NCBI GenBank assembly: GCA_905160935.1
Contig: CAJHZI010000254.1
Location: forward strand, 319,501 to 383,500
DNA length: 64,000 nucleotides
Source: Enchytraeus crypticus
Taxonomy: Eukaryota; Annelida; Clitellata; Enchytraeida; Enchytraeidae
Direction: 5' to 3'
A program made the position numbers and the translations under genes. This document shows, piece by piece, positions 1 to 64,000 of this stretch. Under the pieces are notes generated by a model. That model did no database searches. It worked only from the letters and a program-made list of their open reading frames with translations, and was not told where the DNA came from. Within the stretch, counting starts at the first letter, position 1. Each line of letters starts with the position of its first letter.

Positions 1-394
1 AGCGTTTAGCTTGGGCATAAATTGGAATTTTTAATTGGTTTCCCGCTGTATTTCTATGTTCTTACTTAGACGCCTTTTGAGCCGCGCGCATTATGCCTAA
101 TTGTTGCCTATTCTTTAGTGTCCCGGAAAATCCACGGCAATTATATTACAATATATCTATTATTTCCCCTTAAATAACTATTGTTATTGTTCAAATGTAC
201 CAACAAGAGAAATAATGTCAATTATTTTACTTCGACTAAGCAAATGATTTCATTATCATCATTAATTTCTATTCAACTTGATCACTACATATTTGACCAT
301 CAAACTGAAAAAAATTAATAGCATCCTCATTCATTATGGTTCCCGTTTCTCTTGCTACGTCGATGCTACTAAAGTTGAGCTAAGTGAACTGCTA
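1..394. other. No recognised feature
   Basis: AT-rich non-coding sequence at the window edge. I see no splice-flanked exon, repeat array or transposon motif in it. Confidence 0.5.
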
Positions 395-490
395 ATGTAA
401 GCGTCAGTTTCATCGCTCGAAAGCGATGTTAGTGACGGTCGAGCCAAGGATTTGAACCCCGCTCAAATTGATCCGCGGATGAATATCACA
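395..490 (-). repeat. tRNA-derived SINE fragment (family S), minus strand
   Basis: The reverse complement holds a Pol III B-box-like GGTTCAAATCC (448-458) followed by a 3' part (GTCACTGACATCGCTTT-like) that recurs at 3012-3190, 40136-40225 and 47970-48110. Recurrence plus a B box points to a tRNA-derived SINE. The following 491-832 shows nothing else recognisable. Confidence 0.6.
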
Positions 491-832
491 CCAGCATCTC
501 CACTGGCTCCAGCCAATTGTGATTACAGTTATCACAATAATTGTAACCTCTTTATCATATAGATCGCTAAACTTCCAAATAAGGATTAAATTCACTACGG
601 CAGTCCTACAGAGCTATTATAATGTAGAGAACTTTCACAAGAGTTGGTTATATATTAGTTGGTTATACCACGTACCAACCTTTCCAAAGTAACCTGAATT
701 GTATTTATTCTAGTATAAAAGGTCATCCATTGAACAATATAATTACAGTCTATTCACTGAACAGTGATACACAAGAATTAAATATCCGCAAATGTGATTT
801 AGACATAACGAATAATGATGTGCATTTACCAG

Positions 833-955
833 AGCAATGTAGAGGTGACCCTGCCTATGTACCTTGCAATGAATCAGGCACTACATGCGTTCACTATAAA
901 GACATCTGTGACGGATCCAGAGACTGTCCTACTGCCAGCGACGAATTGAACTGCG
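833..955 (+). CDS. LDLa module exon 1
   Basis: A 123-nt exon encoding one LDL-receptor class A module. The acceptor is ttaccag and the donor GTTAGT at 956. Translation in the phase shared by the other exons gives six cysteines in LDLa order, starting QCRGDPAYVPC and ending CPTASDELNCG. The Ca2+ cage is complete: CDG, D before Cys5 (SRDC) and the final SDE. N-E-S after Cys2 is an N-glycosylation sequon. The exon is 1-1 symmetric, so it can be skipped or duplicated without a frameshift. LDLa modules fold around Ca2+ and bind protein or lipoprotein ligands outside the cell. The frame stays open upstream to 730, but the acceptor at 831-832 matches the phase of all other modules. Upstream exons lie outside the window. 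Confidence 0.88.
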
Positions 956-959
956 GTTA

Positions 960-1030
960 GTCAAGATTCACTGGTTGTATAAAAAATTATAGTGTTATTG
1001 TCGTCCATGACAACATCCAGCGCTATGCAG
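960..1030 (-). repeat. LINE 3' tail (CR1/L2-like, tail family T)
   Basis: A short segment with a TTGTCATTGACGACAATAGC-like signature, here imperfect and in reverse orientation. The same signature lies at 12645-12700, 24205-24290, 29865-29925 and 49045-49095, where at two sites it follows LINE C-terminal coding remnants. It lies only a few bases after exon 1's donor site. Confidence 0.45.
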
Positions 1031-1033
1031 TAA

Positions 1034-1154
1034 AATGTATATATATATATATATACACACATATGTGCATATACATTATATACATGTATATACATATATG
1101 TGCATATACATCTATATATACGTATATGCATATATAGGCCTATATATATTATAC
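1034..1154. repeat. (TA)n/(TATG)n microsatellite
   Basis: Imperfect TA/CATA dinucleotide tract. It contains the palindrome TAGGCCTA at 1135-1142. It abuts the left end of a mariner relic. Confidence 0.85.
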
Positions 1155-1948
1155 AGGGGGAGCAAAAAAAGTGATAACACCTGCAAAAAAATTTAATATC
1201 TCCGGCAAATATTAATATTTTCAAATCAAACTTTTGCCAATTACTGAAGCACTAATTCTTGATGAGGTAGCCAATTTTCATCCATTTTAATACATAGATT
1301 GGCCCGTTATGAAAGTTTCAGCAGAACAACCCCCATATTTAATGTACTGTAAATATATTTTACGTTTAATTTTAATTCGATTTTGGTCCTGAAAAGGGCC
1401 GTTCATGTGGTTCAGAAAGAACTAGTTGTTAGCTGCTAGCATTACTGACTATTCGATATGCTTTCCTCCAGCTGCTAAGCAGGACTGCAGTAGCTTCCGG
1501 AACGCTAGGACAGCCTTCTTGATTACTCTCCCACCAAAATCGATGGTAGCTCTTCCTGCTGTTCTGTCTTGTTTTTAGGCTTCGACTGGTATTTCTGATA
1601 GAGATGAAGCATGGTTCCCTAGACATGGTAATGCAGAGGATTTTGATCGGGATAGTTTGGAAGCCATTCACTCTACTTGATGAAATGCGAATTTCTCTCG
1701 CTGATCCTTTCCTGTGCATGACGCGATGCATGAGCCGAAGCACCATCCCATTGAAAGACGAAATCATTTGGTAGAAGAGCATTGCAATCATCAAACAGCT
1801 TAAGAAGTAAAGTATTGACGTAATACTGAGCGTTAACCTTTTCCTTCTCGACAATGAAGGGCAATTTGCCCTTACTGTTGTAGCAATCTCCAATTTTAGG
1901 TAAAAAATGGGGGTTGCTCTACTGAAATTCGTGTAACTGGCCCATTTA
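1155..1948 (-). mobile_element. Tc1/mariner relic, copy 1 (DD37D-like)
   Basis: The left end (GTGATAACACC motif, 1170-1182) matches the long terminal inverted repeat of copies at 24614-26303 and 49745-50708. The right end is lost in a (TA)n tract. The minus strand encodes pieces of a transposase in at least two frames: an FQWDGASAH block containing the second catalytic Asp (within 1673-1864), then, frameshifted, C-terminal residues in 1429-1680. The spacing between the second and third catalytic Asp, judged from sister copies, is 37 residues, typical of maT-like mariners. The coding region is inactive. Confidence 0.8.
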
Positions 1949-1958
1949 TATATATATA

Positions 1959-2030
<72 letters not shown>
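1949..2030. repeat. (TA)n microsatellite
   Basis: About 80 bp of nearly pure TA that truncates the mariner copy to its left. Confidence 0.95.
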
Positions 2031-2033
<3 letters not shown>

Positions 2034-3011
2034 GACTTCAGTATACATGTATATAGACCTTTTATAAAAGATGAATACTTTTAAAAATCACCCATGTATT
2101 ATTTTCTTCATTCGTTGGAGCGGCCCCACCGTACAATCATAAACTTAATTGTTTTACGGAAGACAACTGCAATGTAATATATCCTTAATGTGCAATATAA
2201 CCTCTCCAGATATTCCATCTAGACATATATAAAAATATATTAAAACTATGTTTATCATCATTTGATAAGCAATTAAAATAAAAAATGAAATTTAAAAAAT
2301 ACCATTCTATTGTAAAATGAAAAAATACAAAATAAATATATTCGCATGTATTGAGCATTGCCAGCCGTCAATATAAGCAAACAACCCTCCCCACTCTCCC
2401 ACATGGCTTTAGTTTATTATGTGAACAGAGCTACCACTACATATTATAAAAAGTCTATATATATATATATATATATATATACTCTCAATAATATATATAT
2501 ATATATATATATTATACATATATATACATGTATAATATAGTTTAGCATTGCAATATAAATTTCTTTGAAAAAATTTATCCAATCTCCTTTAATCCGATTT
2601 TAAATCATTTAACTTTCAAAATCTTTTGACTTTGATTTATGCCTTTAGTTATAGAAAATTTTGGCCTAGTTTTTGCTATTGCTTTTTCTATTATTTCGAC
2701 TTCAGCTATTTTCCTTTACAAATAAATCTCTTGGCTTGACTTCTGCATTTACATGAATCATATATTACTGTAAATTTTGCAAAATCTTAACAAATCTATT
2801 ATAGACTTAACACTTATAAAAGTTATAACTCAAAAACGCTCACACATTATCCTGAACTTTTTAGACAAATTATAGATCTTTGCAATTTTTTACAAACAAA
2901 AAAATTTCAAATTACAAATATTTAGCCTGAAAAAATCTCTTTTATAAACTAGGAAACATAGAGTTAGAAACTAGATAAACTGTACATACCAGATGTTTGG
3001 CTGGCGGCATA
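2031..3011. other. AT-rich non-coding DNA with a (TA)n tract
   Basis: Holds a TA microsatellite at about 2457-2535 and otherwise low-complexity AT-rich sequence. I see no gene or element ends. Confidence 0.5.
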
Positions 3012-3190
3012 ACTTAACACACATCCAGTTCGACTATCTTACCGATATCGCCACTTGTTACAGCCAGTAGCGATATCAGTAGGCCAGTCGACCTCGAATC
3101 AGTATGTGCGGGGTTCAAATCCTGGGCTCTCCCGTCACTGACATCGCTTTAGTGTGAGGAAACTGACGTTAACATTAGCTTTTAACCGAG
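3012..3190 (+). repeat. tRNA-derived SINE (family S)
   Basis: B-box-like GGTTCAAATCC at 3112-3122, followed by TGGGCTCTCCCGTCACTGAC and GGAAACTGACGTTAAC, shared nearly word for word with 47970-48110 and in reverse at 40136-40225 and 395-490. Confidence 0.7.
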
Positions 3191-3242
3191 CCCCTTAGTA
3201 TCTGAGCACAGAAATCCATGTCAAGATCCAAAATATATAAAA

Positions 3243-3243
<1 letters not shown>

Positions 3244-3303
<60 letters not shown>

Positions 3304-3352
3304 TATATATATATATATATATATATATGTTATATCTATATCTATATATATT
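3244..3352. repeat. (TA)n microsatellite
   Basis: TA dinucleotide tract with a few G and C interruptions, directly left of the palindrome at 3354-3465. Confidence 0.95.
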
Positions 3353-3353
3353 A

Positions 3354-3380
3354 GGAAGATTTAAATGCTGCAGACTTGTC

Positions 3381-3438
<58 letters not shown>

Positions 3439-3465
3439 GACAAGTCTGCAGCATTTAAATCTTCC
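3354..3465. repeat. Perfect 112-bp palindrome with (TA)n centre
   Basis: Arms 3354-3382 and 3437-3465 are exact 29-nt reverse complements (left arm begins GGAAGATTTAAATGCTGCAG). They flank about 54 nt of TA, itself self-complementary, so the whole segment can extrude as one uninterrupted cruciform. Confidence 0.92.
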
Positions 3466-3479
3466 AACCAAATCTTCTA

Positions 3480-3840
3480 ATGTTTGCTTTCCTTTTCATA
3501 TCCATATATGAATTAATTTGTTATCAGATTATCCTGTATCCTATGTATCCGTCTTTTTCTGCCTATTTTCCCTTGCACTCTTAATTTAATTTCGTTCTCA
3601 AGCAAACCATTCCCCTTATAACATGCCCTATCCAGCTTTTTTCTTTCTATTTCTTTTCACATGATATCTATTATTATCTATTATTTTAACGAAAGAAGAT
3701 GTTAGGAAACTAAAGGTATTGAAATTATTATTGCGGTTATGGGAAGGGTGGAAAATATTAGTTGGACTGACAAAATTGCAAACGAAGAAGTTCGAACTGT
3801 CATAGAGACTGAGTTAAATCAACCACCAATTTGATAAATT
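3480..3840. mobile_element. RTE-like LINE fragments in both orientations
   Basis: About 3690-3830 on the plus strand resembles the tail of RTE reverse transcriptases: GATGTTAGGAAACTAAAGG, then RISWTDKIANEEV-like codons split by frameshifts. About 3480-3660 read on the minus strand resembles the following section (GHVI...EGRM-like). Both are short and decayed. Confidence 0.5.
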
Positions 3841-3874
3841 ATTTAGCCTAAGTGCTATATACCGCATGATTATA

Positions 3875-4705
3875 CACTGTGAGTCAAAAATAAACATGTG
3901 CGCAGTCTCTCGCCCATAACTTTGGTGTTAGTGAACCGAATTTTTAACTTCTTGCCTAGGTATAATCAGGAAAACATTTGCTATAAAATAACATTAAGTG
4001 ACTCTGTTAATTATTATGTTTTCGTTGAAGCAGTGCTTGAAAATATGCGTGACTGCAATATAATAATGATATTATATTACAGTCATATATATTAGTAATA
4101 TTCAGTTTAAGTAAATCAATCGCTACAGAATGTTTACAAATCCGGTGGAACTAACAATGAAACACACGAAACAAACAGTGTAATACAGCTACTGTCAACT
4201 GTCAAAGCATATGCTCACAATGTCCTCCTTTGGCGAGAATACAAGCACGGAGACGCTTGCGCCACTCATCTTCTGCGTTGGCAATGACAGATTGCTGCAT
4301 GTCTTGCCAAACGTCCACAAGGCGTTCCTTCAACTCGTCCACGTTATTTATTTTCTTCTTTTCGGCGTAATTTCTCTAATAAGCAATCTAGCCCTCCCAG
4401 CGTCCATTTTTGGTTGGAAATTTGGCAATCAACCAATGTGCACCATCACCCTTTAAGAGGTACAAGTATTTTTATGAGCGCATTATCTTCATTAGTAAAC
4501 ACCATTTTAGAATTTCAACAAAAAGAGACTATGTTTGTAAAATCGTCTCTTATTGTCTAAAATAAACCAGAAGTGTCACAAAAACTAGATTTAAGATTAA
4601 TACTTTTCTTCTTCTTTATAGTACTGAAAATATTTTCAAAATCGGTTCATAATTGTCAAAGTTGTGGACGAAATACTGCGCACATGTTTTTTATGACTCA
4701 CAGTG
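3875..4705 (-). mobile_element. Deletion-derivative mariner element A (CACTGTGAGTC ends)
   Basis: Terminal inverted repeats CACTGTGAGTC at 3875 and its complement ending at 4705, with a TA before the left end. It is about 831 bp and matches 5669-6444 in reverse orientation. The minus strand keeps decayed pieces of the N-terminal helix-turn-helix of a mariner transposase and of its C-terminal tail, with the catalytic core missing. This looks like a non-autonomous internal-deletion derivative. Confidence 0.8.
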
Positions 4706-4811
4706 TGTATGAATGTCCCCAATTATTATTATTTCAAAAGTACTATACAGGCCTAAAAGTCAAGAAATTAAATCACTCATGATAGTTTGTAGCTCAACTT
4801 CATAAAGAATG

Positions 4812-4908
4812 CGCCGGTCATACGTATGAAATAATACATAGAGTGATTTTTAAAAGTAAAGCCGCTCCTACGAATGAAATAATACATAGAGTGATTTTTA
4901 AAAGTAAA
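4812..4908. repeat. Tandem duplication of about 48 bp
   Basis: Two near-identical copies of a segment containing GAAATAATACATAGAGTG, at 4821-4860 and 4869-4908. Confidence 0.85.
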
Positions 4909-4914
4909 CACCTA

Positions 4915-5190
4915 TTATAAAATGTCTATATTGGCTCCTCTCTACTCTGTCTTACTCATTCCTCATCGTGTCCACATATGAGTGGATATTTGAATCATCT
5001 AACATTCCTAACCTCGGCATGTTTCTGCCTATATTTCATCCAATTCTGCTTTCTACGACCTGTTTTAGTACACTTTGCCCTAGAATGTGCCCTATTCAAC
5101 TCTTCTTCCTTTTTCTTAAACAGTAGCCGCGAAATGCTTCTCCAATTCTTCTCAGTATTCTTTGTTTTGTAAGACCAATATTTTAATTTC
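4915..5190 (-). mobile_element. RTE-like LINE 3' fragment
   Basis: The minus strand gives a frameshifted IGHILGQSVLKQVVESRI block and a downstream match to the 'MLDDSNIHSYVDT' type end also seen at 59180-59510. Decayed and 5'-truncated. Confidence 0.5.
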
Positions 5191-5349
5191 TTCCTAATAA
5201 TTAATATCGTTACAAAATAATATACTACACAGTCCTACACATAATTTGTTAACCAAGCACATGCTGCATCCATTTATGTCGTTGAAACTTTATTTAAATT
5301 CGATATTGCCAACATGTTGACTACTTAGAATTTGTATTTCTTTGTTCAG

Positions 5350-5469
5350 ATTGCAATTGGCCGTTGCTAAACTGTAACGGGACATTTGCACTCCAATCTT
5401 GCGTGCACATTTATGTAGTGTGCGATGGAAATGATAACTGCGGTGACAACGAAGACGAGACAAACTGTG
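5350..5469 (+). CDS. LDLa module exon 2
   Basis: A 120-nt phase 1-1 exon, acceptor tttgttcag, donor GTGAGT at 5470. It encodes six cysteines: CNWPLLNC, CVHIYVVC, then DGNDNC and GDNEDETNC. The Asp normally found before Cys5 is Asn (DNC), so the Ca2+ cage is altered, but CDG and DE remain. N-G-T directly after Cys2 is an N-glycosylation sequon. This is one of the shorter modules. It sits between two inverted mariner derivatives (3875-4705 and 5669-6444), which could pair in the pre-mRNA. An internal CTGCGGTGAC resembles a donor but would cut the module. Confidence 0.9.
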
Positions 5470-5608
5470 GTGAGTTTCAAAATTATTTCTGATTTTAGTG
5501 TTTAAATCCATGAAACTTTTGATTGTATTAAAACAGTCTTTAATACAATATATGCCCCAATTTTAATTAAATATTACCATAATTTGTAATTTCAATTATA
5601 TTCAGGTT

Positions 5609-5609
<1 letters not shown>

Positions 5610-5668
<59 letters not shown>
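5610..5668. repeat. (TA)n microsatellite
   Basis: Pure TA tract that has replaced the left terminus of the adjoining mariner derivative. Confidence 0.95.
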
Positions 5669-5675
<7 letters not shown>

Positions 5676-6444
5676 GTGCGCAGTATTTCGTCCACAACTT
5701 TGACACTTGTGAACCGATTTTAAAAATATTTTCAGAATTATAAAGAAGAAGACAAGTATTAATCTTAAGTCTAGTTTTTGTGACCATTTCGGTTTATTTT
5801 AAACAATAACAGACGACTTAACAAACATAGTCTCTTTTTGTTTAAAGCTTAAAATGGTGTTTACTAATGAAGATAAAGCGTTCATAAACAAATTATACAT
5901 ATTAAAGGGTTATGGCGTACATTGGTTGATTGCCAAATTTCCAATAAAAGAACTGGAGGATGGTAGGGCTAGATTCATTATTAAAGAAATTACGCCGAAA
6001 GGAAGAAAATAACGTGGACGAGTTGAAGCAAGGTCTGGTGCACGTCTGCCAAGACAAGCATCAATCTGTCATTGACAACGCAGTAGAAGAGTGGCGCAAG
6101 CATCTCCGAGCTTGAATTCGCGCAAGACGAGAACATTTTGAGCATATGCTCTGACAGTTGACAGTTGCTGTATAACACTGTTTATTTCCTTTGTTTCGTT
6201 GTAAGTTAAGCCACGGATTAGTAAGCATTCTGTAGCTATTGATTTACTTAAAATGAATATTTTCAGTCGCGCATATTTTCATTTACTGCTTCAACGAAAA
6301 AATAGTAATTATCAGAGTCACTTAACATTATTTTATAGCAAATGTTATCATTATTGCACCTACGCAAGAAGTTAACAAATCTGTTCACTAATACCAAAGT
6401 TATGGGCGAGAGACTGCACACATGTTTCCTTTTGACTCACAGTG
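5669..6444 (+). mobile_element. Deletion-derivative mariner element B
   Basis: Same family as 3875-4705 in the opposite orientation. The right terminus ends in the complement of CACTGTGAGTC, followed by TA; the left terminus is lost in (TA)n. The plus strand keeps a transposase start (MVFTNEDKAFINKLYILKGY at about 5853) and a C-terminal piece (VIDNAVEEWRKHLRA) with the catalytic core missing. Confidence 0.82.
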
Positions 6445-6462
6445 TAGATATACAGTATAGGC

Positions 6463-6469
<7 letters not shown>

Positions 6470-6509
<40 letters not shown>

Positions 6510-6549
6510 TATTATTATATCTCTCTCTCTCTCTTTCAAAAGTCACTAC

Positions 6550-6594
<45 letters not shown>

Positions 6595-6614
6595 AATTAC
6601 CAGTTTAACCACGG

Positions 6615-6666
<52 letters not shown>

Positions 6667-6688
6667 TTATAGATATATGTATATATAG

Positions 6689-6743
<55 letters not shown>

Positions 6744-6805
6744 AGTGACTTTGAGAGATATATATATATATACATATATATATGTGTGTGTGTGTGTGTG
6801 TGTTT
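6470..6805. repeat. Cluster of (TA)n, (TC)n and (TG)n microsatellites
   Basis: Four TA tracts (about 6474-6507, 6553-6592, 6620-6660, 6690-6738), a short CT run and a TG run at about 6782-6803. Confidence 0.95.
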
Positions 6806-7142
6806 GACGAGGGAACATACCTAATATCATCCACGTAAGAGGAAAAGAACGTTATGCATCATTTTAGCCAGTGATAGAAGTGGAGGGACAAAGGAAAGCT
6901 TCGTTCCAAGCTGTCATTTCTTCTGAGGTGCGTTTCCCTGAAAGAGGCCCATGTTAGCATATATACTCTAAGACCTGAAAATGCAGTACAGAGTGGGGGC
7001 GAAAATTCTTACCATTTTCAGAGCTTTTAATTACCACTTTAACCACGGATTAAAATTATTAATAGTAAATAATTAATTATATTTAAAATAGTAATAATAT
7101 TAGAAATATTTGCTGATGAGAACTAAATTTCTCAAAGAGAAT
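6806..7142. other. No recognised feature
   Basis: Unique-looking sequence between the microsatellite cluster and the LTR. It contains a GACGAGGGAAC motif resembling the LTR start at 7143, but no clear element. Confidence 0.4.
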
Positions 7143-7164
7143 TGTAACGAGGGAACTAGTTTTA

Positions 7165-7500
7165 ACAATGATTCATTAATACAACAATACATAATATATT
7201 AATACAATAGTACAGTATTGCAACAATACATAATACATTAGTACATTAATACAAAAATACTTAATACATTATTATAATTAAAATAGTACAGTAATACATA
7301 ATATATTAAAACATCAATACATAATATATGATACAACGATACATTAATACAATGATAGATTAATACATGATACAATAATACATGACACAACATTAAATGA
7401 TGCAATAATACATGATACAATTATACAGGGATACAATAATACATTATACAATAATACATGATACAATGTACAGGGATACAATAATACAATAATACAATGG
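7165..7500. repeat. Degenerate AATACA/ACAATA minisatellite
   Basis: Many imperfect repeats of AATACATNATACAAC type over about 330 bp. Confidence 0.85.
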
Positions 7501-7511
7501 ACTGTAGAGTG

Positions 7512-7519
7512 TATATAAG
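7512..7519 (+). promoter_or_regulatory. LTR TATA box
   Basis: TATATAAG in a local GC-richer context (TATATAAGTGAGCGGCG), placed as in a retroelement U3 promoter. The call rests on the LTR interpretation. Confidence 0.5.
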
Positions 7520-7890
7520 TGAGCGGCGTTCAGTAGTTAGGAGTTAGTTGACCTGCGAACGCCAATGATAGAAGGAAGATACGGACTGTGGGCTGCTGTT
7601 GTCATACAGGTATATTATTGATATTAGATGTATTCAATATACTACAATTGTTGTCTTAGAATATTCGTGTAGAACGAATTCAATAATGAAGCGAGACCAC
7701 TTTATGGCCAAGTGGGTATGCACTAATTTCAGTAGAACTGTCTTTATCTTGTTATAGTCCCTGTAGGTCAATCGGTCTGTAACATTGGGCCGGTCACTGA
7801 CTCAATATAGAATTATATGCATAGTCACACATACGAATTCTCTACTATAATAATCTCTATTGTAATACTCTAATCTAACATACATTTTAG

Positions 7891-7905
7891 TGGCGACTAA
7901 TACAG
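7891..7905 (+). other. Putative retrotransposon primer binding site
   Basis: TGGCGACTAATACAG just after the LTR end, of the TGGCGAC type used by many Gypsy-like elements. The cognate tRNA was not checked. Confidence 0.4.
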
Positions 7906-8229
7906 ATACGGATCACTCTAGCGCAGATTATATGACGGCAGATCAGATAAGCAACCCGAGATCCAGGTACATATGTTAAGTTTTGACCGAATAGGTCTGT
8001 CCACACCTGATCCCCAAAAAATGCCTCCCTATAGACTACGGGTCATCGCAGGGACTAGGGCACAGCTGAGCAGATTGAGACACTAGAGGGAGACAAGAAT
8101 GACCGTAGTCTATGAAGAATTTAAAAAAAAACTTTAAGGATCTAAAGATCGCCATGTATGTTGACAATTTCACATAAAATCGAAAGTTAAACTGCAAACT
8201 AGGCCGATAACTCTATGTACTTTTTTCAG

Positions 8230-8352
8230 AAACTTGCAGAGGACTCTCCTCAAAGTTTTCTTGTAATGGAAGCGAAACCTTTTGTCTTGAAACTGATCAA
8301 GTCTGTGACGGATTAAAACATTGCCGGAACAACCTCGACGAAATTAATTGCG
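8230..8352 (+). CDS. LDLa module exon 3
   Basis: A 123-nt phase 1-1 exon between ttttttcag and GTAAGC. It encodes TCRGLSSKFSC, NGSETFC, LETDQVC, DGLKHC and RNNLDEINC with six cysteines. CDG and DE are kept, but the Asp before Cys5 is His (KHC), so Ca2+ binding may be weak. N-G-S directly follows Cys2. An LTR fragment ends about 200-345 bp upstream. It starts with the same C-R-G signature after Cys1 as modules 1, 6, 7 and 11, suggesting tandem exon duplication history. Confidence 0.9.
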
Positions 8353-8960
8353 GTAAGCGAAAATGCATTGCTAGAATATATAGGCCTACATTTGATTTGT
8401 TTGTAATCTAGCTGCTGTAGAATAATGTAGACAGAAAGTCTCTTAGGCGCATGTGCTATTATGTTATTCCATTGGGTTAACTACGTGAGTTTCCTTACGA
8501 TGGACGCATATAGTCCTGTCCTTCTCATACAAACTTTACCTAACTCTATCTTGTAGTCGAAAACAAAACTCCGAGTTCAAGACCAAAATCTCTCAAGACC
8601 AAGGCGAAAACATAGGCCAGAACTTTTGAGAAGATGACCAAAACCATCAAAACCAGGTCTTAAACGGTCTCGAGACCAATATCAGGTCTCAAAGACTACA
8701 AGTCTGCTATTGGGTAACTATTTGAGAATAAATAACATACAGAAACAGAATGCGCATAGTAGACTATTGCTCAAAATACTGAGACTTTCAAAACTTATGA
8801 GCCTATTAGAGATATAGAATTTTTTTTATTCTATATATTATTATTATAATTATTATTCTAAAGTAATGAATAAATTATTGAAGCGTCCATACTAAGAGAC
8901 AGATAATAGATGTGATAAGAAATAGAAAGAAAAGCTATATGGGACGTAGTATAAGGGCAA
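8353..8960. other. Intron with a GGTCT-rich patch
   Basis: About 8560-8700 repeats AAGACCA/GGTCT motifs, including the palindrome GGTCTCGAGACC, as in subterminal regions of some DNA transposons. I could not define element ends. The rest is plain AT-rich intron. Confidence 0.4.
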
Positions 8961-8964
8961 TGGT

Positions 8965-9145
8965 TTCCTGAAGGATGTCATAGAAGGAAGATTGCAGAGG
9001 AAAAGAGTTAAGATGCAGACCATGAAATTGGATATTGGATTTGATAAAAGATTCATATATAGAGCTGAGAATAACAGCTAATGATAGAATTCTTTGGAAG
9101 AGTTATATACCATGGACCTGTCGTTATATAGTGCACTAGAAGAAG
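8965..9145 (+). mobile_element. RTE-like LINE 3' terminal fragment
   Basis: Shares GGAAGAGTTATATACCATGG-type sequence and the following GTCGTTATATAGTGCACTA with the ends at 36900-36960 and 59440-59495. Extreme 3' end of an RTE-like element. Confidence 0.55.
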
Positions 9146-9278
9146 AATATATTATTGACAATATAAGTTGCTTGCTATTAAATGAGTTTGCAAAATTGAT
9201 TTAAATTCCCACTTTCCTATCAGAGAAATTTCCAAAGATATTTCTATGGCCAAATTACTAAACCATGTATACAGTTTA

Positions 9279-11548
9279 CCCCATTATTTACCAAGGCATC
9301 AAAACAGCTCGATACCCACATGTAACTTCGTATAATAGCTCAAATAAATAAAATAAGTACGAAAAATAAAAATTTTAGTATTTCATCAGTCACGCGATCA
9401 GATATAGGGGTGTCCTCATCTGGGAACAGTGGTAAATACAGTAACCAAAGCGTACAATTCTGAAGTGATAGTTCTTGGCTCTGTTGCTCAAAAGCGTCAG
9501 CATGTCTGCAATACAGAGTCAAAACTAAAAAATAAAAATTAAATATAAATAAATAATTTTTATTTAAATATAAATTTAAATAAAAATTAAATCTTTCTGA
9601 CACAAGTGTAATGTGCTTAATACTTCTAAAAATTCTTATTCTAGTTCGTGTTTTAGTTCTCAAAACAGGATCGGTTTATACATAGCGTGTGCGTGCACTT
9701 CGTGTATCTCAGCTGCTTCTCCAACTTCTCAGGATAATGACCATTGGCATCATTTACTGAAGATGGTGGCAGTACGGTATGTTTGGAGAACTTCTCTACT
9801 TTGAGTGTTGGCTTCTGCAAGCTTCGTAGGTCACTACCTGCGAGTAACTGATTACAAAGGAGACGAGGTCTGAGCTCTTGTTGTTGGCCATCTGATGCAA
9901 ACGCCATGAGTTTACCTTAGACACATTGAGCATATGGATAAATAAAGCACATAACCATTTCTTTCCCCATATTGCTATACGAAAAGCTTTGACTGTCTGA
10001 TCGAGTAGATCGACACCAACCATTGCACCATTGTACGATACAATCAGCTTAGGCTGTCTGATTTCAACTTTCTCCTTCTACTCGGAAGACCAGCGCTTTA
10101 CTTTCGTAAGTGGATCATAGCCATCATAATAGCTTCCTTAGGTGACTGCGCTATTGTCCATCCATCTGACAAACATGATAGAGTTGTCAAAGTCAAAGCA
10201 GCAATCAATTCACCACGTGGTGCTTACTTCATATCTTTGCTTGAAGGAAATGGACACCTGGAATCTCTGTCTTCTCTTACTGTACCTGTGGCTCTTATCC
10301 CCTTTGTGTTCAGTTCAGCTAATAGTGCATGCCTGCTGAAAAGTTATCAAAGAAAACGACATGATCCGAAGGAGAATCAATACCGTTAAGCAGACCCAAG
10401 TACAACTCTGGATCCAAGAGGTTTATTTATATTCATGGCAACAAGAACGTGACTTTGCTTGTGCATCACTGAATTGCCATCATTATTAACTGGCTCTTTG
10501 GTCTCCTTGCTACCACAATATGTATCAAATGCAAAACTGTAACCTGAGGAACCTCAAAGCATCCAGTTCTTGTAACCTAGCCGTACGGGCATTCCCTTGA
10601 TAAACTGCTTGCAAGGATGGCGTCCAAAATATTCCACTATGGATTCATCTTTGGAGAGAGAATCGTGAAAGATGCAAACTTTCGAAACTTCTAGTTCAAT
10701 AAATTCATCAGACTCCGCAACTTGTACATCCTGCCACTGTTTACTGTAGTGTAGTCGGCCAAGTGAAGAAACCTCTTGATCTCCAGAAGTCTGATTCTGC
10801 TCATGGTTTGGGCAATGCATGGCAACCCAAGATCTTCGTCCAATGACCAGTAGCATATTGGTCGAGGAAGAGAGTGGTATCCTGACAAGAAAAGCATTCC
10901 AAAGAAAGCTCGCAATTCGTCAGATGCCAAAACAAATGCATGGTAGTTGTTCTTAGAGGCATACAAATTGGGCTGTTCCACTATATGATCAAACATGGCC
11001 TTGACTTCACTGGTCCAGTTGAAATTTATTCAAAAGCAACATCAAATTATAGTTCAATTCGAGTTCGAAGTTAAGATTAATGAATATTAATAATAATTAG
11101 CTCTAATTATGTAATATGTTAAGATGCACTATATATCAGCCAAAGGGCGTGAAGTTCTAACGTTATTTACCGCTGTCCCCAAACAGGGACAGCAAATTTT
11201 GAAATGCCATATAAAATTTCTGGAAATACCTTTCATTCAAAAACCTTATCATTGTAACTTAGCAATCATTGCTAAATAATTATATCGTTTGTTACAAAAA
11301 TTTTGTCACTAGATACAGATTTTACAAATAAAATAACGAAGGCACCGTAAAGCGGTAAAAAATACCAAATTTTTCGAGTCTCTACCATAAGCCACAACCG
11401 GTTTAAAAGGCAATATTTTAAATTTTCGGCAAGAACATCAACAAGACTATAAGAGTAAAGTAGCTATTTTCTTATTTTAGAGCAGTAATGTTGTAGAAAA
11501 TGACCTTTTATGAAGTGTCCCCAAATGGGGACAGTGGTAAATAATGGG
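9279..11548 (-). mobile_element. piggyBac element relic with both ends
   Basis: The right end reads (minus strand) TTAA-CCCATTATTTACCACTG, with target TTAA at 11549-11552. The left end reads TTTA-CCCCATTATTTACCA at 9275-9295. The ends are inverted repeats at a TTAA-like site, the piggyBac hallmark. Subterminal TGTCCCCATTTGGGGACA (11514-11534) is itself a palindrome, and a second TGTCCCCAAACAGGGACA occurs at about 11174-11192. The roughly 2.27-kb body carries a broken piggyBac transposase. Confidence 0.88.
9660..11010 (-). pseudogene. piggyBac (DDE_Tnp_1_7) transposase pseudogene
   Basis: The minus strand holds, in order and in shifting frames, an N-terminal helical block (10691-10996, with [20 protein letters not shown] and YWS...MSR), the block around a catalytic Asp (10554-10700, [20 protein letters not shown] and [10 protein letters not shown]), a middle part read through stops, a VRWMDNS block (about 10150), MVGVDLLDQ...GKKW (9796-10023) and a Cys-rich tail (CTHTLCINRSC, before 9660). 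These are the standard landmarks of piggyBac-family transposases. Frameshifts and stops make it non-functional. It lies in the intron between LDLa exons 3 and 4. Confidence 0.88.
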
Positions 11549-12640
11549 TTAATTTAGACTATATTTAGAAATGTTTCCTGCTGTAGAACCTCTACTCCGA
11601 GGTTTACTGCTGTAATTATATAACCTTCTTTCACCAATCTATATGGCATTTGCGCAGCCGTCGGGGAATGGTGGGACATGTCACCCAAAAAAATTCGAGT
11701 AGGGGCCTGGCCTTCAAATGCACCCCTCAGAATTTAGGTTTAAACTTATGTAATTGATTTGAGAAATTTGGCGCGTTTTCAAGATCGCTCAAAAACTTTA
11801 TAAGTATTACCAGTTATAGAGCCTTGCCGTAGAGTGAGAAAGATTTATCGATGGCATCTGTAGTCGTTTAGAATACGCTGAGCGATCGCTGTTAGGCGTT
11901 GGTGACGAAACGTAGAAGAGTGACAGCTAGCCGAGCTAAGCGGTCAATATAAAGATCTTTTCGGTAATAGCTATAAATAGAACATCGGGGACATCAAATG
12001 TAAACAGAGAAAACGAAAACGTAAACACTGCATAGAACATCATTGAAATGTACTAGTTCCTAATAAAATTTCTAATACAAGCTTTCTTTAGAAATGTTAT
12101 TTACTTTACAACGTACTATACAGATGTACATGTTTGCTAGCGAGGTCATTTTATCAACCACCGAGCAGAGGCACTGAAAAACAGTGTGTATAAAAGTTTG
12201 ACTGAAACTGAATGATAGTAGATAATATATGTTTTGAACAATATGTAATTCAATGCCGCTTTAATTACTCTTTATTCAAACTACAAGTATAGTCAATAAG
12301 TCTTCAATAATTTAGCATGACACTGAAAGAGGTTCAACTACTGCCCGCAACTAACTAAGCGCATAATTTTTACTCAAGGAAGTAATTTTTCTAAATATCT
12401 CCAAAATTTATACCAGATCTTTTCTCTTGAGCCCCGATCACGCATACCATACTTACATGTATTTCTTCTAAATATATAATCACAATCACACTGTGTTCGG
12501 ATTATTTAATTATAATTTGCAATCTAAGTTACCCGAAGTTACTAAGCTATGTAAAAAGTAAAAAAATTAAATGGTCACACAATAAATCAATTGACCATAA
12601 GTCGCAATACACCATTGACAGTGAAGAGCTCCTACAATAA
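11549..12640. other. No recognised feature
   Basis: Intron sequence without evident coding potential, element ends or repeats that I can pair within the window. Confidence 0.5.
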
Positions 12641-12644
12641 TAAT

Positions 12645-13260
12645 AATAACAACAACATTTAGAGAGCTACTGTCATGCAACATCGAGCACTATTGAGACA
12701 AAATCAAGCCGGCGAGCAAAAGGAAGGTCCAAAACGGTGCAAATTCCAAAATTCAGATAATCAGTTCAAAGTAAGGGGAATTAAAGAAAAGGAGGTTTAG
12801 GTGTAGGTCGCTGCTCATGGACACTGGATGAAAAAAGAGAGATGGAAAAGATAGGTCTTCAACTGCCCATGGAACTGATCATAGGAAAGCAAAGGCCGAT
12901 GTGCTTCAAATTAAGATTTCCGAAGATTGGATGGAAGAGAATTTCAGATATGCGGCGCATCATGCTGGAAAGAACGATTCGATAGCTTAGAGCGCGAAGG
13001 TAAGCTAGGTCTCACAAGAGTAATTAGTTTAGAAGACCGAGTAACAGCAGACTTTAATCAAGTGATACATACATGTACAAGTTTGTCCAGGGATGGTGAT
13101 GGACTTATAGGTTAACGAAGCTGTTTTGTAAATGATTCGCTCTTTAATCTTTAGCCTATGCAAAGACTTTAAAATGGGCGTAACATGTGTGTACTTGGAA
13201 CTACAAAAAATTGCTCGCGCAAGAGAATTCTGAACAAACTTCAAATCTCATAGCCATGGA
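12645..13260 (-). mobile_element. LINE (CR1/L2-like) 3' fragment
   Basis: Minus-strand coding remnant QNSLARAIFCSSKYTHVTPI...LKIKERIIYK (13060-13244), the C-terminal region of CR1/L2-type reverse transcriptases, followed by a 3' part homologous to 49045-49580 and the T-type tail near 12650-12700. 5'-truncated. It ends 235 bp before exon 4. Confidence 0.75.
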
Positions 13261-13495
13261 GATTTAAAAGCAGGGAATTGCAGTTGTCCAATTTCGATTG
13301 CACAATAGCAGCACCAATTGTAGCAGCTGTCTCACGTGACAAATATGGACGTATTCGACGAAGATCTCGGATATGAAAGAAACATTCTTGTTTTAGTTAT
13401 ATGTTATAAGTAGGACTACTAAATATTTTCTTAACAATATTATAGTATATCCATATATACGCCCTATTTCCTTTATTTTCTACTAAAAACTTCAG

Positions 13496-13621
13496 AAAAT
13501 TGTCGAAACAAATCTGGATATATGTATTGCGGTGCATATTCGCAATGTGTGAGGAACGAAAAATCCTGTGACGGTTACACAGACTGTTTCAACGGATATG
13601 ATGAGGATGAAACTTACTGCG
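13496..13621 (+). CDS. LDLa module exon 4
   Basis: A 126-nt phase 1-1 exon between aacttcag and GTAAGC. It encodes NCRNKSGYMYC, GAYSQC, VRNEKSC, DGYTDC and FNGYDEDETYC, six cysteines. The Ca2+ cage CDG..DC..DE is complete. The Cys5-Cys6 gap is ten residues instead of the usual eight because of a doubled DE (DEDE). Unlike most modules here it lacks the sequon after Cys2 (CGAY). It lies downstream of a minus-strand LINE fragment and upstream of a large TA-rich block. Confidence 0.9.
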
Positions 13622-13877
13622 GTAAGCACTTTAACTTATTTCATTTACTTTTATTTAACTTATAGCAGCCATTAACGAATCACACGTACCAATGACAAAA
13701 TGATCATAATCCTTCACAAATTAATCAAGGAGTCGCAATAATTTCACACTTAGCCTGCCGTGTTTAGGAAGGAGATGGAGAATGAATAATCTAGGTAGTG
13801 GTTACAGAAATTAGTAATTTTGAGAAATTCAAGTAGACCTATATTAGTAACAGGCCCATGTAAATTTAAATATTTTG

Positions 13878-13962
13878 TGAATATATGTATATATATATAT
13901 ATATATATATACATATATATATACATTTTATATATATACATTTATATCCTATATATGACCCT

Positions 13963-14015
<53 letters not shown>

Positions 14016-14029
14016 GTATATTATATAGG

Positions 14030-14082
<53 letters not shown>

Positions 14083-14101
14083 GTATACATATATACATAT
14101 A

Positions 14102-14145
<44 letters not shown>

Positions 14146-14148
14146 CCT
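13878..14148. repeat. (TA)n microsatellite block
   Basis: Several long TA tracts. TAGGCCTA occurs at 14026-14033, and two overlapping copies at 14142-14155. Confidence 0.95.
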
Positions 14149-15259
14149 AGGCCTATAGCATTTAAATTTAAATATAAATTTTAATCTTGGAAAAAATTAG
14201 GAATCTACTTTCGTAGCGTTTCACGATAAAATTTATAGAAGCTCAGTCGCTTCACATTATAAAGCTTGGAAAAATAGTTTACATATGGAATCATAATCTT
14301 ATAATTAGCAATTACAATTTTAAACTACACGTATATGCATATATACAATATTAGAGATGGGAATTTTGTGAATTTCCAGACTTCGGTTCGATTCGGTAAG
14401 CAGAAAATGAAAGTTCCGTTCAAATTCAAGTTCGGTTAGCAGTTGACAACTTGAGAATTTGGTTAGGTTGGGCTTATTTCAAGTCAGGGTTCAGATTCGG
14501 TTAGGGTTAGGCTCGGTTTCTATCTTACAAGAATTCGGTATGAGTTCTGGTTCTAAGTAGTTTGGTTTGGTTAATTCTGAAATTCTTTATCTGGTATTTC
14601 AAAAGAGCTTTAGAAAAATACATGACGTCAAGTTAAACTGCCACGTGTTTATCTGTTAAAAATTAGACAATGAAAGAATAATAGATATAGGCAATATTTT
14701 AAGATATATTTTAAAATATCTCTATTAAACAACAAATGCTCATAAAATAGGTATTTTAGCATCCATATTATATCAGAAACATCCTCCTTCAGCATAATCA
14801 GCAATCAGATTCTTCATCGGTATAAGAATACAGTTTAGCTTTAGGGATTAGGAACGTCTATAATTAATTGAAATTGTGTTAGTTAATTTTATCTAATCAT
14901 TCAAAAACAAAACGAATTTAAAAATAAAAATTACCACATTTTAAAGGATAACTTTGTAAACAAATGTGAACTTCCAAGAATATTTAAGAGTATTTGCAAA
15001 TAATATACAATATTTTCTCTCAATATATTAACTAGTATTAAACTTCTTAATATGCCTACGGAGATTAATTTTTTGCTAGTCAGCTTGGCTTAGGTTATAT
15101 AGTTCTCGATGTTGTTCTTGGCGAGAGTGGCATTCTCATTGTTCTTGGAATAATTATAATCTTATACAAGTATTGTAAAAGCATCAGGTTTTGTTGGATA
15201 TGTATCAACTATAAAGATTCAATCAATAAATTAATCAATAAGAATTTAGTTTCCGGTTC

Positions 15260-16910
15260 CTCGCTATAAGGGACGCGGACGATGTCAGGGACGTCTCTTG
15301 CAGACTTTGTACAAGCAGACGTCAAAACACCACACGATGATGACTGCGTACACAAAAACGATCAGAGAAAGCGAGATCAAAACAGTGCATGTCCATTGAC
15401 TAGGCAGTTTGGATTCAAAATGAATGTTGGTTGCATAAATTCTATTCATACTGTAAAGAAAGTTGTTAATCATTTCAATAATAGAAATAGTACTGTCAGT
15501 ATTGGAGTAATGGACTTATGTAAAGCGTTCGATAAATGTAATGTGTATGGTATACTTAACTTACTTCAACGAAAAAAGGTTAATAAAATGTAATATATAC
15601 TGTATACTCGAAAATTTATTTACGCAAAGTGGAACTTCTGTTAATTGGACTGGATATGTTTCTCGATAATTATGCTCCTCTTTTGTCTGGGGTTAAGCAA
15701 GGTGGAAAACTCATTGCTCATTCTATTTGCACTTTTTGTAGACAACGTATTGGATATACTGGACCAGTCAAGCTATAATTGTCGAATAAATTTCCGTTGC
15801 TGTAATAGTTACATGTACGCAGACGATTTAATTTTACTTAGTATATCTGTAAGTGATTTACAGAAATTATTTTATATCTGTGACAGGGAATTTGATAAGT
15901 TAGATCTCTCCATTAACATTTCTAAATGTAATTGTATGCGAATTGGACCACGATATAAGGCTCCTCGTAAACTTTTGAACGTAAGGAAAGAGCCAAGTAA
16001 CTGGATTGATAAAATAAAATACCTTGGACTAACGATTGTAAGTGCAAAATATTTCAAATGTGAATGGCACGAAACCAGAGGAGATTGTTACACCTCGGCT
16101 AACATTATATTGGACACGAAGGCTTCAATCGATGTTCTCTTAAAGATAATTCGTATGCAGGCAGTGCCAGTTCTACTGTGTGGTATTCCAGCCGTACAAC
16201 TGAATAAATCAGAAATCGAAAGCTTTTCTAATGCGTACAACAGTGTCTTCTTAAAGATTTTTCCGTACATTTGCTAAAAATAATATTTTATATTGTCAGT
16301 GGTATTGCGGTTTATTGCCATTTGATTTATTATGTGATACCATAGGTTTACATCCCTGCGTAATTTAATAATTAATTGTAAGTTAAGTGCTAAGCAACAT
16401 TTGGACTCTCCCGATTACAATGATTATTTAAACATTAAAAGTAAATTTGCCATAGATATCAATGACTCTTTGTCGAGTATTCGTTATGAATTCTGCACTA
16501 TTTTAAAAATGCTCTGTTTTAACTATTCTGAAGTTTGTAAACAATTTAAATTGTTAAACTTTTATGTGCACAAAGAGTGCACATAAAAGTTATATATGTA
16601 TTCTGTTGCGTCACGTTTTTGCAATGTAATTGTATCTGTGCGTGTTTTCTGCCAAGAATTGGTGAATAAAAGATATAATGATTAGCTAAGGGATTTAATA
16701 AGCCATACATTTTTTAATAGTAGGCGGTTCAAATGATTGTAGTTCTAAAATCAACATTATCTGCGGGAATAGAATAGAAATTCAATAAAAATCACAACTG
16801 ATTGTTAACTTAACGAACTTTAGTTAATTATTTTAGTATGTATGGGAAGTTGATAATACTGTGTATAGAATATATGGACCATTATGCTATAAGATAATAA
16901 ATAAATAGTA
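15260..16910 (+). pseudogene. LINE reverse transcriptase pseudogene
   Basis: The plus strand carries a non-LTR reverse transcriptase in at least two frames. 15380-15595 gives QFGFKMNVGC and VMDLCKAFDKCN (RT motif with the A-box Asp); a frameshift follows near 15600-15710; then 15700-16277 gives NSYMYADDLILLS with the catalytic YADD, SKCNCMRIGPR, IKYLGLTIVSAKYFKCEW and VPVLLCG. The A/T-rich AATAAATAA tail near 16895-16907 may be the 3' end. It lies inside element E1. Non-functional because of frameshifts and stops. Confidence 0.85.
16557..16591. repeat. 15-nt-arm hairpin
   Basis: AACTTTTATGTGCAC and its reverse complement separated by five bases, near the end of the LINE remnant. Confidence 0.8.
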
Positions 16911-19358
16911 CAGTTAAAATGGGTTTCTACAATACGTCCGTAATCAGGAATTTAGTCCTACAGATATCGGTATCAGAAGTACTTCAGTTTTTCTGTTAAC
17001 TGTTAGTTTTTATAAATTGGATTCGGAAGAAATCTAAGAGACCATACGCTGTTAAACAGTTGCATACTCCATGACTTGTGTATACATAAATTAGTATATG
17101 AAGTTGTAGTTGCTCTACTACCTTTATATAATATATCAAAGGTTCTGCTAATACTATTGCGTTGTGTTGTCTTGTGTTTGTTGTCGTTCTTAAAACACTT
17201 AATCTCTGAGAACCTCTGACTTGGGAAACTAGTGACTCACAGGTAGTATTTATTAATTGGCCGTCGCCTATTTGTATTGTTGCTTCTTCCTAATGAAGCA
17301 CGATAAGACGACACATTAATAGAAAACAGTCATTTGTAATATGATCAGGGTTTATTATTATTAATTAATTAGCAATTACAATTCTAGCAAGACACCAATG
17401 TTCTATTCAACTAATTATTCTAGACAGGCAATACGCTTTCACAGTTATGATCAGTCCCTAATTCTACCACTTAAACTTGATATAGAAACATATGTATAAA
17501 TATCTATATATAAATATCTTTAACTTTTACTCCCTATGAATCTTTATATCTTCTACTATTCTACTATCCTTTACTCTAAATTCTTTCTGTTACTGTCTGT
17601 GACAAACTTCTAAGTCTTTTCTAAACAGCCCTTGGACTTAGCCAGATTCAACTTGTCTTGATGTCGACTTAGCTGTTTCTTCACTTCTACTCGACTTTAC
17701 TCAGCTTGACTCCCTTCTCTTAGACTGCTCTTTCCTTAACCCTCTTCTCTTGGACTCTTCTTTCCTTAGCTCCTTATTCGTAGACTATCCCTCCCTAACT
17801 AACTCTTCCTCCTCTATTCTCATCTGAGGTCTTTCTATTCCTGCTAAATCGCGCCTTCTTCCTATGTACTGTCCAATAGAGTTAATTCATTATATTTAAG
17901 ATAATCTAATCCTCCAATCACAGTTGACTTCTTAGTTTGACTTCCGTGATTTATCCTATGATTCCGGCTATGATAATTGTTTGTGTTTAGATCACACAAA
18001 CAATTCTCTTTAATCTATCAGACATTCCAAGACAATGAAACTATCACTCGTGCCATTAGCGATCTCTTAATTGCTTTTCCAGCATTCGGATGAATTCAGA
18101 CTTGCATCTTATAACGTCGTCCTTCCAGATGTCCATTCCCGCATTCTATACTCTCTATTTAGGTCAATCACTGGCATGCTCAGGTTATCTAAAGCAATCT
18201 ATGTCTTAGCTCAACTGCTAACCTTTCACAATTTGTAGTCTAATCTTTGATGTATCTTTTCATATAAAATATATGATTATATGTTACAGCATTCCAACAC
18301 TACTGACTAATTCCATAATTAACAGTATCAGTAGTGCAAGACATAAATTATATCTAATCATAACACAAAATATAAAACATACAATAATCAAAATTACTAA
18401 AATAACAATATTCTCTAAGCTACGTAATTTACTACTTTGCGTCTATTTCTTACACATACTGCTATTTCGCATTTACCATCATAATATACAGTGCAATCAA
18501 CTAGATGCTTATATCATTAACAACTGACAAACTTGACGTTAAACTCATTTAACATATTCCTACCAATCTTTGATTATGTCTGCTTAGACGACATCTAGTG
18601 TAAATTACAGTTTCACTGTGGTGACACCCAATGTATATTTTTAGGTGAGACCCTTTTGATTTGAACATTAACATTCATTTTCAGCTAACAATAAAGTAAT
18701 ATCAATAATCCAAACGTTATCTTAACTCGATTAAACCCGAAGTACTAATTTACAATGTTTACACTAAATGAAATCTTTAAGTCTACATTTGTTACTACAT
18801 AACATTTCATTGTTTATTGGGGAGCGAATACTCCCTGTACCTCTTTTATACTAACAATGTACAGCCGACGTATCTCAGCTACAGTGTAGTCACTGCATCT
18901 GTATAAATAATCACATCTCTATACCGTACTCGTGGTTCCCGCATTCACTTTACTCTGATAGATTTACGGCTTGATTGCTTTATTGATATACCACACATGT
19001 GAGTTTATACGGACCCAAGATGAATATGAAACTTAACTATATTGCATTTATTCAACATATTATTTAAACTAGAAATACGATTATGGTAACAATAACATCG
19101 AACAATTTCCTTAAAATTTTAATGCAGGCTTTGAATAATAGCTGAAACGAAATTATTATAAGGGTTCGTTCTTAATTCACTAAGAGTGAGTATCATGCGA
19201 GGCATTTAATAAAATATTTGATCAAGATAAACAAATTAGATCACTGCTAGACATATCACAAGAGATCATAGAATTTGTATTCAATGAGAAACTTTAACCA
19301 GAGATCAGCTGATCGATGTTTTGAATGTAGATTTTATGCAACGCAAGTTCTCTTTGGT
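16911..19358. other. Non-coding interior of E1
   Basis: AT-rich, with a pyrimidine-rich patch at 17480-18250. A TGGTGACACCC at about 18620 could be a retroelement primer-site-like motif, but I cannot define LTRs. No coding signal seen. Confidence 0.4.
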
Positions 19359-19442
<84 letters not shown>

Positions 19443-19510
19443 ATGCATATAGATATATATACATGTATATATATATATATACATGTATATATATTATATA
19501 TATATATACT
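19359..19510. repeat. (TA)n microsatellite
   Basis: Long TA tract with embedded TACATGTA palindromes. Confidence 0.95.
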
Positions 19511-21009
19511 CACCTTTGACCCCTTTCTAAACTTGGCTGGGGCATTAACACCTTCACTTTGTAGAAACTTTCATACTAGGTAACTTTTTGATATTGTTGA
19601 TACTTCAATCATAAATGCTAATTTACCCAGATATTTTAAAATAACAGTAGTGACTTGTTATTTTTCACAATATCGAACAACAAGAATCGAAATCAAGCGA
19701 ATGAATTTTTTAATATATCAGATGTTACTTTTTTTTAAAGTTTCTTTGGATACAAGTTATACAACGACACATTTCCTTATAATTTATCACTTAATAATAT
19801 TCTTAATTATTTTTTCGTACAAATTTTGTCTAATTGTAGGCCTATATCCTATAAATTATGGTACGGCAAGGATTGAGGAAAGGATTGGTATTCTCTTTAG
19901 AGTTATGCGATGTTAAGGTAGACCTAAAATTAATATTCCAATCAACACTGTAACCGATGTCGTTGTTTAGTAACTTTTGCTTGGTAGTCACACGCATAGT
20001 TTAATGGAGAAATTAGGATGATTACACAGCAGGCTGTAAAAATAACCCTTAGTCACGATTAAATTTTATGAAACGAAATTTACTTGATTCTAATTAAATC
20101 GGTTGTTATACTCTGATTAGGACATAATCATCCTTCATGAAACCTGCCAGGAACCGTATTCAACACATTTGTTTGAGGTAAAATGAGGTTCTAAGATTAA
20201 ATGTAACGGCGCTTAAGTTCCTAATAATATGCCTCTTATAACTATATTGGAATCTTTACCTGTCCTCTATTTGACTGAATCTAGATATCCTACTAACCGA
20301 TTAATAACTTCAACGACTGTATTAAATAAAAATAAATTTAATACAAAAAGAAATAAAATAATACTCGAATATACAGTAGAACGAAAATTAAAACGATTTC
20401 AATAGCTCATGTAAGCGAAATTCGTGTAAATTAATATTGTATTTTCTATCGAATTACTGTTCACTTTAAATACCGCCAAGCAATTACGTTAAATAAAATA
20501 CGATCACTTTCGACACACAAATTACTACAATGCTCTCTAGCGCAAATTTCTACACTTTACTTTCCTCTCGACTATTCGCCAACTAGGATTCCTTCTAGTA
20601 TAATCCCTAGGTTAGAATATAGGCCTATCGGTGAAACTCTCTTCCAAGTTTGATTATCTACAGATTACTCTCATTACATCGACAGTTCGATGGACTACAA
20701 ATAGTTCGACTGACCGAACTCTTCGAATTACTCTTGAATTCGACTACTACCGAGATTTTTCAAATCTCCTAAGTATCTTTTCAACGTGGCATGGTTTTAC
20801 TTCCTTGTTGTCACTCTTCCATCTTGTATCTCCCCGTACTTCCTGTTTAAGCATGCCCTAATTTTTCACTTGCTTACCTTCGGTACCATCTAGGCTCACA
20901 CTTTAATATATCTTAATACTTTAAATCTTAACTTTACTTATGCCACACTTTAAAAATACAATTGCAAATACAAATACATACTAAGTATATCGAACCAGGT
21001 TCTCACAAA
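19511..21009. other. Right part of E1, partly shared with 35140-35345
   Basis: No coding signal. About 20810-21000 (TTGTTGTCACTCTTCCATCT and following) is homologous to 35140-35345, which suggests that the nested block 28503-35345 is a second, larger copy of E1. Confidence 0.55.
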
Positions 21010-21159
21010 ACTCATGTCTGGCGAAGGAATATTCGGTTTGGATCGTTTTCCGCCAGTGTCCGGGTTCGGTTTCGGTTCGGTTAGGCTAAAATTCCAGAAT
21101 GCAGAATTCAGTTCGGTTCGGTTTTATTCCCATCTCTAAGAAACATAATTATGCATTGC

Positions 21160-21670
21160 CTTTTCTATAACTGATACCCCACATCTTTTGTACAGTATAG
21201 TTGTAGGGAGTTGATCGATTTTCTTGAAATATATATTACTTGACCAGCAGCCAATTCTACCAAAAATAGAGAAATTTGGCTTGATATTCTTCTAAAACGT
21301 TAAAGTTATAGTTTTCGAAATTTAATAGGAATGGAGTTCGATACGAAAATTCCAAAATATAATTACGGCTTGTTACAAGCAGCGTAAAAATGTATTGATT
21401 AAAATGATAGCGACCAATTCACATAATAGTTTGCTTCTTCTATTTTGAAGAGCAATTATTTCTTTTCAAAAGGACGTAAAATACTTGCTGATGTGTTCTT
21501 AATTGACAAAATTATTGAACTTTTAATGCATGCATTGCACAAAGAGAATCAACGAATATGACATTTTAACTGTGGCTTAAGAGGACGCAACTGCAATAGC
21601 TGCGGTGATAGAAGTTGCACCCAGATATGCAATGTATGCATTAAAAGTTCAAATTATTAAATTTGTTGAG
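21160..21670 (+). mobile_element. Diverged copy of the 57885-58778 foldback element
   Basis: Shares TATAACTGATACCCC, TTGACCAGCAGCC, GAAGAGCAAT and AATTGACAAA...TATTGAACTTTTAATGCATG with 57885-58778. It retains a small Cys-rich reading frame, 21570-21659 (CNSCGDRSCTQICNVCIKSS), that is also present on the minus strand of the other copy. The right half is missing. Confidence 0.75.
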
Positions 21671-21951
21671 CTTGTTGGAATAATGAGAACACTCTTTTGT
21701 GGGAAACCATATTTTCCAAATAGTTCTTTGAGGTAAATTGAAGTATCTCGACTTTAAAGGAATTTTTTATACCCTGAGATAATTTCAGCATCAGGCCAAC
21801 TCAAGATCTATACCTGCAACTACAATTCCACAATCTCTTTCCTATCATCTAATAAATTCTGATAAGTAGGAAAAATCTGCATTCCATATCAATATCCTAA
21901 GTTATATTCTGAGTGTATTAATGAAGTTAAAGCTTTCGTCTCATCTTTCAG

Positions 21952-22074
21952 GCAGATGTGTATTCCCGAAGGTACCATGTAACGGCACAGACGCAATTAC
22001 ACAATGCGTTCAGTTCTCGTTACTCTGCAATGGAATAGACGATTGTGGAGACAATGAGGACGAAACTAACTGTG
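21952..22074 (+). CDS. LDLa module exon 5
   Basis: A 123-nt phase 1-1 exon between catctttcag and GTACGT. It encodes RCVFPKVPC, NGTDAITQC, VQFSLLC, NGIDDC and GDNEDETNC. Six cysteines; the first Ca2+-ligand Asp after Cys4 is Asn (CNG), while DDC and DE are kept. N-G-T follows Cys2. Its C-terminal half (GDNEDETNCG) is identical to module 2, indicating that these two modules are closely related despite 16 kb between them. The frame also stays open past the donor, but GTACGT and the phase match mark the exon end. Confidence 0.9.
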
Positions 22075-22830
22075 GTACGTTAATATTCGCTATAGCCTAT
22101 ATGAAATATTTTTCATTCCGCTATTCTTTAGCGTATATGTTGACCTGTAATACATTATGGCCTACACATTGATTTATATTGAAAGATAAAAAGGATTTTA
22201 ATCAATGACGTCAGTACCTTTGATTTAACTAAAAATACTTATATGATTATAGGATGTGGAGAAAAAATTAAATTCTGTCGCGTTCTGAATCAATCAACAA
22301 TTATTGCACCCTCAAAACTAATTCATATTCAACAAAAATAGCCTGAACAATAAAACTTCAATAATCTGAAATTTCTATTTATTTTCAAATGAACCCTGAA
22401 TCTAGGCCCCCTGAATAATTTTTGCTCAAGTTAATAAATAGTTATATCATGTAGTGAGCAAGCTGTTGGTGGCTTTAAAAGATTAAGAGTGTAAGGCATT
22501 GGGAATTTATGTAAGAATTCCTCATAATTTAAAGAAATATTAGATATTAGTTTGCTAAAATCTAAGCCTTTTGTTACTCTTATGCTATTGGTAGAAGTCT
22601 GATATTTGAGTGAAATGAAACAACAAAAATTAAGATATATAGGCCTAGTCATTTGAAATCTAAACTGTGAGAATGCTATTTAATGCGCTTTATAATCATA
22701 ATAATAATATATTTTTTAATGCCCTGGGCTGAAAAGATCCCTTTGCTAAAAATAAGACAAAAGAGGCTCTATTTAAGTAAAAGTTTGAAAAAGAAGCGAT
22801 TAAAATAATTCCTCTACACTCTGAGAAGCC
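22075..22830. other. Intron, no recognised feature
   Basis: AT-rich. One TAGGCCTA at 22640-22647. No coding signal or element ends seen. Confidence 0.5.
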
Positions 22831-22839
22831 GCATTAGCC

Positions 22840-23640
22840 AAAGTGCCACTGAAACAGACTGCATTGAATCGCTGAAGAGCAAAAGACAGTCGCTGCCAAA
22901 GAAAAACCTTTTCGCTCTTATCACCAGTAGTGGCGCTGGTCCTCCTGCCTATTTCGTCTATAAAGTCTGATGCGACAGAGTTGACGGGGCCCAGGGTCTC
23001 AAAGGCAAGATATAGCTGCTAGAGATTTCGGCATACTTCAGAGTTTTTCTATTAGCCGAAGCCTCTGCAGCAGCACCAGCAGCAGCGCAAGATAGGCCGA
23101 GATTGCTTACTGAGAAAGTGTCCGTAACGGTGACATCCCAGCTAACAAACTTGCCCTCTGCCCATGGAATTTGTGAGACACCGTCCGGACGCTTCCCATC
23201 AGTGCCGATCAATCCCAGGGGCTCTTTAACGGCTGGGATATTCGCTCGACCCATGGCGCGACAGATCAATTCGTTTAGAAACTGATGTCTGATGATTCTG
23301 CCGGCACTACGCTTGCACGACAGGCCGTGAATGCCTAACGCATTGACTGAGACACCACAAATGCACTTGTGTGGTTCACATAAGGTGGTGCCCAGACGGA
23401 GACCGGTCGCGACTCTGACTGCTTCGTCGTAATTATTACTGTTATAATTATTATTATATTTTTACCCAGGTGTAAAGAACCTGGGGTTTGATAAAACGAT
23501 TCAAGCAATACGTGCTGAATCGCCGCCCGGCTACTCGAGGTCATCAATCGGCTTAAAAGAATTGTTGAAGCAGACTGCATGAAATCTTTGCAAAGTCATA
23601 GAAAGCCTTTGCTAAAGAAAAGATGTCTCTCGCTTATCGT
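22840..23640 (-). mobile_element. Non-LTR retroelement C-terminal region (CCHC-type, family N)
   Basis: Minus-strand remnant: GLRLGTTLCEPHKCICG, then HGLSCKRSAGR and SDGKRPDG/TDGKRPDG followed by SWDVTVTDT (22958-23420). It matches the plus-strand copy at 50794-51500 (LGARICEPHSCPCG, HSLSCKRSAGR, WDVTVTDT). The C-x-C-x(n)-H-x3-C pattern is like the zinc-knuckle region downstream of reverse transcriptase in many LINEs. Clade not determined. 23465-23580 shares a tail segment with 47765-47900. Confidence 0.65.
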
Positions 23641-23760
23641 CGATATAATAATTATTATTATTATCATAAATTATTAGTATTATTGTTATTATTATTATTA
23701 TTATTATTACTATTATTGCTTTTAATAATATTTATATTAAAATTAGGCTTAATAATAAAG
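23640..23760. repeat. (ATT)n microsatellite
   Basis: Imperfect ATT/TTA trinucleotide repeat. Confidence 0.9.
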
Positions 23761-24090
23761 ATTTAACGTCAGTTTCCTTATCCAAGGATGATTCAAATGA
23801 TGATGTCAGGGACGTCCCCATATCACACAGATCGATTCACCCGGACCAATATGTCCCTAAATGAAAGACGGTCCGGTGATCAAAAATGGTCAGGATAGAT
23901 AGAGTATGTCTATGGTGGGAAAATGTATGTCTTAAGCTTGCCAGAAAATGTTGGAAAAGAAGAAACACAAGAGCGAAGACAAATAGATAAAGAGTTTCAG
24001 GTCGTGAGTACCACATGAGAGAATGTTACAGAAAATTGAGAATAATAGATTTAACAAGCCCATGATTATCTATGCAGGAACTACGATGCA
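23755..24090 (-). mobile_element. LINE 3' UTR fragment (family L)
   Basis: Shares GATGATGTCAGGGACGTCCC, GGTCCGGTGATCAAAAATGG and CTATGGTGGGAAAA with 44465-44650 and 53690-53880, where it lies 3' of CR1-like reverse transcriptase remnants on the minus strand. Ends in an ATT-type microsatellite like its sisters. Confidence 0.7.
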
Positions 24091-24204
24091 CAAATAGCAT
24101 TTGATGGATCTATTCCGTTACATATCTATTGATTTAATATATTATGCGTATGTTATTTTTGGTTAAGTTTGCAAAAGTTTGAAATTTTTATCATTTGAAC
24201 CTTC

Positions 24205-24290
24205 TGTTTGTTCTCCAGCTTGAATTTGTAACACGGGTGCTCGATGTTGTCATGAACGACAATGCTATTGCAATTGATATTGAGTTAAGT
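24205..24290 (+). repeat. LINE 3' tail (tail family T)
   Basis: GTGCTCGATGTTGTCATGAA-type sequence followed by GACAATGCTATTGCAATTG, matching tails at 29865-29925 and, reversed, 12645-12700 and 49045-49095. Confidence 0.55.
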
Positions 24291-24307
24291 CTAAACATTA
24301 CAGGAAA

Positions 24308-24315
24308 ATATATAT

Positions 24316-24367
<52 letters not shown>

Positions 24368-24408
24368 ATATATATATATATATACATATATATATACATG
24401 TATATATA

Positions 24409-24440
<32 letters not shown>

Positions 24441-24459
24441 CATTGCATATATATACATG

Positions 24460-24492
<33 letters not shown>

Positions 24493-24559
24493 TTATACGA
24501 TGTATATATAGGCCTATATATGCATATACACATATATATATACATATATATATATATGC

Positions 24560-24601
<42 letters not shown>

Positions 24602-24613
24602 ATATATTTATAT
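24308..24613. repeat. (TA)n/TACATGTA-rich microsatellite
   Basis: Long TA tract with regular TACATGTA interruptions and TAGGCCTA at 24509-24516. Confidence 0.95.
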
Positions 24614-26296
24614 ACAGCGTAAGTAAAAAAAAAGAATACACCTGTAAAAAGTTTGAATATCTCAGGCTACTGTAAATATTTTCCAGTGAGACCTTTACCA
24701 ATTACTGAACGACTAATTGCTGATGGGGTGGCCAATTTTCATTCATTTTGATACATACAGTACATTGGCCAGTTATGCAAGTTTCAGTAGAGGAACCCCC
24801 ATTTTTACCGTAAAATGGCGTTTGCTACAACGGTAAGGGCAGATTGAGTGGCGGATCCAGGGGGGCCCAGGGGGCCCGGGCCTCCCCCCTTAGGCCTGGC
24901 AAAAAAATTTTTAACTTTATTTTCATTGTTTCGATGGTAATTTCTATGTCAACATATGTTTGCATGAGCAGTGGCTTCGGGGGGGGGGGAGTGTATGAGA
25001 GGGAACTCAGTTCCACTATAGCTGAAATGTTTTCAAAAATGGGCCCTACTGGGGCCCAAATATTGTCTACTGGAAGCCCTGTATAAAGGATGGGGGGCCG
25101 AATCATATTGACCGTTTCACTAGCTCTCAATTTTCACATTAACCACTGTATAAGAAGAAAAAAGGGTGTGAGTAAAAATATGAATTTTCTCTCAGAGTAG
25201 TGGTGCAAACAGCCTAGGCTGGGAGGGGCTTTAGCCCCCCCCCCCCCAACGGCCAAAATTGGGTCACTTTTGTAATTCGTCCAGATCTGCTGAGTTTCTT
25301 CGAAGGTGAAACATTTAACCTGCATTTTTCCAAAACAAATGTAGGATTATAGACATTTTAGGCTTCCCCTGACTTTAGTACGGGTATGAGGGGGCAGATA
25401 CGGAGATACACTCACTTTATGAGAGGAGCGCAGTAGTGGAAATAATTAAGCACCCCCCCCCCCTTCTCAGCATTTTTTCTGATTACGTCACATTTCCTGC
25501 TGAAGAAGGCGTGGCGTAAGCAAAAAGTGTGTACACTCTCAACCAAACATGTCGGGCCCCGCCTTAAAAATTTTCTGGATTCGCCCCTGGGCAGATTGCA
25601 CTTCATTGACGAGAAGGTAAAGGTATAACGTCAACACTTTGCTTCTGAAGCTGTTTGATGATTGCTTTGCTCTTCTACCAAATGGTTTAATCTTTCAGCA
25701 GAATGGTGCTCCGGCTCATGCATCTCGTCAGTCACAGGAATGGATCAGCGAGAGAAAACCGGATTTCATTCAGAAAAATGAATGGCCTCCAAACTCTCCC
25801 GATCTAAATTCTCTGGACTACTTTGTCTGGGGAACCATGAATCATCTCTATCAAAAACACCAGCCGAAACCTAAAAGCAAGATAGAACTGAAGGAAGTCT
25901 ACCATCGATCTGGGAGAGAGTGCCGCAAGCTGGAATCAACAAGGCTGTCCTAGCGTTCCGAAAGCGACTGCAGTCATGCGTAGCAGCGGGAGGAAAGCGT
26001 ATCAAATAGTCAGCAATGCTTGCGGATACAACTGGTTCTTTTTGAACCACTACAGCGGCCCTATTCAGGGCCAAAATAAAAATAAAATAAAATATAATTT
26101 ATATTTACAGTGCATTAAAAATGGGGGGTCGCTCTGATGAAACTTGCATAACTGGCCAATCTATGTACCAAAATGGATGAAAATTGACCACCCCATCAGA
26201 AATTAGTCCTTTAGTAATTGGTAAAAGTTTCATCAGAAAATATTAACAATAGCCTGAGATATTCAAATTTTTTGCAAGTGTAATTTTTTTTTACTC

Positions 26297-26303
<7 letters not shown>
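24614..26303 (+). mobile_element. Tc1/mariner relic, copy 2, interrupted
   Basis: Long terminal inverted repeats (left GTAAAAAGTTTGAATATCTC; right end complementary, finishing TACTCACCC) between two (TA)n tracts. The plus strand at 25639-25955 encodes the transposase end: FQQNGAPAH (second catalytic Asp replaced by Asn), then EWPPNSPDLN and DYFVWGT with the third Asp. The N-terminal coding part is missing. A 744-bp hAT-like insertion (24847-25590) splits it. Without it the copy is about 946 bp, close to copy 3. Confidence 0.85.
24847..25590. mobile_element. hAT-like non-autonomous insertion
   Basis: Ends AGTGGCGGATCCAGG and the complement of AGGGGCGAATCCAG. Flanked by the direct repeat GCAGATTG (24839-24846 and 25591-25598), an 8-bp target duplication as expected for hAT. 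The sister mariner at 49745-50708 shows the empty site (GGTAAGGGCAAAATGCAC). Confidence 0.8.

Positions 26304-26358
<55 letters not shown>
26304..26358. repeat. (TA)n microsatellite
   Basis: Pure TA directly after the mariner right end. Confidence 0.95.
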
Positions 26359-26360
<2 letters not shown>

Positions 26361-26861
26361 ACTGATATTTAGCTTCTCTTCTACTAGTTGATGGCTTTGC
26401 TATCAAATTTTGTGTCCTTACCCTTACATATGATTGTGCAAAATGAAAATCAGACTGTAGTATTATAGTCTACCTTGTCAAAACATGTATATGTGACACG
26501 GAGCATGTTGCATAAGTGTGATTAGAAATGCAGCTGAGGTTTCCATGAGTTTTCTGAAAAGGTTTTATATCGCTATAAAAAACTTACCAAATGCAATGTT
26601 TTTGTACACTGTCATAGGTAAATACTGAGGAAGCGCATACAATTTTTTATTGTATTTTACGTTTTAATTTGATTTAATAAATCGCTATTTTCTACGTATA
26701 AATTCTACCCCCCTCCCCCAGTTTAAATTTCACCTCTCCCCAATTCAAATTTCGACCCAACGCCCCCGTTCTATGTTTCAACCATCCACTGTCTGAAACA
26801 TTTCAACCACCCACAACAAATTTGACAACTGCAAAACTGTAAATAGCCTACGTTTACACAG
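26359..26861. other. Intron, no recognised feature
   Basis: Contains a C-rich patch (about 26705-26820). No element or coding signal seen. Confidence 0.5.
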
Positions 26862-26984
26862 AATCATGTCGTGGCAGCCAATCGAAAATCTCTTGTGGCA
26901 GAGACGACACCAGGTGCATAGATGAGTATCTTATTTGTAATGGAAGGAAAGATTGTGTCAGCGGTGGGGACGAAATTAACTGCG
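26862..26984 (+). CDS. LDLa module exon 6
   Basis: A 123-nt phase 1-1 exon between tttacacag and GTGAGA. It encodes SCRGSQSKISC, GRDDTRC, IDEYLIC, NGRKDC and VSGGDEINC. Six cysteines; CNG replaces CDG, and KDC and DE are kept. There is no sequon after Cys2 (CGRD). The exon is only 870 bp from exon 7, one of the two closest pairs in the array, and modules 6 and 7 share the C-R-G start and the GGDE end, so a local tandem exon duplication is likely. Confidence 0.9.
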
Positions 26985-27234
26985 GTGAGAAATTTAATCA
27001 TACTTAAATGTGCCATTCAAATATAGGTGTTCTCTAATCACTTGATCTCTATATTACTATATTTAGATTATATTTGTTTTAAAAACTGAAGTTAGTAAAT
27101 AAATAGCAAGCATTGTAGTGAACTGATAAACTATGTTATAAGCCTAATACTTTAAATACTACATTTTAAAACTGTTCAGCAATTCATGCCATTTTCCGTC
27201 TAACCAGTCCCGTGAATATCCGAGATTTTACTCT

Positions 27235-27350
27235 CATATCCTAGTGGCGGAGAATCGAACCCACGAGATTCCAATTCACCTCAGGATCTGTCATTTAAAA
27301 CTCCTTGATGTGACCATACGCCTCCAATCACTGCGCTACTGAGACATTAA
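27235..27350 (-). repeat. tRNA-derived SINE head (different from family S)
   Basis: The reverse complement contains AGCGCAGTGATTGGAG (A-box-like) and, about 60 bp later, GTGGGTTCGATTCTCC (perfect B box GGTTCGATTC). It lacks a clean cloverleaf, so I call it a SINE head or tRNA-like relic rather than a tRNA gene. Confidence 0.6.
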
Positions 27351-27854
27351 TAAAGTATAAGACATATATGTGTATTAGTATAAGCTAAAAGCTCTTAGAT
27401 TGTGTAATGCAATAGTGCTATTTAAGTTAATAATTTCAATAATTAGTTTCAGTTGGTTTTTCGAGTTAAAATTGATCGAAGATCCGGTGTTGATACATTA
27501 AAATGCTGACCGACTAGTTTAATAAAAATGTTGACAAATATCTGATTTGAAAACAGGATAGAAATTTATGATGTCACTTGAAAATCTGTTATATGATCAT
27601 CGCATGATGTGTCGATTACTGTCGCAAAAAATGCAACCATTTAGATGGGCAGATCATTTAAGCCATTTTTCGTTTACAGTGTTCACGATATGTCAGTTAT
27701 GACGTATCCAATCACATTATAATTATCAGATTGCATCAGATTGAACTCAAAGCAACTTACTTACAGTTGCTCTTTTAATATATATTCAATATCGAGGAAT
27801 ATCTATAACGAGGACCACTCATTTATCTTGTTTTTATTTATATTACTGTCATAG

Positions 27855-27980
27855 AAACATGTCGCGGTAAGGATAGAAGTTTTGTGTATTGTAACGGAAC
27901 GTCTACAAAATGCATTCCGCAGTATCAAATATGCAACGGTGATGACAACTGCGGTAACGGAGGAGACGAGACGAATTGCG
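27855..27980 (+). CDS. LDLa module exon 7
   Basis: A 126-nt phase 1-1 exon between actgtcatag and GTATGG. It encodes TCRGKDRSFVYC, NGTSTKC, IPQYQIC, NGDDNC and GNGGDETNC. Six cysteines; the Ca2+ cage is reduced (CNG, DNC) but DE remains. N-G-T follows Cys2. Two internal sequences, CGCGGTAAGG (near 27863) and CTGCGGTAACGG (near 27950), look like strong donors; use of either would break the module, so they may be cryptic sites. Confidence 0.9.
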
Positions 27981-28502
27981 GTATGGTTTCAACATAAATT
28001 ATTGTTTCATAAGCCTATAACAATTTCCTTTTTCCACTTCATCCCCGTGCTTTTTCTATCGTTCTTTTTGAAATTTCTCTGCAAGCTTATATAATATGAA
28101 TTTATTTGTGCTTTCATAAAATATGCAATACTTATAGGATATTATTCAAACCCATATTTTTTCCACTCTAATACGGTCCACTGCTCACTTTACTTTCGAT
28201 CTTTATTAAAGTATCATTTAATTACGTTTTAATTTTTATTTTTAAAAGTTATCATTAAATTTAATGATAATGTATTACTTAAGTAATTCTTCTTTAGGCG
28301 CATACATGATGACCGTTGGACCATAGTGTGGGATTATTGATATATTAGTGCAGCTGTGCCAAGAACATCTAATAGACATCATTCGAAGAACCTTTTATAT
28401 TATGCTATTACTAACTTATTCAAAATACAATGTAACAACATTATAGAAAGTTAGACCCAGTAAAGTAAATATTTTAATATTAAACTTAGCGAATACGCAG
28501 TT
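27981..28502. other. Intron, no recognised feature
   Basis: AT-rich sequence without repeats I can pair or coding signal. Confidence 0.5.
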
Positions 28503-28542
28503 TGAATTAGAGAATGGAATTTTATGAATGTCCATACTTCCA

Positions 28543-30484
28543 GGGGCGGTTTAGGCTTATGCAAAATTGGGTGGCCAGAGGGGTGGCAAAGGAAAATTTA
28601 GGGGGGCACATATGAGGCTTTTTAGGGCGCTATTAAACCCCTGAACACCCGATGGGGAAATTTTTTAATTATAGTCATGAAACCGCATATTTTCTGAGCA
28701 TCTTATAATGAATATAGAGGATTATTTTTATTTTTGGAAGAAATTGCCATTAATAAATCTTTTCTAGTATAGATCAACTTCATCAACATCACATCTGTCT
28801 AAATAAGCATAAAAAATCGTGAGTGTATGCAGTCCCTGGCTACATCCAAATATGATGTTTTGTAAATGATACTAAACAAAAAGCTAAAACAATTAACGTA
28901 GAAATTTGTAAACTTCAACGTTTTAAATTCGCATTAAAAGGAAGCATTTGCATTTTTTCCAAATCATGACATAAAACAAACATAAACTGAACGAAACCTT
29001 CATTAAATAGCCTACTTAATACATGAATTACATCTATATTGTCATTGCGTACTTTAGACCTAAATGCTAGAAATACAGAAAATTATAACTTAGCTGAATT
29101 GGTAAAACTTTATAAAATAATCTAGCGACTATGGTTCATTCAGATGAAGCCCAAAACTGAGTGAGAAGTAGAATGAACAATCTACCGACTAGAAGACTCC
29201 CAGGCAGATAGCGAGAGCCCTTAATTACTTGTTAATAAATGTGTTCATTGTCTTATCACATCCTTTGAAGTCAACCTAAGGTAGACTTCAAGTTAACGCC
29301 GATGACCTTAATATGCATTATATGGATTCAATTACAGTGTAACAAATTGAAGTCTAAACAACTTTCAGACTCGTACCGGGAGATTTTGCACTCAACAATA
29401 TAAGGTTAGGATGTTTTTCGAGAGTTGGAGAGTTGATTGCGGGAGTCTTTAGTAAAATCAAACAGCTTTTTAATTCGATGAAAGCAGCATCGTAAAACAA
29501 TTAGACAATTTGCACTGAAACTACTACAACCGATTCGTTGTTCTGCCGGTGTCTCAATTAAACTTTTACTTGACTAATCAGCCGACTCGTATTCTGCACC
29601 GCAGATAAGGAATTCTCTTTCATCTACTGTTTCAAAGTCTTCCTTTGAATCACATCGGTGACATCGGCCTCCGCTTTCCTATGAGCAGTTCCATAGGCAG
29701 TTGTAGACCCATCTTTTCCGTCTCTCTTTTCCATCCATTAACTATGAGTTGCGACCAGAACACAAGCCTCCTTTTCTTTAATTTCTTTTATCTTTGAACT
29801 GATTTTTTGGATTTTGTCATTTGCACCTTTTTGTACCTTCTTTTTGCACTCCGGCTGTGATTTGTCTCAAAAGTGCTCGATGTTGTCATTGGCTACAATA
29901 GCACTCTAATTGTTGTTATATTTATGAGCTTCGTAGAAAAGCTCCTCTTGCACTAGACAAAACTTGCAGGGAGGACTGCTGAAATCATTGCTAATCTCAA
30001 TGTCTCATGTAACACTTCTGCAATTGGTCCCAAAAAGCAATTTTAAATCAAGCAGATGATGAAGTATGTGAGAGTCTGATCTATTCGATCTTAGCTTAGT
30101 TGCGTTGCAACATTAGACTAAGCTAATGAAGCTCATTATGAAGGTCTAAAACAAATTCTAAGTTCTAGCTCAGCAGCCCTTCTATATAGTGAGTGGACGC
30201 GGGCAGAGTGCGAGTCTGCGCGTAAGTTTCGGGTTCTGACGGTGTGCCTTAAATTCACTGCTCGATTGTCGTTACTAAAGTGCATCACACTTTAATCAAG
30301 CATCTTAAACAAGCATCGTCTTAAATGAGCATCTGATGCTCCTGATTCAGCACTGATATGTTACGGTAATCAGCAATAAAAATCAATATTTTTTGTTGAC
30401 CATTTTTGGGGTGGCCACAGGGGTAGCCAGCCCTTCATTTGGGTGGCCATGGCCACCCCAGGCCACCCCTCAGAACCACCACTG
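28543..30484. mobile_element. hAT-like DNA transposon relic
   Basis: Left end CAGGGGCGGTTTAGG; right end is the complement of CAGTGGTGGTTCTGAGG. Flanking 8-bp direct repeat CATACTTC/CAGACTTC (one mismatch) and interruption of otherwise continuous E-family sequence support a hAT insertion. I found no transposase. A LINE tail (29865-29925) lies inside, and 28860-29610 is repeated at 32680-32732 plus 34141-34905. Confidence 0.75.
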
Positions 30485-31229
30485 CAGACTTCGGTTCGGT
30501 TCGGTTTGTCGAACATGCAATTTCGGTTTGGTTCGGGTTAGGTTCGGGTTCGACATTCCATCTCACAAAAGTTCGATTCGAGTTCTAAATGGTTCAGTTC
30601 GGTCAATGCTGAAACTATTTAACATGATAAATATCGTTTTGATAAACTATATTTAAAATAGTTTGAGGCTAATGTGCTAATATACATGAAGTCATGTTAA
30701 CGGCCACTTTTTTCACCTGGGCAAAAAGTTTCTAAAGAGAAAGAATAGAGATGGCCTATATCCTTGTGCATTTCTTAAAATATTTCAAACTGACAAACAA
30801 ATATTCAGAAAATAGATATTTAGCTTTCTTAAATGAATCTGAAATATTATTTTTTATTATAACCGGTAATTTTAATTGTTCGTCAAGTTCAAAATATATA
30901 TTATCACTAGATAAAATTTATCATAAATTTATCATTAGATTAGATTTTTATCATTAGATATTTACATATTAGAAACGTTTAGAACTAAGCGGAATTATCT
31001 TGGCTAAAATGTGTTCAATTACTTCAAAAATACATTTTATCAACATAAAAATGCTAAATAAAGAAAATTTGGTAAACACATATGTCCTTCCCCAGAAATA
31101 AAAATAAATATATCATTTTCTATCAATTGAACCAGTAATAAACTTCATAATTTACCTTAAGAGTTTTTAATTTGTAACTTTCTGGTTAACTATGAAGTTC
31201 GAAAATAGTAATGAACATTATTGCATTAT

Positions 31230-31410
31230 TGCATACACATACACATATACACGCATACACACACAAACATGTATCATTATACATGTACTTACATGTATAT
31301 TGTATATACATACACAAATAGATGCACATACGCACATACATATACGCAAATATGAACACATACACATACAAACACTCACGTACACACGCAGATGTATAAG
31401 CACCTAAGCA
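31230..31410. repeat. CA/TACACA-rich simple repeat
   Basis: Imperfect ACACATAC-type repeats that give long but meaningless open frames on both strands. Confidence 0.85.
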
Positions 31411-32679
31411 CACGCAGGCACGAGCGGAAGCACATGGAAGAAATTGTAGGCATAGGCCTACTGACTATACTATTATTTAAAAAATATTACACATAAGCGT
31501 CAGTGTATGAAGCTCATGAGAAAGTTATAATGCTGTTTAGCGTCAGTTCTAAACTTCTAATGATACTGTCAGGTCCCACTGGAAATCAGGAAGTTGAAGG
31601 TTTCCTGCTTTTGGAGCAACTTAAGTTTGCAACAGGTTCAATTATCCAAATGATGTCATTTATCAAGATGAAGGCGGCTGTTCTACTGGTTATAGGGACC
31701 ATACGTTCTGTCACGATCTGCATATAATTGAAGATATATAATATATCCTACGCAGTCTACTTTAAAGCTAAAGCATTGTGGAGACTTGCATAGAGCCAAA
31801 GTTCTTAACATTTATGTAGATATATTTAATACTGTCTAACTTTATAGCCAACTAAGCCTACTTATAGGTGAATTATGGAGCCCACTTTTTATTGACCAGC
31901 GATTTAACCATGCATATATTCTTTACATCTAATATCCATTACATTAATACTATTGCGAATACACTTATCTGAATTATTCTTATGACTAAATAGCCTATAC
32001 GTACTCTACTGATCTAGTGTGATTTAAACGACCCTTTCTTTCATCACCATAATTTTAACGTTTTCATACCTCTACGCTGGCCTACTAAACTGTAAAGTAA
32101 AATATATGTGCAGCTTTGACGGTTAAACTTGGAAATTCAACTGAATGTAAGCTCTTTAGCACTTCTGTAGGGCCTACATGTATTGTCGGCGGAAAGTTTA
32201 CAATTGGCCCCTTGTTTATGCTGCAGCCTATGAAAATGAGCTGTTCCTGTCCCATAAGTTCTACTCTGCTCTTGCGGACAGGGCGCCGCAGAAAACTGAC
32301 TCATTAATGTTGCCGGCACATTGATATATGACTGAATTTCTCTCAACATATTTTATCATTGTATCATTTCTAACACCTTGTCGACGTCGCTGCACGGGAT
32401 TCCCTCACAAAGGCTGCTATTTATTTCAGATTAAAAACTATAGTCTTGATTTGACTTTTACACTAATGACCTCACCTATGTCACTAAGACCATTAAGAGT
32501 AAAACAGTGGTACAGAACTTGGTACTGCATTTAACATTGGGACTAAAAAGTGGTACGGCAATTATCGTACCTGGAACCTGCAGCACCGGTGCCGGCGCCT
32601 ATGCTTATAATAAGAGGGTTAATACATGTAGAAGTAAATATTGATATTTCGATCCTGACTTACAGTACGGTATCACATT
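31411..32679. other. No recognised feature
   Basis: No coding signal, although short open frames occur. It lies inside the nested block. Confidence 0.4.
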
Positions 32680-32732
32680 CAGCTATGATGTTTTATAAAT
32701 GGCATTAAATAAATATCTAAAACAATTAACGT

Positions 32733-34135
32733 TGTCAGGGTGTGTCTTCCCTTAGCAGGCTAATAACACCCAAAACAGACCCTAAACCCTTTAAATGTAC
32801 TAATTAAATGGATTTTGCATCTGACCTCGTAATCAAACTACACTAATCTAAGGACCCCGACCTTTTACGGATTTTATGACAGACTACGTTATTTAATATT
32901 TAATTATTTTAATTTAAAAAACACGAAATAAATATGGATACATACAGTTCAAGAATATAAAGAAATATCCAAATGTTTTATATCAACGAAAACTAATTAA
33001 ATTTAAATGAAATGTCCTTGTAATTGATTCGATCCTATAACGCTTAAACTAAATCACATACTATATCAACCTACAATACCATAATACGCTGTTCTACTCG
33101 ATTAATGTATCAAAACACAAATTCCACTATAAGAATATTAACTAAGTACTTCCACAGCAACTGCATTAAATCACCTTAAATTACCTTTTGGAAACTCTTT
33201 TCTCAGATCAACTATTGATCAAACTCGACTTTGGATATCAACTAATGATCATCCACCACTGTTCTGTAACAGTCTACTCTACTTCTTTTCTTCCTTCTAA
33301 TCCCTTTTCAATCCAAAATATAATGTGGAATTTAATCTACTCGTTCCCTCCGTCATCTTCACCTTCCTCTTTTCTAAACAAAAACAACAATACTCTCTTA
33401 GCTCCCTCCACTCTCGTGACGTCCGGATAATCATAACCTTAAGGAACCCTTAAACTCCTTAGTAATAAAAATAAGTTTTTTATTTATTTTATTTAACGTA
33501 TGCGTTAATCCAGATAGTTGCTTCACTTCTACGGCAACTTAGCGTAGACAGTCCACCCGGTAGGCGGGATAGAGGGCACTCCTCAACGATATGTTTCATG
33601 TTTTGCGATTGGCCGCAGTCGCAAAGCGGTGAATTACAAATACCCCAGTGAAGCTCACTTTCTCTGCATCTACCATGACCCGTACGGAAACGATTCAAAT
33701 GGCACCAACTTCCTCTGCAGAGATTCATTCCTGGTAGCGCTTGAGACGGATCCTGAACCAGATGGTGGTTTCCAACATCAGCGACTGACCACTCTAATCT
33801 CCACTGGGACAGAGACGCCAAGGGATAACATTGCTGCAGCATCTCCCAAACAGGATATCGAGATTTGAGTCTCTTCGGAGGAGGATTAGACAAGTCCAGT
33901 GATAAAGGGAGGGCATGATTTTCACGGACCCTCTGCAGTTGCTTGTGTGCTATCTCCTTTCGACGGATATGAGGGGGCAGTATGTTACAAAGAACTGAGA
34001 GCCACGGCGTTAAAGTAGATTTGATTGTCCCAGAACCTATAAAAATAAGTTAAAATAATACTATATAACTTTCAATATATATGAATAATATAATTAACCC
34101 TACTATACAAATTATCAGGGCATAAATCCCTGACA
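32733..34135. mobile_element. Solo LTR (TGTCAGGG...CCCTGACA) with nested LINE
   Basis: Begins TGTCAGGG and ends CCCTGACA. The 5-bp direct repeat AACGT flanks it (32728-32732 and 34136-34140), and it interrupts sequence that is continuous at 28870-28900. TG...CA ends with a 5-bp duplication are diagnostic of LTR retroelement integration. After removing the nested LINE it is about 0.83 kb, with no internal coding region, so a solo LTR is the simplest reading. Confidence 0.78.
33478..34038 (-). mobile_element. 5'-truncated LINE with 13-bp target duplication
   Basis: Flanked by ATAAAAATAAGTT at 33465-33477 and 34039-34051. The minus strand encodes the end of a LINE ORF: CHLNRFRTGHGRC, CNSPLCDCG, MKHIVEECPLSRL (33489-33730). 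The T-rich edge at 33478 is the copied 3' end. It is inserted into the LTR at 32733-34135. Confidence 0.85.
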
Positions 34136-34269
34136 AACGTAGACATTCGTAAACTTAAACGTTTTAAATTCGCATTAGAATGAAAAATTAGCAATTTTCA
34201 TAAATCAAGACATAAAACAAACATAAACTGAACGAAACCTTAATTAAATAGCCTACTTAATGTAGGAAT

Positions 34270-34329
<60 letters not shown>

Positions 34330-35375
34330 TATATATATATATATATATATATATATAATCACTGCATACTTTATTCCTATATGATAGAAATAAATAAAAT
34401 GATATCTTAGGTGTATTGCTAAAACTTTATAAAACAGTGTCAATCTAGGGACTATGGTGCATTCAAAAGAAGCCAAAAAACTGAATGAAAAGTAGAATGA
34501 ACAATCAACCGACCAAATACTCCCAGCCAGATAGCGCCCTTAATTGCGTATTAACAGACTTATAGACGTATTCATTGTCTTATCACACCCTTTGAAGTCG
34601 ACCTAAGGTAGTCTTCAAATGAAGGTCGAATTAAGGTGTAATAAATTTACGTCTGAAGAACTTTCAGATTCGTACCGGGAGATTTTGTACTCAACTATAT
34701 AAGGTTAGGATGTTTTATGAAAGTTGGAGAGTTGAATGCGGGAGTTTTTAGTAAAATCAAACAGTTTTATAATTCGAAGGAAGCAGCATCGTAAAACAAT
34801 TAGACGATTTTCATTGAAACTACCGATTCCTTGTTCTGTCGGTGTCTCATTTAAACTTTTACTTGACCAAATCATCCAACTCCTACTCCCCCCTCCCCAC
34901 CAAAGGATCTGCACAATTTGCAAAAGTGACTGGATTTGAGCTAAGGGGGCTCAGAGGGTGGGATAGGTAGGTGGGGATATGTCGATTTATTTCTATTATA
35001 AAAGATAACCAACAATAACTAATCGCCATGAACTTGTCGAACCGCAAAAAAATCCCTTTTAGAGCCGGTGGGGGCGGACGCATCTCCAACATCCTCAATG
35101 GTGCATCCGCGCCCGATATACATACACTCACACGCATCCTTGTTGTCACTCTTTCATCTTGGATCTCTCTCTACTTCCTGTCTAGGCATGCCCTTATTGG
35201 TCACTTGCCCTAGCTTAGCTACCACCTAGGATCACACCTCCACAAAACACAATATTTTCAAATCTTTACTTTACTTATACAGCAGTATTATTAAATACTT
35301 TACTTGAAATACAAATATCATACATCATATTCAAAATATATCGACCTTCGCAATCGTGGTGTGGAGTTCTTTTAG

Positions 35376-35660
35376 CTAATTGTCGCAATGATTTTAGTAT
35401 GGTGATTTATTTCAGCAAATTGACGCAATGATGCTTTTGTAGTGTTTTTGTTTCAGATAATTGTCACAATCACCCTATTGAGGTGTTTTTGTTTCAGATA
35501 ATTGTCGCAATGATCCTATCATGGTATTTTTGTTTCAGCTAATTGTCACAATTATCGTGGAATTGTGTTTTTGTTTCAGCTAATTGTCACAATGATCCTA
35601 GTATGGTGTTTTTGTTTCAGCTACTTGTCGCAATGATCCTAGAATGATATTTTGTGTGGG
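35376..35660 (+). repeat. Seven tandem copies of the exon 8 splice acceptor (41-nt unit)
   Basis: The unit is a pyrimidine tract, (C)AG, then CTAATTGTCACAATGATCCT. AG dinucleotides end at 35375, 35415, 35456, 35497, 35538, 35579 and 35620: spacing 40, 41, 41, 41, 41, 41. Only the last unit continues into the LDLa reading frame. Six upstream units are near copies of the acceptor plus the first part of the exon. Confidence 0.92.
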
Positions 35661-35743
35661 TACATCGAGTCAATGTGTGCAGGATAACAATATTTGTAAC
35701 GGCCTCAGTACGTGCAATAATGGCTACGACGAAAGAAACTGCG
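35621..35743 (+). CDS. LDLa module exon 8
   Basis: A 123-nt phase 1-1 exon, donor GTATAG. It encodes TCRNDPRMIFC, VGTSSQC, VQDNNIC, NGLSTC and NNGYDERNC. Six cysteines, but Ca2+ ligands are mostly lost (CNG, STC); DE remains. No sequon after Cys2 (CVGT), though N-N-I etc. do not replace it. The acceptor is the last of seven tandem 41-nt copies. Because 41 is not a multiple of three, splicing to the two nearest upstream acceptors shifts the frame, and the third upstream one meets a stop, so only the last acceptor gives a module. Confidence 0.88.
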
Positions 35744-35889
35744 GTATAGAAAATAAAGAATTTATATTTAGATACTGAGGTAGTTTCACTTCTATATGAG
35801 CTTACTTAGGCTCGAAATCCTGATTGTAGGACTTTTCAATATATTTGAAATCACTGATTTGAAAATTCATAAAATTTCTGGAGGAGACA

Positions 35890-36195
35890 AACTTTGAATT
35901 TTGTAAAAAATATGGGCAAACCAGTATACATTTTGTGATAATGCGAGTAAACCAGTAGATTAGTAAACCAGTAAACATTTTGTGATATTGCGAGTAAACT
36001 AGTATGTATTTTGTACAGTAATACGGTTAATAAAACAGTAAATATTCTGTAAAAATATGGGTAACCAGTAAACATTTTGTGATATTGCGAGTTAACTAGT
36101 GTATATTTTGTATAGTAATAAGGTTAATAAAACAGTAAGCATTTTGTAAAAATGTGGGTAACCAGTAAACATTGTGTGATAATGCGAGTAAACCC
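35890..36195. repeat. Minisatellite (GTAAACCAGTAAACATTTTG-type)
   Basis: Imperfect repeats of about 30 bp organised in longer units (GTGATATTGCGAGTAAACTA, AATAAAACAGTAA) over about 300 bp, in the intron after exon 8. Confidence 0.85.
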
Positions 36196-36439
36196 ACACA
36201 TTCATAGGGATAACAATTTATCTTTTAATATAGATTTAATACATTTTAATAGTTTTGAGCATCAGCTCACAATTGACCATTAGCTGACTGTGATTTATTT
36301 AAGTATCGTTTTATAGGCCTACTGAAACTACTATTGTTTAGCATCTCGAAAGTAAATTCGCAAATGGAACTTTTCTAATTATAATTGACCTTTTTACATT
36401 TGGTGCAGTCAATATAGCATTTCGCCGCTGCCGTTTAAT

Positions 36440-37140
36440 ATTTATGCTCAAGCAATGATGGAGGAAGCCATAGATGACATGGAAGAAGGAATAAAAGTAG
36501 GAAGACAATTGTTACAAGATGTACGATTTGCAGAGGATCAAGGAATGGTAGCGAGCAGCGAGACTGTAGAGCAGAAGACAATGGATAGGCTGAATGAAAC
36601 CGCAACGAGATATGACATGAAGATTAATTTCAAAAAGACCAAGGTTATGAGAGTGCCCAATGGTGAAGTCAAAGGTGAAGTCAATAACACAATATACGGT
36701 ACGAAATGGGTAGACAAGATTGCTTTCTCAGGGATTGACGCCCCTGCCAAGCAAACGTTAGTCGAAGCTGAGGAAGGCATAGGGGGTCCACTTCGTCATA
36801 AGCAGAGTCCCCCAAGAATAATGGTATGTCAAACGTAATGTTATAGATGATTTAAAGATCCACTCGTATGTGGACGTAAAGAGTAAAACGGCAGATAGAA
36901 AATTATAGTGGAGGCGTTATATACCATGGACCTGCCAGTAGGCAGTGCATTAAGAGAAATAGCTGGTACAAAATCGGAACAGGTAAGGAGTTTCAAATTT
37001 TCGGGTCATATTATAATCGGTGACGGGAAATGTGAAACTAAAATATGCAGTAGGATTGCACAAGCAAAAGGGACCTTAATGAAGAAGCCATAATATCGGC
37101 AGAAAATGAAGAAATATTGATGGAGGAGAGTTTAAGATAG
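36440..37140 (+). pseudogene. RTE-like reverse transcriptase fragment
   Basis: The plus strand gives RQLLQDVRFAEDQGMVASSE (FADD-type catalytic box, here FAED) and ATRYDMKINFKKTKVMRV (36455-36700), then after a shift EQVRSFKFSGHIIIGDGKCE (36975-37040). This order matches RTE-type reverse transcriptases. The insert 36740-36970 resembles the 3' end of the same family, so the copy is rearranged. Confidence 0.75.
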
Positions 37141-37149
37141 CTTTTAATA

Positions 37150-38290
37150 GTTCTAAAAGAAAAGGAGTTAATGACCACAGGCAATTTGCAGAAAGTTGCA
37201 CTGTGCAATTGCATTGTTTTTATCAGTCAATGACAACTCTGAGACTCCGAAGTCAATCATCTTAGTCATGTCACAGGTCAACTTAGTCACGACGCGGGTA
37301 ATTAGGAGATCAAGGATGTGACCAGAGGTATGGGTAGGGGAAGAAATATGCTGCTTTAGGCCAAAAGCTTCAAGTGTAGTAGAAAGAGCTGAAGAATAGT
37401 GATCGATATGTGAGTCTATATGTATATTGAAATCACCTATAATGATAAGATCAGACGGTAAAGATGCAATATCCTCAAGAAGTGAGAAGTCAGAAAGGAA
37501 GTCAGACTTGGACAAGCAAGGAAGTCTACACGTATATACAGTTAGAAAGAGATATGATTTAGAGGCACAAGTAAGCCTAAGCAACATGTGCTCAAAAGAT
37601 GGAAATGATAAGCTTTTAACGAGGGAAGCAGAAAAATAGGACTTAAAATAGCAGCAATGCCACCGCCACGACCAGAAGAACGACCTATGTGCAGAATGGA
37701 ATAGCCAGGAGGAGTAAGAGAGTTAAGGACTGGGGTATACATGTAGTGTCAGAAGGTAACCATGATTCAGTTAAAAAGAGAAGATCAATTGACTCATCAT
37801 GAATGTATTGTTGTATTGACTCGGGTTTGTTTACATTTTTTGTAATTGTAGTGGCAGATCGAATATTGAGACAGTAAGTGGATAAGTTAGAGAAAGAAAC
37901 AGGGCCAAGATTCAATTCAATATCGCCAGCAAGAATTAAGAGAAAGGAAAGAATGAAATTTAAGTGTCGTTTAGAACTGAGATTAAGTGAAACAACATGA
38001 AGATAGGATTTGGAAAAATAAGACAAGGGTATGGAATCGAGGCACTGACAAACGGAGGCATGCGGTATAGGTTGGTAAGTAAAACTGTAAGAGGACGAAA
38101 AATGGTCAATGGAGTTGCCAGTGAAATGGTTAGTCATGAAGGAAGTAGTGAGGGTCAAAACAAGATATATAGAAAGAAAGAGCAATGAAAGTACATCTAA
38201 AGCATGAAACACAGGAAATGATTTCTTTCTGTGGGTGAGGCAGAAAGAGATCAAAGAGTTAAAGTAGAGGAAAAACATTCTAGGTTAAAA
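37150..38290 (-). pseudogene. LINE endonuclease (APE) domain with 2A-like motif
   Basis: The minus strand starts with a leader of about 117 residues, then a 2A-like GDIELNLGP (37901-37927), then the apurinic-type endonuclease: YCLNIRSA, DLLFLTESWL (37740-37900), GRGGGIAA-like codons, and LIIIGDFNIHID and THTSGHILDLLIT (37240-37480). Frameshifts near 37550 and 37690 break it; the reverse transcriptase is missing. This is the 5' half of a CR1-like element. Confidence 0.82.
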
Positions 38291-38299
38291 AGGTGTTAC

Positions 38300-38542
38300 G
38301 CGGTAAGGATAAAAATGGCAGTAAAAAGCGAGAAAAATTTAAAGCAAAGATGTTAAAACCATTATCATAAATTTGAAGAAAATAAATATATATTGAAATG
38401 AAGAAAGTAATCGGTAATATAGTAGAGTAAAATATAAGATAAACAAATAACGAATAACGATAAAATATTAAATTAAAACAATAAAGACAATTAAAACAAT
38501 TGTTAGTAAATAAAAGTGTCATCCGCTAGGCTCAGCTTAGGC

Positions 38543-38591
<49 letters not shown>

Positions 38592-38737
38592 AAACATCAT
38601 AATATACATCGATATACAAGTATGGATACATATACGCACTTGTATATCGATGTCTACATATTATATTACATTTAGGCTTATGTATTCCATACGTAGAAAT
38701 ATTTTATACATACATTAAATACACATACACACATTTT

Positions 38738-38780
<43 letters not shown>

Positions 38781-38802
38781 GTGTGCATATATATATATAT
38801 TT

Positions 38803-38893
<91 letters not shown>

Positions 38894-38973
38894 AAGTGCC
38901 GTATATGTATAGGTCTAAGTGTACAGTAAGTATACATGTAACTTAAGTATATAATAACAATTTTCGTGTGCAG
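38300..38973. other. Intron with (TA)n tracts
   Basis: TA microsatellites at about 38549-38588 and 38740-38890; no other feature seen. The exon 9 acceptor follows. Confidence 0.6.
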
Positions 38974-39093
38974 ATCATTGTAAGAGAGATGATGAGGTGT
39001 TGTGTAACAGAACACAAGTCTGTATAAAGGCAACCAATTTATGCAACGGTATCAATGAATGCAAAGATAACGAAGATGAGGAAGGCTGCGTTG
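38974..39093 (+). CDS. LDLa module exon 9
   Basis: A 120-nt phase 1-1 exon between gtgtgcag and GTATGA at 39094. It encodes [29 protein letters not shown] and KDNEDEEGC, followed by V-G at the junction instead of the usual G. Six cysteines; CNG and NEC weaken the Ca2+ cage while DE is kept. N-R-T follows Cys2. It is the shortest Cys1-Cys3 spacing of the set. An 11-bp minisatellite begins about 95 bp after the donor. Confidence 0.88.
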
Positions 39094-39187
39094 GTATGAA
39101 ATCTCGGTCATTATTTATAGCATTGCGTAGCAATTAGTTTAAATATGTTCTTTATTTCACCAAATTCATGGCAGTAAAAAACACATA

Positions 39188-39366
39188 CAATAGAAATCAA
39201 ACACAACATAAACACAACATAAACACAACATAAACACAACATAAACACAACATAAACACAACATAAACACAACATAAACACAACATAAACACAACATAAA
39301 CACAACATAAACACAACATAAACACAACATGAACACAACATAAACACAACATAAACACAACATAAA
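39188..39366. repeat. 11-bp minisatellite (ATAAACACAAC)n
   Basis: About 16 nearly perfect copies. Because 11 is not a multiple of 3, all minus-strand frames read the same 11-residue repeat (YVVFMLCLCCV), producing spurious long open frames. Confidence 0.95.
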
Positions 39367-40135
39367 TCAATATAAAGAAAATAAAGAAAGTAAACATTTA
39401 TAACTAAAGTACCAAACTCAAACTCTTCTTAAACATCATTAGTATTAGCTATGCCAATATCTCTTTAAAATAATTCCAAAATTTATACCTGATACAGGCC
39501 AATGAGTCTTGAATCTCAATTGAATATTTTCTTTTAATGGTTACATGGTCCAAATAGTCATCATAATCAGCCTCTGAATTCTCAGTTAAACCATTTGAAA
39601 TCACTGACTTATGCAAAAAGATAAACCTATGATAATTATATAATATCTCAAAAGGCCAGAAACCACAGTAAATTGTAGTACTTATACTAACATAATTGTT
39701 TACAGACAGAAAGAATTATGCAAACTAACGACTTAGTAGGCCTACGATTGTTTTATAATAACCGGTTGAAATGTTACGGAATATCACAAGTAGGTTGGCA
39801 TTTTATTTAAGCAAAATTCTTTTCGTAATTTGTTATATTCAGATAATAATTTATTTGAAAATATGTAACTGAATAAAAGATGAAATACATGTACATTGTA
39901 CATGCAAATGCACGATAGTTGTAAAAAGTGGTATAACATTGTCCTTTAATTTATTAAAGTAGAAGATAGTCATATTTCATTTAAGCAAATATACATGTAT
40001 AGTGACTAAAATAGTTCTGTGAATTCTGTCGTCCTATGGAATGAGCTAATTTTTACGGCAATAATTAATTAAAAGTTGAATATAATATCTAAAGCTAATG
40101 GAAAATAATAACACATTAATTAAATGCCAGCAAAG
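39367..40135. other. Intron, no recognised feature
   Basis: AT-rich. One TAGGCCTA at 39737-39744. No coding or element signal seen. Confidence 0.5.
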
Positions 40136-40225
40136 CCTTAGTCAACGTCAGCTTCCCCACTCGAAGGCGATGTCAGTGACGGGAGAGCCCAGGTTTCGAA
40201 CCACGCACACACCGATCCGCAGTCG
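40136..40225 (-). repeat. tRNA-derived SINE fragment (family S)
   Basis: Reverse complement has GGTTTCGAACC as B box (40192-40202) and the family S sequence GCTCTCCCGTCACTGACATC. Confidence 0.65.
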
Positions 40226-40261
40226 AATGTGGTGTTGATGATGGTTGATTTAAATGCGATT

Positions 40262-40805
40262 CTCCCGGGGAGGTAGACCTGCCCTTAGATTCCACTCCCA
40301 TCTCGCTCTTCACCAACTCCGATATCATAGAAAATTGCTTCCCACCAATCTTCCCACCAGACTGCTGCGCTCCTGCCTCATTCCAGCAGCACCAGGCTGC
40401 TGTTGATGTAGTAGTGGCAGACCAAACAGCTGCTGATCAGATCTCGTGGGAGCAGACTGAGCTCTACCGAGAGACTGTTTCAGAGCTGTTTTGAGAAGTG
40501 GCGGTGTCAAGACGCAGAAGAACCTGAGGGGTCAACCCAGCCGGTGAGCCGATCGGGTTCTGCGGCGGATGACCCATGAACGTGGGGCGCCTCACTGCGG
40601 AGTCAACACTCGCATTGGCCAGGCTCGATAGCTGAGGCCCTGCCCCTCGCAGAACTTTGTGGGTCGTGGAGTGCGGTGGAGGCAGGGAGCCAGAGGATCC
40701 TGGTGAGCTCACAGTAAACGCGATATGCTGTCGATCGAAGCTCTGACGTTGTTGTTGTTGTTGCTTCTGGAGATTGAAATGAAGCACCCGCTGAACCTGA
40801 GGCAT
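40262..40805 (-). pseudogene. Possible class IIa histone deacetylase-like fragment
   Basis: A GC-richer island. The minus strand reads KQQQQQRQSFDRQHI and GSLPPPHSTTHKVLRGAG (40464-40805), then after a frameshift LKQSLGRAQSAPT and HQQQPGAAG (40325-40490). LGRAQSAP resembles the 14-3-3-binding LGRTQSAP site of class IIa HDACs, followed there too by a Gln-rich stretch. No catalytic domain is present, and there is one frameshift. It could equally be an unrelated low-complexity fragment. Confidence 0.33.
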
Positions 40806-40889
40806 CCAGGACTGCTATTTCTTCTTCTGTCTTTTATGAAGTGTCTGACGGCCGTGAATATCGATTTGATCATGCTTCTCACGCTGTTT

Positions 40890-41005
40890 CAATGATCTTC
40901 AGCACTGTGTTGTTCATGATTATCTTCAGCACCGTGCAGATCATAATGTTTTTCAGTACCGAGCTGTTCATGATGAACTTCTTCACCATGCTGTTCATGA
41001 TGTTA
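40890..41005. repeat. Imperfect tandem repeat (CTGTTCATGAT...CTTCAGCAC)
   Basis: About four degenerate copies of a 30-36-nt unit containing TTCAGCACCGTG and CTGTTCATGATG. Confidence 0.7.
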
Positions 41006-41563
41006 ATTTATTAATTTGTTGTTTATTAATCTCACTCATTTTTGGAAGCATGTTAAGTGTAGTGTTTTCTTAATTTCATATTTTATATATATCCGTAAGG
41101 CCGCATTACATTGAACTTAATCCATTCAGCCTTTAACGTTATCCATTCAGTGTAATTGTATTTATTTTATTTATTTAGTTAGATCACAAAAAAAGGGTCC
41201 TTCAACCCTGTATTTTATATTTTATACTGTGTATTCATATGTATTATTATACATTTTACTTAAATAAAAGAAATATAGGTATTCATGCATTTGAGTCGAT
41301 TAGATCTGTAAATATTATTACGGACATTGATATGATAGGTAACATATTAGCTGGTAACATATGAGTAGTAGGATTAATGGGTCCGAGCTCATTTTTTATT
41401 TTAAGGCTAATTTGGAAATCAGCGAGTTTAATTTATGATAAATAGCCTTCGCCTGCCTTAATGCTTCTTTTTCACTCAATGGAGTACGCATTCACACTGA
41501 TAATCAATGCCTATTTGAAATAAAATGAAAAGCAAATTTACTACACAATCTAGCATGTATATA

Positions 41564-41630
<67 letters not shown>

Positions 41631-43445
41631 AGCCTTGAATCTTGAAGACCTCTACAAATAATCATCAAGCATAGTCATGTGACCTCGATTCAAAACTATT
41701 AGAAAACCCCTGTATCCATTAGCTATGAATAGCTTAACCTCTAATTATACCACATTTATGACTCACCGCGTCGCGGTGAACCCGATATATAAGCGTATAT
41801 TTTCGAATCTTCTGAATAATTACTAGTGACAACTGCTACATGTAGTATAAAAGTTGAGAAAAGACGTGAAAAATTGAACTTTGGTTTTAAAATATTTTCA
41901 TCTATATAAAAAATGGAAACACAAACGGTGAAAAAAATGGGAAAATTGCGAGACAGCGAATTATTGAAAATGTTATTCGCTTATGGCCCATTTTATGTGA
42001 AAGCGATAAAAGTAACTTTTAACTAGTTATTGAGTTGGTCTTAGTTGCCCTGATAAGTTAATATTACCCTTTTTGCGTTTTATGTAACAGTCTCAATCAC
42101 AACTTCAGCCTAACTCGATAACGTTCGATTTCCAAGAATTCAAGCGATTGAAAATCATTGAGCTCTGCGATTGGCTAGTATGATCTGTGCACTTAAAATG
42201 TCCCAGAAAAAATTTCGCAGAGCCGTTAGAAGTTAGCTAGCAAGCGACAATTAACCGGTCGAATTTAAAATGGTGAATTTAAAAAGAATTTAAATTAAAA
42301 ATGATATATCAAATGAAAAATCAGCGGTTAATATCGGATTGAAAAATTCATAAAATCCAAAAAGTGGCTAACCCTGGATAAGCTTGTCGATTTCTAGCTA
42401 TAGGATCGTCATAAAATTTGACATGAATATACAGTATACCATCACTGAATATATATTAATTAAAACAATTGGCTTGACACACCTGTGCCTGATATCAAAA
42501 CAAAGATTCTTACATCAACTAAGACTAGAGTAATGGCAACTACTGAATCATAAGCGAATCGTTTCGAGCGTTAAAGGATTCAACGTTGTTTGGTTTTGAT
42601 TCGGTTTAATTTAATTCTACATTTCAGTGTATGCTGCAATTATATTCGTATGTTTCATTTCGTTCGTTTGTATGTTGCCTATCTGCGGTTGTCCGACTGT
42701 TTTGAATTAAACGAACATATAGTAGTCTTCATTAGCGGACATTTTCAGCAAACATAAAATAAACAAGTATGAAGTCAGATAAAATAAATCGGAATGAAAT
42801 GTGTTTACTAAGCAGTATCCAGTGACAGTAGGCTATTGACAGTAGAGATGGAGTTGACGATGTGTCATTTCTTTGCAATGTTAAGCAGTAAGTGTTGAAT
42901 ATATTAAAAGACAATCTTCACACAAAATTTAATCTAACACTCAAATGTACAATGGAGAGTGTTTGTTTGAAGTCAGGGGGAAGTAATACTGTCTGACGTT
43001 CCCTTTTCTATAAAAATGAAATTATTCTGATATCCACGAATAACGCAAAGGTGATAATAAAATCCAAAGGCAATATGCTAGAGTCAATGTCTAATTATCG
43101 AAAGCGGGGTAGTAATTGGAGATTTTGTTGGGGTTGAAATTAGAAAAAATTACTGTTGAATGCGAAACACTCCGAAATAGTTTCTACATGGTACTTTCCA
43201 AAGAACTAACTTGCACGGTGGCTATTTGTCCCAGACATTGCCTTATGTTGAGGAACCGGACGTTAAATTCGAATTGATTGATTGATTGATATTATAAACA
43301 TGAAGAATGAGAAAGACAATCACTGTTTCAAATGGTGTATCGTTAGAGATTTCAATCAAGCGAAAAAATGCTGACCGTATTGATAAATAATCAAATAAGT
43401 AGGCTGAAAATTTTAACTGGAGTGGGGCTGAGTATAAGTGTGAAA
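41006..43445. other. Long intronic stretch without recognised gene
   Basis: Contains one (TA)n tract at 41566-41628 and a short GATT repeat near 43270. I see no exon-like or transposon signal in the rest. Confidence 0.45.
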
Positions 43446-43449
43446 ATGT

Positions 43450-44400
43450 ACCGATAAATTTGAAAACAATAATAATGTGGCTAAACACGTGTTTGGATAT
43501 GTGAGTGTAGTTATACTATTGAGGATATCGACCTGTGTAAGTGAAAAAGTAACAGATTTGTTACTAATAATACAAGCTGATAGAAAACATTACTGCTGGA
43601 TTAAACACTTTAATAGGCTAAAGGCAAGCTGTATCAATGAAAATAATGAAGTAATAGAAGTAACAGAAGTAATTCAATGAATACTTCTAATCTTCAGAAG
43701 TAATGCAATGCATTACTTCTGAAGATGCTTAAACGGTTTCACAAATAATGATGCTCTTAAATCACAATGAATATTACTCAAAGCACGGGGTTCAGATAAT
43801 AGAACTACCAAATCCAGGTCCAATTATGATGCTATTATAAAACGATGAGAGTATCATTCAACGTGTACGCAAATTTCGAGTCTTTAATCAAACCTATTGG
43901 TACATGTCAACCGAATCCTACAGCGTCATACACTAACCAATACCAGACGAACCAACCTAGCTAGGTTCTTTTATTACATCAAATGTTTCGATGATAGCAA
44001 GTTTTTACAAGATCCAGTCACGTTTACTGCAAAATATTCAGCAGATACTGTGTTGCTCATAATATTCTTTGACACTTTAGAGCAAAATATAACAGATAAT
44101 ATACAATCAGTTCAAGTTAAAAAACAAATAATATTCACTAAATATGACGAGTAGACATTCAAAGAAGCAACGGTGTGTCATATGTGTGCAAAGGAGGCGT
44201 CGTTTTAGATATCATTGTCATCTCTCAGGTAAATTCCGGGTCCGGGTGCAGCGCACAATAAATGTAATCTGGACTACAAAATTTCTGAATTTTTTCCAGT
44301 AGTTTGTCACAATTTATCAGGATACGACAGTCATTTATTTTTAAAGAAGTATGCAAGTAAGAATCATGCAAGTAAGTACTATGGAAAGCTACTGGATTTC
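43450..44400 (+). pseudogene. Polinton/Maverick DNA polymerase B fragment
   Basis: The plus strand, in several frames, carries blocks typical of the N-terminal part of Polinton protein-primed DNA polymerase B: DLLLIIQADRKHYCWIKHFN (43550-43620), a middle block (43870-44155), CHMCAKEASF and HCHLSGKF (44175-44235), then AHNKCNLDYKI and HNLSGYDSHLFLKKY (44250-44355). The order is preserved, but frameshifts and stops are many and no polymerase catalytic motif is present. Polintons are large self-synthesising DNA transposons related to eukaryotic DNA viruses. Confidence 0.8.
43690..43726. repeat. 37-bp perfect palindrome
   Basis: ATCTTCAGAAGTAATGCA and its exact reverse complement around a single central base, within the Polinton remnant. 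Confidence 0.9.
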
Positions 44401-44454
44401 ATGATTTGTTTGTAGGCCTCTTCGGTTAGATTTACATCGCAGGGGACCAAATAG

Positions 44455-44735
44455 TAATATTAAAGGTTTAACGCCCTTTCCTCATCAAAGGATGACGTCA
44501 GAGACATCACTGCAGCGTACGTCACTACAGATCGATTCACCAAGACAAATCTGTAAAAGAAATGTGCTGAGGAGAAGTAAAAACATAAAATGAAAGCCGG
44601 TCCGGTGACCAAAATATGGTCAGGATCGATAGAGTATATCTATGGTGGGAAAAGTAGTAGTTGTAGTAGTAGTATTAGTAGTAGTAGTAGTAATAATAAT
44701 AGCAATAGTAGTAGTAGTAGTAGTAGTAGTAGTAA

Positions 44736-44767
<32 letters not shown>

Positions 44768-46130
44768 ATAGTATGCACTTCTGCTCACCGATGTGTGCAA
44801 GCAACACTTGCAATCGTAGATACGGGAAAAGAAGGCAGCACACTAGTCCCAATCCACTCTACTAAATAAAAATATTTTAAGCTTGCAGTTAAACGACAAT
44901 GTTCCGGGTTCTTTTCACAATGATGCCGATAGTTTGATCCATGTTGATTCAGCCGCCCTTGTGAAGGATCTTGATGCCAGAGCTGACTTAAGTCCAGCAG
45001 GTTTCGCGAGTAAGCGCCGGACTCGAGATCTCAGTTTCCGAGTTGGTTCATATGCAATTACAAGATCAGGGAGATATGTTGGCTGATTTGTGCTGAGTAT
45101 CTTGTGTGTGATCAAAGGAATCCTGTATTCCATGCGCTGGGGAAATGACAGCCAGTGAAGCTCCCGCAGCACAGGCCTGATATGATCCCGTCTCCTCGCA
45201 CCTGAAACAATACGTGATAAGCTGTTCTGGACTCTCTGTAGCTTTTGAATATTTTGAGCTGATGTGCCGTAGAGAAGAGAGTTGCAGTAATCGAGCCTTG
45301 TACTGACTATGCTGCAAGCTACTCTGTTGGCAACGGTTTTGTCGAGCATGGATCGTATATGTCGAAGGGCACGAATATTGTGGTTGCTTACCTTGACAAT
45401 ATTGCTGATTTAACGATCCAATGCCAGGTTCTGATCTACGGTTACTCCTAGACTCTTCTACTGAACTGAGAAAGGAATGTCTGGACCCGCAACACATACG
45501 CTGGTGCCACATTAAAGTTTCACAGCATCTCGTTTACGAGTAACAAGAAGAGCTTCTGACTTATCCGAGTTCAGTAACATGCCATTTCTCGTGAACCAGT
45601 TCATCACAACAACAGTGCACGTCTCCAGTCTCTTGTTACCTTCGTGGGATTTTATTGCAACATGAAACTGTGTATCGTCAGCATAATGGTGGAACTGCAC
45701 ACCTCGAGAAAAAATCACTTCAGCAATGGGCGAGACATACGGTGAGAACAAAAGAGGTCCCAGTACCGAACCCTGAGGTACGCCAAACGTACACTTAGTT
45801 TAAGTAGAACGATCTCCGACTGCAACCACATATTGCTCCCGATCCTTTAGATATGTTCCTACCCACTGAAGCGCCGTACCTGATACCCCAAACACAGTCT
45901 TCAGTCGTTCAACTAGTATGTCGTGCTCTATTGTATCGAAGGCTGCCGATAAGTCCAGACCTATGAGTACTGCAGATCGCCTGAAATCCATATCCTGTAG
46001 AGATAATCCAATATCTTTAGATGAGCTGCCTCTGTGTTGTTATATTTTCGGTATGCTGACTACAGTGGGTCAAAATGACCCGTTGCAGCAACAGGTGGCA
46101 ACAATATTTGTCTTAGAAGACATGTCCTAA
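44455..46130 (-). pseudogene. CR1-like LINE reverse transcriptase (family L)
   Basis: The minus strand gives LIGLDLSAAFDTIEHDIL (45800-45991), [16 protein letters not shown] with intact YADD (45512-45751), and STRLDYCNSLLYG plus LQRVQNSLSRIV and LHWL (44915-45349). This order is that of CR1/L2-type LINEs. Frameshifts separate the blocks. The 3' UTR (44465-44650) matches 53690-53880 and 23755-23945. A (TAG)n tract lies within the 3' region. Confidence 0.85.
44655..44775. repeat. (TAG)n microsatellite
   Basis: About 40 TAG-type triplets. They give poly-Ser, poly-Val and poly-Leu open frames that are not genes. Confidence 0.95.
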
Positions 46131-46515
46131 GGTTGCCAGAGAAAGCTGAAATATAAAAAGAGCGAAGGTTAGTAGGTGAAGAGTTTCAGATAGTGAGTGC
46201 TGCTTAAGAGAATGAACGTCTGCCTAATGATGTGAGAATATTTGGAAGAGAAAGTAGATTGGCATCAGTGGAACGAAGTCCACTTGAAATAAATTAGGGA
46301 CAAAGAGTTTCAGATACATATGAAGGTTTGCTAAATCGAAGAGTTTTGACAGTTAACGGAGCTATTTATATCGTACTTGGTATGTGTTTCTGTTATTTTC
46401 TACTACATGTGTTCAGTAACCTCTCTCATTACAAACATTGTTTTCAATTTTTGTCATGCGCGCTCTCTAATTAATTGCAATTTCATTGTAAGTTACACGT
46501 AGATTTAAATTTCAG
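46131..46515. other. Decayed LINE-related sequence and intron
   Basis: 46140-46370 (AGAGTTTCAGATAGTGAGTG and AATCGAAGAGTTTT) resembles parts of 23950-24090 and 53900-53960, i.e. family L sequence. Then plain intron up to the exon 10 acceptor. Confidence 0.45.
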
Positions 46516-46638
46516 AGACTTGCAAGGGAATGACTGATCGCGTCTATTGCAACCACTCAACATCTCTCTGCATAAACTCCAGTAAACTGTGTGACGGGAT
46601 AAATGACTGTAAAAGCTGGGACGACGAAATCAACTGCG
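46516..46638 (+). CDS. LDLa module exon 10
   Basis: A 123-nt phase 1-1 exon between aaatttcag and GTGAGC. It encodes TCKGMTDRVYC, NHSTSLC, INSSKLC, DGINDC and KSWDDEINC. Six cysteines and a complete Ca2+ cage (CDG, NDC, DDE), with a Trp before the DDE. N-H-S follows Cys2 and a second sequon N-S-S occurs between Cys3 and Cys4. Modules 10 and 11 share the WDDE end and are only 1.5 kb apart, suggesting a recent local duplication. Confidence 0.9.
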
Positions 46639-47699
46639 GTGAGCTGGAGTAGTTTTAGTTACAGAATGAAACGCTGTTTTAAAATCAAACATTTAACAAA
46701 GTTAATGCAGTATGAGAGCACTTACAGTAGGCATAATGAACTTGTGTTCGTGTTATTATTATACAATATTTATTCCTGTAGTTGCTTTTTATACTATGAA
46801 GAAGCGACAAGAACTGTATCCAAATCTCACTGCTTCCTTTAGTGAGTAAAATATAATATTAAAAGTGATGGATATCAAAAAACTTTAATTTATTGAAACT
46901 TAGTTAATATAATAAGATTTACAAAGCTTAATTATTTAGTAAACAAGATATTTACTAAGTTTAAATATTAAAGAAGAGGAATAGAGTCTGCACCAATCAT
47001 TTACATAAATTTAATTGTCATTAGAGAGTCCCAGTCTGCTACCACATCCAACATCAGTGACTTCTCCCTCTTGATGTTGCCGTTTTTCATAATATTGAGT
47101 AAAATATTACGTCTCCGTCAGTTTTCCAATTCATTACTTTTTTATCTATAAGCTGCCTCTATTTTATTCAAACTTGAAAAACCATAAAGCTACGTTAGAA
47201 GTGCATTGTACATCAGTATTTCTGTTTCACAAGAGCTACTGTCATGGTGGTAGCGTCTCGACAAATTTTGTATCGTCTCGAGAGCAATAACTGCGCATTA
47301 ACTTAATGCCTATGATCTTATTTCACTGTAATTGAATTTGCTTCAATTCAGCAAAATATATGAGAAATCTTTATTCTATTTATCATTTACAATACTTTTG
47401 TGATATCTCTCTACGCTGCACACGAAAATTCAAAATTGAGTGAAATGAATTTAGTCCTATATCAAGGTTAACAGTGATACCGGCGTTAAACGGATACTCC
47501 TACGTGTAGTACTGATGTAGAAAACTTTGCAAAGAAATGACCCATTATTTCAATTCTGTATATGACAAAAGGTTAAAGGATCAGGCTAATCAATTGCTGC
47601 TTGGGCGTACATAGTTGCATATGTAGGCCAACGTATTACCCTACATAATTTAGCTTGCAAATTATTTAAAATAGCAAAACTGTGCAGAGATGTCTGAAA
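46639..47699. other. Intron, no recognised feature
   Basis: AT-rich intron; no coding signal, element end or tandem repeat identified. Confidence 0.5.
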
Positions 47700-47716
47700 C
47701 ATCAACAACAATAAAC

Positions 47717-47751
<35 letters not shown>

Positions 47752-47945
47752 TAATAATAATAATTTTTAATGTAGTCTGCTTCAGCAATACTTCTAAGCA
47801 GCTAGATGGACACGAATAGCCGGGCGGCGATTCAGCACGTATTGCTCGAGTCGTTTTTATCAACCTCGGGTTCTTTACAACCGGAGTAAAAAGTTATATT
47901 TAAAAAAATTAAAATAATAATAATAATAATAATAATAATTATAAT
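47700..47945 (+). mobile_element. Retroelement 3' tail (family N) with (TAA)n on both sides
   Basis: 47765-47900 contains GCCGGGCGGCGATTCAGCAC and CCTCGGGTTCTTTACAACCG, the reverse counterpart of 23465-23580. (TAA)n tracts at about 47715-47765 and 47910-47940 flank it. Confidence 0.65.
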
Positions 47946-47969
47946 TGTAACACGCATTACAGTTAAATG

Positions 47970-48110
47970 ATCAACTGGCTGGAATCAGTGCCGAAGTTGG
48001 TAAGATACTGGATCCCGGATAAGTATGTGCGGGGTTCAAATCCTGGGCTCGTTCGTCAGTGACATCGCTTTCGAGTGAGGAAACTGACGTTAACCTTTGT
48101 TTTACCAGCT
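47970..48110 (+). repeat. tRNA-derived SINE (family S) abutting exon 11
   Basis: A-box-like TGCCGAAGTTGG (about 47990) and B box GGTTCAAATCC (48033-48043), then CGTCAGTGACATCGCTTTCG and GAGGAAACTGACGTTAACC. It ends about 20 bp before the exon 11 acceptor. Confidence 0.75.
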
Positions 48111-48129
48111 TTTTTGATAATATTTGCAG

Positions 48130-48252
48130 AATCCTGCAGAGGAATGGAGGGCCTAGTATTCTGCAACAACTCGTATTCACAGTGTATCCACAGAAGCGAT
48201 GTGTGCAATAGACGAGTGAGCTGTATAAACTGGGATGACGAGGCGCATTGTG
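48130..48252 (+). CDS. LDLa module exon 11
   Basis: A 123-nt phase 1-1 exon between atatttgcag and GTATAC. It encodes SCRGMEGLVFC, NNSYSQC, IHRSDVC, NRRVSC and INWDDEAHC. Six cysteines. The Ca2+ cage is the most degraded of the array: CNR replaces CDG and VSC lacks the acidic residue; only DDE is kept. N-N-S follows Cys2. The polypyrimidine tract lies only about 20 bp from a SINE end, and a TTACCAG near 48103-48109 is a possible competing acceptor. Confidence 0.88.
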
Positions 48253-48839
48253 GTATACTACAGTCTCATCTTGTCCAAACAGAAATTATTTGTTAAATGT
48301 TGGTTTAAAGTCATGGCCAGAAGCTGGAAGGGCTTCTCTTAAAGATGTCAGGTGTGCCTTGAAGAGTGAATGGTCAAGATTTTATTCTTTGATCAGCTCA
48401 ACCGGGAATTGATTCAAGGACCTCATGCACATCCATTTGAAATTTCATGCCATGACGTTTATAGCGCGCTGACACACTGAGCCATTTGTCGTTCTTCTAA
48501 CTTTCTGTTAAGTAGTTCTCCTTTCTTCTAAACGTTTATTGATATAGAATAAACTTTATTTCAGTGCCTTCTGACGAATAACTTTTCCATCACATTAACA
48601 ATGTAATAAAATAACTCAAATACTTGAAATTTCATTAAATTCATAATTCCAAACTGTCCCTATCTTCTGAGTTCAAGATCAACTTGATTTCAGAGGCAAA
48701 CCAGTAAAACATCTTTCAAGGAACTGTTCAAAAAGAAGTTTCCATATAGTGTCACTCATCGGCTGGATTTAGCCTAATAGTGCTTTACGTTGTCGTAGAC
48801 GTGAGTAGCACCCTGATCGGGTTGTTGTTGTTGTCACAG
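48253..48839. other. Intron, no recognised feature
   Basis: Short intron between exons 11 and 12. A (TTG)n run just before the acceptor may act as the pyrimidine tract. Confidence 0.5.
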
Positions 48840-48983
48840 AACGCTGGTCTAGCTGTGACATCCTGTCAGCGAAGCAGCAGAGTTTTGTTGCGTGTAACGG
48901 AACTGAAGGGATGTGCATACCAACAACTCTGCTGTGCAACGGCTATGACAATTGTCCTGATGGCGAAGATGAGAAACACTGCG
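48840..48983 (+). CDS. LDLa module exon 12
   Basis: A 144-nt phase 1-1 exon, acceptor ttgttgtcacag, donor GTATGT. It encodes RWSSCDILSAKQQ, SFVAC, NGTEGMC, IPTTLLC, NGYDNC and PDGEDEKHC. Six cysteines; it is longer than its sisters because of extra residues before Cys1 and a 12-residue Cys1-Cys2 gap. CNG and DNC alter the Ca2+ cage, DE is kept. N-G-T follows Cys2. This is the last LDLa module I find; it ends in phase 1 and so cannot join the phase 2 channel exon at 63668 directly. Confidence 0.87.
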
Positions 48984-49044
48984 GTATGTCAATTGTTCCA
49001 ATTGTATAGAATTATAAATATATATATCTATATAACAACAACAA

Positions 49045-49580
49045 CAAAATTAGAGTGCTACTGTCGTCAATGACAACATTGAGCACTGTGGTACCAAATC
49101 AAATCCGATGAGCAGAGTGTGGGGTCCAAAAACGGTGCAATCCAAAATCCGGGAGTTCGGTCCGAGGAAGAGTATTAGTGGAATGGAAGTTTACGTGTTG
49201 GTCTCAGTTCATGTGCAAAGGTTGGCTATGAGTGGTCAAAAAGAAAAGCCTTCAACCGTCTATGAAACTGTTCATATGAAAGGAAAGAATAATCAGCAGA
49301 AGCTGAGGGGGTGCGTAAAGTGGAAGGGAGAGAATTCCAGATCTGAGGAGTAGTGTGCTGGAAGGAGAGCTTAGAGAGCTTACTACGAGAAGGGATGCTA
49401 GGTCGCCCTAAAGTGACTAACTTAGAGGACCTAGTGGATGACTGCATGGAAGAAGGCTGTCTCACTTGTATTAAGTGGGAAATGGAACTTTTACCAGGAG
49501 TGGTGGGAGTGCTTACAGCGGCTGAAGACTGTACGTGCAAGGGAATTCTGGATGAACTGCAATCTGTCGATCTCACAGCT
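49045..49580 (-). mobile_element. LINE (CR1/L2-like) 3' end
   Basis: The minus strand encodes the C-terminal tail TTPQIWNSLPSTLRT and FHRRLKAFLFDHS (49226-49400), standard for CR1/L2 ORF ends. The following 3' region and tail (TTGTCATTGACGACAGTAGC) match 12645-13060. 5'-truncated. Confidence 0.78.
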
Positions 49581-49589
49581 TGGGAGATT

Positions 49590-49672
49590 ATATATATACA
49601 GTATATATATATATATATATATATATAGGGTGAGTAAAAAAGTATATATATATATATAGGGTGAGTAAAAAA

Positions 49673-49707
<35 letters not shown>

Positions 49708-49718
49708 GAGTAAAAAAG

Positions 49719-49744
<26 letters not shown>
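49590..49744 (+). repeat. Compound array: mariner terminus plus (TA)n, four times
   Basis: GGGTGAGTAAAAAAGT, the outermost part of the mariner inverted repeat, occurs at about 49627, 49660, 49704 and 49746, each separated by a TA tract of changing length. Confidence 0.9.
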
Positions 49745-49750
<6 letters not shown>

Positions 49751-50707
49751 GAGTAAAAAAGTGATAACACCTTTAAAAAGTTTGAGTATCTCAGGCTATT
49801 GTTAATATTTTCAAATCAAATTTTTACCAATTACTCAAGAATAATTTTTGATGGAGTGATCAATTTTCTTCCGTTTTAATCTATAAATTGGCTTGTTATA
49901 CAAGTTTCAGCAGAGCAACCCCCCATTTTTTAATTTAAAATGGCGTTATCTACAACGGTAAGGGCAAAATGCACTTTACTGGCGTGAAGGAAAAGGTGAA
50001 CACTCAGTATTACGTCGATACTATACTTCCCAAGCTGTTTGATGACTGCTATGCTCTTCTACCAAATGGTTTCATCTTTCAGCAGAATGATGCTCCGGCT
50101 CATGCATCTGGACATGCACAGGAATTGATCAGCGAGAGAAATCCGCACTTCCTCAAGAAGAGTGAATGGCCTCCAGACTCTCCCGATGAAAATCCTCTGG
50201 ATTACCATGTATGGGGAACTATGTCGCATCTCTATCAGAAACACCAGTCGAATCCTAGAAAAGGACAGAACTGAGCGAAGTGCTATAAATAATTTGGAAG
50301 AGAGTACCCCAAGCTGGAATCAACAAGGCTGTCCTTGCGTTCCGAAAGCTACTGCAGTCCTGCGAAGCAGCTGTAGGAAAGAATATCGAATAGTCAGTAA
50401 TGTTTGCAGATAGAACTGGTTCTTTCTGAACCACCACAACGATCCTATTCAGGGTCCTTTCGGTGGTTCAGGTCGTTGTGCCAAAAAATTAAATTAAATA
50501 CAATTTTTATTTACAGTACATTAAAAAAATGGAGGTTGCTTTGCTGAAACTTTCATAACTGGACAACATATATATTAAAATCTATACAAATTGGCCAACT
50601 CATCAAAAATTTATCCTCTAGTAATTGGTAGAAGTTTTATGTGAAAATATTACCAATAGCCTGAGATATTCAATATTTTTGAGGTGTTATCATTTTTATA
50701 CTCACCC

Positions 50708-50708
<1 letters not shown>
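49745..50708 (+). mobile_element. Tc1/mariner relic, copy 3 (best-preserved ends)
   Basis: About 964 bp with inverted repeats of roughly 200 bp: GGGTGAGTAAAAAAGTGATA at the left; the right end is complementary and finishes CACCC. The plus strand 49969-50280 encodes KEKVNTQYYVDTILPKLFDD, FQQNDAPAH and EWPPDSPDEN with DYHVWGT. The second catalytic Asp position is Asn. Counting to the last Asp gives 37 intervening residues, as in maT (DD37D) mariners. The N-terminal DNA-binding half is deleted, so the copy is dead. Confidence 0.87.

Positions 50709-50780
<72 letters not shown>
50709..50780. repeat. (TA)n microsatellite
   Basis: Pure TA directly after the mariner right end. Confidence 0.95.
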
Positions 50781-50793
50781 CCCTATATATGTT

Positions 50794-51500
50794 TTGCTAT
50801 ATGGCCCTATAGCAAAACATATTGACATGGTTACATACATGATATACTTACGTCAAAAAGACGTAATGCACTTATTAACAGAAAGTCAAATATATAGAAA
50901 ATTATTATCTGTCAGAGTTGCAGTAGGATTTAGACTGGGTGCTCGGATTTGTGAGCCACATTCCTGTCCATGCGGAGCTATAGTTGACAAGAAAGGGGTA
51001 CACAGCTTATCTTGTAAGAGAAGCGCAGGCAGAGCACGTCGCCACCACAACTTAAATGATATAATATAGCGTGCTTTTGCTAAAGCTAGCATTCCAGCAA
51101 TCAAGGAACCCCCGGGTCTCTTTCGCTCGGATGGTAAGCGTCCAGATGGGCTAACTCTCATTCCGTGGCAGGCTGGTAAATTCTTGGCCTGGGATGTAAC
51201 GGTTACTGATACCCTCGCTAAATCTTACGTATACGCTAATTCTATTTCAGCTGGCAGTGCAGCGGAATTAGAGGCCAAAAAAATCAGATAAGTATAGAAG
51301 TTTGCCGTCAGCATATGATTTTCTACCTATAGCCATAGAAACATTTAGTCCCTGGATGAAGCAGCCTCAGAATTTGTTTCTGCATTAGGAAGCAGAATAT
51401 CTGCATTATCAGGCGACACCCGTTGTCTTAGGAATGAAATCTCATTCCTAAGACAACGGGTCTCGGTGGCTCTACAAAGTTTCAACGCTGTTTGCTTCAG
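50794..51500 (+). pseudogene. Non-LTR retroelement C-terminal region (family N)
   Basis: The plus strand reads VAVGFRLGARICEPHSCPCG, then HSLSCKRSAGRARRHHNLND (up to 51066), then past a stop SDGKRPDGLTLIPWQAGKF and WDVTVTDTLAKSY, ending with RQRVSVALQSFNAVCFRG near 51500. Matches the minus copy at 22958-23420. A CPCG...H...C zinc-knuckle-like motif is intact. Host clade not determined. Confidence 0.68.
51418..51461. repeat. 20-nt-arm perfect hairpin
   Basis: ACCCGTTGTCTTAGGAATGA and its exact reverse complement around a 4-nt loop, within the family N remnant. Confidence 0.92.
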
Positions 51501-52480
51501 AGGATCATTTTGTACTCCAATCAATTCAGCATGTAATGACTCAAATATTCCAAACGTAGCCCTACAGTATTCTTCTCTTGAAATATGTGAAGTTCCGAAT
51601 TTATCAAAAGGAATTATTTCTCTAGAAGCTAATCTTTTTTGCTAAGTGTCAGTTGAGTTCGGAACAGGGACTTCTTCCTCAGAATGCTCCTGTTTCGCAG
51701 GATTTTGTCGTTCTAAATGATTCGGTTGCAGTCTATAGGAATCCAGCCCATGCGTGATACGTTTCCTTATCTGCAGTTCCCAATATTTCTGACCAAAGAT
51801 GGCAGATAAATTCAAGTTCTACGGACAATTCTCACTTTCCAAATTCTGAGATTTCATCTGATGAAGAAGAATTGGTTAATTTGAATGCGGTAATTTTAGA
51901 GGAGAAGGAAATAACTATTAATTCAGAAGTTAATCATAATAACTACTTTAAATCAGCATCCCCCACTGAATTGAGACGAAGCAATTGCACTCACAGATCT
52001 GATTTCGAGCTGACTCTTGCTGAAGTTAAAGCACTCTGTGGTGAAGTGGACACTACATCGGGAAGACAACAGAGGAGGAGAGGTGCACACTATAACAGGA
52101 TCCTTGTCGAAAGGGAACAGGAGGTCACAAATGCAATTCTTCTAAAAGCTGGAAATCATATGAAAGAGACAGAACCTGAATATAAGCCAGAAAATCATTA
52201 GAAATGTCCTATTCAGAGTTGAATTCAATATCTAAAGATTCATGTAAGATAATTACGTATGCCCGCAGTTTCCTATTGGAACGTCGCATTTTGCCCCAAG
52301 CCCAGAGTTCCCCCGCAAACCTACTCTACATCCCTGGGTTTACGTACGTCAAGGTAATATCGTGTTCATTTAGTCATGGCATGTCCGGAAAATCTTCGGA
52401 GGGATCCACTTCGCCCAATCCTCGCCAGCCCAATACAACAGAAGATGCAGTAAACTACAGAGTCTCCTACCAGCTTCCAG
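51501..52480. other. Unassigned sequence between retroelement and retrocopy
   Basis: Short open frames on the plus strand (51872-52201, 52204-52563) with no recognised domain. The region may be retroelement-derived. Confidence 0.35.
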
Positions 52481-52487
52481 AGGAATA

Positions 52488-53295
52488 TTTGCCGCCAATG
52501 GGTATTTTCCATAGTTGGGACATCTCGAATTGGAATCTTGCCAACATTTTGATGCCAGCTTAAATACTGGATTTTGACCCTCGTACACTTATGGAGGATC
52601 TTACGACACGACCCTTCATCTACTATCCTGTCTTTAATGCAGCCCTTCAGGCGGTGACAGAGGACAATATGATCGCTGGTAATGACAAGTTTGAGTATCT
52701 CCAGCACCTCAGCAGGACATCAGAAAGTTCAAGTCCGAGTCGGGTGTGGATAAGGCGATAGCGTTGTGGACAGCGAACACTGAAAGATTCAATGATATAA
52801 GGGCGGGTCTCTATGACACGACTGATAATCTTAGCTCTTTCATCAGAAGGAGTGAGGCAGACGTATCGCCCTCCACTCTATTCACCGTAGGGTACATACT
52901 AGAGGGCAGTTCCTTCACCTACGGAAGTCCTCAGAACTCCTGCGTGCCCGAAGCAATTGTTCTGGCTGAGTGTTTAAAGATATACATCGGAGGTGATGAT
53001 TTCAAGTCAGGTCATAGGAAGCGAAAGTCTGTTCTCGTTGACTTTCTCGTTGACACGGGCTTCAAGCCCACCTCCTTCGTCGGCTATATCCACCTCGGCA
53101 ACAGCGACGGGATGAACCTCTCGGCACTCAAACAGTTCCGCTCTAAAGGGATACTAAAGTTGATTACGGTTGATGACATGGTAGCCTTTAATAGAATCCT
53201 ATACAAAGAGAACAACAAGCCGGATCACTACATATTCATACAATACGTGACATCTGTGGAAGAGAGCAAGAGAGCTTTGGATGATTACACAGGTC
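52488..53295 (+). pseudogene. Processed pseudogene of inositol-3-phosphate synthase
   Basis: The plus strand reads, without introns, HSWDISNWNLANIL (52520-52560), after a stop ILDFDPRTLMEDL and RPFIYYPVFNAALQAVTEDN (52564-52690), then after a frameshift near 52720 DKAIALWTANTERF, SPSTLFTVGYILEGSSFTYG, GSPQNSCVPEAI, GGDDFKSGHRKRKSVLVDFL, HLGNSDGMNL, FRSKGILKL and SKRALDDYTG (52746-53290). These follow inositol-3-phosphate synthase (ISYNA1/INO1) in order, e.g. its GDDFKSGQTK, VDFL, HLGNNDG and FRSKE blocks. The enzyme converts glucose-6-phosphate to inositol-3-phosphate in the cytosol. The copy lacks the N-terminal NAD-binding part and the end, and has a stop and a frameshift. Confidence 0.85.
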
Positions 53296-53589
53296 AAAGA
53301 GTGATGCAGAGAGAGCTAGTATTGCCACCTTCATCACCTCTACCATTACCTCCTGGCTTCTCCCCCTCTCTGATGCGTCACACGGGAGGGAGAGATCACA
53401 GCTTCACCGTGTCTAAAGATAATAAACTACCAATCTGCATGTCTTACTGATGCGATATAACGCAGTATTGAGAATTCTTCAAGTCTTATTTAATTTTAAG
53501 TTTTACAAATATGTATGGATTCACATAGGGAAAGGTAATAATGGACCCCTTAAGGAAAAGTAACTAGGCCTATTTCATGAAAGTATGAA

Positions 53590-53644
53590 GGAATATAGAT
53601 ATGTTTGCGACGTAATAGTAGTAATAATAATAATAATAATAGTA

Positions 53645-53688
<44 letters not shown>

Positions 53689-55690
53689 GGTTTAGCGTCC
53701 GTTTCCTCATCCAGGGATGATGTCAGGGACGTCCCCAACACCACACATCTCTACAATTCAATTCACCCAAACCAATCTGAAAAAAGATATGTGCTGAGGA
53801 GAATTAAGGTCGTAAACGAAAGCCAGTCCGGTGATCAAAAATGGTCAGGGTAGATCAATTATGTCTATGGTTGGAAAAGGTAAGTCTTAAACTTGCTAGA
53901 GAAAGTTGAAAGAGAAAAACAAGAGCGAAGGTGCCAAATCGCAGAGTTTTTAAAGTTAATAGAGCCATTTTATATTTCATGCGTTGATTAACAAGGAGCC
54001 AGTGAAGACTGCGAAGTAGAGAAAGAGAACAAAATTGAATTTGAGAGCACTTGCAAATAACACGTGCAAGAGATTTTTGTACGTGTTGCAAACGATTGAG
54101 AGAAGAAGTAGGCAACCCATGTAATAATGAATTACAGTTGTCGAGTTTTAAATGAATATAGAATTAGCAAGGCTGGTGGCTAAATTTCCAGTATGGGATG
54201 GGTGTATTTGCCTAATCTGACGAATCTGAAAGAAAGAAGCTCGACAACAGAAGATATATGGGATTTAAAGTAAAGTTTTTCATCAAATATGACTCCAAGG
54301 TTTTTTGCGGACCGAGAAGTTGAAAGATCAAGATTCTGAAAATTAACGGAGTTATTAGTAATTTCACTTCTTTGCAAAGGAGTTCCAATTAAAAGTTATT
54401 CACTTTTAGAGGGATTAACAGCAAGACGATTAACACAAAACCAGGAATAAACCATGTCTAGAATGGATGAGAGGTGAGTTAGTTTCTGATCGGAATCATG
54501 ATTAGAAAAGGAAATATATTGTTGTGTGTCATCTGCATAGAAATGAAGTCTACGGAGGACTGAGCAAGCAGGCAGCTAAGAGGAGTGATATATAAAGAGA
54601 AGAGCAATGGACCTAACACTGAACCTTGATGAATACCACGTAGAAGGGGTAGATCAGAGGAGCGATTTTGACCACTAACGACCAATTGTGTGCGACATGA
54701 GAGATATGATGTGAGAATGGAAAAAGCCGAGTCAGAAATTCCAAAACAAGATTTAAGCTTATTTATTAGAATGCCATGGTCAATTGTACCGAAGACAACA
54801 GAGAGATCTAGAAGAACCAGGCAGAAACCTGCTTACTACTCATGGTCATGCTAAGATCATTATGTATACGAAGAAGAGCGGTTTCAGTAGAATGGAGTTT
54901 TCTATTGGCAGATTGATAATGAGAGAGAGAATGGAAAGAATCAAGATGAGTGCATAAACGGGTATAAATTAACTCTTCAAGAAGTTAAGATTGGAAATTG
55001 GAAATAGGACGGTAACTGGAAAGATCATCTTGTGGTAGAGAAGACTTTTTAATCAAAGGAGATTACAACTGCTTGTTTGAAGGAGATCGGGAAGATACCT
55101 TCTGAGAGTGAGCGGTTGGTTAAGTACGTAATAGGAGCAACTAAAACTGGATTTCAATAATGATTTCAGTAATCGTGTAGGAATAGGTAATAGGAGCAAC
55201 TAAAACATCAATATAGGACTTCAGTAATCGTGCAGGAATAACATCAAGGCAGCAAGATGAGTCGGTAGAGCGAAGAATAAAATTGCGTATTTCTTCTGGT
55301 TTAGCTGGTGCAAAACTAAAAAGTAGTTGTGGCTCAGGCATATTTACAGAAGTGGTGTTGTCGGTGACAATGGAGTTGGACGGTATAGAGCTACGGAGTT
55401 AGGCAATTTTGTCATCGAAAAAGTTGAGAAAAAAAGATAGTAAGAGGTGATGGTGAGGTGGGAGAGGGGAGTGACTTGGGAATGGTGCGATCAAGCAGAG
55501 GATTATGGTTTCCTAGGGTTTGAGCGGCAATGAATAGCCGTGCGAAGGCATGTTTGTCTAATAAGGAAGAAAGTACGGAAATAAATTGAGCTGAATGTTC
55601 GACAACAGTTAAAGACGGATTAGAATACAAAGAAGAGGACACAATATCAGCAGAGAAGGCATCAATGTTAATAGATGAGAGTTTTCTATA
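53590..55690 (-). pseudogene. CR1-like LINE reverse transcriptase (family L)
   Basis: The minus strand carries, from 55640 downward, a linker block (LDKHAFARLFIAAQ), the RT start (KPEEIRNFILRSTDSSCCLD, 55141-55341), the RT core [20 protein letters not shown] (54590-54660), a frameshifted YADDTQ region, SAKNLGVIFDEKLYFKSHIS (54180-54377) and the tail LQHVQKSLARVICK (53980-54115). The 3' UTR 53690-53880 is shared with two other copies, and the element ends in a (TAA)n tract at 53600-53690. Several frameshifts; an internal 70-nt tandem duplication lies at about 55125-55245. Confidence 0.85.
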
Positions 55691-55699
55691 AGCTTTAAG

Positions 55700-57880
55700 T
55701 GCTCTGGAATAACGAGTGCTCTACAATAACGGTCACAGGCAATATACGAACGTAGAATACGATCGTATATATACGCATATGATCGTTGATATACATGTAG
55801 GCACGTAGAATATGATGTGCTCTCATTTGTGTCATAAAAATACCGATACAGTATAGGGCCTAAATAAATTGATAGGATTTTATTCTACAGTATCGGCATA
55901 AAAAATTTTCAACTAACTGGTCCAAATTAGGAAACTCGTTCCTAAGATGGACCCCCACCCCGATATGCTAAATTTGACCCAATGTACAGAATATAATAAT
56001 AAAGCTGTAAATAACAATCTTTTGCATATAATTAGGGCTTCTCTATTAAATATCCACCTACATATATACATCGATTAACTAACAGCTACATTCAAGTAGC
56101 TTTATATTTATGTTATAAGCGCGTTTCCATTTAAGTCAATTAAATTGCTAAGAAAGAATATCACTGTGAAATGGTGAAAGGAAAAGTTCTTCTCTGAGTG
56201 CAGTGCCTGTTCCAAGCCTGAGTGGTCATGGTCAAATTCCTCCATATGTCTCTGTTCATTGTTGCTCTGATCATCTCTGTTGCAGTACTTGGTACTGGAT
56301 CATCCCAAATATGGCCCTCTAATCAATAGCGAGATATTCATGATATGTAGCCTAGTCATTGTAGATTATAATTCCTTAACAAAATAACATTTCCAACTTT
56401 ACTCTAACGTATTGACCAACGCAATTGTCACAAGCTACATTGAGTCCTAAGTGGCCTTTTCATCATTAATATAAATTCAGCATTACTTACGTGTCAATTA
56501 ATCAGCCTCATAGGGTCATTGTCACTTTCCTATGTGTAGAGTTTGCTAACAGAGAATGTGGAGCGCTGCATAGTATCAGGAGTAGGAAGAGCAGAGAATT
56601 AAGGGCTCTTCCGTGTGACGAGAACCTCATGTTCCTAGGCTTTACCATTGCTCTACGGTTTAGTCTTGAGTCAATACAAGACCTGGTAATAGATATTCGT
56701 TCATTCGTACATGTATACATGTGTATATATTTACGCATTATGTCACGTGTTGTGAACACTGAAGAATAAACCAGCCTGTTAACTACATATTCCGTAAGAG
56801 GCGACTTAACTTGAACTGAGGAAACCACACCAAAGGCCATATCTTCCCAAGCTATAATCTAAATCAGGCATGGATAAGGCATAGCCTATGTGCAGTGGTA
56901 TCAATTGATTGTTCTTGATGAAGCATGTAGGCCAACTCAGAACGAGCCCGTACACTTTTAGCAATATCAAATTTTTCAGTAAGTAAATTTTTCAGAATAA
57001 TAGATGTTAATTCAGCCTTTATAATACTGTTTAATTAATATATGATCTTTTATTCAAAAAAATGCATGGCAGTAAGAACAGAACAAGAAATGTAAAAAAT
57101 AACTAACGAACAGAAAAACAGAAATTACGGATTCACCATTAAAGAGTCTGAAAGCAGAAAAATATAAACTAAAGTCGCCGTTTATCTTAGGATCTACTTT
57201 CCATAATCTAATTAGGTTAATATACATGTATCCTTTACAAGCTGTTGAATGCTAGGGCTATTAAATAAAATATATTTGATATCATAAAAATGTGATATAT
57301 TGAATTAAAATGGAAAAACTCATAAAATTTGAACCATATTTGCAAATCTGTGTTATCTTGATTGTTTGACGTTTTCATTCAAATAGGATGAAATATCAGA
57401 AGTAATTTATTTCCGGGGAAATATTCAAACTGTGAGTTCCCTTTTTATTGTCTTGACTTCTGCATATTTATTCAGAACGTTCTTAATCAATTGGTGAGAT
57501 AAAATATATTATGTTTCTTGAATGTATTTAAAGATAATAGCAACTACTTATCTTCAAACAGCGGTTATCAATGCATATAGGGCCTACTGATTTAAAGTAC
57601 TAATTATAATGTAATGCATTCATGAAAAGATTGCTAAATTTTACCATACTCATTATTTTAACTAAAATGATTAAGATAGGAAGATGAGAACTGTCGGAGG
57701 TTTGTATATATCTAAATAACTGAATTCAATACTGTAGGTAAATATAACTGTGCAGGATGGTTTGCATTTAAATATGAATACCGTAGCAAGACGACTGAAG
57801 AAGGAAGGAAGAATACAAGGTAAAGAGTTAGAGGACGATCGAGACATGGAATGTTGGATGATCGTATAACAAATCCATAA
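55700..57880. other. Long stretch without recognised gene
   Basis: I searched for ligand-binding-domain exons and LDLa exons on the plus strand and found none. A 92-codon open frame at 56491-56769 shows no recognisable domain. No clear element ends. Confidence 0.45.
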
Positions 57881-57884
57881 ACAC

Positions 57885-58778
57885 TGTGTTTTTTATAACT
57901 GATACCCCAAGTTGTTTTAACTATAAAGTCGTAAGAAGTTGACCGATGTTCTATGTAAGAAGTTTACCGCACTTGACCAGCAGCCCATTTTTCAAAACTT
58001 AGATAAATTTCGTTTGAATATCTTTAATAACGTGAAGGCTATAGATTTTTGAATAGGAGCGGGGTCAGATAAAAAATTTCCAGTACAGGATTATGGGCGT
58101 GTTACATGCAGCGTAAAATTATATCTATAACAATAATAGCGAACACGTCACAAAATTACAGCGAATGCTATTTTGAAGAGCAATCACTTCTTTGCAAAAA
58201 TGACGCAAAATACGTGCTGATATGTTCTTAATTGACAAAGTTATTGAACTTTTAATGCATGTATTGCATGTCTGGGTACAACTGCTATCACCGCAGCCAC
58301 TGCAGCGGAATCCTCTTCTTCGTTTATTCTCTTCATGCAATGCATGCATAAAAAGTTCAGTAACTTTGTCAATTCAGAACATATTAGCACGTATTTTACG
58401 TCTATTGAAAAGAAATGATTGCTCTTCAAAATAGCTATAGCAGAAATTTTATATTGCGTGTTAGCTAGTATTTTTATGAAGATAATCTACGCTAAATGTA
58501 ACACGCCCGTAATCCTGTATTGGAAGAATACAGGATTACGGGCGTATTACATTTAGCGTAGATTATCTTCATAAAAATACTAATTTCTAATCTGACCCCA
58601 ATCTTATTCGCGAAACTATAACTTTCACGTTATTAAAGATATTCAAACTAAATTTCTCTACGTTTTGTAGAATTGCCTGCTGGTCCAGTACTATAAATTT
58701 CAAAAACATCGATCAACTTCTTACGACTTCATTGTTAAAATAATCTGGGGTATCAGTTATAAAAAGCACAGTGTAGAG
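57885..58778. mobile_element. Foldback-type inverted-repeat element
   Basis: The left end (ACACTGTGTTTTTTATAAC, then GATACCCC) and the right end (complement of ACACTGTGCTTTTTATAAC) are extended inverted repeats of more than 200 bp. It contains a large internal palindrome (58466-58582). The minus strand 58240-58349 has a small Cys-rich frame (GFRCSGCGDSSCTQTCNTC) also kept at 21570-21659. Superfamily unknown. Confidence 0.8.
58466..58582. repeat. 56-nt-arm palindrome
   Basis: Left arm 58466-58521, 5-nt loop GGAAG, right arm 58527-58582. Reverse complementary over 56 nt with a single mismatch (at 58502). Confidence 0.93.
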
Positions 58779-59179
58779 AGATGAAACGAAAGGCTGAGGA
58801 TAGACTTGGTAGAAAATGAAAAGTTTTAATAGTTTCTCACTTTCGGGAAAATGATCATTAAAATTTAATATTGAAGTTGTACGCGATAAATATTTGAATT
58901 TAATTGGTAATATTAATATTGCCATAAATAATCATAAATTTAAATAAGTTTACTTGAATACCGACAAGTTTTAGCCCGTGCTAATGCAATGCACGTGTAC
59001 ATGTCTATCAGAGTGTTTCTTCAAATAAATTACAATTCAGATGTATCTTTGCACCAATATACCGAGATGCAGCGCCAGCCCCTAGGCTCTTAAAGAGATA
59101 TCCGGAAGAATTTAGCTTTAGAATTTCAAAACCTTCAAATTGTAAGAGTATAGCCTACCCATAGGTCTAAAATGGTAGA
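58779..59179. other. No recognised feature
   Basis: AT-rich sequence with no coding signal. Confidence 0.5.
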
Positions 59180-59510
59180 GGATTAGCTTAACTCAGGAGG
59201 TTGCAAATGAGAAAGTTCTGGAGAGAGTAGGTACAGATAGGCAGTTGATAATGTATTAAGGAATAGTAAGAAGAGTTGGATAGGACACATTCTAAGTGGG
59301 GAAGGTCTATTAATAGAGGAAATAGAAGCTAGAATGGAAGGAAAAAGAGGCAGGGCAGGCCGATATTAGGTATGCTACTTGATATGAAGATCCATGTACT
59401 CATATGTGGACATGAAGAGGAAAGCGGAAGACAGAGAAGAGTGGAGGAATTATATACCATGAACCTGCCAGTAGTAGCAGTGCATTAAAAGAGAGAGATA
59501 TACGTGATAT
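59180..59510 (+). mobile_element. RTE-like LINE 3' fragment
   Basis: The plus strand reads, with shifts, SWIGHILSGEGLLIEEIEAR and MEGKRGRAGRY, then CATGTACTCATATGTGGACA, the standard end of RTE-like ORFs, and a 3' end (TATATACCATGAACCTGCCA) shared with 8965-9145 and 36900-36960. Confidence 0.7.
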
Positions 59511-59640
59511 AAGTCGGTAAGTCGTTGATGTGAATCAGTACGTGTTCAAGTCCAGCGCTTTCTTCGTCACAAGCTTTCCAGATAGGAAACTGACTTCTAA
59601 CATAGCGTTAGCTTTCTGGATTTTTACGTGGATTTCATTC
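59511..59640 (+). repeat. Diverged SINE (family S-like)
   Basis: GTGTTCAAGTCCAGCGCTTTC and GGAAACTGACTTCTAACATA resemble family S after its B box. A related tRNA-like piece may lie at 59960-60035 (GGATTCGAGG). Both are weak. Confidence 0.4.
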
Positions 59641-61853
59641 CTTTGGAAATCTTTATGATCCCAGTGTAATGCATCTTTTAATTAAAAGATTTAATTCATC
59701 CATTAATCATTTAATTCTTGCGAATTCTCTCTTGCCAATGATTAGATTTATTTAGTTAATTAATTAATATTATTAATTTAATACATTTATTCATTTTTTA
59801 TGAATCCGTAAACATGTAAAACATTTGATGTAGACTTGGAGAGACTGCTCAATAAGCTGGAACATGAAAGAGGACGGAGCACCGACTTCGATTTTAGTTC
59901 CATCCAGCTCTGTGTGGACTCCAACAATTGGTATAACTAATAGGTTAGTATACATGTATCTCTCTAGAGCCAGTGGTGCTGTTGGCAAGATATTCGACCG
60001 CGGATTCGAGGACCGCGATATTAGACCCATGTGATATGCTTTTTGCTACAGAATTGGCTCTGATGTAATGAGTGTCTAGGGTGTTATGTGTTTTTAATGG
60101 AGTACTCAAATCTTGACTGAATACTAGAAACGAGATAAACGTTAAATAAGTCTTGAAGACCTTTCAATAAAACATGGAAACTTTCGATAGCACAAAAGCC
60201 ATAGTGACAGATATTTTAAAAGACAAATGAATAAAGTAAAATACTTGGCCTTTAAACAGTTCGAAACGAAAATGTTCTTCACAATTTTATCAATAGTACG
60301 TCAATGCGGATCCTGAAATGGTAGAGCGAAAATTCCAGTGAAGAAACACAAATAGATATAGGCCTATCGACAGCGAAAATGTCCTTCATCCATTAAATGT
60401 AGACAAGATCTCCAGAATGTTCTGAAATGAAGAGATCTGATTATGATTCTGTGAGATAACGATTATAACTAGCTATGTCGACTTGAGAATTGAGTGGTTC
60501 AAAACCTTGTCTCACCCGTTACTGACATATTAGCCTTTTAGCTTTATCTCTCTCCAGCGTTCTGCCCAGTGGCAGGTCTAATGTGCAGCTTTCATAGCCA
60601 TTTGGTTCTTTTCACACTTGGTGTAGAGAGCATTCCATAGATGAACGAGTCCTATCACAAAGACTATGCCTTGTCCACACCTTCTCCAGCTTCGAAATAA
60701 TATAATTTCTGAAGTGGCTTCCCGTGGCTTTCGTCATTTCTTACTCAGTCTCCTCTAACAAAACTTAATAAGTTAGTAACAAATAGGCCTACTAGTTGTC
60801 ATTTGCTCTCGTTTTATTTCTTTAACATAATTCAAATGCATTCATATCTAAAATTGACATTAATACTCCTACGCATGTATATATGTGATATTTAGTTGGA
60901 ATATGCCAGATCATGAACATACTTTTTCTGAAATAAAGAGAGGCACAGGCCTTCATGTATTTATACATGTATAGAGTATAATTCAGACAGCTGCACGTAT
61001 TTCTTTCCTTTTTTATTAATTTATTCCGTACAAAATATTTCCCTTTCAAATAAAAGTGATTAGGAAGTCTTCCTATGACTACTAGGTTCCACTTAGAATA
61101 TTAGAGAACAAAAAAATATAGGAGAGAACATAAAGAAGCAAAAGAAAAGAACATCAAAGAATTGGTAAAGTATAGAGTTTTGTGGAGGAACATCATAGAG
61201 AAGTCATGGCTGGAACCAGCCCCAGGATGATCACATGGCATGACATGACTGCAATTATTAAAGCACTTAACCATATTTTTAATTTCCAAAGAATAAATCA
61301 CCTTACAACTTTTACTTGTATATTTTCTATAAAATAAGAACAATTGTAATGTATTTTACAAATATTTCCAATATTGACATTATCAACAATCCAATATAGT
61401 TCAAAACTGCAACATTGCGAACATATATTTATACAAGGATCCGTACGAACACAGAATGGAAGGTAAATCTTTCCACCATTATTAATATTGCTACAGTTTG
61501 CAAAAAATATTCATAATAATCTACCTTTATCTTATAATTATTAAATGCTATTGAACCTCGCTATAAACCGGATTTACAAATTTTGAAACCGATCGGCTCT
61601 TCCTGTGCCAAATTTCAGTACTTCTATCCTCAAGACATATATCGCTGTACAGGGTCCCATCGATTGGTTCTCCTTACATCTTGTGTATTTTGTACTCTCG
61701 TCTCTATTCATTTACGACTATTTTAAACAAAGCTTAAGTGTAGTGTGCGCCCGCTTCCTTTATGCTCCGGCTAAATTTTATAATTATATCCGATAAAGTA
61801 AAAGTAATACTCTACATTTCTGAAAAATTTTATATTTTACCATGCTTTATTAT
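59641..61853. other. Long stretch without recognised gene
   Basis: No LDLa or channel exon seen despite directed search. TAGGCCTA occurs at 60359 and 60784. Open frames here show no domain signature. Confidence 0.45.
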
Positions 61854-63521
61854 TAGAGATGGGAATCGAACCGAACACGAACCGAACCAAACCCTGAAAT
61901 CTGGAATTGTGACCGAACGGAACCCGAACCCAGACTCTGGCCGAACCCGAACCAAATCCGAATCAAAACTCTGTCCGAACCCGAACCGAATCCTGGCTTC
62001 GTCCAAACCGAACCTATCTCTTGGAGTTCCTTTCTCCTTCGCCAGCTTCAGGAGAAAAGACACTTTTCTTTTCAGCTATTTCTCAAAATCCTCATTAAGA
62101 TATTATAGAGAATGTGTAACATTATATAAAGATAATAAGAACAATGCACATATCTTTTAGTTTTGTATTTACATGTCTTACAGTATCTAACAGCATATAT
62201 TCAGGTCAGGCTGGTTCTGACACAAATTTTAAAATTAATAACAGATAACGATACAAAGGAATGGTAGCGTTACAAAAGAATGCTAGCGGGAAGCGAGACT
62301 GTTCCACATAAGACAATGGATAATCTGAATGATACGGCATTGAAATATGGAATTAAGATTAACATCAAAGAGACAAAAGTGGTGAGAGTATCCCAGACTA
62401 GAGGTCCCAGACTGGAGGTCAAGTCAATATAATAATAAGTGTAACGAAATTGGAACAGGTAAGGAGTTTCAAATATTTAGGTCATACTATAACAGATGAT
62501 GGGAAATGTGAGACAGAAATATACAATATAGTAGGATTAAACAAGCAAAAGCAGTCTTCGATAATAGGAAAGAACTTTAAACAAAAAGCCTAAAGAAAGA
62601 CACTAAGATAAACATTGCGAAAACCTTGGTATGGACCACACTATTATATGGATGTGAAACATGGACTTTATAGAAGGTAGATATTAGGAAACTGGAGGCA
62701 CTAGAAATGTAGATTTGGCGAAGAATGAAGAGGATAAGCTGGACTCAAATAAACTCCTAGTTTCAAATTTGGAACCCCAAGGTAAATTATGAAGTTTATT
62801 ACTGGTTAAGTTGATAGCAAACGGTATATATTCTGATCTTTTTTCTGTGGAAGTAAACGTTTTTACCAAACTGTTCTTATTTGACATTTAATAAATTGCA
62901 CTTTTTCTCTGAAATATTGGACCAAATTTAAGTCAAGACATTTCCACCTAATTGTAAACGTTTCTAATACATAGGCATTGTGACAAAAGTTATTTTTAAA
63001 TTGATGAAGCATTCCATTTGTTGGTTATAGTCAAGGGGAATTTTTAGATACAGTAATAAAGCTAAATATCTATTTGATGAACATTTGTTGGTCAACTTAC
63101 AATATTTTAAGAAATATTGAAATGTACAGGAATAAAAATACTAAATAAAATAAAAAATAAAAATGATACCAAATAAAATACTACTTCTCTCCTTTTTTCA
63201 TTGTCATATTTTTAGTCAGATGAAAATGTGGCAGTTAATATGAATTCATGTATTTTAAGCACATTTACCGTAAACTATTTTAAACATGTTCATCATAACT
63301 ATGATTATTATAAGTAATGGTAAATAATTGCAACATTATCCTAACCAAGCCATTTCGAACTGTAATCGAACTCTTGTGAGATGGAAAGCAAGCCGAACCC
63401 CGAACCGAACCCGAACTCTAAAATTGTCAACTGCTAACCGAACCCGAACCGAACCGAACTTTCATTTTCAACAAACCGAACCGAACTCTGGAAATTCATA
63501 AAATTCCCATCTCTATTATAT
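61854..63521. mobile_element. Terminal-inverted-repeat element E2 (E family)
   Basis: Begins TTAGAGATGGGAAT (61855) and ends in its complement (63521), each followed inward by dense CGAACCGAAC/GGTTCGGTTC arrays. Homologous to E1 (14352-21140) and to 30485-31180. About 1.67 kb including an RTE-like insertion (62265-62765). No transposase recognised. Confidence 0.75.
62265..62765 (+). mobile_element. RTE-like LINE fragment inside E2
   Basis: The plus strand reads, frameshifted, LNDTALKYGIKINIKETKVV, EQVRSFKYLGHTITDDGKCE and LVWTTLLYGCETWTL, RKLEALEM, RRMKRISWTQ: the signature end of RTE-type reverse transcriptases, with stops. Confidence 0.82.
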
Positions 63522-63667
63522 CGTTTCATATATTTATCCTAAATATCTTTATTCTTTTAATAATGCACATTTATCGATAGTTATTACAAATATCTTACTG
63601 CGAAATAGCTTATTATCCAGCCTTCAATGTGTACAATATTTTCGGGAAGCTTATCCATATCTTGCAG
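63522..63667. other. Intron end before the channel exon
   Basis: Non-E sequence between E2 and the acceptor tatcttgcag; nothing else seen. Confidence 0.5.
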
Positions 63668-63950
63668 GGCTGGCGATGTATTTGGTGAAATCTTGGACAA
63701 GAATCGTTATAAAATTCAACTTGAGTACGACAGTAACGTTCACTGGAAAGCTTGGGGGAGGGTTCCAACTAGGTGTCCACTGGATATGACGTACTTTCCA
63801 TTCGACAATCAAGCATGCTACCTGGAATTATCTCTATTTGGCTACGATGAAAGTAGGCAAATATATGTCAAACCACCAAATACTGATCCCTTGGATATAG
63901 TAAACTTCGTTGAAAATGTGCAGTGGGAAATTACCAGTAGACGAGCTGTG
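63668..63950 (+). CDS. Cys-loop ligand-gated ion channel, ligand-binding-domain exon
   Basis: A 283-nt exon, acceptor cttgcag, donor GTAGGT at 63951; it enters in phase 2 and leaves in phase 0, giving 94 codons. The product starts AGDVFGEIL (the usual ADG position after loop A), continues VHWKAWGRVPTRC, then the Cys loop CPLDMTYFPFDNQAC with exactly 13 residues between cysteines (residues 36 and 50), then LELSLFGYDE where loop B lies, and ends FVENVQWEITSRRAV. FPFD and the VENxxWE block resemble nicotinic and other cation-type subunits. The loop B Trp found in nicotinic subunits is absent (Phe-Gly-Tyr instead), a feature more like glycine/GABA subunits. Loop C and the membrane segments lie beyond the window; loops D and A must be in upstream exons that I did not find. 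Pentameric receptors of this family gate ions in the plasma membrane when bound by a transmitter. Confidence 0.95.
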
Positions 63951-63976
63951 GTAGGTATTAAGCATACATGTGAAGT

Positions 63977-64000
63977 ATATATATATATATATATATATAT
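63977..64000. repeat. (TA)n microsatellite, cut by window end
   Basis: Pure TA from shortly after the channel-exon donor to the window edge. Confidence 0.95.

What the first reader, a model, noticed from the sequence alone, without database searches (positions are those of the whole stretch)
833..63950. Candidate fusion: at least twelve LDLa modules ahead of a Cys-loop ion channel
Seen: twelve single-module LDLa exons, all + strand, all phase 1-1, followed by a + strand Cys-loop ligand-binding exon with no other host gene between them. Known: Cys-loop subunits normally have only a short leader before the ligand-binding domain, while LDLa-containing LEV-10/LEV-9 and Neto act in trans on neurotransmitter receptors. 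Inference: here the accessory modules may be in cis, giving a subunit with a large Ca2+-stabilised, glycosylated ectodomain that could capture a matrix, lipoprotein or secreted ligand or cluster the channel.
Basis: partly seen in the sequence, partly recalled or inferred. Interest (0 to 1): 0.88.

Follow-up and report, generated by a model that had tools for sequence, protein, structure and literature searches.

The report
LDLa array fused to ion channel
This animal genome carries a family of genes that appear to join a chain of LDL-receptor-type modules to a nicotinic-receptor-like ion channel in one protein, a combination I did not find described and which could be a new kind of sensing or clustering receptor.

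Summary
Confirmed and extended. All 12 LDLa exons are real: + strand, phase 1-1; a 13th lies just upstream. M1-M4 follow beyond the window.

Fusion is well supported without RNA. The last LDLa exon ends, and the first ligand-binding exon starts, in phase 1. Of nine related channel loci examined, eight have the same order, four with LDLa12-to-channel introns of only 532-674 bp. Genome-wide, 20 of 22 module-12-like hits lie upstream of a family channel exon on the same strand. The ninth, LDLa-less, has a signal-peptide exon at that intron. This suggests exon shuffling, then expansion to at least 21 loci.

Against: this gene's own 7.5 kb intron holds a good signal-peptide-like exon (56228), so a channel-only form may also exist; it also holds a broken inositol-phosphate-synthase copy, contradicting 'no other host gene between'.

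The channel is nicotinic-like, probably cation-selective, but lacks much of the acetylcholine site. Function is inferred.

The parts
833..955 (+). LDLa exon 1 (phase 1-1)
5350..5469 (+). LDLa exon 2 (phase 1-1)
   Evidence: counterpart in paralogue at C172:250175
8230..8352 (+). LDLa exon 3 (phase 1-1)
   Evidence: counterpart C172:250932
13496..13621 (+). LDLa exon 4 (phase 1-1)
   Evidence: degenerate counterpart C172:260252
21952..22074 (+). LDLa exon 5 (phase 1-1)
   Evidence: no counterpart found in the tandem paralogue
26862..26984 (+). LDLa exon 6 (phase 1-1)
   Evidence: counterpart C172:264149
27855..27980 (+). LDLa exon 7 (phase 1-1)
   Evidence: counterpart C172:265986
35621..35743 (+). 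LDLa exon 8 (phase 1-1)
   Evidence: counterpart C172:268839
38974..39093 (+). LDLa exon 9 (phase 1-1)
   Evidence: counterpart C172:271079
46516..46638 (+). LDLa exon 10 (phase 1-1)
   Evidence: counterpart C172:271497
48130..48252 (+). LDLa exon 11 (phase 1-1)
   Evidence: counterparts C172:272505 and C172:98942
48840..48983 (+). LDLa exon 12 (phase 1-1), last module before the channel; its type is found in this place at all eight LDLa-bearing loci read
52204..53447 (+). retrocopies inside the LDLa12-to-channel intron (eIF4E-BP-like fragment; broken myo-inositol-1-phosphate synthase); not part of the gene product
56228..56291 (+). signal-peptide-like ATG exon with a weak phase-1 donor, possible internal start of a channel-only form (uncertain)
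56540..56685 (+). channel exon E2, start of ligand-binding domain (146 bp, phase 1 to 0)
57387..57431 (+). channel exon E3 (45 bp, phase 0 to 0)
59834..59943 (+). channel exon E4, W.D and WTP motifs (110 bp, phase 0 to 2)
63668..63950 (+). channel exon E5 with the Cys-loop C-13-C and FPFD.Q (phase 2 to 0)

Best explanation
The window holds most of one + strand gene of about 71 kb that encodes a nicotinic-type Cys-loop channel subunit with an N-terminal array of at least 13 LDLa modules. SHOWN by sequence: the exons, their phases, their conserved order, and the repetition of module 12 plus channel at no fewer than 21 loci of this genome. INFERRED: single-module 1-1 LDLa exons entered the phase-1 intron between the signal-peptide exon and ligand-binding exon 2 of an ancestral nicotinic-like gene; the array multiplied, and the whole gene spread by tandem and dispersed duplication. 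The mature subunit would project the acidic, N-glycosylated LDLa chain from the top of the ligand-binding domain, up to 65 modules per homopentamer, over a cation-type pore (Glu at -1'). Because the loop A Tyr, loop B Trp and loop C cysteine pair of the acetylcholine site are missing, I think the channel is not a classical acetylcholine receptor. Most likely (about 0.35) the array captures a large, probably basic or matrix- or lipoprotein-like ligand, or tethers and clusters the channel, in an expanded sensory-type receptor family. A channel-only form from an internal start may exist beside it in this copy.
For: 12 exons phase 1-1, 13th module. Channel exons E2-E4 found between array and Cys-loop exon, raising PF02931 to 101.5 bits, 5.9e-29, and the best PDB match (muscle AChR alpha) to 123 bits. 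M1-M2, M3, M4 exons downstream. Tandem paralogue at C172:250-295 kb has modules 2, 3, 4 (degenerate), 6-12 in the same order, then E2-E6. At eight of eight LDLa-bearing loci read, module 12 ends in phase 1 and an E2 acceptor in phase 1 exists; introns 7556, 581, 2574, 532, 674, 1113, 567 and 1644 or 1656 bp. The split codon is Glu at five loci, Pro at two (C|CA, C|CC, both halves changed) and Thr at one. 20 of 22 module-12-like hits have the nearest family channel exon 3.9-23.6 kb downstream on the same strand, in both orientations. C103: no LDLa in the 13 kb read, signal-peptide exon with phase-1 donor, then E2 in phase 1. Own versus paralogue dN/dS 0.20 for 365 LDLa codons and 0.20 for 404 channel codons.
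Against: No transcript evidence. In this gene the intron between LDLa 12 and E2 is 7556 bp and holds a leader-like exon (56228, MVKFLHMSLFIVALIISVAVL then G, donor GTACTG) 249 bp before E2. On the + strand of the 183.5 kb read it is one of only two sites of that quality, the other being the leader before the array; my earlier chance figure of 0.41 (57) was inflated by a tandem repeat on the - strand. At C235 an ATG at 97446 reads in frame into E2. The signal exon of the full gene is not settled: the strong leader at C172:319100 (window -400) has no good phase-1 donor joining it in frame to the first module. Two of 22 module-12-like hits (C223:325174, C207:87204) have no family channel exon downstream within 100 kb in the list used. 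In the paralogue, module 4 is degenerate and module 5 was not found.
Confidence: 0.86

Rival explanations
1. Both forms exist: the fused long form, and in this copy (perhaps also C235) a short channel-only form from an internal start near E2, so the LDLa array is an alternatively used ectodomain.
For: Signal-peptide-like exon at 56228, 249 bp before E2, one of two such + strand sites in 183.5 kb; in-frame ATG at C235:97446.
Against: The two candidates are not alike; the donor GTACTG is weak; gene 3 shows no leader at the 9-of-12 threshold, and in gene 5 and C402 no convincing leader was seen among all ATGs of the intron.
Confidence: 0.3
2. Two neighbouring genes that duplicate together: a secreted multi-LDLa protein gene followed by a channel gene with its own signal exon.
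For: The module-to-channel gap here is 7.5 kb, with a signal-peptide-like exon at 56228 and dead retrocopies inside.
Against: Introns of 532, 567, 581 and 674 bp at four loci would have to hold a 3' end, a promoter and a signal exon. Listing every ATG in three of these gaps gave no convincing leader exon at gene 5 and C402, and one in-frame candidate at C235; the fourth (C722) was not listed. E2 has no in-frame ATG upstream in this gene and gene 5. Phases match and the split codon changes jointly.
Confidence: 0.07
3. This copy is a decaying pseudogene of the fused family.
For: The 5' signal exon could not be joined in frame; the neighbouring paralogue has a degenerate module 4; retrocopies sit in its intron.
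Against: All 13 modules and exons E2-E6 are open, 819 residues without a stop; the six cysteines and the DE pair are invariant over 19 modules; dN/dS 0.20 against the paralogue over 769 codons.
Confidence: 0.08

Closest known systems
Nicotinic acetylcholine receptor subunits (Cys-loop, PF02931 + PF02932)
   Same: Ligand-binding and membrane domains, C-13-C Cys-loop with FPFD.Q, Glu at -1', exon sizes 146/45/110 bp and phases that I recall for vertebrate nicotinic exons 2-4
   Different: At least 13 LDLa modules before the ligand-binding domain; a very short loop C without the cysteine pair; Asn, Thr and Phe at the loop D, A and B positions (read from the alignment)
Expanded lophotrochozoan nAChR families (PMC6896357; passages and section 5 read)
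   Same: Large tandem expansion with unusual domain combinations
   Different: It reports 33 domain combinations and its Table 1 names no LDLa; 'other functional domains' are named only as 'such as' dynamin and GAIN; 'LDL' occurs 0 times in the main text
Cephalopod chemotactile receptors (PMC11526382, passages read)
   Same: Divergent, expanded nAChR relatives that do not bind acetylcholine
   Different: No LDLa array is mentioned in the passages read; activated by hydrophobic molecules
LEV-10 and Neto accessory proteins (PMC9083331, passages read)
   Same: LDLa-containing ectodomains associated with neurotransmitter-gated channels
   Different: Separate type I membrane proteins acting in trans, one LDLa each, with CUB domains; for LEV-10 the CUB domains do the clustering
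LDL receptor, VLDL receptor, LRP2 ligand-binding repeats
   Same: Tandem LDLa modules; best PDB sequence match LRP2, 2.4e-53
   Different: Pfam finds only LDLa in the joined modules; full Ca2+-ligand acids in 3 of 13 modules; followed by a channel instead of one membrane helix

Membership tests
Cys-loop / nicotinic-type pentameric channel subunit | Neur_chan_LBD with the Cys-loop | tested here: met
   PF02931 101.5 bits, cut-off 26; CPLDMTYFPFDNQAC in exon 63668-63950
Cys-loop / nicotinic-type pentameric channel subunit | Four membrane segments (M1-M4) | tested here: met
   PF02932 just over cut-off (29.0-30.1 bits, cut-off 28.1); M1-M2 exon, M3 exon and M4 exon by reading and by paralogue similarity; M3 exon borders not fixed
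Cys-loop / nicotinic-type pentameric channel subunit | Acetylcholine site: aromatic box and loop C vicinal cysteines | tested here: not met
   Alignment to muscle alpha: loop A Thr for Tyr, loop B Phe for Trp, no cysteine pair in loop C, loop D Asn; a Tyr does align with the second loop C Tyr. So nicotinic-like by descent, not filed as an acetylcholine-binding subunit
Cys-loop / nicotinic-type pentameric channel subunit | Assembles as a gated pentamer | not testable with these tools
   Needs expression and recording
LDLa module array | Six cysteines plus C-terminal DE in each module | tested here: met
   13 PF00057 stretches; C3, C10, C19, C26, C32, D37, E38, C41 invariant in 19 modules, 13 of this gene and 6 of the paralogue
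LDLa module array | Complete Ca2+ cage acids in the modules | tested here: not met
   Motif D..D..DE complete in 3 of 13 modules, DE in 13 of 13; the motif is recalled
Fused LDLa-channel gene (proposed) | Modules and channel in compatible phase, same strand, same order in paralogues | tested here: met
Fused LDLa-channel gene (proposed) | One transcript across LDLa 12 and E2 | not testable with these tools
LEV-10 / Neto-type accessory protein | CUB domains plus a single membrane helix | tested here: inconclusive
   No CUB in the joined 13 modules and a four-segment channel downstream, but only 10 of the ORFs between array and E2 were scanned with Pfam
Cephalopod-type chemotactile receptor | Gated by hydrophobic contact chemicals | not testable with these tools
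   Analogy only

The most novel reading that the evidence does not exclude
A new receptor class: nicotinic-like cation channels that have traded the acetylcholine site for a built-in LDL-receptor-type capture array, so that binding of a macromolecule (lipoprotein, secreted protein, matrix or microbial surface) at up to 65 modules per pentamer is turned directly into an ion current. It arose by textbook phase-1 exon shuffling and expanded to more than 20 genes like a chemoreceptor or innate-recognition family.
Probability: 0.25. Interest if true: 0.92.

Novelty: new variant of a known kind. Interest (0 to 1): 0.76.

Why it matters
Animal Cys-loop receptors are usually thought of as a ligand-binding domain plus pore with only a leader before it, and the known LDLa accessory proteins act in trans. 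A multi-gene family with an LDLa array in cis (13 modules here, 8 at C235, fewer in the pieces read elsewhere) would be a clear case of a neurotransmitter-type channel rebuilt by exon shuffling, with an LDLa-less relative in the same genome to show the insertion point. It offers a direct test of how an ectodomain that binds large ligands can gate or place a pentameric channel, and it suggests a further receptor type among large nicotinic-like expansions.

Tried and rejected
Protein database search with the channel part of the joined protein: 316 candidates, none at E <= 0.001; the collection seems to hold few animal proteins, so this says nothing about rarity. Direct splicing of LDLa 12 to exon 63668: rejected on phase (1 against 2). 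Distant Cys-loop queries found E4 but not E2 or E3; the paralogue comparison found these. Leader scan with a 9-of-12 hydrophobic threshold is a weak test: the C103 leader was not listed by a rule of that threshold, so every ATG was listed instead for three gaps; the gaps at gene 3, C723, C722 and C207 were not listed in that way. A matching 5' signal exon between this gene and C235 was not found. Papers: ten searches; 'Cys-loop' with 'LDLa' gave 0 papers and 'Neur_chan_LBD' with 'Ldl_recept_a' 0 papers; 'LDLa' with 'acetylcholine receptor' gave 36 papers, 20 listed, the listed ones mostly on the LRP4/MuSK synapse, only PMC9083331 opened. PMC4795631 (passage and section 15 read) trimmed termini and so could not show such fusions. 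Subscription papers, UniProt and InterPro architectures could not be checked, so a predicted protein of this type may already be deposited. Rfam gave 0 matches in the window; tRNA scan 0. No structure prediction was run. The species was not identified.


Full report
WHAT IS THERE. Each begins with two bases that complete a codon and ends one base into the next (phase 1-1), with AG and GT borders. A thirteenth, at window -254 to -132, has the same form. Pfam sees 13 PF00057 stretches in the joined modules, E 2.7e-62.

THE CHANNEL. The Cys-loop exon 63668-63950 starts in phase 2, so it cannot follow LDLa exon 12 directly. Comparison with a Cys-loop relative and with a tandem paralogue located three earlier exons: 56540-56685 (146 bp, phase 1 to 0), 57387-57431 (45 bp, 0 to 0) and 59834-59943 (110 bp, 0 to 2). 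I recall these as the sizes and phases of vertebrate nicotinic exons 2, 3 and 4; no call confirms that. With them the ligand-binding domain score doubles (50.4 to 101.5 bits), and the best solved relative is muscle acetylcholine receptor alpha, 123 bits (E5 and E6 alone gave 90 bits to alpha-6). The first 32-35 residues of exon 56540 lie outside these matches. Beyond the window come the M1-M2 exon (from 67168), an M3 exon (about 68835) similar in the paralogue, and an exon with intracellular loop, M4 and stop (within 70077-70532). The pore carries Glu at -1', as in cation channels (reading of the alignments). Of the acetylcholine site, loop A has Thr for Tyr, loop B Phe for Trp, loop D Asn, and loop C is short without the cysteine pair, though one loop C Tyr aligns.

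IS IT ONE GENE? Six lines of evidence say yes. First, E2 starts in phase 1, the phase in which every LDLa exon ends. Second, an upstream tandem paralogue on C172 (250-295 kb) repeats modules 2, 3, 4 (degenerate), 6, 7, 8, 9, 10, 11 and 12 in the same order, then E2-E6. Third, further loci repeat it: C172 gene 3 (modules 11 and 12 in the piece read), C235 (8 modules), C402 (5 in the piece read), C723 (5 in the piece read), C722 and C207 (module 12 in the pieces read). So of nine family channel loci whose upstream DNA was examined, eight have LDLa modules. Fourth, the intron between module 12 and E2 is 7556, 581, 2574, 532, 674, 1113, 567 and 1644 or 1656 bp at the eight loci, with a phase-1 donor and a phase-1 acceptor at each (at C402 the start of E2 is poorly conserved, so its acceptor is less certain). 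The split codon is Glu at five loci, Pro at two with both halves changed, and Thr at one. Fifth, of 22 module-12-like hits in the genome, 20 have the nearest family channel exon downstream on the same strand, 3.9-23.6 kb away, in both orientations. Sixth, C103, a distant relative (35% in the Cys-loop exon), has no LDLa in the 13 kb read, and instead a signal-peptide exon MSGIFLGYLQLMCTVSVLLSTAGIYAET with a phase-1 donor, followed by a phase-1 E2. The array therefore sits exactly in the intron between signal exon and ligand-binding exon 2.

SELECTION. Between this gene and the paralogue, dN/dS is 0.20 over 365 LDLa codons and 0.20 over 404 channel codons (Nei-Gojobori; exon E3 and modules without a match at E <= 0.01 were left out; several exons are saturated at synonymous sites). 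Both parts are under similar purifying selection.

RESULTS AGAINST. There is no transcript. This gene's own intron is long and holds a leader-like exon at 56228 (MVKFLHMSLFIVALIISVAVL, then G and a weak donor GTACTG), 249 bp before E2. At the strictest setting of my scan it is one of only two + strand sites in 183.5 kb; the other is the leader just before the first LDLa module. My first estimate, 0.41 by chance, was inflated by a tandem repeat on the other strand. It may therefore be a real internal start in this copy. No such exon was found in the 581 bp and 674 bp introns of gene 5 and C402 or, at a weaker test, in gene 3, but at C235 an ATG at 97446 runs in frame into E2. The full gene's signal exon is not fixed: the strong leader at C172:319100 has no good in-phase donor. 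C223:325174 and C207:87204 are module-12-like hits without a family channel exon close downstream in the list.

HOW MANY. Counting module-12/channel pairs: C172 six, C425 one, C722 four plus the locus, C723 three, C439 one, C235 two, C223 one, C402 one, C207 one, so at least 21 loci; whether each is intact was not tested. Eight were read base by base at the junction. C172 genes 1 and 2 look nearly identical (nearly equal scores and equal spacing) and could be an assembly duplicate.

HOW IT MAY WORK (inference). The array would rise from the top of each subunit's ligand-binding domain. It is acidic (net -51 over 540 residues) with 12 N-glycosylation sites, in 10 of 13 modules just after the second cysteine (79 of 2000 shuffles reach 12 sites, so the number alone is only weakly unusual). 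Only 3 of 13 modules keep the full Ca2+ acids, so not all need bind Ca2+ in the usual way. LDLa modules in LDL-receptor relatives bind basic partners (general knowledge). With the acetylcholine site altered and the family expanded, I favour capture of a large ligand or surface that gates or positions the channel, in the manner of other nicotinic relatives turned sensory (cephalopod chemotactile receptors, passages of PMC11526382). A tether or clustering role, as LEV-10 and Neto play in trans (passages of PMC9083331), is the main functional rival.

KNOWN OR NEW. The searches listed in Tried and rejected found no paper on LDLa plus Cys-loop in one protein. The survey of lophotrochozoan nicotinic receptors (PMC6896357, passages and section 5 read) reports 33 domain combinations, names no LDLa, and leaves some 'other functional domains' unnamed. 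I file it as a new variant of a known kind.

Noticed in passing
window 52204-53447 (+): Retrocopies of an eIF4E-binding-protein-like fragment (PF05456, 3.4e-05) and myo-inositol-1-phosphate synthase (PF07994 8.6e-24; PDB 9m53 2.5e-60), the latter with a stop and a frame change.
   Followed up: partly
window 56228-56291 (+): Signal-peptide-like ATG exon 249 bp before channel exon E2; possible internal start of a channel-only transcript.
   Followed up: partly
C172:409035-409322 (about window 89535-89822, L015): ORF with repeats RYSEFLGGKR and RFSEFIGGKR, like an EFLGG-amide neuropeptide precursor (family name recalled).
   Followed up: no
window 73044-73990 (L013): Reverse-transcriptase-like remnants in several frames (my reading, no search).
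   Followed up: no
whole genome G000: Very large Cys-loop family: 405 first-look candidates, 150 scored, all 150 over the Pfam cut-off.
   Followed up: no
C172 paralogues, M1-M2 exon: The M1-M2 exon is 85% identical between this gene and the paralogue while the ligand-binding exons are 45-60%; synonymous divergence also varies strongly from exon to exon, which looks like patchy gene conversion.
   Followed up: partly
C235:97681-98000 (L031): Minisatellite reading KQRVFKQRLF / LNKEYLNKDY directly after channel exon E2.
   Followed up: no
C223:325174 and C172:2506, 41109: LDLa hits with the same score and query range; the C223 one has no family channel exon downstream in the list used. Possibly a recent copy or an LDLa-only remnant.
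   Followed up: no
window 39181-39362 (-): Short tandem repeat that reads CCVYVVFML repeatedly, about 90 bases after LDLa exon 9.
   Followed up: no
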